This document shows, one piece after another, positions 1-45,610 of a DNA stretch of 45,610 bases. The DNA comes from Arthrobacter silviterrae. Its GTDB lineage: Bacteria > Actinomycetota > Actinomycetes > Actinomycetales > Micrococcaceae. Numbering within the stretch: the stretch's first letter is position 1; every line of letters starts with the position of its first letter. The DNA lies in NCBI RefSeq assembly GCF_011045165.1, contig NZ_JAAKZI010000035.1, positions 1 to 45,610 on the forward strand, in the 5' to 3' direction. Under the pieces are notes generated by a model that made no database searches, was not told the origin of the DNA, and saw nothing but the letters and a program-made list of their open reading frames with translations. The position numbers and the translations under genes are program-made.

Positions 1-3
1 GGC

Positions 4-558
4 CTAGACGGCGCCCGTGCCTCCGGCCAGGGCGCCGAGCAGCGGGGCCAGGGCCTGCCAGCGCGCAATCTCGCAGCCGTCGGTCCGCGTGAAAGTGGAG
101 TGGACAGCGCGGCCTCCGAACCAGCCCGTGACAACGGCCACCTGCGGTCCGCCGTATTGCTGCGTGCAGGCGCGCGGAGGTCCCGGGACGGGGAAGAAAA
201 TGTCGGTGCCGTGGAGCCTGACGGCGGCGAGCGCGGCTGCAGGATCCGGCAGCGTGGACCCGCCGGACACCGTGGTTCCCTCCGCGAGCAGGCGAAAATG
301 GTGCACCGGGGCGCCCGGGGCTTCCGTGAGGGAAATGGACAGGTCTACGGCGTCGGGAGAATGCGAGGCGCCCGAGCTGCTCGACGCATCAGGGGCGCCC
401 GAGCTGTCAGGGGCGCCCGCCGGGCCCGGCGGAGTGAGCTGGCCGCACGCCGTGACGGCGGTCAACACGGTCATGAGCAGGACGGCCGAGGCAATGCGAA
501 CGTGGCCTTTCACGGCTGGCCCGTGGCGGAAATGTGGACGGCCTGGCCGCTTGATCAT
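4..558 (-). CDS. secreted lipoprotein, function unknown
   Basis: The protein has 184 residues. A basic N-terminus and a hydrophobic stretch end in a lipobox (VTAC, Cys38), so it should be exported and lipid-anchored. A low-complexity Ser/Ala/Pro/Asp linker follows (about 40-70), then a globular domain with two Cys residues in the pattern CTQQYGGP...TRTDGCEIARW. That pattern loosely recalls the C-terminal half of subtilisin-inhibitor-like (SSI) proteins, which is only a weak inference. The ATG at 558 is preceded by AGGAG at a six-base spacing. Longer in-frame starts upstream would destroy the signal peptide. It is divergent from the alpha-glucosidase gene; the 193 bases between them must hold both promoters, but I see no convincing elements there. 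Confidence 0.8.
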   Translation of the reverse strand: MIKRPGRPHFRHGPAVKGHVRIASAVLLMTVLTAVTACGQLTPPGPAGAPDSSGAPDASSSSGASHSPDAVDLSISLTEAPGAPVHHFRLLAEGTTVSGGSTLPDPAAALAAVRLHGTDIFFPVPGPPRACTQQYGGPQVAVVTGWFGGRAVHSTFTRTDGCEIARWQALAPLLGALAGGTGAV

Positions 559-751
559 CACCAACTCCTCGCGTTCCTGCCATGCTATCCCACGGCCCTG
601 CCGCCCCGCCTGGACCGCGGTTCCGGCAACTGTTGGTATCCTCACCAGTAGGTGCGGGCGGCGGCTCGCCGGGCCGTCGGCGCCCGTGCTGCCGTGCAGC
701 TGCCCGCCCGGCCCAGTGGCCTTGTGCCAGTGATGAGAGGATCCACGCATC

Positions 752-2437
752 ATGACAACCCCCAGCCTGCCCAGCCCGGACGCCCAGTGGTGGCGCCAGG
801 CCGCCGTCTACCAGATCTACCCGAGGTCCTTCTCCGATGCCAACGGCGACGGCATGGGCGACCTTCCCGGCGTCACGGCCCGCATGGGATACCTCTCGGC
901 CCTGGGCATCGACGCCATCTGGCTGAGCCCCTTCTACCCCTCGGCACTGGCCGACGGCGGCTACGACGTCGACGACTACCGCAACGTCGACCCCCGCCTG
1001 GGCACGCTGGCCGACTTCGATGCCATGGTCGCGGCCGCCCACGACGCCGGAATCCGGGTCATCGTGGACGTGGTCCCGAACCACAGTTCCAACCGGCACG
1101 AATGGTTCAAGGCCGCCCTTGCCGCCGCCCCCGGTTCCCCCGAGCGCGCCAGGTACCACTTCCTCGACGGGCTCGGGGACCGCGGCGAGCTGCCGCCGTC
1201 GGACTGGCCGTCCCACTTTGGCGGCGCCGCCTGGACTCGCGTGGTGGAGCAGGCAGGGCCCAACGCGGGCCAGCCCGGCCAGTGGTACCTGCACCTGTTC
1301 GCCACGGAACAGCCGGACTTCAACTGGGACCACCCGGAGGTCCGCGAGGACTTCCACACCACGCTGCGGTTCTGGGCGGACCGCGGGGTGGACGGCTTCC
1401 GCGTGGACGTGGCGCACGGCCTGGCCAAGGACATGTCCCTGCCGCTGCGTTCCAAGCCGGAGCTGGAAATCCTGGTCGACGACGGCTCCGATCCCCTCTT
1501 TGACCGCGACGCCGTCCACGAAATCTTCGCCGGCTGGCGTGGCGTCCTCAACGAATATGATCCGCCGAAGGCCGCCGTCGCCGAGGCCTGGGTGCCGTTC
1601 ACCGACCGGCGGCTGAAGTACGCCCGCCCCTCGGAGTTGGGCCAAGCCTTCAATTTCGACCTGCTCCAGGCGCCCTTCAATGCCGTCGAATTCCGCTCCA
1701 TTGCCGAGAAGTGCCTGTCCGAGGCCGCGTCCTCCGGCGCCTCCTCGACCTGGGTGTTCTCCAACCACGACGTCGTCCGCCATCCCTCCCGCTATGCCTT
1801 GCCCGACGGCAGCACCCTTGCGGACCTGGAGGCCTGGCTGATGGCCGACGGCGCCGCTCCCGTCCCCGAGCTGGCGCAGGGTTTGCGCAGGGCCCGGGCC
1901 GCAACGCTCTTCATGTTGGGGCTGCCCGGTTCCGCCTACCTGTACCAGGGCGAGGAACTGGGGCTTTTTGAGGTCGCAGACCTGCCCAAGGAGTCCCTGC
2001 AGGATCCGACCTGGTTCCGCACGGGACACAAAGTCAAGGGGCGCGACGGCTGCCGGGTTCCGCTGCCGTGGGATGCCGCACAGGCAAACCTGGGCTTCGG
2101 CGGCACCCCGTGGCTGCCCCAGCCGGCCTGGTTTGCTTCCCTTGCGGCTGCCGGGCAGGACGGCGTGGCCGGGTCCACCCTGGAAATGTACCGCTCCGCG
2201 CTGGCCTGGCGGCGGAAGCTGCAGGCGGAAGAATCCTTGGAATGGCTCAGCGAGCCCGGCGCCGAGGTGGTGCATTACCGGCGCCCGAACGGCTGGGAGG
2301 TGCTGAGCAACTTTGCCGCCACGCCCGCCCCGCTGCCTTCCGGCGTCGACCTCGCCAAGGTGGTCCTCACCTCCGGTGACCCAGCAGGGACGGGAGCAAC
2401 GATCGCAGCAGAAACAACCCTCTGGCTCGCCCCCTAA
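752..2437 (+). CDS. alpha-glucosidase / oligo-1,6-glucosidase-type GH13 enzyme
   Basis: This 561-residue cytosolic glycoside hydrolase of family GH13 would release glucose from alpha-linked oligosaccharides such as maltose, isomaltose or trehalose derivatives. The TIM-barrel signatures appear in order: AVYQIYPRSF (about 18-27), DVVPNHSS (106-113), GFRVDVAHG with nucleophile Asp219, AVAEAW with acid/base Glu278, and FSNHD with Asp340. Length and N-terminus match actinobacterial AglA-like enzymes; the exact substrate cannot be read from sequence. The ATG has AGAGG about 11 bases upstream. There is no signal peptide. The gene ends immediately before the repeat array at 2438-2525, without its own obvious terminator. 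Confidence 0.9.
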   Translation: MTTPSLPSPDAQWWRQAAVYQIYPRSFSDANGDGMGDLPGVTARMGYLSALGIDAIWLSPFYPSALADGGYDVDDYRNVDPRLGTLADFDAMVAAAHDAGIRVIVDVVPNHSSNRHEWFKAALAAAPGSPERARYHFLDGLGDRGELPPSDWPSHFGGAAWTRVVEQAGPNAGQPGQWYLHLFATEQPDFNWDHPEVREDFHTTLRFWADRGVDGFRVDVAHGLAKDMSLPLRSKPELEILVDDGSDPLFDRDAVHEIFAGWRGVLNEYDPPKAAVAEAWVPFTDRRLKYARPSELGQAFNFDLLQAPFNAVEFRSIAEKCLSEAASSGASSTWVFSNHDVVRHPSRYALPDGSTLADLEAWLMADGAAPVPELAQGLRRARAATLFMLGLPGSAYLYQGEELGLFEVADLPKESLQDPTWFRTGHKVKGRDGCRVPLPWDAAQANLGFGGTPWLPQPAWFASLAAAGQDGVAGSTLEMYRSALAWRRKLQAEESLEWLSEPGAEVVHYRRPNGWEVLSNFAATPAPLPSGVDLAKVVLTSGDPAGTGATIAAETTLWLAP

Positions 2438-2525
2438 AACCCGACGCTCGGTTGCAATCGGGGCACTTTTCCCCGACGCTCGGTTGCAACCGGGGCACAT
2501 TTTCCCAACGCTCCCGCACTGTCCG
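2438..2525 (+). repeat. left repeat array flanking the DUF559 gene
   Basis: Two full units and one degenerate unit lie at a 32-base period, starting CCGACGCTCGG at 2441 and 2473 and CCAACGCTC at 2505. Each full unit contains CGGTTGCAA and GGGGCAC followed by a T-run. The array starts right after the alpha-glucosidase stop codon. Bases 2441-2489 match the complement of 3632-3680 with only two mismatches in 49. ACGCTCCCGCAC at 2508-2519 recurs directly at 3586-3597. Confidence 0.85.
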
Positions 2526-2601
2526 CCGTCGCTCCGTGCCGGAACAACTGTGAAGCGCCCCGGCCTGTGGATAACTTCCGGTGCGGTATTTGATTGGCGG
2601 A

Positions 2602-2607
2602 CATAAT
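2602..2607 (+). promoter_or_regulatory. candidate -10 element of the DUF559 gene
   Basis: CATAAT ends seven bases before the ATG at 2614. The only purine-rich stretch (AGGA) touches the start codon, so a leaderless transcript is plausible. No good -35 is visible. A TGTGGATAA sequence matching a DnaA box lies at 2566-2574; by itself it proves nothing. Confidence 0.35.
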
Positions 2608-2613
2608 GTAGGA

Positions 2614-3564
2614 ATGGACACGCCAGCTGACCACCCGATTCCTAACTCGCCCTTCACTCTCAGCGAGGCCGAATCAATGGGTTTCACCAGGGACAAGCTC
2701 CGGGGAGCAAATTTCGCGGGTGCCGGGTATGGACTGTACCGGCCCACTTCGTGGGAGTTCACACTGCCCGAAGCGGCCCGGGCGCTCTGCGCGGCCACGC
2801 CCGGTGCGTGGATCTCCCATACGACGGCGGCACAACTGCACGGGCTGATCCTCCCACCCTGGTTGGAGGATTCAACGGAACTGCACCTGAGCAAGCCCCG
2901 AAAACTGCCCGAAACCCGTCGAAAGGGCATTACAGGGCACACGCTGCTCGCGTTCGAGGACGAAATCGAAACGGTTGACGGCTTGGCGGTAAGCACCCCC
3001 GCCCGGACATGGCTGGATTTGGCCCGCGTCCTGCCCCTGCCCAACCTCGTCTGCATGGGCGACCAGCTCATCCGCATCCCCCGCATCGTCTTTGAAGGGC
3101 GCAGCGAACCGTACGCCACAATTGCGTCGCTGCGGAACATGATGGCCAGGCACGGAAATTTGCAGGGGATCGTGCGCGCCAGGGCGGCACTTGAATTGAT
3201 GCGCGTGGGCTCCGATTCCGGGCCCGAAACCATGCTTCGCCTGGCCATGCTCGACGCCGGACTGCCAGAACCGGAATTGCAACTTGCCTTGTGGTCCACC
3301 CCGAATGCGCCGTCCGCCGACCTCGGCTACCGGAAACGGCGGATCGCCATCCAGTACGACGGCGGAACCCACAACGATGAGTTGCAGGCCAAAAGCGACG
3401 CGCGTCGAAACGCGGCGTTCCGCAATGCGGGCTGGGACGTGCTCATTTTTGACAGGGACCACCTCGCCGACGGTTTCGACAGCGCAGTCCGGCAGATTAA
3501 GGCGGCCATGCGACGTGCATGGACCGACCCTGCCGTCGTAGCCGGATTCGCGGCCTCCGGCTGA
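2614..3564 (+). CDS. DUF559 endonuclease-like protein with N-terminal AbiEi-like region
   Basis: The protein has 316 residues. The N-terminal half (about 15-130) looks like the winged-helix/AbiEi-like antitoxin region that often precedes DUF559 in actinobacteria (SHTTAAQLHG, STPARTWLDLA). The C-terminal half is a Vsr-like PD-(D/E)xK-fold DUF559 domain with GPETMLRLAMLDAGLPEPE (Glu205), ADLGY (Asp236) and RIAIQYDGGTHN (247-253), then the conserved D..R...F...GW motif. The usual acidic residue of the E-Y-D-G motif is Gln247 here, so catalytic competence is uncertain. Start: a GTG 33 bases upstream is in frame, but the ATG at 2614 gives the natural N-terminus. The gene is bounded on both sides by inverted copies of one repeat and sits between two convergent housekeeping genes, which suggests an inserted cassette. 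Family role (defence, mobility, repair) is unknown. Confidence 0.8.
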   Translation: MDTPADHPIPNSPFTLSEAESMGFTRDKLRGANFAGAGYGLYRPTSWEFTLPEAARALCAATPGAWISHTTAAQLHGLILPPWLEDSTELHLSKPRKLPETRRKGITGHTLLAFEDEIETVDGLAVSTPARTWLDLARVLPLPNLVCMGDQLIRIPRIVFEGRSEPYATIASLRNMMARHGNLQGIVRARAALELMRVGSDSGPETMLRLAMLDAGLPEPELQLALWSTPNAPSADLGYRKRRIAIQYDGGTHNDELQAKSDARRNAAFRNAGWDVLIFDRDHLADGFDSAVRQIKAAMRRAWTDPAVVAGFAASG

Positions 3565-3576
3565 CCGAGACACACT

Positions 3577-3623
3577 AAAGGGCGGACGCTCCCGCACAAA
3601 AGTGCAGGAGCGTCCGCCCTTTT
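3577..3623. terminator. bidirectional hairpin terminator after the DUF559 gene
   Basis: A near-perfect stem pairs 3577-3593 (AAAGGGCGGACGCTCC) with 3607-3623, with a run of T on the plus strand and of A on the other side. It lies 13 bases after the DUF559 stop and can also serve ino1, which converges on it. The stem reuses the ACGCTCC-GCAC core of the flanking repeat. Confidence 0.8.
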
Positions 3624-3631
3624 ACGCCCAT

Positions 3632-3682
3632 TTGCAACCGAGGGTCGGGGAAAAGTGCCCCGATTGCAACCGAGGGTCGGTT
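3632..3682 (-). repeat. right repeat array flanking the DUF559 gene (inverted)
   Basis: Two units lie in inverted orientation to those at 2438-2525. Read on the minus strand, each carries CCGACCCTCGGTTGCAA, separated by TCGGGGCACTTTTCC. The array abuts the ino1 stop codon (3683-3685). Compared with the left array only the G/C of GAC(G/C)CTC differs, at both units. Confidence 0.85.
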
Positions 3683-4768
3683 TTAGCGCTCGATGTCGCC
3701 GCGGATGAACGCCTCCACGAGCTGGTGGGCGTCGTCGTCGTTGTGCTGGACCGGCGGGGACTTCATGAAGTAGCTGGCGGCGGAGAGGATGGGTCCGCCA
3801 ATGCCGCGGTCCAGCGCGATCTTCGCGGCACGGATCGCGTCGATGATCACCCCGGCCGAGTTCGGCGAGTCCCACACCTCCAGCTTGTACTCCAGCGACA
3901 CCGGCGCGTCGCCAAAGTTGCGGCCCTCGAGGCGGACAAACGCCCACTTCCTGTCATCCAGCCAGGCGACGTAGTCGGACGGGCCAATGTGGACGTCGTC
4001 GGCTGCCAGCACCGCTGAGGTGTTGGACGTGACGGCCTGGGTCTTGGAAATCTTCTTGGACTCGAGGCGGTCGCGCTCCAGCATGTTCTTGAAGTCCATG
4101 TTCCCGCCAACGTTGAGCTGGTAGGTGCGGTCCAGGACCACGCCGCGGTCCTCAAACAGCTTGGCCATGACGCGGTGCGTGATGGTGGCGCCCAGCTGGC
4201 TCTTGATGTCGTCGCCGATGATCGGCACCCCGGCCTCGGTGAACTTGTCCGCCCATTCCTTGGTGCCGGCGATGAAGACCGGCAATGCGTTGACAAATGC
4301 GACGCCGGCGTCGATGGCGCACTGCGCGTAGAACTTGGCGGCGGCATCGGAACCCACCGGCAGGTAGCACACCAGGACGTCAACCTTGAGGTCCTGGAGC
4401 GTGGCCACCACGTCCACCGGTTCGGCGTCGGATTCGACGATGGTTTCGCGGTAGTACTTGCCGAGGCCGTCCAAGGTGTGGCCGCGCAGCACGGGCACGT
4501 CCAGCGGCGGCACATCGGCTAGCTTGATGGTGTTGTTTTCACTGGCACCGATGGCGTCGGACAAATCCAGCCCCACCTTCTTGCTGTCCACGTCGAAAGC
4601 GGCAACGAAGGTGACGTCATTGACATGGTACGGGCCGAACTCGACATGCATCAGGCCCGGAACCTTGACGGTGGGATCGGCATCGCGGTAGTACTGGACG
4701 CCCTGGACCAACGATGAGGCGCAGTTTCCCACGCCGACTATGGCAACCCGAATTGGATGATTGGACAC
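3683..4768 (-). CDS. ino1: inositol-3-phosphate synthase
   Basis: This 361-residue NAD-dependent enzyme converts glucose 6-phosphate to 1L-myo-inositol 1-phosphate, the entry step to mycothiol and phosphatidylinositol in actinobacteria. The N-terminal Rossmann motif VGVGNCASS follows the start. The internal conserved stretches [15 protein letters not shown] and LNVGGNMDF are typical of the family, as is the C-terminal [11 protein letters not shown]. The start is the GTG at 4768 with AAGGAG four bases upstream; translation from the longer frame would add an unconserved 13 residues. The length equals the actinobacterial short type. It is convergent with the DUF559 cassette. A -10 and a flanking inverted repeat upstream suggest regulated transcription. 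Confidence 0.95.
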
Positions 4769-4801
4769 AGAACTCCTTCTAAAATTCACAAGGGCATGGC
4801 G

Positions 4802-4908
4802 CCCCAATGGCGCCTACGGACCATTCTAGTCAACGCCTCCTGCGCCTAAATTGTTCCTTTTGGGCAGGATTGTCTCGTCAAAATGTCACATTCGAGGCGC
4901 CATTGGGG
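4802..4908. repeat. 14-bp inverted repeat around the ino1 promoter
   Basis: CCCCAATGGCGCCT at 4802-4815 is exactly complementary to AGGCGCCATTGGGG at 4895-4908, 79 bases apart. A third copy of ATGGCGCC lies at 4796-4803. The left arm sits at the expected transcription start of ino1 and the right arm about 80 bases upstream. The layout resembles operators that can be bridged by a DNA-looping repressor, but no regulator is identified. Confidence 0.6.
4823..4828 (-). promoter_or_regulatory. candidate ino1 -10 element
   Basis: TAGAAT on the minus strand lies 54 bases upstream of the ino1 GTG. The same hexamer occurs upstream of secY. No strong -35 is present at 17-18 bases, which fits a promoter needing an activator, or my reading is wrong. 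Confidence 0.4.
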
Positions 4909-4917
4909 GATTCTTCG

Positions 4918-5955
4918 CTACTTTTGGGCCCATCTGTTGATGTCAGACTCCACAGCAAACTGATCGATTGCCTTCAGCTCTTCCCCAGCGAAGGCCAGGT
5001 TGTTGATGGCGGCCACGTTGTTTTCCAGCTGCTTGACACTTGAGGCTCCCACAAGGGCGGAGGTGACGGGGCTGCCCTTGACCTGCTCGCGCAGGATCCA
5101 CGCAATGGCCATCTGTGCCAGCGACTGCCCGCGCGAGGCCGCAATATCGTTGAGCGCCCTCACGCGGGCCATCTTGTCCTCGGTGAGGTCGTTCTCGTGC
5201 AGGAAGCGCTCCTTGGCGGCGCGGGAATCGGCCGGAACTCCGTTGAGGTACCTGTCTGTCAACATGCCCTGTGCGAGAGGTGAGAAGGCAATGGAGCCCG
5301 CGCCGACGGCGTCGAGGGCTTCATATAGGTTCGGCTCGCCGTTTTCCGTCCAGCGGTTGAGCATGGAGTAGGACGGCTGGTGGATGAGCAGGGGCGTGCC
5401 CATCTCCTTCAGGATGCGCGCGGCCTCCAGCGTCTGGGCGGGCGTGTAGGAGGAAATGCCTGCGTACAGTGCCTTTCCGGAGCGCACCGCCGTGTCGAGG
5501 GCGCCCATGGTCTCCTCCATCGGCGTCTCCGGGTCCGGGCGGTGGCTGTAAAAGATGTCCACGTAGTCCACGCCCATGCGGTCCAGGGAGGCATCCAGGC
5601 TGGAGAGCATGTACTTGCGGGAGCCCCACTCCCCGTACGGGCCGGGCCACATGTAGTAGCCGGCCTTAGTGGAAATGACCAGCTCATCCCGGTGTGCGGC
5701 AAAGTCGTCCTTGAAGTGGCGGCCAAAGTTGGTTTCGGCACTGCCATCCGGCGGACCGTAGTTGTTGGCCAGGTCAAAGTGGGTGACGCCCAGGTCAAAG
5801 GCGCGGCGCAAAATGGCGCGCTGGACCTCGAACGGCTTGTCGTCCCCAAAGTTGTGCCACAGTCCCAGCGAGACGGCGGGCAGTTTCAGTCCACTGCGGC
5901 CGACTCGGCGGTAGGGCATGGTTTCATAGCGGTTTTCCGCGGCGTGAAAAGTCAT
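4918..5955 (-). CDS. aldo/keto reductase, YghZ/MgrA-like
   Basis: This 345-residue NADPH-dependent reductase of the aldo/keto reductase superfamily is most like the L-glyceraldehyde-3-phosphate reductase (YghZ, AKR14) and Kv-beta-like group. The catalytic tetrad is visible: Asp61 and Tyr66 (DLANNYGPP), Lys97 (ISTKAGYYMWPGPYG) and His138 (YSHRPDPETPMEET). The length is normal. The ATG at 5955 is preceded by AGGA at about seven bases. It is on the same strand as glgX upstream (80-base gap) and ino1 downstream. Its likely role is detoxification of methylglyoxal or other aldehydes; the physiological substrate cannot be assigned. Confidence 0.88.
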   Translation of the reverse strand: MTFHAAENRYETMPYRRVGRSGLKLPAVSLGLWHNFGDDKPFEVQRAILRRAFDLGVTHFDLANNYGPPDGSAETNFGRHFKDDFAAHRDELVISTKAGYYMWPGPYGEWGSRKYMLSSLDASLDRMGVDYVDIFYSHRPDPETPMEETMGALDTAVRSGKALYAGISSYTPAQTLEAARILKEMGTPLLIHQPSYSMLNRWTENGEPNLYEALDAVGAGSIAFSPLAQGMLTDRYLNGVPADSRAAKERFLHENDLTEDKMARVRALNDIAASRGQSLAQMAIAWILREQVKGSPVTSALVGASSVKQLENNVAAINNLAFAGEELKAIDQFAVESDINRWAQK

Positions 5956-6034
5956 GCCTCCATCCTGCCATCTGGATGCGGCCCGCCACGGCCATGTGGG
6001 TGGCCCTCCCAGACACCCCCACACCCCCCAGAAG

Positions 6035-8140
6035 CTAGCTTCGCCCGGGCGCCCTCAGCACCAGCGTGGACCGGGCGGCGAGCACCACCACGTTACCGGC
6101 CGTGAAAGTGTCGGCGCTGACTCCGTCGGTGTGGATCTCCACCACCCACGTCTCGGCGTAGCCGCTGTCCGGCAGGGTAAAGTCCACGGGGTCGTCCCCC
6201 GCGTTGAAAAGCATCAGGAAGGAGTCGTCCACCACTGGCCGGCCCCGGTCATCGCATTCGGGCAGGCCGTCGCCGTTGAGGAACACGCCGATGCTGCGCC
6301 CAAATCCGCTGTCCCAGTCCGCGCCGGTCATGGCCGCCGCGTCGGGGCGCAGCCAGGCAATGTCCGGCAGGGCGCCGTCGTCCCCGCGCTCCACGGGTCG
6401 CCCGTCAAAGAAACGACGACGGCGGAACACGGGGTGGCCTGCCCGCAGCCTGGCCAGTTGCGCCACAAATTCCACCAGCCCCGTGTCGGCTGCGTCCCAG
6501 TTGATCCACGTGAGGGCCGAATCCTGGGCATATGCGTTGTTGTTGCCGTGCTGCGTCCGGCCCAGCTCATCCCCGTGCAGGATCATTGGCACGCCCTGGG
6601 ACAGCAGCAGCGTGGTGAGGAAGTTTCGCTGCTGCCTGGCGCGCAGGGCGTTCACGGCAGGATCCTCCGTGGGCCCCTCCACGCCAAGGTTCCAGGAGCG
6701 GTTGTTGGATTCGCCGTCCCGGTTTTCCTCCCCGTTCGCCTCGTTGTGCTTATCGTTGTAGCTGACCAGGTCCGCCAGGGTGAAGCCGTCATGGGCGGTG
6801 ACGAAGTTGATGGACGCCACAGGGCGACGGCCGGAATGTTCGTAGAGGTCGGAGGAGCCGGTCAGCCGGGAGGCAAACTCGCCCAGGGTGGCCGATTCGC
6901 CGCGCCAAAAGTCGCGCACGGTGTCCCGGAACTTGCCGTTCCATTCCGTCCACTGCGGCGGGAAATTGCCCACCTGGTAGCCGCCCGGACCCAGGTCCCA
7001 TGGCTCCGCAATGAGCTTCACGCGCGAAACCACCGGGTCCTGCTGCACCATTTCGAAGAAGCTGGAGAGCTTGTCGACGTCGTAAAATTCGCGGGCCAGG
7101 GTGGCGGCCAGGTCAAAGCGGAAGCCGTCCACGTGCATCTCGGTCACCCAGTACCGAAGGGAATCCATGATCAGTTGCAGCGAGTGCGGCTGGCGGACGT
7201 TGAGGGAGTTCCCGGTGCCCGTGTAGTCCAGGTAGTGCTCCTTGTCCCCGTCCATCAGCCGGTAGTACGCGTCATTGTCGATGCCGCGGAAGGAAAGCGT
7301 GGGGCCAAGGTGGTTGCCTTCGGCCGTGTGGTTGTAGACCACGTCAAGGATCACTTCCAGCCCGTTGCGGTGCAGTTCCCTGACCATCCCCTTGAACTCG
7401 CGCACCTGATCGCAGGGGTCCGCGGTCGAAGCGTATTCATTGTGCGGGGCAAAGAAGCCGATGGTGTTGTAGCCCCAATAGTTCCGCAGGCCCTTGGCGG
7501 CAAGCGAGTCATCTTGCACAAATTGGTGCACCGGCATGAGTTCGACGGCGGTCACGCCCAGGTTTTTGAGGTGGGCCACCACGGCGGGGTGGGCCACGGC
7601 GGCATAGCTGCCGCGCTGGTGTTCCGGGACGTCCGGGTGGAGCTTGCTGAGCCCCTTGACGTGGGCCTCATAGATGACGCTCTGGTGGTACGGGGTGTCG
7701 GGGCCGGCATCGCCCTGCCAGTCAAAGCCGGCATCCACCACCACGGACCGGTAGGTGTGCGACGCGGAATCGTCGTCATTGCGGGTGAGTGGTTCGCCAA
7801 ACTGGTAGGCGTACACCGGCTGGCCCCACGTGACCGCGCCCGCAATGGCCCGTGCATACGGATCCAGCAGCAATTTGTTGGCGTTGAAACGCAGTCCGTT
7901 GGCCGGGTCCCAGGGCCCGTCCACGCTGTAGCCGTAGTGCTGCCCAGGCCCCACGCCGGGAAGGTAGCCGTGCCAGACGTAGCCGTCCACCTCAGTCAGC
8001 TGCAGGCGGGTTTCCGTGCCGTCGGCGTCAAACAGGCACAGGTGGACCGCCTCCGCCCCGTCGCTGAACAAGGCAAAGTTGGTGCCGTTTGCGTCCGCGT
8101 GGGCGCCCAGCGGGTGGGGGCTGCCTGGCCAAAGTTCCAC
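6035..8140 (-). CDS. glgX: glycogen debranching enzyme GlgX
   Basis: This 701-residue isoamylase-type GH13 enzyme hydrolyses alpha-1,6 branches of phosphorylase-limited glycogen. The N-terminal CBM48-like region (about 8-100, with GYVWHGYLPGVGPGQHYGY) precedes the barrel. Catalytic residues are Asp343 (DGFRFDLA), Glu379 (IAEPWD) and Asp451 (TAHDGFTLADLVSYNDKHN). The last motif and its following NGE.NRDG segment are GlgX hallmarks. The start is the GTG at 8140 with AGGAG five bases upstream. It forms a same-strand group with nnr (52-base gap) and the aldo/keto reductase. Confidence 0.95.
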   Translation of the reverse strand: MELWPGSPHPLGAHADANGTNFALFSDGAEAVHLCLFDADGTETRLQLTEVDGYVWHGYLPGVGPGQHYGYSVDGPWDPANGLRFNANKLLLDPYARAIAGAVTWGQPVYAYQFGEPLTRNDDDSASHTYRSVVVDAGFDWQGDAGPDTPYHQSVIYEAHVKGLSKLHPDVPEHQRGSYAAVAHPAVVAHLKNLGVTAVELMPVHQFVQDDSLAAKGLRNYWGYNTIGFFAPHNEYASTADPCDQVREFKGMVRELHRNGLEVILDVVYNHTAEGNHLGPTLSFRGIDNDAYYRLMDGDKEHYLDYTGTGNSLNVRQPHSLQLIMDSLRYWVTEMHVDGFRFDLAATLAREFYDVDKLSSFFEMVQQDPVVSRVKLIAEPWDLGPGGYQVGNFPPQWTEWNGKFRDTVRDFWRGESATLGEFASRLTGSSDLYEHSGRRPVASINFVTAHDGFTLADLVSYNDKHNEANGEENRDGESNNRSWNLGVEGPTEDPAVNALRARQQRNFLTTLLLSQGVPMILHGDELGRTQHGNNNAYAQDSALTWINWDAADTGLVEFVAQLARLRAGHPVFRRRRFFDGRPVERGDDGALPDIAWLRPDAAAMTGADWDSGFGRSIGVFLNGDGLPECDDRGRPVVDDSFLMLFNAGDDPVDFTLPDSGYAETWVVEIHTDGVSADTFTAGNVVVLAARSTLVLRAPGRS

Positions 8141-8192
8141 GTGCTCTCCTCATGTTGCCGTTGCTTGCCAAAAACTGATCTGTGGCCCGGAT

Positions 8193-9848
8193 TCACCCGA
8201 GCAGTGCGGCCCAGACCACCGGAATCCGGGCCGCCAGGACCCCTGCGCTCAGGGGCTGCCCGGGGGCCTCACGGGCCAGCCTGCCATGCAGGGCGGCGCC
8301 GAGAACGGCGGTCCGTGCCAGGTCCGGCTCCCCCGGGCCGCCGCCGGCTGCGCCCATGGCAAGCAGCGCCACCAGGATGCCTCCCAGCGTGTCCCCGCTG
8401 CCGGCTGTGGCCAACGACGCCGTTCCGTCGGCTTGGGTGAATGCGGTTCCGTTGGGTGCCGCCACCGCCGTGGTGGGACCCTTGAGCAGTACCGTGGCGC
8501 CCGTGATCCTGGCCGCCTCGCGGGCGGCTGCCAGCGGCGCGGCCTCGATGGCTTCCCGCCCCATGGGCGTCCCCAGCCTGGCGAGCAGGGCGGACAGCTC
8601 GCCGGCATGCGGGGTCAGGAGCAGATTGGACTGGCCGCCTGCATGGGAGGGGTCCCCCAAGCGTCCGGATGCCGCGGGCCCGGGCTGGTTCAAGGCCGCA
8701 TGGGCTGCCCGGCCCACGAGGCGCAGCGCGCCGGCGTCCACCACGGTGGGCAGCCCTGACGCGATCGCCGCACGGGCACGGTCCAGTTGCTCTCCGGGGC
8801 CGTCAATGCCCGGGCCGGCAAGCCAGGCCTGCACGTGCAGTTCGCCCGGCTGTTGCGCCGAGCACACCACCTCGGGGTTGCGCAGGTGCACAGCCGCGGA
8901 GACGGCGCCGTCGCCAAGGTAGGTGACCATGCCGGGCCCGCAGGCGGACGCTGCGGCAACCGCCAGCAGCGCCGCACCGGGGTAGCGGGCGGAGCCGGCA
9001 ATGATCCCTGCCACCCCCCGAGTGTATTTGTGGGCCGCAGCCTCCGGATGCGGGAGCAGCGCAGTTAGGTCGGCGGTTTCCAGCCGGCACACGTCCGGGG
9101 GGCCGGGCATCTTGCCCAGGCCGATGTCCACCACTTCCACCTCGCCGCACAGCTGCTCCCCCGGCGAACACAGCAGGCCCGTCTTGGCGGCCCCGAATGT
9201 CACAGTGAGACGTGCTGCCAGCACCGGCCCGTGCACTTCGCCCGTGCTGACGTCAACGCCGCTGGGCACATCGCACGCCACCACTGATGGCCCCGCGCCG
9301 CCCATCGTTATTTCGCACAATCGTGCCACCACACTGGCTGCAGGTTCCCGCAGGCCGCCACGGCCGCCCGTGCCCAGCAATCCGTCCACGACGATGTCGG
9401 CCGCGCCCGCCTCGGCAAGAAAGGCCAGCCGGCCATCCGCCTCCGGCGCAGGAGCAGCGCCCCCGGGACCCGTATCCTTGGACGCCGTCCCAACCGAGGC
9501 AGCCGCTGGCACCGGAGCCGCGGACAGTCTCATAACCCTGCCCCCGGCTTTGAGGAACGCGGCCAGCGCGTCGGGGTGGGTGCGCGCGGTGGTGAGCAGC
9601 GCCGTCGTCCGGGCCCCGCCTGCAGCCAGGTGCGCGCCGGCGAAGAGTGCATCCCCTCCGTTGTTGCCGGAGCCGATCAGCAGCACCACCCGGGCGCCGT
9701 ACACCCCCTGCCCCCGCTCCCGCAGGACTCGCCGCACCCCCATTGCCAGGCCGTGGGCGGCGCGGATCATCAGCTCGGGCCCTAGTCCGGCGTCAAGCAG
9801 CGGTTGTTCCGCGGCCCGGACGGCGGCGGCGGTGTAGGCGCGCAGCAC
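8193..9848 (-). CDS. nnr: bifunctional NAD(P)H-hydrate epimerase / ADP-dependent dehydratase
   Basis: The 551 residues comprise an N-terminal YjeF_N epimerase domain (GSGNNGGDALFAGAHLA, about 54-70; VVDGLLGTGGRGG; CDVPSGVDVSTGEV) fused to a C-terminal ribokinase-like dehydratase (LLTPHAGELSALL; LLKGPTTAVA; GSGDTLGGILVALLAMG). Together they repair hydrated NADH and NADPH in the cytosol. The start GTG (9848) follows the acpS stop codon by one base, so the two are surely co-transcribed and probably coupled; this acpS-nnr pairing is common in actinobacteria. An alanine-rich insert near 100-125 is unconserved. Confidence 0.95.
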   Translation of the reverse strand: MLRAYTAAAVRAAEQPLLDAGLGPELMIRAAHGLAMGVRRVLRERGQGVYGARVVLLIGSGNNGGDALFAGAHLAAGGARTTALLTTARTHPDALAAFLKAGGRVMRLSAAPVPAAASVGTASKDTGPGGAAPAPEADGRLAFLAEAGAADIVVDGLLGTGGRGGLREPAASVVARLCEITMGGAGPSVVACDVPSGVDVSTGEVHGPVLAARLTVTFGAAKTGLLCSPGEQLCGEVEVVDIGLGKMPGPPDVCRLETADLTALLPHPEAAAHKYTRGVAGIIAGSARYPGAALLAVAAASACGPGMVTYLGDGAVSAAVHLRNPEVVCSAQQPGELHVQAWLAGPGIDGPGEQLDRARAAIASGLPTVVDAGALRLVGRAAHAALNQPGPAASGRLGDPSHAGGQSNLLLTPHAGELSALLARLGTPMGREAIEAAPLAAAREAARITGATVLLKGPTTAVAAPNGTAFTQADGTASLATAGSGDTLGGILVALLAMGAAGGGPGEPDLARTAVLGAALHGRLAREAPGQPLSAGVLAARIPVVWAALLG

Positions 9849-9849
9849 G

Positions 9850-10197
9850 TCAGCTCTCGGCGATCACCATGGCTGTGGAGATGCCGCCGTCGTGGCTCAT
9901 GGACAGGTGCCAGTGCCGGATTCCCTTGGCCTTGGCGACGGCGGCCACGGTGCCCTTGACGTTGATGGTGGGACCGTGTTCGTCCAGGCCGATCCAGCAG
10001 TCCTGCCAGTTCATGCCGGCCGGGGCACCGAGCGCCTTGGCCACGGACTCCTTGGCGGCGAAGCGGGCGGCCAGCGACTGCGTGTTCAGCCCGCGCTCGG
10101 CCGGCACAAACAGCCTGTCGCGCAGCCCCGGGGTGCGTTCGAGCTGGCGGCCAAAGCGTTCAATGTCAACAACGTCCACACCAATGCCAATAATCAT
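9850..10197 (-). CDS. acpS: holo-[acyl-carrier-protein] synthase
   Basis: This 115-residue phosphopantetheinyl transferase moves 4'-phosphopantetheine from CoA to apo-ACP. The two Mg-binding signatures are present: [12 protein letters not shown] (Asp8) and [13 protein letters not shown] (Glu50), plus the C-terminal [16 protein letters not shown]. Length is typical of AcpS. It is the first gene of the acpS-nnr unit and lies downstream of the glmS terminator. CoaA, which starts CoA synthesis, is encoded 2.2 kb away on the other strand. Confidence 0.95.
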
Positions 10198-10212
10198 GTC
10201 CCCAGCCTAACC

Positions 10213-10281
10213 AAAAATGCCGCCGCTCCCGCCTTTTGTCGCCGCAATAGCGGTGGCAAAAAGCGGGAGCGGCGGCAAAAA
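10213..10281 (-). terminator. intrinsic terminator of glmS
   Basis: A long stem pairs GCCGCCGCTCCCGC (10219-10232) with 10263-10276. An inner stem-loop follows (10234-10245 with 10250-10261, loop AATA). On the minus strand the hairpin is followed by five T. It separates glmS from acpS. Confidence 0.85.
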
Positions 10282-10317
10282 CCTTCGGCGGCCCGGCGGG
10301 CGGCCGGGCGCCACGGA

Positions 10318-12240
10318 CTACTCGACGGTGACGGACTTGGCCAGGTTGCGCGGCTGGTCCACGTCGTAGCCCTTCGCGGTGGCCAGCTCGCAGGCGAAGA
10401 TCTGCAGGGGGACGGTGGCCAGCAGGGGCGCGAGCAGCGTGGTTGTTTCCGGGATGTAGAAGACGTGCTCGGCGTGGGCGCGCACCGATTCGTCGCCCTC
10501 TTCGGCAATGACGATGGTCTTCGCGCCGCGGGCCCGGACTTCCTGGATGTTGGAGACCACCTTGGCGTGGAGCGAGTCGCGGCCGCGGGGCGAGGGGACC
10601 ACCACAAACACCGGCTGCCCTTCCTCAATCAGGGCAATGGGCCCGTGCTTGAGCTCACCGGCGGCAAAGCCCTCAGCGTGGATGTAGGCCAGCTCCTTCA
10701 GCTTCAGGGCGCCTTCCATGGCCACCGGGAAGCCCACGTGGCGGCCCAAAAACAGCACGGAGCGGGCGTCCGACATGCTGCGGGCCAGGTCCTTGATCTG
10801 CTGGTCGTTGTCCAGAACCTGGGCGATCTTCGCCGGCACCTTGGCCAGGTCGGCCAGGATGTCCTTGATCTGGCCCTGGAACAGGTTGCCGCGCAACTGT
10901 GCCAAATACAAGCCGAGCAGGTAGGCGGCCGTGATCTGGGCCAGGAACGCCTTGGTGGAGGCGACGGCGATCTCCGGTCCGGCGTGGGTGTACAGCACGG
11001 CATCGGATTCGCGCGGGATGGTGGAGCCGTTGGTGTTGCAGATGGCCACCGTCTTGGCCCCCTGCTCCCGGGCGTAGCGGACGGCCATGAGCGTGTCCAT
11101 GGTCTCGCCGGACTGGGACAGGGAAACGATGAGCGTCTTTTCATCGACAATCGGATCCCGGTAGCGGAACTCGTGGGAGAGTTCCACTTCGGTGGGGATG
11201 CGGCACCAGTGTTCAATGGCGTACTTGGCCACCTGGCCGGCATAGGCGGAGGTGCCGCAGGCCAGCACGATGATCTTGTTCACGGTCTTCAGGACATCGG
11301 CGTCAATGCGCATTTCGTCCAGCGTCAGCTTGCCGTCAATGTCGGAGCGGCCCAGCAGGGTTGCGGCAACGGCTTCGGGCTGGTCGTGGATCTCTTTTTC
11401 CATGAAGGACGGGTAGCCGTCCTTTTCCGCCGCGGCGGCGTCCCAGTCGACCAGGTATTCCTTGCCCTCGGCAGGCTGGCCGTGGAAGTCGGTGATGTCC
11501 ACGGTGCCGGCCGTAATGGTGACCACCTGGTCCTGGCCCAGCTCCACGGCGCGGCGCGTGTAGTCAATGAACCCGGACACGTCCGAGCCCAGGAAGTTCT
11601 CGCCGTCGCCCAGTCCCACCACGAGGGGCGAGTTGCGGCGCGCGGCCACCACCACGCCCGGCTGCTCGGCGTGCGTGGCGAGGATGGTGAAGGCGCCCTC
11701 CAGGCGCTGGGCCGCCAGCTGCATGGCCCGGGTCAATGCGGACTGGGCATCCTTGGCACCCAGCGCGGCCCCCGCCGTCGTGGTCAATTTCCGGTAAATG
11801 CTGCCGAGCAGCACGGCGGCCACCTCGGTGTCGGTGTCGGAGATGAAGCTGTAGCCCTGCTTGAGCAGCTCGGCCTTCAGGGGTGCGTAGTTCTCAATGA
11901 TGCCGTTGTGGATCACGGCCAGCTGGCCTCCGTCCACCACGTGCGGGTGTGCGTTCTTGTCGGTGGGCCCGCCATGGGTTGCCCAGCGGGTGTGGCCAAT
12001 CCCGGTCATGGAGCTGGGCAGCGGGTTGGCCTCCAGCTCGGCGGTCAGGTTGGCCAGCTTGCCGGCCTTCTTGCGCATGGCAATGCCGCCGTCGGCCACC
12101 ACGGCCACGCCTGCGGAGTCATAGCCGCGGTATTCGAGCCGCCGCAGCCCCTCCATCAGCACATCCAGTGCCTGGTGCGAGCCTGTTCCCGACGTTCCAA
12201 TGGCCGGGGCAGTTCCGGCATAGCCAACAATTCCACACAT
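10318..12240 (-). CDS. glmS: glutamine--fructose-6-phosphate aminotransferase (isomerizing)
   Basis: The protein has 640 residues and makes glucosamine 6-phosphate from fructose 6-phosphate and glutamine, the first step to UDP-GlcNAc. The start is fixed by the N-terminal nucleophile: Met followed directly by CGIVGYAG. The class II glutaminase domain occupies about 1-240 ([27 protein letters not shown]). Two SIS domains follow ([47 protein letters not shown]), ending in [13 protein letters not shown]. No Shine-Dalgarno is visible, and a TATGAT lies nine bases upstream, so the mRNA may be leaderless; this also rules out a glmS ribozyme. glmM, the next pathway step, is at 14.9 kb. Confidence 0.97.
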
Positions 12241-12248
12241 GAAAACCA

Positions 12249-12254
12249 ATCATA
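12249..12254 (-). promoter_or_regulatory. candidate glmS -10 element
   Basis: TATGAT on the minus strand ends eight bases before the glmS ATG, so transcription would begin within one or two bases of the start codon. No ribosome binding site is visible, consistent with a leaderless message. The -35 region is weak. Confidence 0.45.
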
Positions 12255-12346
12255 ATCGCTTGCCAATGGGCAGGACGTTCTACCTCCTACCCCAAAGGCG
12301 GCCCCAAAAATTGCGCCGCGGCGCCCCGCCATGGCGGCCGGGCCAT

Positions 12347-12375
12347 TTCGTGCTGAACCGCAAACAAGGCAGAAT
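12347..12375 (+). promoter_or_regulatory. candidate leaderless coaA promoter
   Basis: TTCGTG (12347-12352) is separated by 17 bases from CAGAAT (12370-12375), which ends seven bases before the GTG at 12383. Transcription would begin at the start codon itself. No usable Shine-Dalgarno precedes the GTG. Confidence 0.4.
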
Positions 12376-12382
12376 CAGGGTT

Positions 12383-13351
12383 GTGACATCGCAAAGATCC
12401 GAGTCCAGCACTGGCGAAGGCGCCTCCCCGTTCGTGGAACTGGATCGCCAGACCTGGTCAAGGCTTGCCAACCAGATAGAGCAGCCCCTCAACGAAGAGG
12501 ACATCCTGCGGCTCCGCGGTCTGGGTGACCAACTTAACATGAGGGAGGTCCGCGATGTCTACCTCCCCCTGTCCCGGCTGCTGAACCTGTACGTGGGCGC
12601 CGCCGGCCACCTGCACAACGCCACCACCACATTCCTGGGCGAGCACGGCAAGCGCACCCCGTTCGTCATTGGCGTGGCGGGGTCCGTGGCTGTGGGGAAA
12701 TCCACCACTGCCCGCGTGCTGCGTGAGATGCTGCGCCGGTGGCCCGACACCCCCAATGTGGAACTGGTGACCACAGACGGTTTCCTGTACCCCAACGCCG
12801 AGCTGGAGCGCCGGGGGCTCATGGCGCGCAAGGGCTTCCCCGAGTCCTACGACCGCCGTTCCCTGCTGCGCTTTGTCAGTGCCGTCAAGAGCGGCGCCGA
12901 GGAGGTCAGGGCGCCCATGTATTCGCACCTGACGTACGACATCCTCCCGCACAAGCAGGTGGTGGTCCGGCGCCCCGACGTGCTCATCGTGGAGGGGCTC
13001 AACGTCCTGGCCGCCGCCCGCCCCCGCCAGGACGGCCGCTCTGGGCTGGCCGTGAGCGACTTCTTCGACTTCTCCATCTACGTTGACGCCAAGACCCGCT
13101 ACATCGAACAGTGGTACATCGACCGCTTCCGCTCACTGCGCACGGGCGCGTTCGCCAACCCGGAGTCCTACTTCCGCCGCTACGCCGACCTCTCCGACAC
13201 CCAGGCCGTGGAAACGGCAACCCGGATCTGGAAATCGATCAATGAGCCCAACCTGCTCCAAAACGTGCTCCCCACCCGGGGCCGGGCACAGCTGGTGCTC
13301 ACCAAGGAATCCGACCACTCGATCCGCCGGATGCTCCTAAGGAAGGTGTAG
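12383..13351 (+). CDS. coaA: pantothenate kinase, type I
   Basis: This 322-residue kinase phosphorylates pantothenate, the committed step of CoA synthesis. The P-loop [12 protein letters not shown] lies at about 97-108, followed by [23 protein letters not shown] and IVEGLNVL, all conserved in type I CoaA. The frame stays open 48 codons further upstream, but the GTG at 12383 gives the family's usual length (about 310-320) and its N-terminus ([10 protein letters not shown]). It is divergent from glmS. The stop codon directly abuts the ATG of the next gene (TAGATG), implying one transcript. Confidence 0.95.
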
Positions 13352-14332
13352 ATGCCGCTGCTTGGCTTCCACCAGGCCCGCAGGGCTCCCCTATCCCGGT
13401 GGCAGCGGACGGTGCAGGCCCTGTCCTGGCCGCGCCCGGGCGGCATGCTGCTCTCCGCGGCCGGCGCCGCAGTGGTGTTGGCCGCCGCGGTGGGCGTGCA
13501 GTCCGCCTACCCTTTCCAAAGCACGACGGCGGCGCCCGCCCAGCGCTCCCCCGAACCTGCCGCTGTGGCCGGAAACGGGCCGGCGTCAGGCGCACCGCCT
13601 GTCCTGCCCACGGCGGCAGCCGGGCTGGCCGCCCACGCCGGGACACCGCCGTCGTCCATCCCCGGCGGCGCACCCGCCACTGCCGCACCCGTGCCCCCGG
13701 TCGCGTCGGGGCCCCAGGCCGCCGCCGTGCACAACAGGTCCAATCCCGCCAGCGTGCTGGTGCTGGTCAACAAGCACCACCCGCTGAACCCGCTGGACTA
13801 CCAGCCGCCGGACCTGGTGACACCCAACGTCCCGGCGGGCCCAGGTGAGCTGGTCCTGTTGCGCCGGGAGGCGGCCGCCGCCGTGGAACGCATGTTTGCC
13901 GCGGCCGGCAGCAATGGAGTGTCCATCACTGTTCAAAGCAGCTACAGGTCCTATGCCACGCAAGTGTCCCTCTACGGCAGCTATGTGGCCCAAAAAGGGC
14001 AGGAGTCCGCAGACACCTCCTCCGCCCGGCCCGGTTATTCCGAGCACCAGACGGGCCTGGCCCTGGACATAGGCGACGCCAACGTTGGGGCCGACTGTGA
14101 ATTCACGATTTGCGTGGAGGAAACAGCTGCCGGGCGCTGGGTGGCCGCCCATGCGGCGGACTACGGCTTCGTGGTCCGCTACCCGCCAGGCCTGCAGGCC
14201 GTCACCGGGTACCTGTACGAGCCCTGGCACCTGCGCTATGTGGGCACGGCAGCCGCCCTGGACATGCGCGCCCGCGGCATCCCCACCTATGAGCAATACC
14301 TCGGCCTGCAGGGAGCGCCCGGCTACAAATAA
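13352..14332 (+). CDS. VanY-type D-alanyl-D-alanine carboxypeptidase (M15B)
   Basis: The protein has 326 residues. A single N-terminal membrane segment (about 32-50) is followed by an Ala/Pro-rich linker to about 125, and then the M15 peptidase domain. Zinc and catalytic residues are visible: SSYRSY (196-201), SEHQTGLALDIG (His232, Asp239) and EPWHLRYVG (Glu290, His293). It probably trims the terminal D-Ala of peptidoglycan stem peptides outside the membrane. The ATG directly follows the coaA stop, so translation is likely coupled. No van regulators are nearby, so a role in ordinary wall remodelling is more likely than glycopeptide resistance. Confidence 0.92.
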   Translation: MPLLGFHQARRAPLSRWQRTVQALSWPRPGGMLLSAAGAAVVLAAAVGVQSAYPFQSTTAAPAQRSPEPAAVAGNGPASGAPPVLPTAAAGLAAHAGTPPSSIPGGAPATAAPVPPVASGPQAAAVHNRSNPASVLVLVNKHHPLNPLDYQPPDLVTPNVPAGPGELVLLRREAAAAVERMFAAAGSNGVSITVQSSYRSYATQVSLYGSYVAQKGQESADTSSARPGYSEHQTGLALDIGDANVGADCEFTICVEETAAGRWVAAHAADYGFVVRYPPGLQAVTGYLYEPWHLRYVGTAAALDMRARGIPTYEQYLGLQGAPGYK

Positions 14333-14404
14333 CGACGGGGACACGAAATAATATTAATTTAACGTCTGCAGCCCCATTCGGAATATCTGAGGTATTTTGG
14401 TGGC

Positions 14405-14797
14405 ATGTTAAAGGGATTCAGAGATTTCATCATGAAGGGCAACGTCGTAGACCTTGCCGTCGCCGTCGTCATGGGTACCGCATTCGGTGCAGTCGTCAAC
14501 TCACTCGTAGCCAACATACTCATGCCGCTTATTGCAGCACTTTTTGGTTCCCCCAATTTCGACAGCTTTGCCCTCGTTACCCTCAACGGTAACGCGATCA
14601 AGTTCGGTGTGTTCCTCACCGTGCTTGTGAACTTCATCCTGGTTGCCGCCGCCATTTACTTTGCAGTGGTCGTCCCGATGAACCACATCATTGCCCGCCG
14701 CAATGCCAAGCTCGGCATTACGGAAGAAGAAGCCGCCGAGGATCCGCAGATCGTCCTCCTGACCGAAATCCGCGATTCGCTCCGATCGCGCCAATAG
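14405..14797 (+). CDS. mscL: large-conductance mechanosensitive channel
   Basis: This 130-residue inner-membrane channel forms a homopentamer that opens under hypo-osmotic tension. The N-terminal amphipathic helix is MLKGFRDFIMKGNVVDLAVAV-like; TM1 (about 14-42) contains the pore glycine/alanine face (GTAFGAVVNSL), TM2 lies at about 66-90, and a charged C-terminal helix ends the protein. Length is usual. It follows the VanY gene after 72 AT-rich bases that may hold a promoter. A symmetrical hairpin lies just downstream. Confidence 0.95.
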   Translation: MLKGFRDFIMKGNVVDLAVAVVMGTAFGAVVNSLVANILMPLIAALFGSPNFDSFALVTLNGNAIKFGVFLTVLVNFILVAAAIYFAVVVPMNHIIARRNAKLGITEEEAAEDPQIVLLTEIRDSLRSRQ

Positions 14798-14821
14798 GCT
14801 CCACATTCCCTAACATCCACT

Positions 14822-14854
14822 GAGGGCGGCAACTCCACCGGAGTTGCCGCCCTC
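14822..14854. terminator. hairpin between convergent mscL and glmM
   Basis: GAGGGCGGCAACTCC (14822-14836) pairs perfectly with 14840-14854 across a three-base loop. There is no long T-run on either side, but its position between convergent genes supports a bidirectional terminator. Confidence 0.7.
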
Positions 14855-14918
14855 ACGTCCTTAAAGTTGTGCCGCGATCAGCCGATCTTTGGGATCCGCC
14901 GATCCCCGCGTAGCGGTC

Positions 14919-16265
14919 CTAAAGCGCCAATTCGGTGCGCACCACGGTGACCAGCTCGTCACAAATGCGCTTGGCCGTGTCAACGTCCGCGGCTTCCACC
15001 ATGACCCGTACCAGCGGCTCCGTGCCCGAGGGGCGCAGCAGCACACGGCCGCTCTCGCCCAGCTCGGCCTCGGCCTTGGCCACGGCCGCCTTGACGGCAG
15101 GCACAATGTTCGCCCGGCTCTTGTCCACGCCCTTGACGTTGACCATCACCTGGGGCAGCTTGGTCATGGCACGGACCAGCTCCTGAAGGGGCCTGCCGGT
15201 CTTGGCAACCTGCGCGGCGAGCTGCAGGCCGGTCAGCAGCCCGTCTCCCGTGGTGGCGTACTCGGAGAAAATAACGTGGCCGGACTGCTCGCCGCCGAGC
15301 GTGTAGTTGCCGCGGCGCATTTCCTCCAGCACGTACCTGTCACCCACGGCGGTTTCCCGGACCGTGATGCCGGCGTCGCGGAGGGCGATCTTCAGGCCCA
15401 GGTTGCTCATCACGGTGGCCACCAGGACATTGTCCTTCAGCTCCCCGGCTTCCTTTTGGGCCAGGGCCAGCACAGCCATGATCTGGTCGCCGTCGATGAT
15501 GTTGCCGTCGTGGTCCACGGCCAGGCAGCGGTCGGCGTCGCCGTCGTGCGCTATGCCGAGGTCTGCCCCGGTGGACAGCACGGTTGCCTGCAGCAGTTCC
15601 AGGTGGGTGGACCCCACCCCGGCGTTGATGTTCAGCCCGTCCGGCTCCGCACCGATGACCGTGACATGGGCGCCGGCGTCGGTAAAGACCTGGGGTGAAC
15701 AGCCGCTGGCAGCTCCATTGGCGCAGTCCAGCACAATCTTCAGCCCGTCCAGCCTGTGCGGCAGCGTGCCGAGCAGGTGCACGATGTAGCGGTCCTCGGC
15801 ATCGGAGAAACGCTGGATCCGTCCCACGTCCACGCCCACCGGACGGAAGGCGTCCTGTTGGAGCTGTGACTCAATGGCGTCCTCAACGTCATCCGGCAGC
15901 TTGGTGCCGCCGCGGGCGAAGAACTTGATTCCATTGTCCGGGGCGGGGTTGTGCGAGGCGGAAATCATCACGCCAAAGTCTGCGCCAAGATCGGCGATCA
16001 GGAAGGCCGTGGCCGGTGTGGGCAGCACGCCTGCGTCATAGACGTCCACGCCGGCGCTGGCGAGGCCCGCCGCGACTGCCGCACCGATGAATTCGCCGCT
16101 GGCGCGAGGGTCCCGCGCCAGCACTGCCCGTGGCCGTTTGCCCTCGCTCATCTGATCGTGGCCGAGCACCACCGCGGCGGCCTGGGCCAGCGATAATGCG
16201 AGTTCTGCCGTCAGGAGGCCATTGGCCAATCCGCGGACACCGTCTGTTCCAAATAATCTAGACAT
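14919..16265 (-). CDS. glmM: phosphoglucosamine mutase
   Basis: This 448-residue enzyme interconverts glucosamine 6- and 1-phosphate, the step after GlmS. The N-terminus is [12 protein letters not shown]. The active-site phosphoserine loop ISASHNP places the catalytic serine at 104. The metal-binding loop DGDADR and the C-terminal phosphate-binding [14 protein letters not shown] complete the alpha-D-phosphohexomutase signature. The ATG is at 16265. It lies downstream of rpsI on the same strand but after two strong hairpins, so it probably has its own promoter within 16266-16335; I found no convincing one. Confidence 0.97.
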
Positions 16266-16335
16266 CCCGCCCAGTCTAAATCATGCAACTGGGAAAGCCG
16301 CCCAGGGGCGTCCAGGGCGCGGGGGGGTGGTTACG

Positions 16336-16374
16336 CAAAAGTCCCCGGTTCGCGTTGCGAACCGGGGACTTTTG
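16336..16374. terminator. perfect hairpin, second of two between rpsI and glmM
   Basis: CAAAAGTCCCCGGTTCGC (16336-16353) pairs perfectly with 16357-16374 across the loop GTT. The T-run needed for termination is part of the stem on both strands. It lies 55 bases downstream of the hairpin at 16430-16466. Confidence 0.8.
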
Positions 16375-16429
16375 GTGGGCGTCCAACGCCAGCGCGGATG
16401 GAGCCAAGCGCTGGAAACCGCGCAGGGGA

Positions 16430-16466
16430 CCCAAAAGGCCGGTCGCGGGGCGACCGGCCTTTTGGG
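16430..16466. terminator. terminator of the rplM-rpsI operon
   Basis: CCCAAAAGGCCGGTCGC (16430-16446) pairs perfectly with 16450-16466 across GGG, starting 11 bases after the rpsI stop codon. Together with the hairpin at 16336-16374 it forms a tandem terminator. Confidence 0.85.
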
Positions 16467-16477
16467 AGCGCGAGTTT

Positions 16478-16993
16478 CTAGCGCTTGGAGTACTGCGATG
16501 CCTTGCGGGCCTTCTTGAGGCCTGCCTTCTTGCGCTCGATGACGCGGGCGTCACGGGTCAGGAAGCCGGCCTTCTTGAGGGTGGCGCGGTTGTTGTCAAT
16601 GTCGATCTCGTTCAGTGAACGGGCCACGCCCAGGCGCAGTGCACCGGCCTGGCCGGACGGGCCACCGCCGTGGATGCGGGCGATGACGTCGTAGGCACCG
16701 TCGAGGTCGAGGATGCGGAACGGGTCGTTGACTTCCTGCTGGTGCAGCTTGTTCGGGAAGTAATCGGCCAGCTCGCGGCCGTTCACGACCCACTTGCCGG
16801 TGCCGGGGATCACGCGCACGCGGGCAATGGCCTGCTTGCGGCGTCCAACGGCTGCGCCGGAGACCGTCAGGGCCGGGCGTTCCTTCTTGGGGGCTGCGTC
16901 GGCGGCGGGTGCGCTTTCGCTGGTGTAGCTGGTCAAAACTTCTTCCTCGGCCACAACGGCCTCGGTGTTCAGCTCTTCAGTGTTCTGAGCCAC
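16478..16993 (-). CDS. rpsI: 30S ribosomal protein S9
   Basis: The 171 residues hold a typical S9 core from about 45 on ([24 protein letters not shown], ending in the tRNA-contacting tail [11 protein letters not shown]). An acidic Ala/Glu-rich N-terminal extension of about 40 residues precedes it, common in actinobacteria. The start is the GTG at 16993 with AAGGAG four bases before it; the frame is open further upstream but would run into rplM. It is the second gene of rplM-rpsI, with a 37-base gap. Confidence 0.96.
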
Positions 16994-17030
16994 GATTCTC
17001 CTTGATAAATATTTGGGTTGGTGGCCAGGA

Positions 17031-17474
17031 CTACTGGGCGACCTGGGTAATTTCGAACGTCTGGGGCTGCTGGGCGGCGTGCGGGTGCTCGGCACCGCGG
17101 TAGACCTTCAGCTTGGAAATCTGGGCGTTGCCCAGCTTGGTCTTCGGGAGCATGCCGGCGACGGCCTTCTCCACGGCGCGGACCGGGTTGGATTCCAGCA
17201 GTTCTGCATAGTTCACGCTTGAGAGGCCGCCCGGGAAGCCGGAGTGGCGGTAGGCGCGCTTCTGCTCGAGCTTGGCGCCGGTCAGGGCCACCTTCTCGGC
17301 GTTGATGATGATGACGAAATCGCCCATGTCCATGTGGGGAGCGAAGGTCGGCTTGTGCTTTCCACGCAGCAGTGTTGCGGTCTGGCTGGCAAGACGGCCC
17401 AAGACAACGTCGTTGGCATCAATGATGTGCCACTGACGGTTGATATCGCCGGGCTTCGGGGTATACGTACGCAC
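17031..17474 (-). CDS. rplM: 50S ribosomal protein L13
   Basis: The protein has 147 residues. It opens with [20 protein letters not shown] and contains LGRLAS and [12 protein letters not shown], the usual L13 motifs, at the family's usual length. L13 is an early-assembling large-subunit protein. The start is the GTG at 17474. The leader of about 190 bases from the candidate promoter contains a short inverted repeat (GGTGTCA, 17505-17511, with 17520-17526) about 30 bases upstream of the start, which could be a site of translational control. Confidence 0.97.
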
Positions 17475-17674
17475 GGTTTTTGCCTTCGTTTCTTGTTCTT
17501 AGGTGGTGTCACAGATGGTTGACACCTGCTATCTATGCGTTTACCGGAACAGAGGTGAGGGCTCTAACACCAGTTATCCATCCACCACTCGATGACGCCC
17601 ATTGAGTTGGCAGTCCTGCAACCGGACCTTCAAGGGCGTGTGGTATCGAGATGGGACACGCACAACGACTACCA

Positions 17675-17704
17675 ACAATAGCGTTAAAGTGCCCCGCTGG
17701 TCAA
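17675..17704 (-). promoter_or_regulatory. promoter of rplM-rpsI
   Basis: On the minus strand TTGACC (17699-17704) is followed after 18 bases by TATTGT (17675-17680), one of the best sigma-70-type pairs in the window. It lies just downstream of the truA stop codon (17734), making rplM-rpsI an independent unit with a leader of about 194 bases. Confidence 0.6.
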
Positions 17705-17733
17705 AGCGGACGAACGCCGGTCGCGGCCAAGGC

Positions 17734-18657
17734 TCAGCAGCCCTTGTCCGCGGCTTCCGGAACCGACCTGCGTGCCCGCGTCAGCTCGGCCCGTTCCAAC
17801 ATGAGGGAGTCGTCCGGGTAGTGGACTTCCTCCAGAATCAGGGGATGCGGGGCCGCCAAAACAGACTTTGCATCCCTGATTCCGGCCACCAGCCGCTGGT
17901 GCATCCATCCCGGGTGCTCGCGGCCGTCGCCCACCCTCATGGCGGCCCCGGCCAGGGCGCGGACCATGTTGTGGCAAAAGGCGTCCGCCTGGACGTTGAC
18001 ATTAATCACACCGTCCGGTCCGCGTTCAAAGTCAAGCCGCTGCAGGGTGCGGACCGTGGTGGATCCTTCGCGCGGCTTGGCGAATGCCCGGAAGTCCGCC
18101 AGGCCCAGCAGCGGCCGGGCAGCCTGGTTCATCAAGGCCTCGTCCAGCTCATGGTTGTGCCACAGTGTGACAGCGCGCTGGAGGGGGTCCCGGCGCACGG
18201 AGGCGTCAGCAATCCTGTAGCTGTACCGGCGCCAGAGGGCGGAGAACCTCGCGTCAAAGCCGTCCGGGGCCTTGCTCGCGGCCGCAACCTCCACGGTCCC
18301 GTGCAGCGCCCCCAGCACCCGGCCCAGCGCCCCGTTGAGGCGACGGCGCAACGAAACAGCAGGGTCGACGTCGTGCCCCCGCCGCAACCCTTCCCACTCC
18401 CCGGGCGTGACGTCCAAGTGGGCGACCTGCCCGCGGGCATGCACGCCGGCATCCGTCCGTCCGGCCACGGTGAGGCGGACGGGCCGGCGGAGTAGCAGGG
18501 CCAGCGACTCCTCGAGCACGCCCTGGACGGTGAGGCGTCCCGGCTGGACAGCCCACCCGCTGAACGGGCCGCCGTCGTAGGCGATGTCCAGGCGGACGCG
18601 CAAAAACCCGCCGCCCCCAGGAGTGGGGACAGCGGGTTCTTGTTCGTTCATGGCCAC
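17734..18657 (-). CDS. truA: tRNA pseudouridine(38-40) synthase TruA
   Basis: The 307-residue enzyme isomerises uridines 38-40 in tRNA anticodon arms. The N-terminal RLDIAYDGGPFSGW, the catalytic-aspartate motif VAGRTDAGVHARGQVAHLD, and the later FHNMVR-like FCHNMVRALAGAAM are all present. It follows rplQ, its usual neighbour. The start could be the GTG at 18657 or the ATG at 18651; neither has a strong Shine-Dalgarno. The Pro/Gly-rich N-terminal 17 residues and the C-terminal tail after EEVHYPDDSLM are unconserved. Confidence 0.95.
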   Translation of the reverse strand: MAMNEQEPAVPTPGGGGFLRVRLDIAYDGGPFSGWAVQPGRLTVQGVLEESLALLLRRPVRLTVAGRTDAGVHARGQVAHLDVTPGEWEGLRRGHDVDPAVSLRRRLNGALGRVLGALHGTVEVAAASKAPDGFDARFSALWRRYSYRIADASVRRDPLQRAVTLWHNHELDEALMNQAARPLLGLADFRAFAKPREGSTTVRTLQRLDFERGPDGVINVNVQADAFCHNMVRALAGAAMRVGDGREHPGWMHQRLVAGIRDAKSVLAAPHPLILEEVHYPDDSLMLERAELTRARRSVPEAADKGC

Positions 18658-18683
18658 AAGTCTACCGTGGCGTTGGAGCGTGA

Positions 18684-19382
18684 TTACTCAGCTTCAACAG
18701 CCTGGGCAGCTTCGCCGCCGGCCGGGGCGAAGCCGGCAGCTTCAGCGGACTCGGCCGTGTCAAACCAAACTTCGGCAACCGTGGCGTCGTACCAGCGCGA
18801 GCCGGGAACGTGGAACTTCATGGAGTCCTCGTTGCCCTTGACCTCGAAGCCCTCGGGGGCTTCGTTGTCGGCGGTGGCGGGGCGTGAGCCGGCGTACTTG
18901 GCCTCGGCGGCCTCCTCGACGGCGGTTTCCTCGGCAGCAGCTTCCTCAACCGGAGCTTCTTCAACCGGGGCAGCCTTAGCAGCAGCTGCGGTGGCTTCCT
19001 TCACAACGGCCTGCTTGGGGCTGACGGGCTCCAGCACCAGTTCGATGACGGCCATGGGGGCGTTGTCGCCCTTGCGGTTGCCGATCTTGGTGATGCGGGT
19101 GTAGCCGCCGTCGCGGTTCTCGACAGCCTTGGCGATGTCGGTGAACAGCTCATGGACAATGCCCTTGTCGCTGATCAGGCCGAGCACGCGGCGGCGTGAG
19201 GCGAGGTCCCCGCGCTTGGCGAAGGTGACCAGTCGCTCTGCGTAGGGGCTCAGGCGCTTGGCCTTGGTCAGGGTGGTGGTGATCCGCTTGTGCTCGAACA
19301 GTGAAGCGGACAGGTTCGCGAGCATCAGGCGCTGGTGAGCCGCTCCGCCGCCGAGGCGGGGACCCTTTGTGGGGGTAGGCAT
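18684..19382 (-). CDS. rplQ: 50S ribosomal protein L17 with extra C-terminal module
   Basis: The protein has 232 residues against about 120-130 in E. coli. The L17 core occupies about 1-122 ([32 protein letters not shown]). An Ala/Glu-rich linker runs from about 129 to 165. A compact module occupies about 181-223 with YHVPGS-type motif [17 protein letters not shown] and AAGFAPAGG. This module is 35 of 42 identical to the C-terminus of L4 (rplD), and the DNA is similarly alike. It resembles what databases label a 'sunset' domain (from memory). The ATG at 19382 has AGGAG seven bases before it; a longer frame adds five residues only. It is penultimate in the alpha operon. Confidence 0.96.
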
Positions 19383-19467
19383 GGTGTTTCTCCTCAAGTG
19401 TCGGTCGCAGGGCGGCTACGCCGGCAATGGCGCGGCCGCCCTGGCAACCAAAGTTGGTTGTTCGTCT

Positions 19468-20478
19468 TTAGACTTCGTCGTCGCCGTAGGCGTCGTCGTT
19501 TTCGTCGATGGCAGCGGCACGGGCGGCCAGGTCAAATCCTGGAGGGGAATCCTTCAGGGAGAGGCCCAGTTCAACCAGCTTTGCCTTGACCTCGTCAATG
19601 GACTTCGCACCAAAGTTGCGGATGTCCATCAGGTCAGCCTCGGAGCGAGCAACGAGTTCACCCACGGAGTGGATGCCCTCACGCTTGAGGCAGTTGTAGG
19701 AGCGGACGGTCAGGTCCAGGTCCTCGATCGGCAGGGCCATGTCGGCGGCGAGGGCGGCGTCCGTCGGGGACGGGCCGATCTCGATGCCTTCGGCGGCCGT
19801 GTTCAGCTCGCGGGCCAGGCCGAAGAGCTCAACCAGCGTGGTTCCTGCAGAGGCGATGGCATCGCGCGGGGAGATGGCCTGCTTCGTCTCCACATCAACA
19901 ATGAGCTTGTCGAAGTCGGTGCGCTGCTCAACACGGGTGGCCTCCACGCGGAAGGTCACCTTCAGGACGGGAGAGTAGATGGAGTCAACCGGGATGCGGC
20001 CGATCTCTGAATCCGCGCTCTTGTTCTGGGCTGCCGAAACGTAGCCGCGGCCGCGCTCAATGGTCAGTTCGAGCTCGAACTTGCCCTTCGAGTTCAGCGT
20101 GGCAATGTGCATGTCGGGGTTGTGGAATTCCACCCCGGCCGGCGGGGCAATGTCTGCAGCCGTGACGGTGCCGGGGCCCTGCTTGCGCAGGTAGGCAACG
20201 ACGGGCTCGTCATGCTCCGAGGACACGGAAAGGCCCTTGATGTTCAGGATGATCTCGGTGACATCTTCCTTGACACCGGGAACCGTGGTGAACTCATGCA
20301 GGACGCCATCGAGGCGGATGCTGGTGACAGCAGCGCCGGGAATGGAGGACAGCAGGGTCCGGCGGAGGGAGTTTCCCAGGGTGTAACCGAAGCCGGGTTC
20401 CAACGGTTCGATGACGAACCGGGACCGGTTTTCGGAAACTACTTCTTCAGATAGGGTGGGGCGCTGTGCAATGAGCAC
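19468..20478 (-). CDS. rpoA: DNA-directed RNA polymerase subunit alpha
   Basis: The 336-residue subunit nucleates RNA polymerase assembly. The N-terminal dimerisation domain ([31 protein letters not shown]) is followed by the linker and the C-terminal domain that contacts UP elements and activators ([30 protein letters not shown]). The start is the GTG at 20478, with AAAGGA upstream. The acidic C-terminal tail is usual in actinobacteria. It is preceded by an unusually long structured gap after rpsK. Confidence 0.98.
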
Positions 20479-20547
20479 TGGGGTTTCCTTTCAGCGAGCA
20501 TCCGCTATATGACGCAACACAGGTAGTGGAAATGGCGGCTGACGACT

Positions 20548-20635
20548 TAACGGCGGCGAAGTTGGCCCTCCCCCGCACCCTCCGGTTTGAGCGGAAGGGG
20601 GGAAAGGCCAACTTGGCGCCGCCAATATGCCGTTA
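20548..20635 (-). promoter_or_regulatory. long hairpin in the rpsK-rpoA gap
   Basis: TAACGGC (20548-20554) pairs with GCCGTTA (20629-20635), which includes the rpsK stop codon. AAGTTGGCC (20559-20567) pairs with 20606-20614. The apex adds a C-run/G-run pairing. No T-run follows, so it looks like an RNA-processing or mRNA-stability element, or an internal attenuator, more than a terminator. Confidence 0.55.
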
Positions 20636-21034
20636 GACGCGACGGCGCTTGGGCGGACGGCAGCCGTTGTGGGCGCTGGGGGTGACATCCTGAATGGAGC
20701 CAACCTCGAGACCAGCAGCCTGCAGCGAACGGATTGCCGTTTCGCGGCCCGAGCCCGGACCCTTTACAAACACGTCAACCTTGCGCAGGCCGTGCTCCTG
20801 GGCGCGCTTGGCAGCTGCCTCGGCAGCCATCTGTGCAGCGTACGGAGTTGACTTGCGCGAGCCCTTGAAGCCAACCTCGCCGGCCGAGGCCCACGAGATG
20901 ACTGCACCGTTGGGATCCGTGATGGAAACGATGGTGTTGTTAAAAGTGCTCTTGATGTGGGCTTGGCCCAGCGCAATATTCTTTTTATCCTTGCGACGCG
21001 GCTTACGAACCGCTCCACGAGTCTTTGGGGGCAT
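20633..21034 (-). CDS. rpsK: 30S ribosomal protein S11
   Basis: The 133 residues carry the S11 signatures [29 protein letters not shown] and the C-terminal [18 protein letters not shown], at typical length. S11 lies on the 30S platform near the E site. The ATG at 21034 is preceded by GTAGGAG with six bases between. It is in the alpha operon between rpsM and rpoA. Confidence 0.98.
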
Positions 21035-21095
21035 TTTATTCTCCTACGAAAGTTTTATTTGGGCGGCGGGCGCTTGGGCCCACGCTTGCCAGGTT

Positions 21096-21125
21096 CCTGA
21101 AAAAATTGCGAAGCAATTTTCCAGG
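21096..21125 (-). promoter_or_regulatory. AU-rich hairpin in the rpsM-rpsK gap
   Basis: On the minus strand AAAATTGC-TTC-GCAATTTT, flanked by a CCTG/CAGG pair, forms a stem with a stable UUCG-type loop, 15 bases after the rpsM stop. The U-rich 3' arm gives it the look of a weak intrinsic attenuator inside the operon. Confidence 0.5.
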
Positions 21126-21139
21126 CCGGCAAGTGGGGA

Positions 21140-21517
21140 CTAGCGGCCGGCCTTCTTCTTGCCTGCGACGGTGCGCTTCGGGCCCTTGCGGGTGCGAGCG
21201 TTGGTCTTCGTGCGCTGGCCGTGCACAGGCATTCCGCGACGGTGGCGGATACCCTGGTAGCTGCCGATTTCAACCTTGCGGCGAATGTCGGCGGCCACCT
21301 CGCGGCGAAGGTCACCCTCAACCTTGTAGTTGCCTTCGATGTTGTCACGCAGCTGAACGAGTTCAGCGTCGGTCAAGTCCTTGACGCGGACGTCCGGGGA
21401 GATTCCCGTGTCAGCAAGAACTTTTTTTGCACGGGTCTTGCCCACGCCGTAGATGTATGTAAGCGCTACTTCCAACCGCTTTTCGCGGGGAAGGTCTACG
21501 CCAGCGAGACGTGCCAT
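21140..21517 (-). CDS. rpsM: 30S ribosomal protein S13
   Basis: The protein has 125 residues. [26 protein letters not shown] N-terminus, [12 protein letters not shown], and the basic tail [23 protein letters not shown] identify S13, which bridges the 30S head to the 50S subunit. The ATG at 21517 has AAAGGAG upstream; the frame is open for another 41 codons but those residues are not S13. A 192-base gap separates it from rpmJ and holds a CCTCAA-GAAA-TTGAGG hairpin (21690-21705) and GC-rich dyads that could be an S4-type control region. Confidence 0.97.
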
Positions 21518-21709
21518 ATCTGGCTGCTCCTTTGGTAAACCGGAGGTCGTAGACAGTACACCCGCATTTTCTTCCAATGCGGCCCCGGCCTCCGACCGGG
21601 GGTCCGTTGGCCGGTTGCGGATTGCTCCGCCTTCGTCCAACTTGTGCTGCCTTATTTATTTACTTACGTGAGCGGCTGCCCGGGTCCTGCCTCAAGAAAT
21701 TGAGGAGGA

Positions 21710-21823
21710 TTAGCCCTGGCGCTGCTTGTGGCGCGGGTTCTCGCAGATCACCATGACGCGCCCGTTACGGCGAATCACCTTGCACTTGTCGCAGATCTGC
21801 TTGACGCTCGGCTTGACCTTCAT
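21710..21823 (-). CDS. rpmJ: 50S ribosomal protein L36
   Basis: This 37-residue protein begins [20 protein letters not shown] and ends [11 protein letters not shown]. It retains the zinc-ribbon ligands of the C+ form (CDKC, then Cys and His in CENPRH). The start ATG at 21823 has AAAGGA five bases upstream. It lies between infA and rpsM in the usual order, 29 bases downstream of infA. Confidence 0.97.
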
Positions 21824-21852
21824 GGCATTCCTTTGCGTGATTGCAGTTGTGG

Positions 21853-22074
21853 TTATTTGTAGCGGTAGACGATACGACCACGGGTGAGGTCGTAAGGGCT
21901 CAGCTCCACCACAACCCGGTCCTCAGGGAGGATACGAATGTAGTGCTGGCGCATTTTTCCTGAGATATGGGCAAGAACGATGTGCTTGTTCGTCAGCTCA
22001 ACACGAAACATCGCATTGGGCAGCGCTTCAGTCACAACGCCCTCGATCTCAATGACCCCGTCTTTCTTGGCCAT
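21853..22074 (-). CDS. infA: translation initiation factor IF-1
   Basis: The 73-residue OB-fold factor ([51 protein letters not shown]) binds the 30S A site during initiation. Length and sequence are standard. GGAGG precedes the ATG at 22074. It is the first gene of the alpha operon here; map, its usual upstream neighbour, is 5.5 kb away because of the ugp-like insertion. Confidence 0.98.
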
Positions 22075-22250
22075 ATCCTCCGCTAACTTTGTTGCGCCGG
22101 CGCCGCCTGGCCCAGACCGGGCCCAACACCGCCAGCATTGGATTTACTACTCATGGTTTGTTTGCCTGCTGCCGCTGAGCCGGGATTTGGCGCACAGCCA
22201 TTCCCTGCTGCGGACCCCGCGCGAGGGCGGGCACAGACAACCAACAACCC

Positions 22251-22280
22251 ACTCTACGGCAAAGCGCCAAATAAGTTAAA
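22251..22280 (-). promoter_or_regulatory. candidate infA operon promoter
   Basis: TTTAAC (22275-22280) and TAGAGT (22251-22256) are separated by 18 bases on the minus strand, 177 bases upstream of infA and 28 bases past the stop codon of the P1 peptidase gene. The -35 matches the consensus poorly. Confidence 0.4.
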
Positions 22281-22307
22281 TTGGGCAATGGTGGAACAGC
22301 TGTGACT

Positions 22308-23300
22308 TTAAGCGCCCTGAAGTGGGAACGGCAGCCATTCACCGGCCGGTGTTTTCACAGCTTCCGCACTCGCCACGCCGTCGAGGATGGCCAGGCGCAC
22401 GGCCTCGGCTGCGGCACTTTGCAGCTCAACCATGGCGGCAACGGGCAGCTGCGGGTCGCGGACCAGCTCGAGCTCGCACGTGGCAAGGGCAAATACCGTG
22501 TCGCCGTCGACCAGGGTGTGGACGGGGTTCAGCGCCCTAGCCATTCCCGCGTGGGCGGCTGTCGCTGTCCTGTGGGCTTCCGCCACGGTCAGGACGGCGT
22601 TGCTCGCCACCACCACCAGCGTGGTGTTCAGGCCCGGCCCGGCGGGCGGAGCCTGCATCCCGGGCTGCCACGGCAGCCCCGCCGCGTTCACCACTGCCAG
22701 GGCGCCCACCACGACACCGCTGTTGTCCCCCGCGAGCCGCACCGATGCGGTCCCCAGCCCGCCCTTGAACGTCCCGCCGCCAATGGCCGCACCCGTGCCG
22801 GCACCCACGTTGCCACGCACGACGGCGGCACCCACGTTGCCACGCACGACGGCGGCAGCCCGGGCCGGGCGGGCTGCGTCCAGTGCCGCTTCGTACCCCA
22901 TGGCGTCGCCCGGCCGGGCGGCAAAGTCGCCGCCGCGGCCCAGGTCAAAGATTGCAGCGGCGGGGACGATGGGCACCACCCCGCCCGGCACGGCAAAGCC
23001 GAGCCCGTTTTGTTCGCACCAACGCTGGACGCCGCCGGCGGCAGCGAGCCCGTAGGCGCTGCCGCCCGTCAGCACCACCGCATCCACGGTGGGGACCAGG
23101 GTGGTGGGGTCAAGCGCGTCGGTTTCGTGGGTTCCCGGACCGCCGCCGCGCACATCGACCGAGCCGATGGTGCCCGGCGGCGGCAGGACCACGGTTACGC
23201 CCGACAGCCAGCCGCCGTCGAGCCTTTGCGCGTTCCCGACCCGGATGCCGGGGACATCGGTGATGGCCCCCGTCCCAGCCGTTGCGTTCCCGTTCGCCAT
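22308..23300 (-). CDS. P1 (S58) family peptidase, DmpA/NylC-like Ntn hydrolase
   Basis: This 330-residue enzyme is of the P1 family, which includes D-aminopeptidase DmpA and nylon-oligomer hydrolase NylC. Family features are visible: ITDVPGIRVGN near the N-terminus, VVLTGGSAYGLAAAGGV (75-91), GGGTFKGGLGTAS (174-186) and NTTLVVVASNA. By analogy to NylC, autocleavage would occur at Asn225-Thr226, freeing the N-terminal threonine nucleophile. An exact in-frame 27-bp duplication repeats AAVVRGNVG at 149-166. The ATG at 23300 has AGGGGG six bases before it. It follows the solute-binding protein gene by 60 bases and may be the last gene of that operon. The substrate is unknown. Confidence 0.88.
   Translation of the reverse strand: MANGNATAGTGAITDVPGIRVGNAQRLDGGWLSGVTVVLPPPGTIGSVDVRGGGPGTHETDALDPTTLVPTVDAVVLTGGSAYGLAAAGGVQRWCEQNGLGFAVPGGVVPIVPAAAIFDLGRGGDFAARPGDAMGYEAALDAARPARAAAVVRGNVGAAVVRGNVGAGTGAAIGGGTFKGGLGTASVRLAGDNSGVVVGALAVVNAAGLPWQPGMQAPPAGPGLNTTLVVVASNAVLTVAEAHRTATAAHAGMARALNPVHTLVDGDTVFALATCELELVRDPQLPVAAMVELQSAAAEAVRLAILDGVASAEAVKTPAGEWLPFPLQGA
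22802..22855 (-). repeat. exact 27-bp tandem duplication within the P1 peptidase gene
   Basis: Two identical 27-base copies (22802-22828 and 22829-22855) are in frame and encode a repeated nine-residue block ending RGNVG. The reading frame is preserved on both sides. Confidence 0.95.
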
Positions 23301-23360
23301 GCCGTACCCCCTGGTGTCCTGCCGCCGCCCTCTTTTCCCCGATTATCCTCCCCGTCCGCG

Positions 23361-24719
23361 TCAGGCCTTGAGCTTGGGCTTGACCGTCTTTGTGTAGATG
23401 CCATCCAGCTTGTCCTGGAGCGCCGTCAGGGTGGCCTTGACATCCGCCTTCTGGTTCATGATCTTCGCCGCGGCGTCCGCCATTTCCTGGTCCGCTCCGG
23501 GCAGGAACACGCGGCCATAATCCTGGCTGCGCGTCACCTTCAGCTGGTCCAGGGCCACCTGGATCTGCGGGGTGGTGGCCAGCACGGCAGCCATGTCGGC
23601 GTCGGTGCGGACAGGCATGTAGCCCGTTGCTGCCGAGAACTTCGCTGTGCTTTGGGCATTGGTCATGAAGGAGACGAACTTTGCGGAGGCCAGCTGGCGC
23701 TCCGGGGAGGTCTTCGAGGCAATGACCAGCCCGGCCCCGCCGGTGGGGCACACCGGCGATGCGGAGACGGGGCCGCCGGGCAGGAAGCCCACGCCAATGT
23801 TCATGTTGGCCGCCTTGGCCGCCTTGAGCGTGCCCACCAGGTCGCCCGTGGAGCTGACGGTGGCGCTTACAGCCCCGGCAGTCATGTCGGAAACGGCGTC
23901 CTTGGAAGAGACGCCCGCCCAGCCGTCCTTCACAATGGTGTCCTGGACCCACTGCATGGCCTTGACGGATTCCGCCGAGTTTGCCGTCAGGGTCCACTCC
24001 TTGGACCAGCCGCCGCCCTGGCCCCACAGCACGTTTTGCAGCGTCCAGCCGGCATATCCGGCCAGCGCCGGGTACTGGTAGGCGTGCTGGTAGCCCGGCT
24101 TCTTGGCGTTCGCAGCCTGGATCTTGGGCGCCCATTGTGAAAATTCGTCCCATGTCTTGGGTGCCCGGTCCGGCAGGCCGGCGGCCTTGAAGTGGTCCTT
24201 GTTGTAGTAGAACAGCGGGGTGGAGCGGGCGTACGGCACAGCCCAGTGCTTGGAGGCATAGCTGTAGTCGCCAAACAGGGTGGCGTTGAAGCCGCCGGTG
24301 GCATCCCCCACAGCCTTCAACAACGCGTCATTGGCCACCACGGTGTCCGCGATGGCGTACCGGAACCACCAGACGTCGGAGGCAACAACCACGTCCGGGA
24401 CGTTGTTGCCGGCCTGGGCGGTCTGGAACTTCTGGGCGACTTCCTCGTAGTTGGCGCCGCCTGTGACCAGGTCAACGGTGATGCCGGGGTTGGCGGCCTG
24501 AAACTCCTTGATGAGCTGGGCCTCAATGTCAGCGGACTTGCCGGGGTGGCTGGACATGAACGTGATCTTGGCGGCCGGCTTGACCTTGGACCAGTCGGTG
24601 GTGGCCGCCGTGGCGCCGGCACCGGAGGTGCTGGGGCCGCCACAGGCCGCCAGGGTGGCTGCACCGAGGCCGAGTGCGGCCACGGAGAGGAAATGTCTGC
24701 GGTTCAGTGATGATGACAT
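23361..24719 (-). CDS. ABC transporter solute-binding lipoprotein, UgpB-like
   Basis: The 452-residue family 1 solute-binding protein has an N-terminal NRRHFL motif followed by a hydrophobic run and the lipobox LAAC (Cys near 26), so it may be a Tat-exported lipoprotein. The mature domain shows the usual pattern (ITFMSSHPGKSADIEAQLIKEFQAANPGI-like start, VPDVVVASD, YNKDHFKAAGLP, PKTWDEF, KFVSFMTN). With the two permeases and a cytosolic glycerophosphodiester phosphodiesterase in the same operon, glycerol 3-phosphate or glycerophosphodiesters are the likely ligands, though sugar ligands cannot be excluded. No ATPase gene is present in the window; actinobacteria often use a shared MsiK/UgpC-type ATPase. 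Confidence 0.88.
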   Translation of the reverse strand: MSSSLNRRHFLSVAALGLGAATLAACGGPSTSGAGATAATTDWSKVKPAAKITFMSSHPGKSADIEAQLIKEFQAANPGITVDLVTGGANYEEVAQKFQTAQAGNNVPDVVVASDVWWFRYAIADTVVANDALLKAVGDATGGFNATLFGDYSYASKHWAVPYARSTPLFYYNKDHFKAAGLPDRAPKTWDEFSQWAPKIQAANAKKPGYQHAYQYPALAGYAGWTLQNVLWGQGGGWSKEWTLTANSAESVKAMQWVQDTIVKDGWAGVSSKDAVSDMTAGAVSATVSSTGDLVGTLKAAKAANMNIGVGFLPGGPVSASPVCPTGGAGLVIASKTSPERQLASAKFVSFMTNAQSTAKFSAATGYMPVRTDADMAAVLATTPQIQVALDQLKVTRSQDYGRVFLPGADQEMADAAAKIMNQKADVKATLTALQDKLDGIYTKTVKPKLKA

Positions 24720-24771
24720 GATGGGTTTCTCTTTCTTCAGGGAGCTTCAGTGGAGAGGAAATCGGATGGGG

Positions 24772-25713
24772 CTAGCCGGTGACGGAGCCCTGGGTCAGGC
24801 CGGCAACGATGAAGCGCTGCAGGGCGGCAAAAACAACAAGGATGGGGATGATGACGATGACGGCGCCCGCCATGAGCACGCCCCAGGCCTGCGAGGTCGA
24901 GTCGCTGTTGGCCAGCAGTGTCAGGCCCACGGGCAGGGTCATCATCTCCGGCCTGTCGGTGACGATGAGGGGCCAAATGTAGTCATTCCACTCCCCCACG
25001 ATGGTTACCAGCGCCACGGTGGCGATGCTGGGGCCGGAGATGGGCACCACCACCTGCCACAGCCGCCGGAAGTGCCCGGCGCCGTCAATTTCCGCCGCCT
25101 CCAGGATGGACGCCGGCAGGGTTAGGAAGTGCTGGCGCAGCAGGAACGTGCCAAATGCCGTCCCCAGGCCCGGCAGGATGATGCCCCAGTAGGTGTTCAG
25201 CCCGTCCAGCCCGGCAATGAAAATGTAGTTGGGCAGCACGGAAACCTGCGGGGGGACCATCAGTGCCACCAGGATGGCCAGGAAGATCGCCTTCTTGAAG
25301 GGAAAATTCACAAACACCAGGGCGTAGGCCGTCAGCACGGCCAGCACGCACTTGATGGTGGAGCCAATGACGGTGACCACCACGCTGTTGAGGAAGAACC
25401 GGGCAAAGGGCACCGTGGTGGCCGCCTGCGCATAGTTGTCCAGGGTGGGGCTGTGCGGCAGCACGCTCAGGCTGGTCGTAATGATTTCGCCCGGGGCCTT
25501 CAGGGAGGAAAGCACCATCCAGCCCAGCGGGGCCACCACCACCAGCGTGGCCAGCAGCAAGGGCAGGTAGCCCGTGGCGGCGGTGCGGGCCAGGTTTCGC
25601 CAGGAGAGGGGCCGGTCCCGGGAATCGCCCTGGCTGCCCGACGGCGGAGCTCCGCCCGCAGGGTCGAACCGTGTGGCGCGTTCATCAAAGGATTCAGCTG
25701 TTTGGGTACTCAC
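24772..25713 (-). CDS. ABC transporter permease, UgpE/MalG-like
   Basis: This 313-residue inner-membrane permease has six predicted membrane segments. The EAA cytoplasmic loop that docks the ATPase is seen as EAAEIDGAGHFRRLWQVVVP. The N-terminal 40 residues are polar and unconserved. The GTG start at 25713 overlaps the upstream permease stop by four bases (GTGA), indicating translational coupling. It should pair with the 25710-26666 product to form the UgpAE-type channel. Confidence 0.9.
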   Translation of the reverse strand: MSTQTAESFDERATRFDPAGGAPPSGSQGDSRDRPLSWRNLARTAATGYLPLLLATLVVVAPLGWMVLSSLKAPGEIITTSLSVLPHSPTLDNYAQAATTVPFARFFLNSVVVTVIGSTIKCVLAVLTAYALVFVNFPFKKAIFLAILVALMVPPQVSVLPNYIFIAGLDGLNTYWGIILPGLGTAFGTFLLRQHFLTLPASILEAAEIDGAGHFRRLWQVVVPISGPSIATVALVTIVGEWNDYIWPLIVTDRPEMMTLPVGLTLLANSDSTSQAWGVLMAGAVIVIIPILVVFAALQRFIVAGLTQGSVTG

Positions 25714-26666
25714 GCGTAGTGGACCTTTCGTTCAACAAAGCGCAGCTGCAATCCGGTCATGACCAGCAGCAGGACAAACAGCACCACCGAGATGGCCGCC
25801 GAATACCCGGCCCGGTTGTAGGCGCCGAAGGCCTGCAGGTAGGACTCGAAGATCAGCGTGCCCGTCCCGTTGCCGGTGGGCGCCATGATCTTGATGATGT
25901 CGAAGGCCTGCAGCGAGCTGAGCAGGGTGGTGATCAGCAGAAAGAACGTGGTCGGGGACAGCAGCGGGAAGGAAATGAACCAAAAGCGGCGCAGGGCCCC
26001 CGCCCCGTCCAGGGCGGCAGCCTCCAGGACATCCCGGGGCATCGACTGGAGCCCCGCCAGGTACACGACAGCGCAGTACCCCAGGTTTTTCCACACATAC
26101 ACGATGATGACCATGGCGAGCGCCAGGTTGGGGTTGTTGATCCACTGCGGACTGGCCAGCCCCACGCCGCGCAGCATCCACGCGAGTGCCCCATAGACCG
26201 GGTCGAAGATAAACAGCCACACCATGCCGACGCCCACCCCGGACAGCACGTAGGGGGCAAAGACGGCCGACCGTGCAATGGTCCGCCCCGGCACCTTCTG
26301 GTTCAGCGCCACGGCCACCAGCAGGCCCAACACCATGGACCCGCCCACTGTCGCCGCCGTGAAGATGGCGGTGGCGCCGAGCACGGCCGGGGCGTCGCCC
26401 GAGGTGAAGAATTCAATGTAGTTCCCCAGGCCCACCACGGTGGCGTCCATGGAACCCAGGGTCCAATCCAGCGTGGAGTAGTACATGTTCACAAACAGCG
26501 GCCGGTAGGTGAAGAAGGCAATCAACACCAGGTTGGGCAGCGCCAGGGCCAGGAACACCCAGGCATCACGGCGTGCGCGTGGCGTCCAGCGCTTGTTTGC
26601 CGCCTTTGGGCGCGGGCTGCCCTTCACCACGGCAGCCGCCGCAGCCCGGCTACTTGTTAGCTGCAC
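25710..26666 (-). CDS. ABC transporter permease, UgpA/MalF-like
   Basis: This 318-residue permease has six predicted membrane segments (first about 34-55: WVFLALALPNLVLIAFF). The EAA loop reads EAAALDGAGALRRFWFISFP. The GTG start at 26666 lies inside the end of the phosphodiesterase gene (17-base overlap), and the stop overlaps the next permease, so phosphodiesterase, UgpA-like and UgpE-like products are translated in a chain. A shorter start downstream cannot be excluded, since the first 30 residues are Ala/Lys/Arg-rich. Confidence 0.9.
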   Translation of the reverse strand: MQLTSSRAAAAAVVKGSPRPKAANKRWTPRARRDAWVFLALALPNLVLIAFFTYRPLFVNMYYSTLDWTLGSMDATVVGLGNYIEFFTSGDAPAVLGATAIFTAATVGGSMVLGLLVAVALNQKVPGRTIARSAVFAPYVLSGVGVGMVWLFIFDPVYGALAWMLRGVGLASPQWINNPNLALAMVIIVYVWKNLGYCAVVYLAGLQSMPRDVLEAAALDGAGALRRFWFISFPLLSPTTFFLLITTLLSSLQAFDIIKIMAPTGNGTGTLIFESYLQAFGAYNRAGYSAAISVVLFVLLLVMTGLQLRFVERKVHYA

Positions 26667-27381
26667 CGGCCAGCCCTGCCCTCGACACGGCGTTGCGGAT
26701 CAGCTCGGGATCGTCAACACAGAGCGAGTCCACGCCGAGCAGCACCAACTCCCGGGCCCGGTCCTCGTCGTTCACCGTCCAGGCCCAGACCTCCAGCCCG
26801 CGGGAATGAATCATGTCCACCATGTCCTGGTCCAGGGCGGCCTCCCAGACGGACACGCCTGAGCTGCCGTGCAGGACCGCGAAATCCAGTGCCTCCGCCA
26901 CGGCGCCGGGCGCCTCAGGGCCGGCAAAGCGGCCGAGGGTGAGCGGGTAGCAGTCGCTGCCCGGGGCCTGCTGCTTCATCGCGGCCAGTGCCTGCCAGTT
27001 GCTGGAGGAGGCAAACCAGTCAAGTTCGGGGTGGCGGCCCACGGCCTCCAGGACTGGCCCGGCCGCGGCCGCGTCCTTGATCTCAATATTCACCCGCACC
27101 TTGCCGGCCGCCAGCTCAAGCACCTGGGCCAGCGTGGGCACATGCTGGCGGTGGCCGGCGTCGAGCAGGTTCAGCTGCCGTGCCGTAAAGTCTGCAATCA
27201 CGCCGATGCCGTTGGTGGTGCGGTCAACTGTTTCGTCATGAATGACGACGGCGACCCCGTCGGCCGAGAGGTGGACGTCCAGTTCAATGCCGTCAAGCCC
27301 GAGCTCCACGGCGCGGGCGAAGGCCGCCAGCGTGTTTTCTGGATAGTGTGCTGAGACCCCGCGGTGGGCATAAATGCGCAT
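26650..27381 (-). CDS. glycerophosphodiester phosphodiesterase, UgpQ-like
   Basis: This 243-residue cytosolic GDPD hydrolyses glycerophosphodiesters to glycerol 3-phosphate and an alcohol. The active site is intact: AHRG (His6, Arg7), PENT (Glu15, Asn16), ELDVHLSADG (Glu33, Asp35) and VIHDETVDRTTNG (His48). The WTVNDEDRARELVLLGVDSLCVDDPEL motif ends the barrel. There is no signal peptide, matching UgpQ rather than periplasmic GlpQ. The ATG at 27381 has AAAGGAG nine bases upstream. It is the first gene of the transport operon. Confidence 0.93.
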   Translation of the reverse strand: MRIYAHRGVSAHYPENTLAAFARAVELGLDGIELDVHLSADGVAVVIHDETVDRTTNGIGVIADFTARQLNLLDAGHRQHVPTLAQVLELAAGKVRVNIEIKDAAAAGPVLEAVGRHPELDWFASSSNWQALAAMKQQAPGSDCYPLTLGRFAGPEAPGAVAEALDFAVLHGSSGVSVWEAALDQDMVDMIHSRGLEVWAWTVNDEDRARELVLLGVDSLCVDDPELIRNAVSRAGLAGAANK

Positions 27382-27526
27382 GTGGCTGCACTCCTTTTGC
27401 TGGTGGGGCAGGCCGGTCCGCACGCCCTGTGGGCGGGTCCGCTGCCGTGTCAACCACCAAGTTATGCAGTCATTCCGCATCCCGGGTGGCGCAAAGGTGG
27501 ACGCCGGGGAAACGCGGCTTAAACAC

Positions 27527-27567
27527 TTGTGCCCCACCCGGCCACGAAGTGGCGGGAGGGGGCACAA
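27527..27567. terminator. hairpin after map, before the transport operon
   Basis: TTGTGCCCCACCCGGCCAC (27527-27545) pairs with 27549-27567 around a GAA loop, with one internal mismatch region. It starts 32 bases past the map stop codon. It fits a terminator closing secY-adk-map, though the T-run after it is short. Confidence 0.65.
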
Positions 27568-27598
27568 AGGCAAAAAGTGCCGTGGCGTAGGGGCCGGA

Positions 27599-28435
27599 TC
27601 AGCCCACCGGCACCGGGGTGACGCCGTAGCGTGCAAGCCGCTCCGCACCGCCGTCGGCCGCGGTGAGCACCCAGATGCCCTTGGCGTGCAGGGCCACGGA
27701 ATGCTCCCAATGGGCAGCCCGCGCCTTGTCCAGGGTCACCACAGTCCAGTCGTCGGCCAGGGTCTTGGTCTCCAGCTTCCCGCGGACCAGCATGGGTTCC
27801 AGGGCCAGGCACATGCCCGGCTTCAGCTTGGGTCCGCGGTGCCGGGCCCGGTAATTGAGCACGTCCGGGGCCATGTGCATGGCCGATCCGATGCCGTGCC
27901 CCACATAGTCCTCCAGGATGCCCAGCGCCTGGCCTGGCTGCGAGGTGACATAGTCGTCGATGGCGTTGCCGATGTCGCCCACGTACTTGCCGGAGGCCAT
28001 GGCGGCAATTCCGCACCACATGCCTTCCTCCGTGATGTCGCTGAGGCGGCGGTCCTGGGGGTCCTCGGCATCCGGTCCGCCCACAATGGTGGTGCGGGCG
28101 GAGTCGGAATGCCAGCCCTCCACGATGGCCCCGCCGTCAATGGACAGCACGTCCCCGGCCTGCAGTGCGCGCGCCCCGGGGATCCCGTGGACCACTTCTT
28201 CGTTGACCGAGGTGCAGATCGACGCCGGGTAGTCGTAGTAGCCCAGGAAATTGGAGGTGGCGCCAGCCCGCTTGATCAGTGAGGCAAACAGGGCGTCCAA
28301 CTCCCCGGTGGTCACACCGGGGGCCGCGGCGGCCACTGTCTGGTTGAGCGCGTCGTCAAGGATGAGCCCGCTGCGATGCATGGTGCGCATCTGGTCGATG
28401 GTCTTGTACTCAATCCTTTGCTGGCCCATGGCCAT
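27599..28435 (-). CDS. map: type I methionine aminopeptidase
   Basis: The 278-residue metalloenzyme removes initiator methionine from nascent proteins. All five metal ligands can be seen: Asp100 (SIDGGA), Asp111 (HSDSA), His180 (VGHGIG), Glu213 (ALEPM) and Glu244 (HWEHSV). The chosen ATG at 28435 has AAGGG upstream and is followed by MAMGQQRIEYKT; the frame is open 14 codons further. It lies in the conserved secY-adk-map order, separated from adk by a hairpin. The length without an N-terminal extension fits type Ia. Confidence 0.96.
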   Translation of the reverse strand: MAMGQQRIEYKTIDQMRTMHRSGLILDDALNQTVAAAAPGVTTGELDALFASLIKRAGATSNFLGYYDYPASICTSVNEEVVHGIPGARALQAGDVLSIDGGAIVEGWHSDSARTTIVGGPDAEDPQDRRLSDITEEGMWCGIAAMASGKYVGDIGNAIDDYVTSQPGQALGILEDYVGHGIGSAMHMAPDVLNYRARHRGPKLKPGMCLALEPMLVRGKLETKTLADDWTVVTLDKARAAHWEHSVALHAKGIWVLTAADGGAERLARYGVTPVPVG

Positions 28436-28460
28436 GGCGGATCCCTTCGCTGGAAACGTT

Positions 28461-28497
28461 CCAGGGCTCCTCCCCACACTGCGGGAAGGAGCCCTGG
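28461..28497. terminator. hairpin in the adk-map gap
   Basis: CCAGGGCTCC (28461-28470) pairs perfectly with 28488-28497, with a further short pairing in the loop. It has no T-run, so it may be an internal attenuator or processing site between adk and map. Confidence 0.5.
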
Positions 28498-28534
28498 CAA
28501 TTAAGATGGCACCAACAGTGCGTGCCGGGTGGTG

Positions 28535-29104
28535 CTAAACGTTCTTGATTGCATCCATGATGCGGGCGGTGACATCGTCCATGTCGCCCAGCCCGTCCAC
28601 CTTGGCGAGGATGCCGCGCTCCGCATAGCGGGCAACCACAACTTCGGTCTGTTCACGGTACAGGTCCAGGCGGTGGCGGATGACAGATTCGTTGTCATCG
28701 CTGCGTCCCGTGTCACGGGCCCGTCCCAGAAGGCGCTTGACGAGTTCCTCGTCGTCCGCCGTCAGCTGCACGACCACATTGAGCTGGACTCCGGCCGTGG
28801 CCAGAATGTTGTCCAGTTCGTCCACCTGGGCGGTGGTGCGGGGGTAGCCGTCAAGCAGGAATCCCTCCGCCACATCGTCCTGGGCAAGCCGGTCACGGAC
28901 CATCCGGTTGGTGACGCTGTCAGGGACGAAGTCACCGTTGTCGATGAACTTCTTGGCTTCCACGCCCAGGGGTGTTTCACCCTTGACGTTGGCCCGGAAG
29001 ATGTCACCGGTGGAGATGGCCACAATGCCCAGCTCCAAACAGATCCGCTCCGCCTGCGTACCTTTTCCAGACCCGGGAGGCCCAATGATCAGCATTCTTG
29101 TCAT
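28535..29104 (-). CDS. adk: adenylate kinase
   Basis: The 189-residue kinase equilibrates ATP + AMP with 2 ADP. The P-loop GPPGSGKGT lies at 8-16, then STGDIFRANV, GFLLDGYPRTTAQVDELD and RARDTGRSDDNESVIRHRL. It is the short form without the full zinc-type LID insertion (usual long form about 215 residues), normal for actinobacteria. The ATG at 29104 overlaps the secY stop by four bases (ATGA). Confidence 0.97.
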   Translation of the reverse strand: MTRMLIIGPPGSGKGTQAERICLELGIVAISTGDIFRANVKGETPLGVEAKKFIDNGDFVPDSVTNRMVRDRLAQDDVAEGFLLDGYPRTTAQVDELDNILATAGVQLNVVVQLTADDEELVKRLLGRARDTGRSDDNESVIRHRLDLYREQTEVVVARYAERGILAKVDGLGDMDDVTARIMDAIKNV

Positions 29105-30426
29105 CGCAATAACCCTTCGTAGTGCCGTTGTTGTAGCTGCGCGTCGATCTGCTTGACCGTCTCCAACCCGACGCCGACCACAATCAGCAAGGACGTCCCG
29201 CCGAACGGGAAGTTCTGGTTTGCCCCGACCATGACCAGTGCGATGAGGGGAATCAGGGCGACGATGCCCAGGTAGAGGGCTCCCGGCAGCGTGACGCGCG
29301 AAATGATGTACTGCAGGTAATCCTGGGTGGGCTTGCCGGCACGGATGCCGGGGATGAACCCACCGTACTTCTTCATGTTGTCAGAGACTTCTTCAGGATC
29401 GAAAGTGATTGCGACATAGAAGTACGTAAAGCCAACAGTCAGCAGGAAGTACATGAGCATGTAGATGGGGTGGTCGCCACGCGTGAGGTAGTTGTTGATC
29501 CACTCAATCCACGCAGGAATGTTCGTACTGTTCTTGGGTGTAGCGAACTGCGCCAGCAGGGCCGGCAGGTACAGCATCGAGGAGGCGAAAATGACGGGGA
29601 TGACGCCGGCCATGTTCACCTTGATGGGAATGTAGGTGCTGGTCCCTCCCATGGTGCGCCGTCCGATCATGCGCTTGGCGTACTGGACCGGCACCCTGCG
29701 TTGGGACTGCTCCACGAATACGACAAGTCCCATGACCACCAGGCCGAGGACCATCACGATCAAGAACGTGCCCACACCCTGGGTCTTCAAGATGGCGCCG
29801 AGGGAAGTCGGGAACTGGGCGGCGATGGCCACGAAGATCAGCAGGGACATGCCGTTGCCCACGCCCTGCTCGGTGACGAGTTCGCCCATCCACATGATCA
29901 GGCCGGAGCCGGCCGTCAGGGTGACTATCAGCAGGCTGATGGTGATCAGGTTGTCATGCGGAATCAATGCTCCGGACGTTCCTGCTGCACCACAGCCGGC
30001 AAACAGCTGTCCGGACCGGGCCAGCGTCACCAGGGTGGTGGCGTTCAGCAGGCCCAGGGCAATGGTGAGGTAACGCGTGTACTGCGTCAGCTGGCCCTGT
30101 CCCTGTGCGCCTTCAAGGTGCAGTTCCTGGAAGCGGGGAATGACCACGCGCAGGAGCTGGACGATGATGCTGGCAGTGATGTAGGGCATGATTCCCAGTG
30201 CGAAGATGGAAACCTGCAGCAGGGCGCCGCCACTAAACAAGTTGACAAGCTGGTAGATCCCCTGGCTTGTGTTAGCCGAGTTCACGCACTGCTGGACATT
30301 GCGGTAGTCGATTCCGGGCGAGGGGATGAATGCACCCAAGCGGAAGATGGCGAGGATTCCCAGCGTGAACAACAACTTGCGTCGCAGATCAGGCGTGCGA
30401 AAGGCGCGGCCAAATGCGGTAAGCAA
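29101..30426 (-). CDS. secY: preprotein translocase subunit SecY
   Basis: This 441-residue channel subunit has ten membrane helices. N-terminal LTAFGRAFRTPDLRRKLLFTL, the plug-region GAFIPSPGI, IPIKVNMAGVIPVIFASS, and DPEEVSDNMKKYGGFIPGIRAG are diagnostic. The start is the TTG at 30426 with AGGAGG four bases upstream; the upstream extension of the frame is not SecY-like. It has its own promoter region after the rplO terminator, so it is not part of the spc transcript. Confidence 0.97.
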   Translation of the reverse strand: MLTAFGRAFRTPDLRRKLLFTLGILAIFRLGAFIPSPGIDYRNVQQCVNSANTSQGIYQLVNLFSGGALLQVSIFALGIMPYITASIIVQLLRVVIPRFQELHLEGAQGQGQLTQYTRYLTIALGLLNATTLVTLARSGQLFAGCGAAGTSGALIPHDNLITISLLIVTLTAGSGLIMWMGELVTEQGVGNGMSLLIFVAIAAQFPTSLGAILKTQGVGTFLIVMVLGLVVMGLVVFVEQSQRRVPVQYAKRMIGRRTMGGTSTYIPIKVNMAGVIPVIFASSMLYLPALLAQFATPKNSTNIPAWIEWINNYLTRGDHPIYMLMYFLLTVGFTYFYVAITFDPEEVSDNMKKYGGFIPGIRAGKPTQDYLQYIISRVTLPGALYLGIVALIPLIALVMVGANQNFPFGGTSLLIVVGVGLETVKQIDAQLQQRHYEGLLR

Positions 30427-30481
30427 GCGTCCTCCTGATATGTAGTAAGTAGGTGGGTTTTCAAGTGAAACCCAAGGATTG

Positions 30482-30487
30482 ATTCTA
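30482..30487 (-). promoter_or_regulatory. candidate secY -10 element
   Basis: TAGAAT on the minus strand lies 55 bases upstream of the secY TTG and downstream of the rplO terminator. A weak TTCAGT sits 18 bases upstream of it. The hexamer is the same as at the probable ino1 promoter. Confidence 0.5.
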
Positions 30488-30561
30488 GTGGGTGATCTGG
30501 CTCGCACTGAAACCGCGGCCGGCAACACGGAAACCGGGCGCCGCGGGGCCAGTTACGCAAA

Positions 30562-30605
30562 AGACTCCTGGCGGGCGGAACAAGTGCTCCGCCCACCAAG
30601 AGTCT
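30562..30605 (-). terminator. intrinsic terminator of the spc operon after rplO
   Basis: AGACTCCTGGCGGGCGGA (30562-30579) pairs with 30588-30605 around an eight-base loop. On the minus strand the stem is followed by TTTTGCG. It begins 30 bases past the rplO stop. Confidence 0.9.
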
Positions 30606-30635
30606 AATCGCTAGATGTGCGCATCCACGAACTTA

Positions 30636-31106
30636 TTAGAGTTCGGTGGTCGATCCGCCGGCAGCAGCAATCTTCTCTGCTGCGCTGGTGGAGAATGCGT
30701 GGGCGGTGACGTCAACCTTGACGGTGATGTCGCCGGTGCCCAGCACCTTCACGGGCTGGTTCTTGCGAACGGCGCCCTTCTCAACCAGGGTGTCGACCGT
30801 GACAACGCCGCCTTCGGGGAAGAGCTCGTTCAGCTTGTCCAGGTTGACAACCTGGAACTCGACGCGGAACGGGTTCTTGAAGCCGCGAAGCTTCGGGAGG
30901 CGCATGTGCAGCGGCAGCTGGCCGCCGGCAAAGCCGGCCTTGACCTGGTAGCGGGCCTTGGTGCCCTTGGTGCCGCGGCCAGCGGTCTTGCCCTTGGATC
31001 CTTCACCACGGCCAACACGGGTTTTGGCCGTCTTGGCACCCGGTGCCGGGCGAAGGTGGTGAACCTTCAGTGCGTTCTGCTTTTCAGCAGTATTCTTCTC
31101 AGCCAC
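30636..31106 (-). CDS. rplO: 50S ribosomal protein L15
   Basis: This 156-residue protein has the typical glycine/basic N-terminal tail ([33 protein letters not shown] region) and core [17 protein letters not shown]. Length is standard. The GTG at 31106 lies one base after the rpmD stop; AGGAG within the end of rpmD serves as its ribosome binding site. It is the last gene before the spc terminator. Confidence 0.97.
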
Positions 31107-31107
31107 T

Positions 31108-31320
31108 TTACTTAGTCTCCTCAACCTTGATCAGGTGCGGAACCGTGTTGACCATGCCTGCAGTCACTGCGTCGGCAGAGCGCTCAACGGTGTGACCGAT
31201 GCGCTTGAGACCCAGGGACCGAAGGGTGTCCTTCTGATTCTGCTTGGCGCCAACGACGCCCTTGATTTGGGTGATTTTCAGCTTCGCGTCGGAAGGCTGA
31301 ATGTTCTTCGGTGTAGTCAT
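31108..31320 (-). CDS. rpmD: 50S ribosomal protein L30
   Basis: The 70 residues include [35 protein letters not shown], the standard L30 fold signature, with short N- and C-terminal extensions. Its ATG overlaps the rpsE stop by one base (TAATG), so translation is coupled to S5. It lies between rpsE and rplO. Confidence 0.97.
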
Positions 31321-32000
31321 TACAGACCTGCCTTTTGCATATTGCGCAACAGCACGGCCGGAGCAACCTCATCCAAGGGCAGTCCGCGGCGGGCCGCAAC
31401 AGCCTTGGGGTCTTCCAGGCGCTTCAGTGCATCAACGGTTGCGTGAACAATGTTGATGGCGTTGGAAGAACCGAGTGACTTGGACAGCACATCGTGGATA
31501 CCAACGCATTCCAGTACGGCGCGGACCGGGCCACCGGCGATAACACCGGTACCGGCAGCAGCCGGACGCAGCAGGACGACGCCGGCAGCGGCTTCACCCT
31601 GGACGCGGTGCGGAACGGTCTTGCCAATGAGGGGAACGCGGAAGAAGGACTTCTTCGCTTCCTCAACACCCTTGGCGATGGCCGCGGGCACTTCCTTGGC
31701 CTTGCCGTAGCCGACGCCAACCATGCCGTTGCCGTCGCCGACGATCACAAGGGCGGTGAAGCTGAAGCGACGGCCACCCTTGACCACCTTGGCGACGCGG
31801 TTGATGTTGACAACACGCTCGATGAACTGGTTCTTCTCGGCCTCGCGGCCACCGTCACGACCGCGGCCACGGCCGCCGTCACGACCGCCACGGCCGCCAT
31901 CGCGACCCCCGCGTGCACCGTCTCGGCCACCACGGCCGGTGGTTGCTGCTGCGGCGTCAGCCGTCGCGGCGGAACCGTCAGCTGCAGTTGCTTCTGACAC
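31320..32000 (-). CDS. rpsE: 30S ribosomal protein S5 with RGG-rich N-terminal tail
   Basis: The S5 core (from [22 protein letters not shown] on, with the double-stranded RNA-binding and S5-C domains) is complete. Ahead of it lies a tail of about 50 residues made of Ala/Thr and then repeated RGG, GGRDGG and GRGRDGG blocks, predicted disordered. S5 lines the mRNA entry channel with S3, which has a similar tail here. I chose the GTG at 32000 because AAGGAG lies six bases before it. A GTG at 32030 overlapping the rplR stop (GTGA) is an equally reasonable alternative and adds ten residues. Confidence 0.95.
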
Positions 32001-32026
32001 AGTGTTCTCCTTGTTAATGTTTTCGG

Positions 32027-32398
32027 TCACAGTGCCAGACCGCCTTCACGTGCGCCGTCGGCAATGGCTGCGACACGGCCGTGGTAGCGGTTGCCACCGC
32101 GGTCGAACACAACAGCGTCGATGCCGGCAGCCTTGGCGCGCTCGGCTACGAGCTCGCCGACGCGCTTTGCCTTGGCAGTCTTGTCGCCCTCGAAGGAGCG
32201 CAGGTCTGCTTCCAGGGTCGACGCCGACGCCAGGGTTACACCCTGGGTGTCGTCAATGACCTGCACGAATACGTGGCGGGCTGAGCGGTTGACCACCAGG
32301 CGCGGACGCACGGTGGTGCCGCTGACGCGCTTGCGAACGCGCAGGTGACGACGGCCGCGTGCTGCGGCCTTGGACTTTCCTCTTACGGACAGTGCCAT
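32027..32398 (-). CDS. rplR: 50S ribosomal protein L18
   Basis: The 123-residue 5S rRNA-binding protein has [34 protein letters not shown] and the terminal [24 protein letters not shown], all diagnostic. Length is usual. The ATG at 32398 follows the rplF stop by two bases. Its stop overlaps a possible GTG start of rpsE. Confidence 0.98.
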
Positions 32399-32400
32399 GG

Positions 32401-32937
32401 TTACTTACCAGCCTTTCCGACCTTGCGGCGGATGATCTCGCCAGCGTAGCGAACGCCCTTGCCCTTGTACGGGTCGGGCTTGCGCAGCTTGCGGATGTTG
32501 GCAGCAACTTCGCCCACCTGCTGCTTGTCAATGCCTGACACGGAGAGCTTTGTGGGGCTCTCAACGGTCAGTGTGATGCCCTCGGGTGCCTCAACGGCAA
32601 CCGGGTGGCTGAAGCCCAAGGCGAATTCCAGGTTGGCGCCCTTGGCGACGACGCGGTAACCGGTACCAACAATTTCCAGCTTCTTCTCGTAGCCCTTGGT
32701 GACACCGATGATCAGGTTGTCGATGAGGGTGCGGGTCAGGCCGTGGAGTGAACGCGAGGCGCGCTCATCGTTGGGGCGGGTAACCGTGATGGTGTTCTCT
32801 TCGAGAGCGACCAGGATGGGGCTGGGCACAGTGTGCTCAAGCGATCCCTTCGGGCCCTTGACGGAGACCAGGTTGTCTTCAACCTTGACCTCGACGCCGG
32901 CAGGCACGGAGATGGGGAGACGTCCAATACGTGACAT
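32401..32937 (-). CDS. rplF: 50S ribosomal protein L6
   Basis: The 178 residues contain both L6 repeats ([19 protein letters not shown] onward; [24 protein letters not shown]) and the C-terminal signature [25 protein letters not shown] region. L6 is near the factor-binding site of the 50S subunit. The ATG at 32937 is 20 bases after rpsH; GAGAAGGG serves as ribosome binding site. Confidence 0.98.
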
Positions 32938-32957
32938 TATTCTTTCCCTTCTCTCTA

Positions 32958-33356
32958 CTACCAGACGTAGGCGAGGACTTCCCCACCCACGCCCTTCTTG
33001 GCAGCCTGACGGTCGGTCAAAAGACCGGAGGACGTCGACAGGATGGCGACACCCAAACCACCCAACACGTTGGGGAGGTTCGTGGACTTTGCGTAAACGC
33101 GCAGCCCGGGCTTGGAGATGCGGCGCAGGCCGGCGATTGAACGCTCGCGGCTGGGGCCGTACTTCAAGTCGATGGTCAACTTCTTGCCAACCTCGGCGTC
33201 TTCAACCTTCCAGCCAGCGATGTAACCCTGGGCCTTGAGGATGTCGGCGATGTGGCCTTTAAGCTTGCTAAACGGCATGGTCACGGAATCGTGGTGTGCC
33301 GAGTTTGCGTTGCGCAGACGCGTAAGCATGTCTGCGACAGGATCTGTCATTGTCAT
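32958..33356 (-). CDS. rpsH: 30S ribosomal protein S8
   Basis: The 132-residue 16S rRNA-binding protein starts [17 protein letters not shown] and ends with the S8 signature [27 protein letters not shown] region. S8 is the known translational repressor of the spc operon in E. coli. ATGs at 33356 and 33350 are both possible. It follows rplE after a 103-base gap; the rpsN gene that usually lies there is absent. Confidence 0.98.
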
Positions 33357-33403
33357 TTGGGCGCTTGCCCTTCCTCGTAACGGTTTCCTTCACGTGGGCG
33401 GAA

Positions 33404-33443
33404 CTTGTCGAAATCAGGCTTCGACAGGCTGAACCAACGGAAC
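33404..33443 (-). repeat. degenerate palindromic element in the rplE-rpsH gap
   Basis: CTTGTCGAA (33404-33412) pairs with TTCGACAGG (33420-33428) around ATCAGGC, followed by CTGAACCAACGGAACGG. The TTCGACAGGCT(C/G)AACCA core resembles a repeat widely dispersed between genes in Micrococcaceae and Microbacteriaceae (from memory). It occupies the place of the missing rpsN gene. Confidence 0.5.
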
Positions 33444-33459
33444 GGACCTTTTACGTAGA

Positions 33460-34044
33460 TTATTTATCTTCGGATTTGAACGGGAAGCCAAGCGCCTTGA
33501 GCAGCGCGCGGCCTTCGTCATCGGTCTTGGCGGTGGTCACGACAGTGATGTCCATGCCGCGTACGCGGTCAATGGAATCCTGGTCGATCTCGTGGAACAT
33601 AACCTGCTCGGTCAAGCCGAAGGTGTAGTTGCCATTGCCGTCAAACTGCTTGTCGCTCAGGCCGCGGAAGTCGCGGATGCGGGGCAGTGCCAGCGTGACC
33701 AGGCGGTCCAGGAATTCCCACATGCGGTCACCGCGAATGGTTGCGTGGCAACCAATCGGCATGCCTTCGCGCAGCTTGAACTGTGCGATGGACTTGCGGG
33801 CCTTGGAAACCTGGGGCTTCTGGCCGGTGATGGCGGTGAGGTCGCGGACGGCGCCGTCAATGATCTTGGAGTCCTTGGCGGCATCTCCAACACCCATGTT
33901 GACAACGACCTTGACCAGGCGCGGAACCTGGTTGACGTTCGCGTACTTGAATTCCTCAACCAGCGCCGCCTTGATTTCCGCTGCGTAGCGGGTCTTCAGG
34001 CGGGGCGTGATCTTGGGCGTGTTCTCTGCAACTGCGGCGCTCAT
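33460..34044 (-). CDS. rplE: 50S ribosomal protein L5
   Basis: This 194-residue 5S rRNA-binding protein contains [62 protein letters not shown] and the C-terminal [21 protein letters not shown] region. Length is usual for actinobacteria. Its ATG overlaps the rplX stop by four bases, so L24 and L5 are translationally coupled. Confidence 0.98.
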
Positions 34045-34403
34045 GCCAGATCCTTCCCCGAGGCCTTGGCAACGCGGATGCGTACTTGACGCTCGCGGCC
34101 ATCGCGCTCAACGGTCTCGATGCGGTAGCCAACGCGGGTCGGCTTCTTGGTGGACGGGTCCACCACGGCAACGTTTGAGATGTGAATGGGTGCCTCAACG
34201 ATTTCGATGCCACCGGTGTTGGTGCCACGTTCCGTCTGGCCGGCCTTGGTGTGCTTGGTGACGCGGTTAATGCCTTCAACCAACACGCGGTTGGTCTCGG
34301 GGAAAACCTTCAGGACCTTGCCCTGCTTGCCACGGTCGCCGCCACGTTCGGGCTTGCCGCCTGTGATGACCTGAACCAGGTCACCCTTCTTGATTTTTGC
34401 CAT
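34041..34403 (-). CDS. rplX: 50S ribosomal protein L24
   Basis: The 120-residue assembly-initiator protein has an N-terminal KOW motif ([33 protein letters not shown] region) and the [12 protein letters not shown] signature. It is slightly longer than E. coli L24 (104), with a basic C-terminus. The ATG at 34403 follows rplN by three bases. Confidence 0.98.
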
Positions 34404-34406
34404 CAG

Positions 34407-34775
34407 TTACAGCACCTCCGGAGCCAACGAGATGATCTTCATGAACTTCTTGTCACGAAGTTCACGGCCAACCGGGCCGAAGATACGGGTTCCACGGGGG
34501 TCCCCGTCGTTCTTGAGAAGCACTGCTGCATTCTCGTCGAACTTGATGTAGGAACCATCCGCACGGCGGCGTTCCTTCTTGGTACGAACGATGACAGCCT
34601 TGACGACGTCACCCTTCTTTACGTTTCCGCCGGGAATTGCGTCCTTGACGGTAGCGACAATTGTGTCGCCAATGCCTGCGTAGCGGCGCCCAGACCCACC
34701 GAGAACGCGGATGGTCAAGATTTCCTTGGCCCCCGTGTTGTCGGCGACCTTAAGCCGCGACTCCTGCTGAATCAC
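34407..34775 (-). CDS. rplN: 50S ribosomal protein L14
   Basis: The 122-residue protein starts [20 protein letters not shown] and has [24 protein letters not shown] and the terminal [18 protein letters not shown]. The start is the GTG at 34775 with AGGAG six bases before; the upstream in-frame codons are not L14. It is the first gene of the spc operon and follows a 512-base non-coding gap. Confidence 0.98.
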
Positions 34776-35099
34776 TAGTGTCTCCTGTTCGTCGCGCCGG
34801 TTCTTGGCCACAATCCAGCTGTGGACAAGCCTTGCGGAACGTATTGATCGGGATGTCTCTCGACGTGCCTGGATTTTGCCAGCACACGCCTAAATGCCTC
34901 ATGCCAACTGCACTTTCCGCACCGGTTGATGGACTGATCCATGATTCGAACGGCAGTTTGTAGTGGCACGAGCATTTACGAGGTAATTGCGCACCCACTG
35001 CCACTGCCGAAAACGGCGGCACAGAAAAGGCGCAGCAATAGACAATCCTAGCACGACGGCGATACCACACCTTGCGCTTGCCGCCCACCCCGGCCCAAC

Positions 35100-35146
35100 G
35101 GGCACTTAACGGGGGTGTTGCAGCGGCACATCCACGTTAAGTGCCC
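35100..35146. repeat. 12-bp perfect inverted repeat in the rpsQ-rplN gap
   Basis: GGGCACTTAACG (35100-35111) is exactly complementary to CGTTAAGTGCCC (35135-35146), with a 23-base loop that itself contains a partial GTGTTGC/GCACA pairing. It resembles a repetitive extragenic palindrome; I see one copy in this window. Confidence 0.7.
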
Positions 35147-35219
35147 GCTCGGCCAGGTGCTGCGGGACCGGCCGCTGGGGCCGGCTCCACGGCCGGCCGC
35201 CGTCGGGCATTAACGCAGC

Positions 35220-35253
35220 GTGGGCCCGCCACCGCGAACGGTGACGGGCCCAC
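35220..35253 (-). terminator. hairpin after rpsQ, probable S10 operon terminator
   Basis: GTGGGCCCG (35220-35228) pairs with 35245-35253, and CACCG with CGGTG inside, closing on a CGAA loop, with a single mismatch. There is little T-run downstream. It lies 34 bases after the rpsQ stop. Confidence 0.65.
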
Positions 35254-35287
35254 CACAGGGGTAATCAATCAGCACGAAGCTGAAGGT

Positions 35288-35584
35288 TTACTTGGCCTTC
35301 TCGAGGATCTCGACCAGGCGCCACCGCTTGGTAGCGGAGAGCGGCCGGGTTTCGCTGATGAGGACCAGGTCGCCGATGCCGGCGCTGTTCTCTTCATCGT
35401 GGGCCTTCACCTTGGAGGTGCGGCGCAGAACCTTGCCATAGAGTGCGTGCTTCACGCGGTCCTCGACCTCGACGACGATGGTCTTTTCCATCTTGTCGGA
35501 GACGACGTAGCCGCGCAGTTTCTTGCGCTCGTTGCGGACAGGCGCCGTGACGCCTTCTTCAATGTTGTTCACAGAATCGCTCAC
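35288..35584 (-). CDS. rpsQ: 30S ribosomal protein S17
   Basis: The 98 residues have a short unconserved N-terminus, then [30 protein letters not shown] and [30 protein letters not shown], the S17 OB fold that binds 16S rRNA. The GTG at 35584 overlaps the rpmC stop by four bases (GTGA). It is the last gene of the S10 operon. Confidence 0.98.
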
Positions 35585-35904
35585 TTGGCGTCCTCCTCAG
35601 ATTTTTCAGCCTTCTTGGAGGCCTTTTTGGCTTCCTTGTCAGCCTTCTTGGAGGCCTTCTCCACCGGTGCGGCAGCGGCGACGTCCGGGCGAATGCCCAG
35701 CTCGCGTTCGCGCAGCACTGTGTAGATGCGGGCGATGTCGCGCTTTACAACGCGCAAGCGACCGTGGCTTTCCAGCTGACCGGTGGCGGACTGGAAACGC
35801 AGGTTGAACAGTTCCTCCTTGGCCTTCCGGAGTTCTTCAACAAGACGCTCGTTGTCGAACCCGTCAAGCTGTGCAGGGGCAAGTTCCTTGGAACCAACTG
35901 ACAT
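35581..35904 (-). CDS. rpmC: 50S ribosomal protein L29 with Lys/Ala-rich tail
   Basis: The protein has 107 residues against about 65 in E. coli. The L29 helical hairpin core occupies about 10-75 ([41 protein letters not shown]). A C-terminal tail of about 30 residues is a run of Lys/Ala/Glu ([19 protein letters not shown]). L29 sits at the peptide-exit tunnel rim. The ATG at 35904 is two bases after rplP. Confidence 0.97.
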
Positions 35905-35906
35905 CT

Positions 35907-36323
35907 CTACTCACCACCTTCGCGACGCACGATGCGTGCTTTCAACGGCAGCTTGTGGATTGCCAGGCGCAGTGCCTCGCGAGCTACCTCTTCTGATACA
36001 CCGGAGAGTTCGAAGAGAACACGGCCGGGCTTGACATTCGCGATCCACCACTCGGGGGAACCCTTACCGGAACCCATGCGGGTTTCAGCAGGCTTCTTCG
36101 TCAGCGGGCGGTCGGGGTAGATGTTGATCCACACCTTTCCACCGCGCTTGATGTGGCGGGTCATGGCGATACGAGCGGACTCGATCTGGCGGTTGGTGAC
36201 GTAGGCGGGCGTCAGGGCCTGAATGCCCCACTCACCAAACGTGACCGTGGTTCCGCCAGTAGCCTGCCCGGAACGACCCGGGTGGTGCTGCTTGCGGAAC
36301 TTTACTCGACGTGGGATAAGCAT
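35907..36323 (-). CDS. rplP: 50S ribosomal protein L16
   Basis: The 138-residue protein starts [19 protein letters not shown] and carries [32 protein letters not shown] motifs, the tRNA-contacting L16/L10e core. Length is standard. The ATG at 36323 directly follows the rpsC stop without a gap, so translation is coupled to S3. Confidence 0.98.
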
Positions 36324-37163
36324 TTAAGCCTGCCCTCCTTCTACTGCCGGAGCTGAAGCTGCGGGAGCCTCCACCGGGGCAGCAGCCTCGGTGCGCTCGG
36401 GACGGTCGTTGCGACGACGGTCGCCACCGGCGCGGGGGCCGCGGGGACCGCGGTCATCGCCGTCACGACGCGGGCCACGGCCACGGGCGGGAGCTGCGGC
36501 TGCCTGGGCAGCCAGTTCCTTGCTCGTGACATCGCCCTTGTAGATCCAGACCTTGACACCGATGCGGCCGAACACGGTTTTGGCTTCAAAGAAGCCGTAG
36601 TCGATGTTGGCGCGCAGGGTGTGCAGGGGCACACGACCTTCGCGGTAGAACTCGGTGCGGGACATTTCAGCGCCGCCCAGTCGACCGGCACAAGCGACAC
36701 GGATGCCCTTGACGCTGCCGGTGCGCTGTGCGGACTGCATGGCCTTCTTCATGGCGCGGCGGAAGGCCACACGTGAAGTCAGCTGCTCGGCGATGCCCTG
36801 GGCAACAAGCTGAGCGTCTGCTTCCGGGTTCTTCACTTCCAGGATGTTCAGCTGAACCTGCTTGCCGGTGAGCTTTTCGAGCTCGCCGCGGATGCGGTCT
36901 GCTTCAGCTCCGCGGCGGCCGATGACGATGCCCGGACGTGCGGTGTGGATGTCCACACGTACACGGTCGCGGGTCCGCTCGATCTCAACCTTGGAAATGC
37001 CGGCCCGGTCCATGCCCGTGGACATGAGTGCGCGGATCTGGATGTCTTCCTTTACGAAGTCCTTATACCGCTGCCCGGGCTTGTTGCTGTCCGCGAACCA
37101 GTGTGAACGGTGGTCCGTGGTGATCCCGAGACGGAACCCGTGCGGGTTTACTTTCTGTCCCAC
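36324..37163 (-). CDS. rpsC: 30S ribosomal protein S3 with RG-rich C-terminal tail
   Basis: The protein has 279 residues against 233 in E. coli. The core is complete: [15 protein letters not shown], the KH domain (about 39-107, [15 protein letters not shown]), and the S3-C domain ([28 protein letters not shown]). After about residue 215 a tail of roughly 60 residues alternates Arg, Gly and Asp ([21 protein letters not shown]) and ends in Ala/Glu/Pro. S3 forms the mRNA entry pore with S4 and S5. Confidence 0.97.
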
Positions 37164-37529
37164 TTAGCGAGCCTCCTCTTTCTCGGGGGTAGCGACAACC
37201 ACGGTGACGTGGCTGGTGCGCTTCTTGATCTGGAAGGCGCGACCCTGTGCACGCGGTTGGAACCGCTTCATGGTCGGGCCCTCGTCAACGAAGATTTCGC
37301 TGATGTACAGATCGTTTTCGTTGAACGCGATGCTGTCGCGATCTGCCAGAACGCGGGCGTTAGCCACTGCGGACTGGACTACCTTGAATACCGGCTCTGA
37401 AGCTGCCTGGGGGGCAAACTTCAGAATCGCCAATGCCTCATTCGCCTGCTTGCCACGAATCAGGTTGACGACGCGCCGGGCCTTCATAGGCGTGACGCGC
37501 AGATGACGCGCACTTGCCTTGGCTTCCAT
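37164..37529 (-). CDS. rplV: 50S ribosomal protein L22
   Basis: The 121-residue protein lines the nascent-peptide exit tunnel. [21 protein letters not shown] and the tunnel-loop hairpin region [23 protein letters not shown] are conserved, and no resistance-type loop duplication is seen. The ATG at 37529 lies 39 bases after rpsS. The stop abuts the rpsC start. Confidence 0.98.
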
Positions 37530-37568
37530 TGCTATCCTTCTCTCGTCTTAGCCGTAAAAGCTAAGCGC

Positions 37569-37850
37569 CTAGCGGCGCTTGCCCTTGCGGTCGTCCTTGA
37601 CATGGCCGCGGAATGTCCGCGTGGGGGCGAATTCGCCGAGCTTGTGCCCGACCATCGACTCGGTGACAAACACGGGGATGTGCTTGCGACCATCGTGCAC
37701 GGCGATCGTGTGACCCAGCATGTCCGGGATGATCATCGAGCGGCGGGACCAGGTCTTAATGACGTTCTTGGTGCCCTTTTCGTTTTCCCTAGCTACCTTC
37801 ACAAAGAGGTGCTGGTCTACGAAGGGACCCTTTTTCAGGCTACGTGGCAT
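37569..37850 (-). CDS. rpsS: 30S ribosomal protein S19
   Basis: The 93 residues ([65 protein letters not shown]) match S19 along its whole length. S19 contacts S13 in the 30S head. The ATG at 37850 follows rplB by 12 bases. Confidence 0.98.
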
Positions 37851-37862
37851 GTCTCCAGGCTC

Positions 37863-38702
37863 CTATCGCTTGTTCTTGCCAGTACGACGGCGACGAACAA
37901 TCAGTTTGTCGCTCTCTTTGTTGGGACGGCGGGTACGGCCTTCCGGCTTACCGTTCGGGTTGACCGGGTGACGTCCACCGGAGGTCTTGCCCTCACCACC
38001 ACCGTGCGGGTGGTCGACAGGGTTCATCACGACACCACGCACGGTCGGGCGGACGCCCTTCCAGCGCATGCGCCCTGCCTTGCCCCAGTTGATGTTGGAC
38101 TGCTCAGCGTTGCCCACTTCACCGATGGTGGCGCGGCAGCGCGCATCAACGTTGCGGATTTCACCGGAGGGCAGACGCAGCTGGGCGAACTTGCCTTCCT
38201 TGGCGACGAGTTGAACAGACGCACCTGCTGAACGGGCCATCTTGGCACCGCCGCCGGGACGCAGCTCCACAGCGTGGATAACAGTACCCACGGGGATGTT
38301 GCGCAACGGCAGGTTGTTGCCAGGCTTGATGTCAGCTGCGGGGCCGGCTTCGACGAAGTCGCCCTGCTTGAGCTTGTTCGGGGCGATGATGTAACGCTTG
38401 GTGCCATCAACGTAGTGCAGGAGGGCAATGCGTGCGGTGCGGTTGGGATCGTATTCGATCTCAGCAACGCGTGCGTTGACGCCGTCCTTGTCGTGGCGAC
38501 GGAAGTCAATCAGGCGGTACTGGCGCTTGTGGCCACCACCCTTGTGACGAGTCGTGATACGACCGGTGTTATTGCGGCCACCCTTTTTGGGCAGGGGACG
38601 GACCAGAGACTTCTCCGGCGTCGACCGCGTGATTTCAGTGAAGTCGGCAACGCTCGAGCCGCGACGGCCCGGGGTTGTCGGCTTGTATTTACGGATTCCC
38701 AT
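37863..38702 (-). CDS. rplB: 50S ribosomal protein L2
   Basis: The 279-residue protein is needed for subunit association and peptidyl transfer. [43 protein letters not shown] segments, and the catalytic-site-proximal [20 protein letters not shown] region are conserved. The ATG is at 38702, 30 bases after rplW. Confidence 0.98.
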
Positions 38703-38732
38703 AGTTTATTTCCTCGTTAAAGTGGTCTCCGC

Positions 38733-39038
38733 TTAGGAAAGCGGACCGCCGAAGATGTCGATTGTGCCTTCGCGAAGGGAAACAATTGCGCGCTTGGTGT
38801 TCTTGCGCTGTCCCCATCCGAACTTGGTGCGCTTGCGCTTGCCGGCACGGTTGATGGTGTTGATCGAGTCGACCTTGACGGAGAAGATTTTCTCCACGGC
38901 CAGCTTGATCTCGGTCTTGTTCGAGCGGGGGTCGACCAGGAAGGTGTACTTGCCTTCGTCGATCAAGCCGTAGCTCTTTTCCGAGACGACGGGTGCAAGC
39001 ACTACGTCGCGCGGATCCTTGATGGTGACGGCGCTCAC
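38733..39038 (-). CDS. rplW: 50S ribosomal protein L23
   Basis: The 101-residue tunnel-exit protein, which docks trigger factor and SRP, shows [28 protein letters not shown] and the basic [19 protein letters not shown] loop. The GTG at 39038 overlaps the rplD stop by four bases, so L4 and L23 are translationally coupled. Confidence 0.98.
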
Positions 39039-39865
39039 TTGGCGTCCTCCTCAATTGTCTGGGCCGACTCGCCACCGGCGGGAACAAAGCCTGCGGCCTT
39101 GGCTTCCTCAACCGTTGCGAACCAAACCTCGGCCACCGTGGCGTCGTACCAGCGTGAACCAGGCACGTGGTACTTCATCGAGTCCTTGTTGCCCTTGATG
39201 GTGCCTTCGGCAGCATCGGCAGCGTCCACGGAATCTTCAACCAACAGCATGCTGGAGGCAAAAGCCTCGGCAGCGGCGCGGCCGGAAACGAAGACATCGT
39301 AGGCAGCCTGCGTGAACACAATGTCATCGGAAACAAGCACGTCATAGGTGTTGAGCTGGTCAACGTAGAGGACGTGGATGTTGGTGATGTTGCGAACGCT
39401 CAGTGCGGCAACGTCGTTGGCGCGCTCAATGACAACCAGCAGGTTCTTGCGGTCGGACACGCCGGCCAGAACTGCCTTGGCAGCCTTCGTGGACGGCGTG
39501 GTGCCAGCAACGAGTTCAGCAACAACGTGGATGCGGCCGTTGCGCGCCCGGTCGGAGAGGGCGCCGCGCAGGGCTGCAGCCTTCATCTTCTTGGGTGTGC
39601 GCTGGCTGTAGTCACGAGGGGTCGGGCCGTGGACAACGCCACCGCCGGTCATGTGCGGGGCGCGGATGGAACCCTGGCGGGCGCGGCCGGTGCCCTTCTG
39701 GGCAAACGGCTTGCGGCCGGCACCGGAAACTTCGGCGCGGGTCTTGGTCTTGTGCGTACCCTGGCGTGCAGCAGCGAGCTGGGCAACGACGACCTGGTGC
39801 AGCAACGGCACGTTGGTCTGTACGTCAAAGATCTCTGCGGGCAGGTCAACTCTTACAGTAGCCAT
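39035..39865 (-). CDS. rplD: 50S ribosomal protein L4 with extra C-terminal module
   Basis: The protein has 276 residues against about 200-210 in most bacteria. The L4 core ([29 protein letters not shown] tunnel loop, about 48-76; later [10 protein letters not shown]) ends near 200. A further 70 residues include a module at about 223-265 with [18 protein letters not shown] and AAGFVPAGG, nearly identical to the C-terminus of L17 (rplQ). L4 autoregulates the S10 operon in E. coli; no equivalent is shown here. The ATG at 39865 follows rplC by four bases. Confidence 0.97.
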
Positions 39866-39869
39866 TTAC

Positions 39870-40520
39870 TTATGCTCCCTTCACGGCGGTGCGTACCAGG
39901 ACGACCGAGCCGCGGGCACCGGGGACGGCACCCTTGATCAGCAGCAGCGACTTCTCGGCGTTGACGCCGTGAACCGTCAGGTTCATGGTCGTTACGCGCT
40001 CGGCACCCATGCGGCCTGCCATGCGCATGCCCTTGAAGACGCGGCCTGGGGTGGAGGCGCCACCGATGGAACCGGGCTTGCGGTGGTTCTTGTGTGCACC
40101 GTGCGAGGCCGGGGCGCCCTTGAAGCCGTGACGCTTCATGACACCGGCGAAGCCCTTGCCCTTGGAAGTGCCGACGACGTCGACCTTCTGGCCGGCTTCG
40201 AAGATCTCAACGGAGAGTTCCTGGCCGAGGGTGTAGCTGTCAGCGTCTGCGGTGCGCAGTTCCACCACGTGGCGGCGAGGCGTGACGCCTGCCTTTTCAA
40301 AGTGGCCGGCCAGCGGCTTGGTCACCTTGCGCGGGTCGATCTGGCCGTAGCCGATCTGAACTGCGGTGTAGCCATCAACTTCTGCGTTGCGCAGCTGGGT
40401 GATGACATTGGAGTCGGCCTGGACGACGGTTACGGGAACAAGCTTGTTGTTCTCGTCCCAGACCTGGGTCATGCCGAGCTTCGTGCCCAGGATGCCCTTA
40501 GTGTTTCGGGTCGCGGTCAT
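39870..40520 (-). CDS. rplC: 50S ribosomal protein L3
   Basis: The 216-residue assembly-initiator protein has [17 protein letters not shown], the central loop [38 protein letters not shown] region reaching toward the peptidyl-transferase centre, and [15 protein letters not shown]. Length is typical. The ATG at 40520 lies 17 bases after rpsJ. Confidence 0.98.
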
Positions 40521-40537
40521 AGTTTCTCAGCACCTCC

Positions 40538-40846
40538 CTACAGTTTGATTTCGATGTTCACGTCAGCCGGCAGGTCGAGACGCATAAGCGAATCCACCGC
40601 CTTGGGCGTGGGGTCGATGATGTCGATCAGACGCTTGTGCGTGCGCATTTCAAAGTGCTCGCGGCTGTCCTTGTACTTGTGAGGGGAACGAATTACACAG
40701 TAAACGTTCTTCTCGGTGGGCAGCGGCACCGGGCCGACTACCGTTGCGCCTGCGCGCGTGACCGTCTCAACGATCTTCCGAGCCGAAACATCAATGACCT
40801 CGTGGTCATATGACTTCAGCCGGATGCGGATTTTTTGTCCCGCCAT
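40538..40846 (-). CDS. rpsJ: 30S ribosomal protein S10
   Basis: The 102 residues ([69 protein letters not shown]) are standard S10/NusE, which acts both in the 30S head and in antitermination. The ATG at 40846 gives the correct N-terminus; the frame is open 28 codons further upstream but those residues are not S10. The ribosome binding site (GAAAGAGAG) is modest. It is the first gene of the S10 operon. Confidence 0.98.
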
Positions 40847-40902
40847 GGCGTCGTGACTCTCTTTCCTGTAACGAAGCAACCTGTAGTAGCGATGCTGTTG
40901 AC

Positions 40903-40917
40903 GTAAACACTGTTTAC
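40903..40917. promoter_or_regulatory. 15-bp perfect palindrome in the S10 leader
   Basis: GTAAACACTGTTTAC is a perfect 7+1+7 palindrome, 57 bases upstream of the rpsJ ATG and AT-rich compared with its surroundings. It has the form of a dimeric repressor site or a small RNA hairpin. Confidence 0.5.
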
Positions 40918-41150
40918 TTTTCCTGTTCAAAGCGGCATCTCTCGTGCCGCGCTCCCAACGAACTGAATCCGGACAGTTCCGGGTTCCTCAATCCGCCGAA
41001 GCTCCGACCCCCGCGGTCGGGCGTGTCGCGGACAAGCCACGCACGTACCCGCAAAACTTGCGAGGGTGGGTTATGTTTGGTCCTCAGCTTGGACCCTGCA
41101 TCGAGCATTATCTCGACCGGGACGCGAAAAGGCACTTGAACAACTCAATA

Positions 41151-41180
41151 AGTATGCCGGAATATGCCCACAATTGCCAA
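41151..41180 (-). promoter_or_regulatory. candidate S10 operon promoter
   Basis: TTGGCA (41175-41180) and CATACT (41151-41156) are separated by 18 bases on the minus strand. Transcription would start near 41144, giving a leader of about 300 bases before rpsJ. Confidence 0.5.
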
Positions 41181-41223
41181 CCGGGGAGTCGGGGTCGGCC
41201 CCGGCCGACGCGTCCGGATCCTG

Positions 41224-41266
41224 CAGCCGGCGGCGCTGCGCGGCCGCAGCGGGCGCCCGCCGGCTG
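41224..41266 (-). terminator. GC-rich hairpin downstream of the large membrane-protein gene
   Basis: CAGCCGGCGG (41224-41233) pairs with 41257-41266, and CGCTGCG (41234-41240) with CGCAGCG (41245-41251). It begins 15 bases past the stop codon. There is no T-run, so it may be a factor-dependent or imperfect terminator. Confidence 0.5.
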
Positions 41267-41281
41267 TTGCTGTGGGGAATG

Positions 41282-44200
41282 TCACGGCAGTTCCTGTGCC
41301 TGTCGGGGCTGGGCTGCACCTTCCGACGGCTTCTTCCGGTTCAGGCGCCACACTGCAAGGGCTATGAGTCCCAGGGCCAAAAGGGCCAGTAATACGTAGG
41401 TGTACCCCCGGAGGTACCACAGGACTGCTGTTGCCACCCCGATGGCACCCCAGACCGTGAAGATGCGCTCCCCCAGCGCCAGGCCGCCCACCAGCAGTGC
41501 CACGAACAGCAGTAGCGACAGCAGTTGTTGCAGGGTGTTACCGCTGAAGACTGTCAGGAGCCCGGCCAGGCTGGCAAAGGACGCCGAGGCAATCAGCAGA
41601 TAGCGTCCATGCTCCGCGCGTTTCCCCGCAAAGCGAAGCACCGCGAGGGCACCCACGGCGAGTGCCACCCACTCCACAAACCAGAACAGCCCCAGGTCGA
41701 CATGCACCGAGCTTGCCCTGAACCAGGCCAGCGCGGACGCCAGCACGGCTGCGTCAACAACGTGGGGCCGCCAGCGGGGAGGCGACTCGACGCAGGCCAA
41801 CGCTGCGACGCCGGTGAAGGCGGCGGCGCCAACCAGTACGACATCCGAATCGACCATGGACTCGAGCGAGAACAGCACACCCCCACCAAGCGCCACGCCA
41901 ACAATGCTCCAAAGTTGTTTGGGCGACGCCGGCACCAGGTCCCACAACACCAGGCGGACCAGGTAGAGGGCCCCCACGACCAGCACAAACCCGGCCAGGG
42001 CGGAAAGCCCTGCCCGTCCTGTCAGGTCAAAGACCTGGGCCTGGACCAGCACCCCTGCCCAAAGGACCGCAAGAGCACCCGGAAGAGCCATCCACGGCAG
42101 TCGCTCCAGCTGGGCACCGGATATAAGTGCCAGACCTGCCACCAGCCAGACGATGGCAAAGATCCCCACCCCTGCGCCACTGTCCACTGCGCCTGCCGTC
42201 AGGAGGAAGGCAGCCACGGCGGCCGCCCAGTACCAGCGGAATTCCGCTGTCCGCGGGGTGTGGACGCACCGCCAAGCGACGGCAGCTGCGCTCAGCCCCG
42301 TCAGCATCAGGGCAGTGGCACCCGGCCAAAGCACCGGAGCAACGGTGGCGGAGGCGCCCACGACGACGGCGATGGCCAGGTAGGATGCACCGCGGGCGCG
42401 GAACACCTGCCGGGCCACGACGGACGTTCCCGCCAGCAGTCCCAGTTCCAGGACCACCACCCAACGGTGTCCGGCGGGGGCGCCCAGTCCCCCGGCCTCC
42501 AGGAGGTATGTCAGGGGCAAGGCCGCCTGTGCAGCCAGCAGCAGCCACACGCTGGAGCGCAGAATGTGCGGTTCTCCCCCGGCAGCGAAGGTGCTGCGCA
42601 TCGCCACCCACTGCGCAATCCACTGCAGCAGCAGGATGGCCGCCATGGCCAGGCTCAGCACGGCGGGACTCTTGGTGAATTCAGTGACGAGCACACCGGC
42701 CAGGATGGTGGCGGCAATTCTGGCCAGCAGGAAATGTGCTCCGCGCAGGGTGGCCTGGACCGCCCGGGCTGCGCAGCTTGCGGCAGCCACCACAATCAGG
42801 GCCAGGGCGGCTTCGAGCGTGCGCCTGTCCCCCACGTGGAACAGTGCGACAAGGGACATGGCGCCCGACGAAGCCCACGCCACAGCCAGTGCGCCGTCGG
42901 GCCGCACGGCCACGACGTGCCCCAGCACAGCCACAGCGGCCACCACCAGTGCAACGGCCGTGATCTCCGGCCATGAACCGTCCTGGCCATCCATCGCCCC
43001 CAGCCCGGCTGCCAGCACTGTCAGGCACAGCGTGGCCAGCATGTCCACGGACAGTCCCCGGGGGCCGTATCCGTGCCAGTGGGCCCAAGCCAGAATAAGA
43101 AGTTGCGGCACCAGTGCCACGAGGACGACCTGCCCGATCGTTACCGGACCGCCCCCGAACGCCGGCCCGGACACGTGTGCTGCCCATGTCCGGTACAAGG
43201 CTGCGGCAGCCATCAAGGAGGCCGCCCGGGCACCCCACCAATAGATCCACCGGTGCATGCGGTCCTGACGCAATCGAAGGCGCAGGCCCATGGCCGCCAG
43301 GAAAAGCACCAAAAGGCCCCAGCCGGCAGCAGCGCCAGGGGCCCCGAAAACAGACTCTGCGCTGAGGGCCCCAACCAACAGGACGCTGGGAGCGACCAGT
43401 TCCGCGGCAACATAGGGCCCCATGCGCGGCAGCATGGCAAATGAATGGATGCATGCCGCTGCGGTCAGGGCCGCCGCGGCCAGGGCAAAGGCAGGATCCA
43501 CGGCAGAATCCGTGGGGTGGCCTCCACCGAATTCCTGGATCATGTGGAGGTTGGCGAGGGCCAGGGCCATCGCCAGGCCCACGGCAGCCCAGGCGCGGCC
43601 CGACCAGTCGGTCACCGGGTTGGGGACGCCGATCCGCCCCATCAAGGTGTCCACCAATAGCTGGCCGGCGGAAATGACGGCCGTCACGGCAAGAATTGCG
43701 GCCAGTTTCACCGGTTGCGCCGGAATCCAGGCGGCCAGGGCTGAAGCTGCCAGCGCTGTGGCGGCAAACCTTGCCGCTGCCGCCATGAACCGGCGCAGCA
43801 GGGGTGTGCTGCTGGTTAGCAGCCGAAACACCAGGTAGGCCAGGACCACGGCCAGCACCACCGTCCAGGCTTCGGCGCTGAGGAAGGAGGCCGCCACGAT
43901 GGCCGCACCCACAGCCGGGAGCGGCAGCCACTCCCCTTTCGGCAGGAACGCCGGAACGACTGCCATTCCGGTGGCCAGCCCCACGACGATGGGAACGGCG
44001 GGGCTCCATGCCCATCCCCCCGAACCGTCAGCACCGGGAACCAGTCCATATGACCATGGCACTGCTGCCACAGCCACCGCGGAAACGGCAATGAAGACGT
44101 CCCTGTCCACCCACAGCGGACTGCGCAGCCAGCTGCCCATCGCGGTGCGGGTGAAAGCCAGCGCCACTGCCTGGACGGACAGCACCACCGTCATGGAGCC

Positions 44201-45373
44201 GGCTGACCAAGCCATGGATTCGCCCACCATCCAGCCCGCGAAGGGCGCCGCCAATGCGAGCGAAAGTTGCAGGCCGAGGAAATTCCACCGACGGGGCCCT
44301 GGAACATCCAGCCATGCCATCACCGCGTAGAAGATCACACCGGATGCAAGCACCATGGCATGGTCGGCTGCGTTGAGCTGCAGCGCGAACAATAGCGAAG
44401 CAACGAGCCCAACTGGGGCAAACCAGGGTCCCAGCTCCGCCAACGGCCGGGCGAACAGGCTGGGCCGTCCGTCCGGGCGGACCTCGCGCCGGTGAAGAAG
44501 GTGTCCGGCCAGCAACAGTACGGCGGAAAAGATGACCAGGGCCGTGAAATACCAGGCCAGCGCAGCTCCCAGAACCGCCACGGACGACCAGGCGGTGGAC
44601 AGCAGGAAGGCCATCGAGAGGTACACAACCAGGCGGCTCGAAAGCCTGACGGCAGCCACAACGTAGGCAATGGTGCCGATCAGCGACGTTGCCAGCCAGA
44701 CGGCGGGTGCATCCGGGAAGCCAAGGCTGAAGGTGGCGAGCCCGGCGAACGGCACAATCGCCAGTCCGGTTCCGGCAAATGCCAGGGCCGCGGGCCTCAG
44801 CCGGTCAACGGCACCATGGAGCAGCAGCCCGGCCCCATACAGCAGGCCGGTGACAAGCCAGACGCCGATGAGGCGCACAGGCACCGGCGCTGCGCTGGCC
44901 ACGAACAGGGCGGAGGCGGCAACCAGCAGCATGCTCGCAATGTAAAGGGTGATGTTGATGTTCTGGGCTTCGCGCCGCGCCTTCCTCCGGGCAAGCTCCG
45001 CAGGATCCAGCGGCTGAGGGGGCGCCGGCGGGGCACTCAGGGTGGCGCCGGGACCCGCGGCTGGCGCCCGCTGAACAACCGCGGGCCCAAAGTGGGCGAA
45101 TGGAGCCGCCGGCACAGCCGGCCCGCCGAGCCACTGCGAAGGGCCGGGGTGCTGCACAGGAGATGAAACGGGTTCTGCCGGCACAGCTGCAGGCGGCGAT
45201 GCGGAAGCGCCCACGGCTCCCGAATTCCCCGCCGCCGCGCCTGCAGCACCCCCTGCCACGGCGTCGTGCCAGCCGGCAAGGTGTCCGTCGCGAAACCCCT
45301 GCTGGTAGGCACCATCAAGCTGCTGAGCCCAGGGCACTGCGGGAGGAAACGGCGGAGGCTGGGAGTTTCCCAT
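41282..45373 (-). CDS. very large polytopic membrane protein, function unknown
   Basis: The protein has about 1363 residues. The first 130 are cytosolic-looking and Pro/Ala-rich, with AYQQGFRDGHLAGW near the start and a basic ELARRKARREAQN segment just before the first membrane helix. From about 140 to the end it is an almost unbroken series of hydrophobic helices, well over 30 by eye, with short loops and no soluble domain or recognisable catalytic motif. The C-terminus is basic (WRLNRKKPSEG). The layout resembles DUF2339-type actinobacterial membrane proteins, but I cannot confirm family membership. Start: the ATG at 45373 has AAGGA five bases upstream; another ATG lies two codons earlier. 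It is transcribed toward the S10 operon. Confidence 0.85.
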   Translation of the reverse strand: MGNSQPPPFPPAVPWAQQLDGAYQQGFRDGHLAGWHDAVAGGAAGAAAGNSGAVGASASPPAAVPAEPVSSPVQHPGPSQWLGGPAVPAAPFAHFGPAVVQRAPAAGPGATLSAPPAPPQPLDPAELARRKARREAQNINITLYIASMLLVAASALFVASAAPVPVRLIGVWLVTGLLYGAGLLLHGAVDRLRPAALAFAGTGLAIVPFAGLATFSLGFPDAPAVWLATSLIGTIAYVVAAVRLSSRLVVYLSMAFLLSTAWSSVAVLGAALAWYFTALVIFSAVLLLAGHLLHRREVRPDGRPSLFARPLAELGPWFAPVGLVASLLFALQLNAADHAMVLASGVIFYAVMAWLDVPGPRRWNFLGLQLSLALAAPFAGWMVGESMAWSAGSMTVVLSVQAVALAFTRTAMGSWLRSPLWVDRDVFIAVSAVAVAAVPWSYGLVPGADGSGGWAWSPAVPIVVGLATGMAVVPAFLPKGEWLPLPAVGAAIVAASFLSAEAWTVVLAVVLAYLVFRLLTSSTPLLRRFMAAAARFAATALAASALAAWIPAQPVKLAAILAVTAVISAGQLLVDTLMGRIGVPNPVTDWSGRAWAAVGLAMALALANLHMIQEFGGGHPTDSAVDPAFALAAAALTAAACIHSFAMLPRMGPYVAAELVAPSVLLVGALSAESVFGAPGAAAGWGLLVLFLAAMGLRLRLRQDRMHRWIYWWGARAASLMAAAALYRTWAAHVSGPAFGGGPVTIGQVVLVALVPQLLILAWAHWHGYGPRGLSVDMLATLCLTVLAAGLGAMDGQDGSWPEITAVALVVAAVAVLGHVVAVRPDGALAVAWASSGAMSLVALFHVGDRRTLEAALALIVVAAASCAARAVQATLRGAHFLLARIAATILAGVLVTEFTKSPAVLSLAMAAILLLQWIAQWVAMRSTFAAGGEPHILRSSVWLLLAAQAALPLTYLLEAGGLGAPAGHRWVVVLELGLLAGTSVVARQVFRARGASYLAIAVVVGASATVAPVLWPGATALMLTGLSAAAVAWRCVHTPRTAEFRWYWAAAVAAFLLTAGAVDSGAGVGIFAIVWLVAGLALISGAQLERLPWMALPGALAVLWAGVLVQAQVFDLTGRAGLSALAGFVLVVGALYLVRLVLWDLVPASPKQLWSIVGVALGGGVLFSLESMVDSDVVLVGAAAFTGVAALACVESPPRWRPHVVDAAVLASALAWFRASSVHVDLGLFWFVEWVALAVGALAVLRFAGKRAEHGRYLLIASASFASLAGLLTVFSGNTLQQLLSLLLFVALLVGGLALGERIFTVWGAIGVATAVLWYLRGYTYVLLALLALGLIALAVWRLNRKKPSEGAAQPRQAQELP

Positions 45374-45502
45374 CTTCATCCTTAGCTGGCGGGCGAACTG
45401 GCGGCGAATTCCAGCCTAGGCCAAGTTGAGACGACAGGGGATAGTAAATCCATCAATTGTGGATAACGTTCCAGCTGCCACCCGTGGGGGACAGCGAAGA
45501 CA

Positions 45503-45610
45503 ATCGAGTAGGAGGGGCGGGTTTCCCGCCCCTCCTCTCACACCACCGTACGTGCGGGCCTCGCATACGGCGGTTCGCTAGGTCGTTGAAAACGATCCCA
45601 TGCATCGCGG
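45503..45610 (-). mobile_element. group II intron, 3' end (domains V-VI), truncated by window edge
   Basis: On the minus strand a domain V hairpin (45542-45574) pairs ACCGCCGTA with TACGGTGGT, then a two-base bulge, then TGCG with CGCA. Domain VI (45506-45539) follows: GAG and AGGAGGGGCGGG pair with CCCGCCCCTCCT and CTC, leaving a single unpaired A opposite plus-strand 45509, the expected branch point. The intron then ends in GAT at 45503, matching the usual AY 3' terminus. The reverse-transcriptase gene would lie to the right, outside the window. Confidence 0.85.

Follow-up and report, generated by a model that had tools for sequence, protein, structure and literature searches.

A sunset module near the C-terminus of ribosomal proteins L4 and L17 has repeatedly changed its carrier in related bacteria

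The ribosomal proteins L17 and L4 of this soil bacterium carry one and the same module of about 43 residues at their C-terminal ends. It belongs to the sunset family, and the protein that carries it has changed repeatedly in related bacteria. We tentatively favor reading it as a tethered docking head for one common partner, worn by an interchangeable ribosomal carrier that has been exchanged many times.

The shared module of L17 and L4

The window, i.e. the whole stretch of 45,610 nucleotides that was analyzed, contains the following features:

18684..19382, minus strand: rplQ (232 aa), ribosomal protein bL17 carrying a sunset module at its C-terminal end (NF051448 50S_L17_sunset, 350.4 bits, cut-off 280; Pfam Ribosomal_L17; translation)
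18717..18842, minus strand: sunset module of L17 (NF051437, 80.1 bits, profile positions 1-42 of 42)
18843..18896, minus strand: 18-residue pre-segment of L17 (coordinates by hand from the translation)
18897..19034, minus strand: Ala/Glu-rich linker of L17, from core to pre-segment (from the sequence; coordinates by hand)
39035..39865, minus strand: rplD (276 aa), ribosomal protein uL4 carrying a sunset module at its C-terminal end (NF051449 50S_L4_sunset, 426.4 bits, cut-off 385; ORF list; translation)
39074..39199, minus strand: sunset module of L4 (NF051437, 81.9 bits, profile positions 1-42 of 42)
39200..39286, minus strand: short linker of L4, from core to module, without pre-segment (from the sequence; coordinates by hand)

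A sequence-only reading of this DNA had described a module common to L17 residues 181-223 and L4 residues 223-265, outside both protein cores and of the "sunset" kind. Our analysis agrees: 35 of 43 residues are identical (the earlier count used 42 positions), and NCBIfam sunset NF051437 scores 76.1 bits on L17 and 79.1 bits on L4. Since both values lie far above the curated cut-off of 27 bits, the protein likeness is not due to chance. The reported DNA likeness was reproduced as well, with 18763-18840 and 39120-39197 aligning gap-free and differing at 9 of 78 bases; seven of the nine are third codon positions at which the residue is kept, and two alter it (E/K, F/Y). In other genera, too, segments resembling the L17 pre-segment stand before the module of L17.

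The window proteins belong to NF051437 and to its variants NF051448 (L17) and NF051449 (L4). NCBIfam already names the sunset domain on these two proteins and on L20 (NF051450), S2 (NF051451), and ArfC (NF051433). The same module is found in the C-terminal extension of uL4 from Cutibacterium acnes (PDB 8crx, 8cvm, 9c4g; E = 4e-21). An excerpt of the structural report describes this extension as solvent exposed, without density, and likely disordered, and the excerpt mentions no domain (PMC10085706). The module supplies an identity for this extension, which was treated as disorder in a published ribosome structure.

Carriers, conservation, and history

Among 129 family genomes, the module is carried by L20 in 40, by L17 in 24, and by L4 in 9. 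An L20-borne module never coincides with an L4- or L17-borne one, and L4 and L17 both carry it in three genomes. As many as 59 of the 129 lack it on L4, L17, and L20, although one of them (G128) has an L17-like copy where a contig ends, and the module is therefore dispensable. In the bacterium's own genus, the domain search places it on L4 in all 23 genomes and on L17 in only three, leaving 20 in which L4 has the module while L17 does not; L17 tails were read directly in 21 of the 23, the contig ending too early for L17 of G008 and G022. Of all genomes that were classified, 16 have the module on both proteins. The pair occurs more often in family f17, with eight of the classified genomes. A strict rule of one module per ribosome was rejected, as in f17 L4, L17, S16, and NuoE may all carry it.

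Elsewhere in the phylum, further hosts are L22, S16, NusA, NuoE, and membrane pyrophosphatase (eight proteins, named by NCBIfam and Pfam). For these eight, compared by one-line descriptions, the NCBIfam matches at E up to 0.001 included no sunset variant specific to any of the five hosts, just the sunset entries listed above. Membrane-anchored proteins carry the module too, and some proteins, judged by eye, combine a single membrane span and a long tether with a cysteine-free module. The sample leaves out nine matching loci, part of the own-family loci, and one L4 (G045) that a sequence pattern missed.

A tree of 181 modules (70 columns; 14 of 173 inner branches starred) gave at least 17 host changes over seven hosts, a count that does not tell gain from loss. 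Carrier labels for the rows came mostly from BLAST and, at 16 loci, from inspection by eye; unlabeled cysteine-free ORFs were left out. We found no description of such repeated carrier change by the sunset domain.

In ribosomal carriers, the module sits close to the end of the protein. Between module end and frame end, the medians are 8 to 16 residues and the largest value is 27 at the L4, L17, L20, and L22 loci, and the tether in these carriers measures 21-125 residues. Across 20 genus genomes (three L4 genes were skipped for their start), the L4 module shows a mean protein identity of 95.6% compared with 92.4% for the L4 core, i.e. its amino-acid conservation in the genus is at least that of the core. 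Synonymous sites are more conserved too (same codon 0.845 versus 0.744), a pattern that might arise without any function if the module had spread recently.

Of the two copies in the window genome, the one on L17 probably came first and was passed down together with its gene; we infer loss in most of the genus rather than gain. In the divergence comparison, L17 tail and core gave 0.885 and 0.936 between G000 and G009, and 0.85-0.86 and 0.88-0.89 against four Pseudarthrobacter. Tail and core diverge in step, and the tail therefore looks inherited with the gene. Because, in addition, the core groups with the genus, retention was preferred over horizontal gain from Pseudarthrobacter.

Copying between carriers

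The DNA likeness of the two copies had been taken as a sign that gene conversion may keep them alike. This does not hold for the window genome, whereas copying does occur elsewhere in the phylum. Over 27 codons of the L4 and L17 modules, 70 of 81 bases are alike compared with 66.0 ± 2.5 in a codon null (P = 0.08), and 13 of 21 codons are identical compared with 11.3 (P = 0.27); for the entire 44-codon module, the figures are 101 of 132 bases and 98.6 ± 3.2 (P = 0.27). The likeness is thus not clearly more than protein similarity and r-protein codon bias produce. The modules of the window genome's own L4 and L17 are 0.68 alike, compared with 0.91 and 0.89 to their orthologues, so each copy is far closer to its orthologues than to the other copy, contrary to what concerted evolution would give; by the criterion that the sequence-only reading had itself set, conversion fails here. 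When family L17s were ranked by their similarity to the window genome's L4, its own L17 came 13th of 26; in the reverse ranking, by similarity to that L17, its own L4 came 21st of 25 family L4s. Gene conversion here was rejected on codon null, orthologue comparison, and partner rank alike.

Within-genome copying is clear in two other genomes. In G567, 60 of the 62 codons shared by L4 and L17 are identical and 199 of 210 bases agree, with an alike tract of about 257 bases (by eye on the alignment) inside both coding regions; for S16 and L17 of G606, 50 of 56 shared codons are identical. In 10 of 16 L4/L17 genomes, the codon null by itself gave P < 0.05, a sign of some likeness within genomes; G021, closely related to the window genome, is one of the ten (P = 0.001). 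The own partner ranked first in both directions in G567 (0.95), G769 (0.73), and G711 (0.86), and in one direction in G069, G072, G615, G688, and G753. G769 has no codon excess, and its own partner (0.73) ranks above the closest L4 orthologue (0.68) and below the closest L17 orthologue (0.79). Copying between L4 and L17 is likely in G711, where the own partner (0.86) ranks above the closest L17 orthologue (0.80) and below the closest L4 orthologue (0.89), in a family holding just two L4 and two L17.

Possible roles of the module

On the docking-head reading, the module is a branch of the sunset domain that lacks cysteine; a presumably disordered tether holds it close to the C-terminus of abundant proteins, where it would most likely bind one common partner. 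Which ribosomal protein displays it would matter little, and this would explain why the carrier has changed many times among L20, L17, L4, L22, and S16, in at least two cases by copying, and why gains or losses have been frequent. The 59 family genomes without the module on L4, L17, and L20 and the high codon conservation of the L4 module count against this reading. Ribosomal protein make-up is usually taken as fixed; a conserved domain with a shifting host suggests a ribosome function that does not hinge on which protein bears the domain. Since natural carriers are numerous, the idea lends itself directly to a pull-down test.

The sequence-only reading had instead proposed a special L4/L17 pair that docks one exit-tunnel-side factor and is kept alike by gene conversion. 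Both proteins belong to the large subunit, they carry the module together in the 16 genomes mentioned above, and the G567 copying links just these two. We nevertheless consider this very unlikely: most genus genomes have the module on L4 without L17, the window genome shows no homogenization, and a common exit-tunnel-side factor is not favored because so many other hosts (L20, L22, S16, NusA, NuoE, membrane pyrophosphatase) carry the module. A separate, broader reading, which we regard as unlikely, would make the cysteine-free sunset an address label within the actinobacterial cell, worn by ribosomes (L4, L17, L20, L22, S16), NusA, NuoE of complex I, membrane pyrophosphatase, and long-tethered single-span membrane proteins, with a common adaptor or label-to-label contact drawing translation to the membrane and to RNA polymerase. 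NusA is a transcription factor working beside ribosomes. If this were true, all that would matter to selection is the presence of the label on some ribosomal protein.

The module might also be a hitch-hiking element. Recombination would then spread it between highly expressed genes whose GC-rich 3' ends, coding for Ala and Glu, resemble each other, and the cell would tolerate it while gaining little. The long alike tract in G567, the S16/L17 copy in G606, the patchy presence on L17, and hosts of unlike function fit such an origin, which we judge unlikely given the conservation in the genus at or above the L4 core, the retention on every genus L4, and the absence of cysteine from all 181 cytosolic-type modules. 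Rickettsia palindromic elements, short sequences found in frame in unrelated genes, are comparable; sunset, in contrast, is a protein domain that is conserved and lies toward the C-terminal end. A C-terminal cap, i.e. a small fold closing off a disordered tail to shield it from proteases or keep it soluble, would explain the position after a low-complexity tail in ribosomal carriers. It seems unlikely, as 18 of the 21 genus L17 proteins read have a similar Ala/Glu tail end without a cap and linker length varies widely.

A metal-binding head, also suggested earlier, is highly improbable. The sunset domain is tied to the Ada N-terminal zinc-binding domain (PF02805; PDB 1adn, 1wpk, 1u8b) through a cysteine-bearing intermediate, L203, which scores 32 bits against the sunset cut-off of 27, while a 52-residue piece of it reaches 39.9 bits against the Ada_Zn_binding cut-off of 23; since L203 exceeds both cut-offs, a relationship between the two families is probable. 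An invariant histidine in alignment A3 would also fit a metal-binding head. The zinc ligands of Ada_Zn_binding are four cysteines. Unlike the Ada domain, the cytosolic-type module has no cysteine (0 of 181), which makes an Ada-like zinc site unlikely, and the Pfam family matched no window protein at E up to 1. The "sec" label was assigned by cysteine presence, so cysteine in 49 of 49 "sec" modules is no test and the informative figure is 0 of 181, from the rows labeled by carrier. The 64 unclassified ORFs, a number that counts redundant loci, comprise 49 with exactly two cysteines, 12 with none, two with one, and one with three.

The sunset module of L17 and L4

The window holds a ribosomal-protein cluster in which two proteins, both with cores that are normal by Pfam, continue into a linker and a 43-residue module:

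18684-19382, minus strand: L17, core Pfam Ribosomal_L17 (2.2e-36), then linker and module
39035-39865, minus strand: L4, core Pfam Ribosomal_L4 (4.6e-64), then linker and module

An ORF just downstream of L17 (17734-18657, minus strand) appears truA-like, with an RTDAGVHA-type motif read by eye, a signature of truA.

The likeness of the two modules reported by the sequence-only reading was confirmed, with 35 of 43 residues identical and 9 of 78 bases different. Both modules are the NCBIfam sunset domain (NF051437), and since NCBIfam also has separate entries for L17 and for L4 carrying it, the find is already catalogued. Our literature search found no published text on the L17/L4 sunset module and no paper on a C-terminal domain of L17 and L4 in Arthrobacter; the phrase 'sunset domain' was met only in an unrelated paper. 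The available text of PMC7804294 contains nothing on the module. That of PMC10085706, on the C. acnes ribosome, describes the uL4 extension as exposed to the solvent, lacking density and probably disordered. The sequence of this extension contains the sunset module.

Age and divergence of the window's copies

The L4 module is present in all 23 Arthrobacter genomes examined, and the L17 module was found by domain search in three of them (the window genome G000, G009 and G021). Direct reading of 21 L17 C-termini showed that the 18 lacking the module finish in an Ala/Glu-rich tail. The window's L17 core clusters with the genus, its tail and core diverge in step, and a segment (KYAGS ... EAPEGF) similar to the one before its module precedes the L17 module in Pseudarthrobacter and Psychromicrobium. 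The best fit is retention of an old L17 copy that most of the genus has lost; regain of the module is a possible alternative.

The two copies are not kept alike. Gene conversion, which the sequence-only reading had proposed, is contradicted in this genome: with the preceding segment and tail included, the best orthologues are closer (0.91 and 0.89) than the copy's own partner (0.68). We compared the modules among five Micrococcaceae genomes having both. Over 132 bases, the window's L4 and L17 agree at 101, with the same codon at 18 of 32 shared residues. The L17 module agrees with L17 of G009 and G021 at 117 and 118 bases and with the more distant L17 of G069 and G072 at 102 and 104, barely above its own L4; the L4 module agrees with L4 of G009, G021 and G072 at 125, 126 and 128 bases and with that of G069 at 110. 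Drawing codons at random from the window's coding sequence (14 stretches) gives 98.6 +/- 3.2 agreeing bases for the L4/L17 pair, against the 101 seen (P 0.27). Ranked by likeness, the genome's own L17 stands 13th of 26 and its own L4 21st of 25. The central words that had drawn attention are common ones: [17 protein letters not shown] is also found in several L17 proteins of Pseudarthrobacter.

Across 20 Arthrobacter genomes, synonymous sites are more conserved in the L4 module than in the L4 core (same codon 0.845 versus 0.744). A record titled Sporosarcina beigongshangi REN13 (L322), a Firmicute name, holds an L4 of the Arthrobacter type, bearing the module of that genus, and is probably misnamed.

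Carriers and movement between them

Some sunset domain occurs in 93 of 129 Micrococcaceae genomes (E up to 0.001), in 102 of 376 genomes of the order (E up to 1e-15) and in 27 of 346 of the phylum (E 1e-6). We examined the loci given by these searches, except nine places of the phylum search and some own-family places of the order search, plus 80 further places; carriers were sorted by BLAST to the window's ribosomal proteins and an L20, the remainder by eye, then by NCBIfam and Pfam. In the family, with scores above the curated cut-off, the module is on L20 in 40 genomes, L17 in 24 and L4 in nine. At least one of these is found in 70 of the 129, L4 and L17 modules together in three (G000, G069, G072), and the L20 module never with either. 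Counted by hand over 32 genera, L20 carries it in 12 and L17 or L4 in seven, with zero overlap (chance ~0.02 on the assumption, not valid here, that genera are independent). Over all classified loci, L4 and L17 modules co-occur in 16 genomes. The best 80 of 260 confirmed matches, picked by likeness to the query and thus not a census, comprise 44 L17, 32 L4, three L20 and one unsorted, from Micrococcaceae, Intrasporangiaceae, Dermacoccaceae, Cellulomonadaceae, Nocardioidaceae and Actinomycetaceae, among others. Five further hosts emerged, their host parts identified by NCBIfam; no sunset variants of them were among the NCBIfam matches of these proteins.

Table. New hosts of the sunset module
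L22: G196, G276 (NCBIfam/Pfam)
S16: G606, G736 (tested); G619 (by eye)
NusA: G276 (NCBIfam/Pfam)
NuoE: G736, G753 (tested); G619 (Pfam)
Membrane pyrophosphatase: G769; two successive modules

At least 17 host changes over seven hosts are needed on a tree built from 181 modules and 70 columns, in which 14 of the 173 inner branches are starred; the starred branches alone force at least five for L17, four for L4, two for L20 and two for S16. Copying within a genome is seen directly in two cases. In G567 the L4 and L17 copies match at 199 of 210 bases and use the same codon at 60 of 62 shared residues, while the best orthologues reach 0.76 and 0.78; the tract of likeness, ~257 bases long, ends within the reading frames. 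In G606 the S16 and L17 copies match at 186 of 210 bases and at 50 of 56 codons, against 0.69 and 0.81 for the best orthologues. L4 and L17 of G711 (0.86) are a likely further case, and the remaining genomes with both gave mixed results.

Some loci deserve separate mention. The 1359-residue frame L254 of G769 has the pyrophosphatase at residues 12-784 (NCBIfam), a stretch of ~460 residues and, at the C-terminus, a tandem pair of sunset modules that differ from each other. A metagenome-assembled genome titled Acidobacteria bacterium G2_11 (L317, L329) has L4 and L17 of the Micrococcaceae type, each bearing the module. The G144 L4 gene (G144:C1:3123426-3124068) matched as two overlapping pieces, resembling a frameshift or assembly error, and at G145:C291:753-1348 a partial sunset match adjoins an L20 gene in a different frame, which looks like a decaying or wrongly assembled sunset tail of L20.

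Proposed action and probable kinship to the Ada domain

In ribosomal carriers the tether measures 21-125 residues and the module ends a median of 8 to 16 residues before the C-terminus; in 20 Arthrobacter genomes, protein identity is 95.6% for the L4 module versus 92.4% for the L4 core. The module may be a head on a flexible tether, binding a common partner while the base is interchangeable; it is this conserved head on an interchangeable base that suggests a common partner. In the large subunit, L4, L17, L20 and L22 occupy the solvent and tunnel side; S16 and S2 belong to the small subunit. Because the carriers' sites are spread over both subunits, the tunnel-exit factor envisaged by the sequence-only reading is not required. 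Non-ribosomal hosts lean towards membrane and transcription, and the cysteine-free module also sits on several proteins judged by eye to span the membrane once and to have a long tether. From this lean comes a bolder reading, which we consider improbable, of the cysteine-free module as an address label gathering translation at the membrane and RNA polymerase.

The module has a cysteine-bearing and a cysteine-free form. Exactly two cysteines occur in 49 of 64 ORFs without a carrier class, many of them exported-looking by eye, and 49 of the 64 match a pattern in which one cysteine precedes the IKG words and another the aromatic residue; cysteine is absent from all 181 modules of cytosolic-type carriers. 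Locus L203, a relative in G247, scores above the sunset cut-off and a 52-residue piece of it above that of Ada_Zn_binding, and phmmer with this piece matched Ada structures (~1e-4). Taken together, these sequence features indicate that sunset is probably an Ada-like domain whose ribosomal form lost the zinc site. A third sunset protein of the window genome, L005 (G000:C53:15443-15568), is of the exported type: its start resembles a signal sequence and it contains a pair of cysteines.
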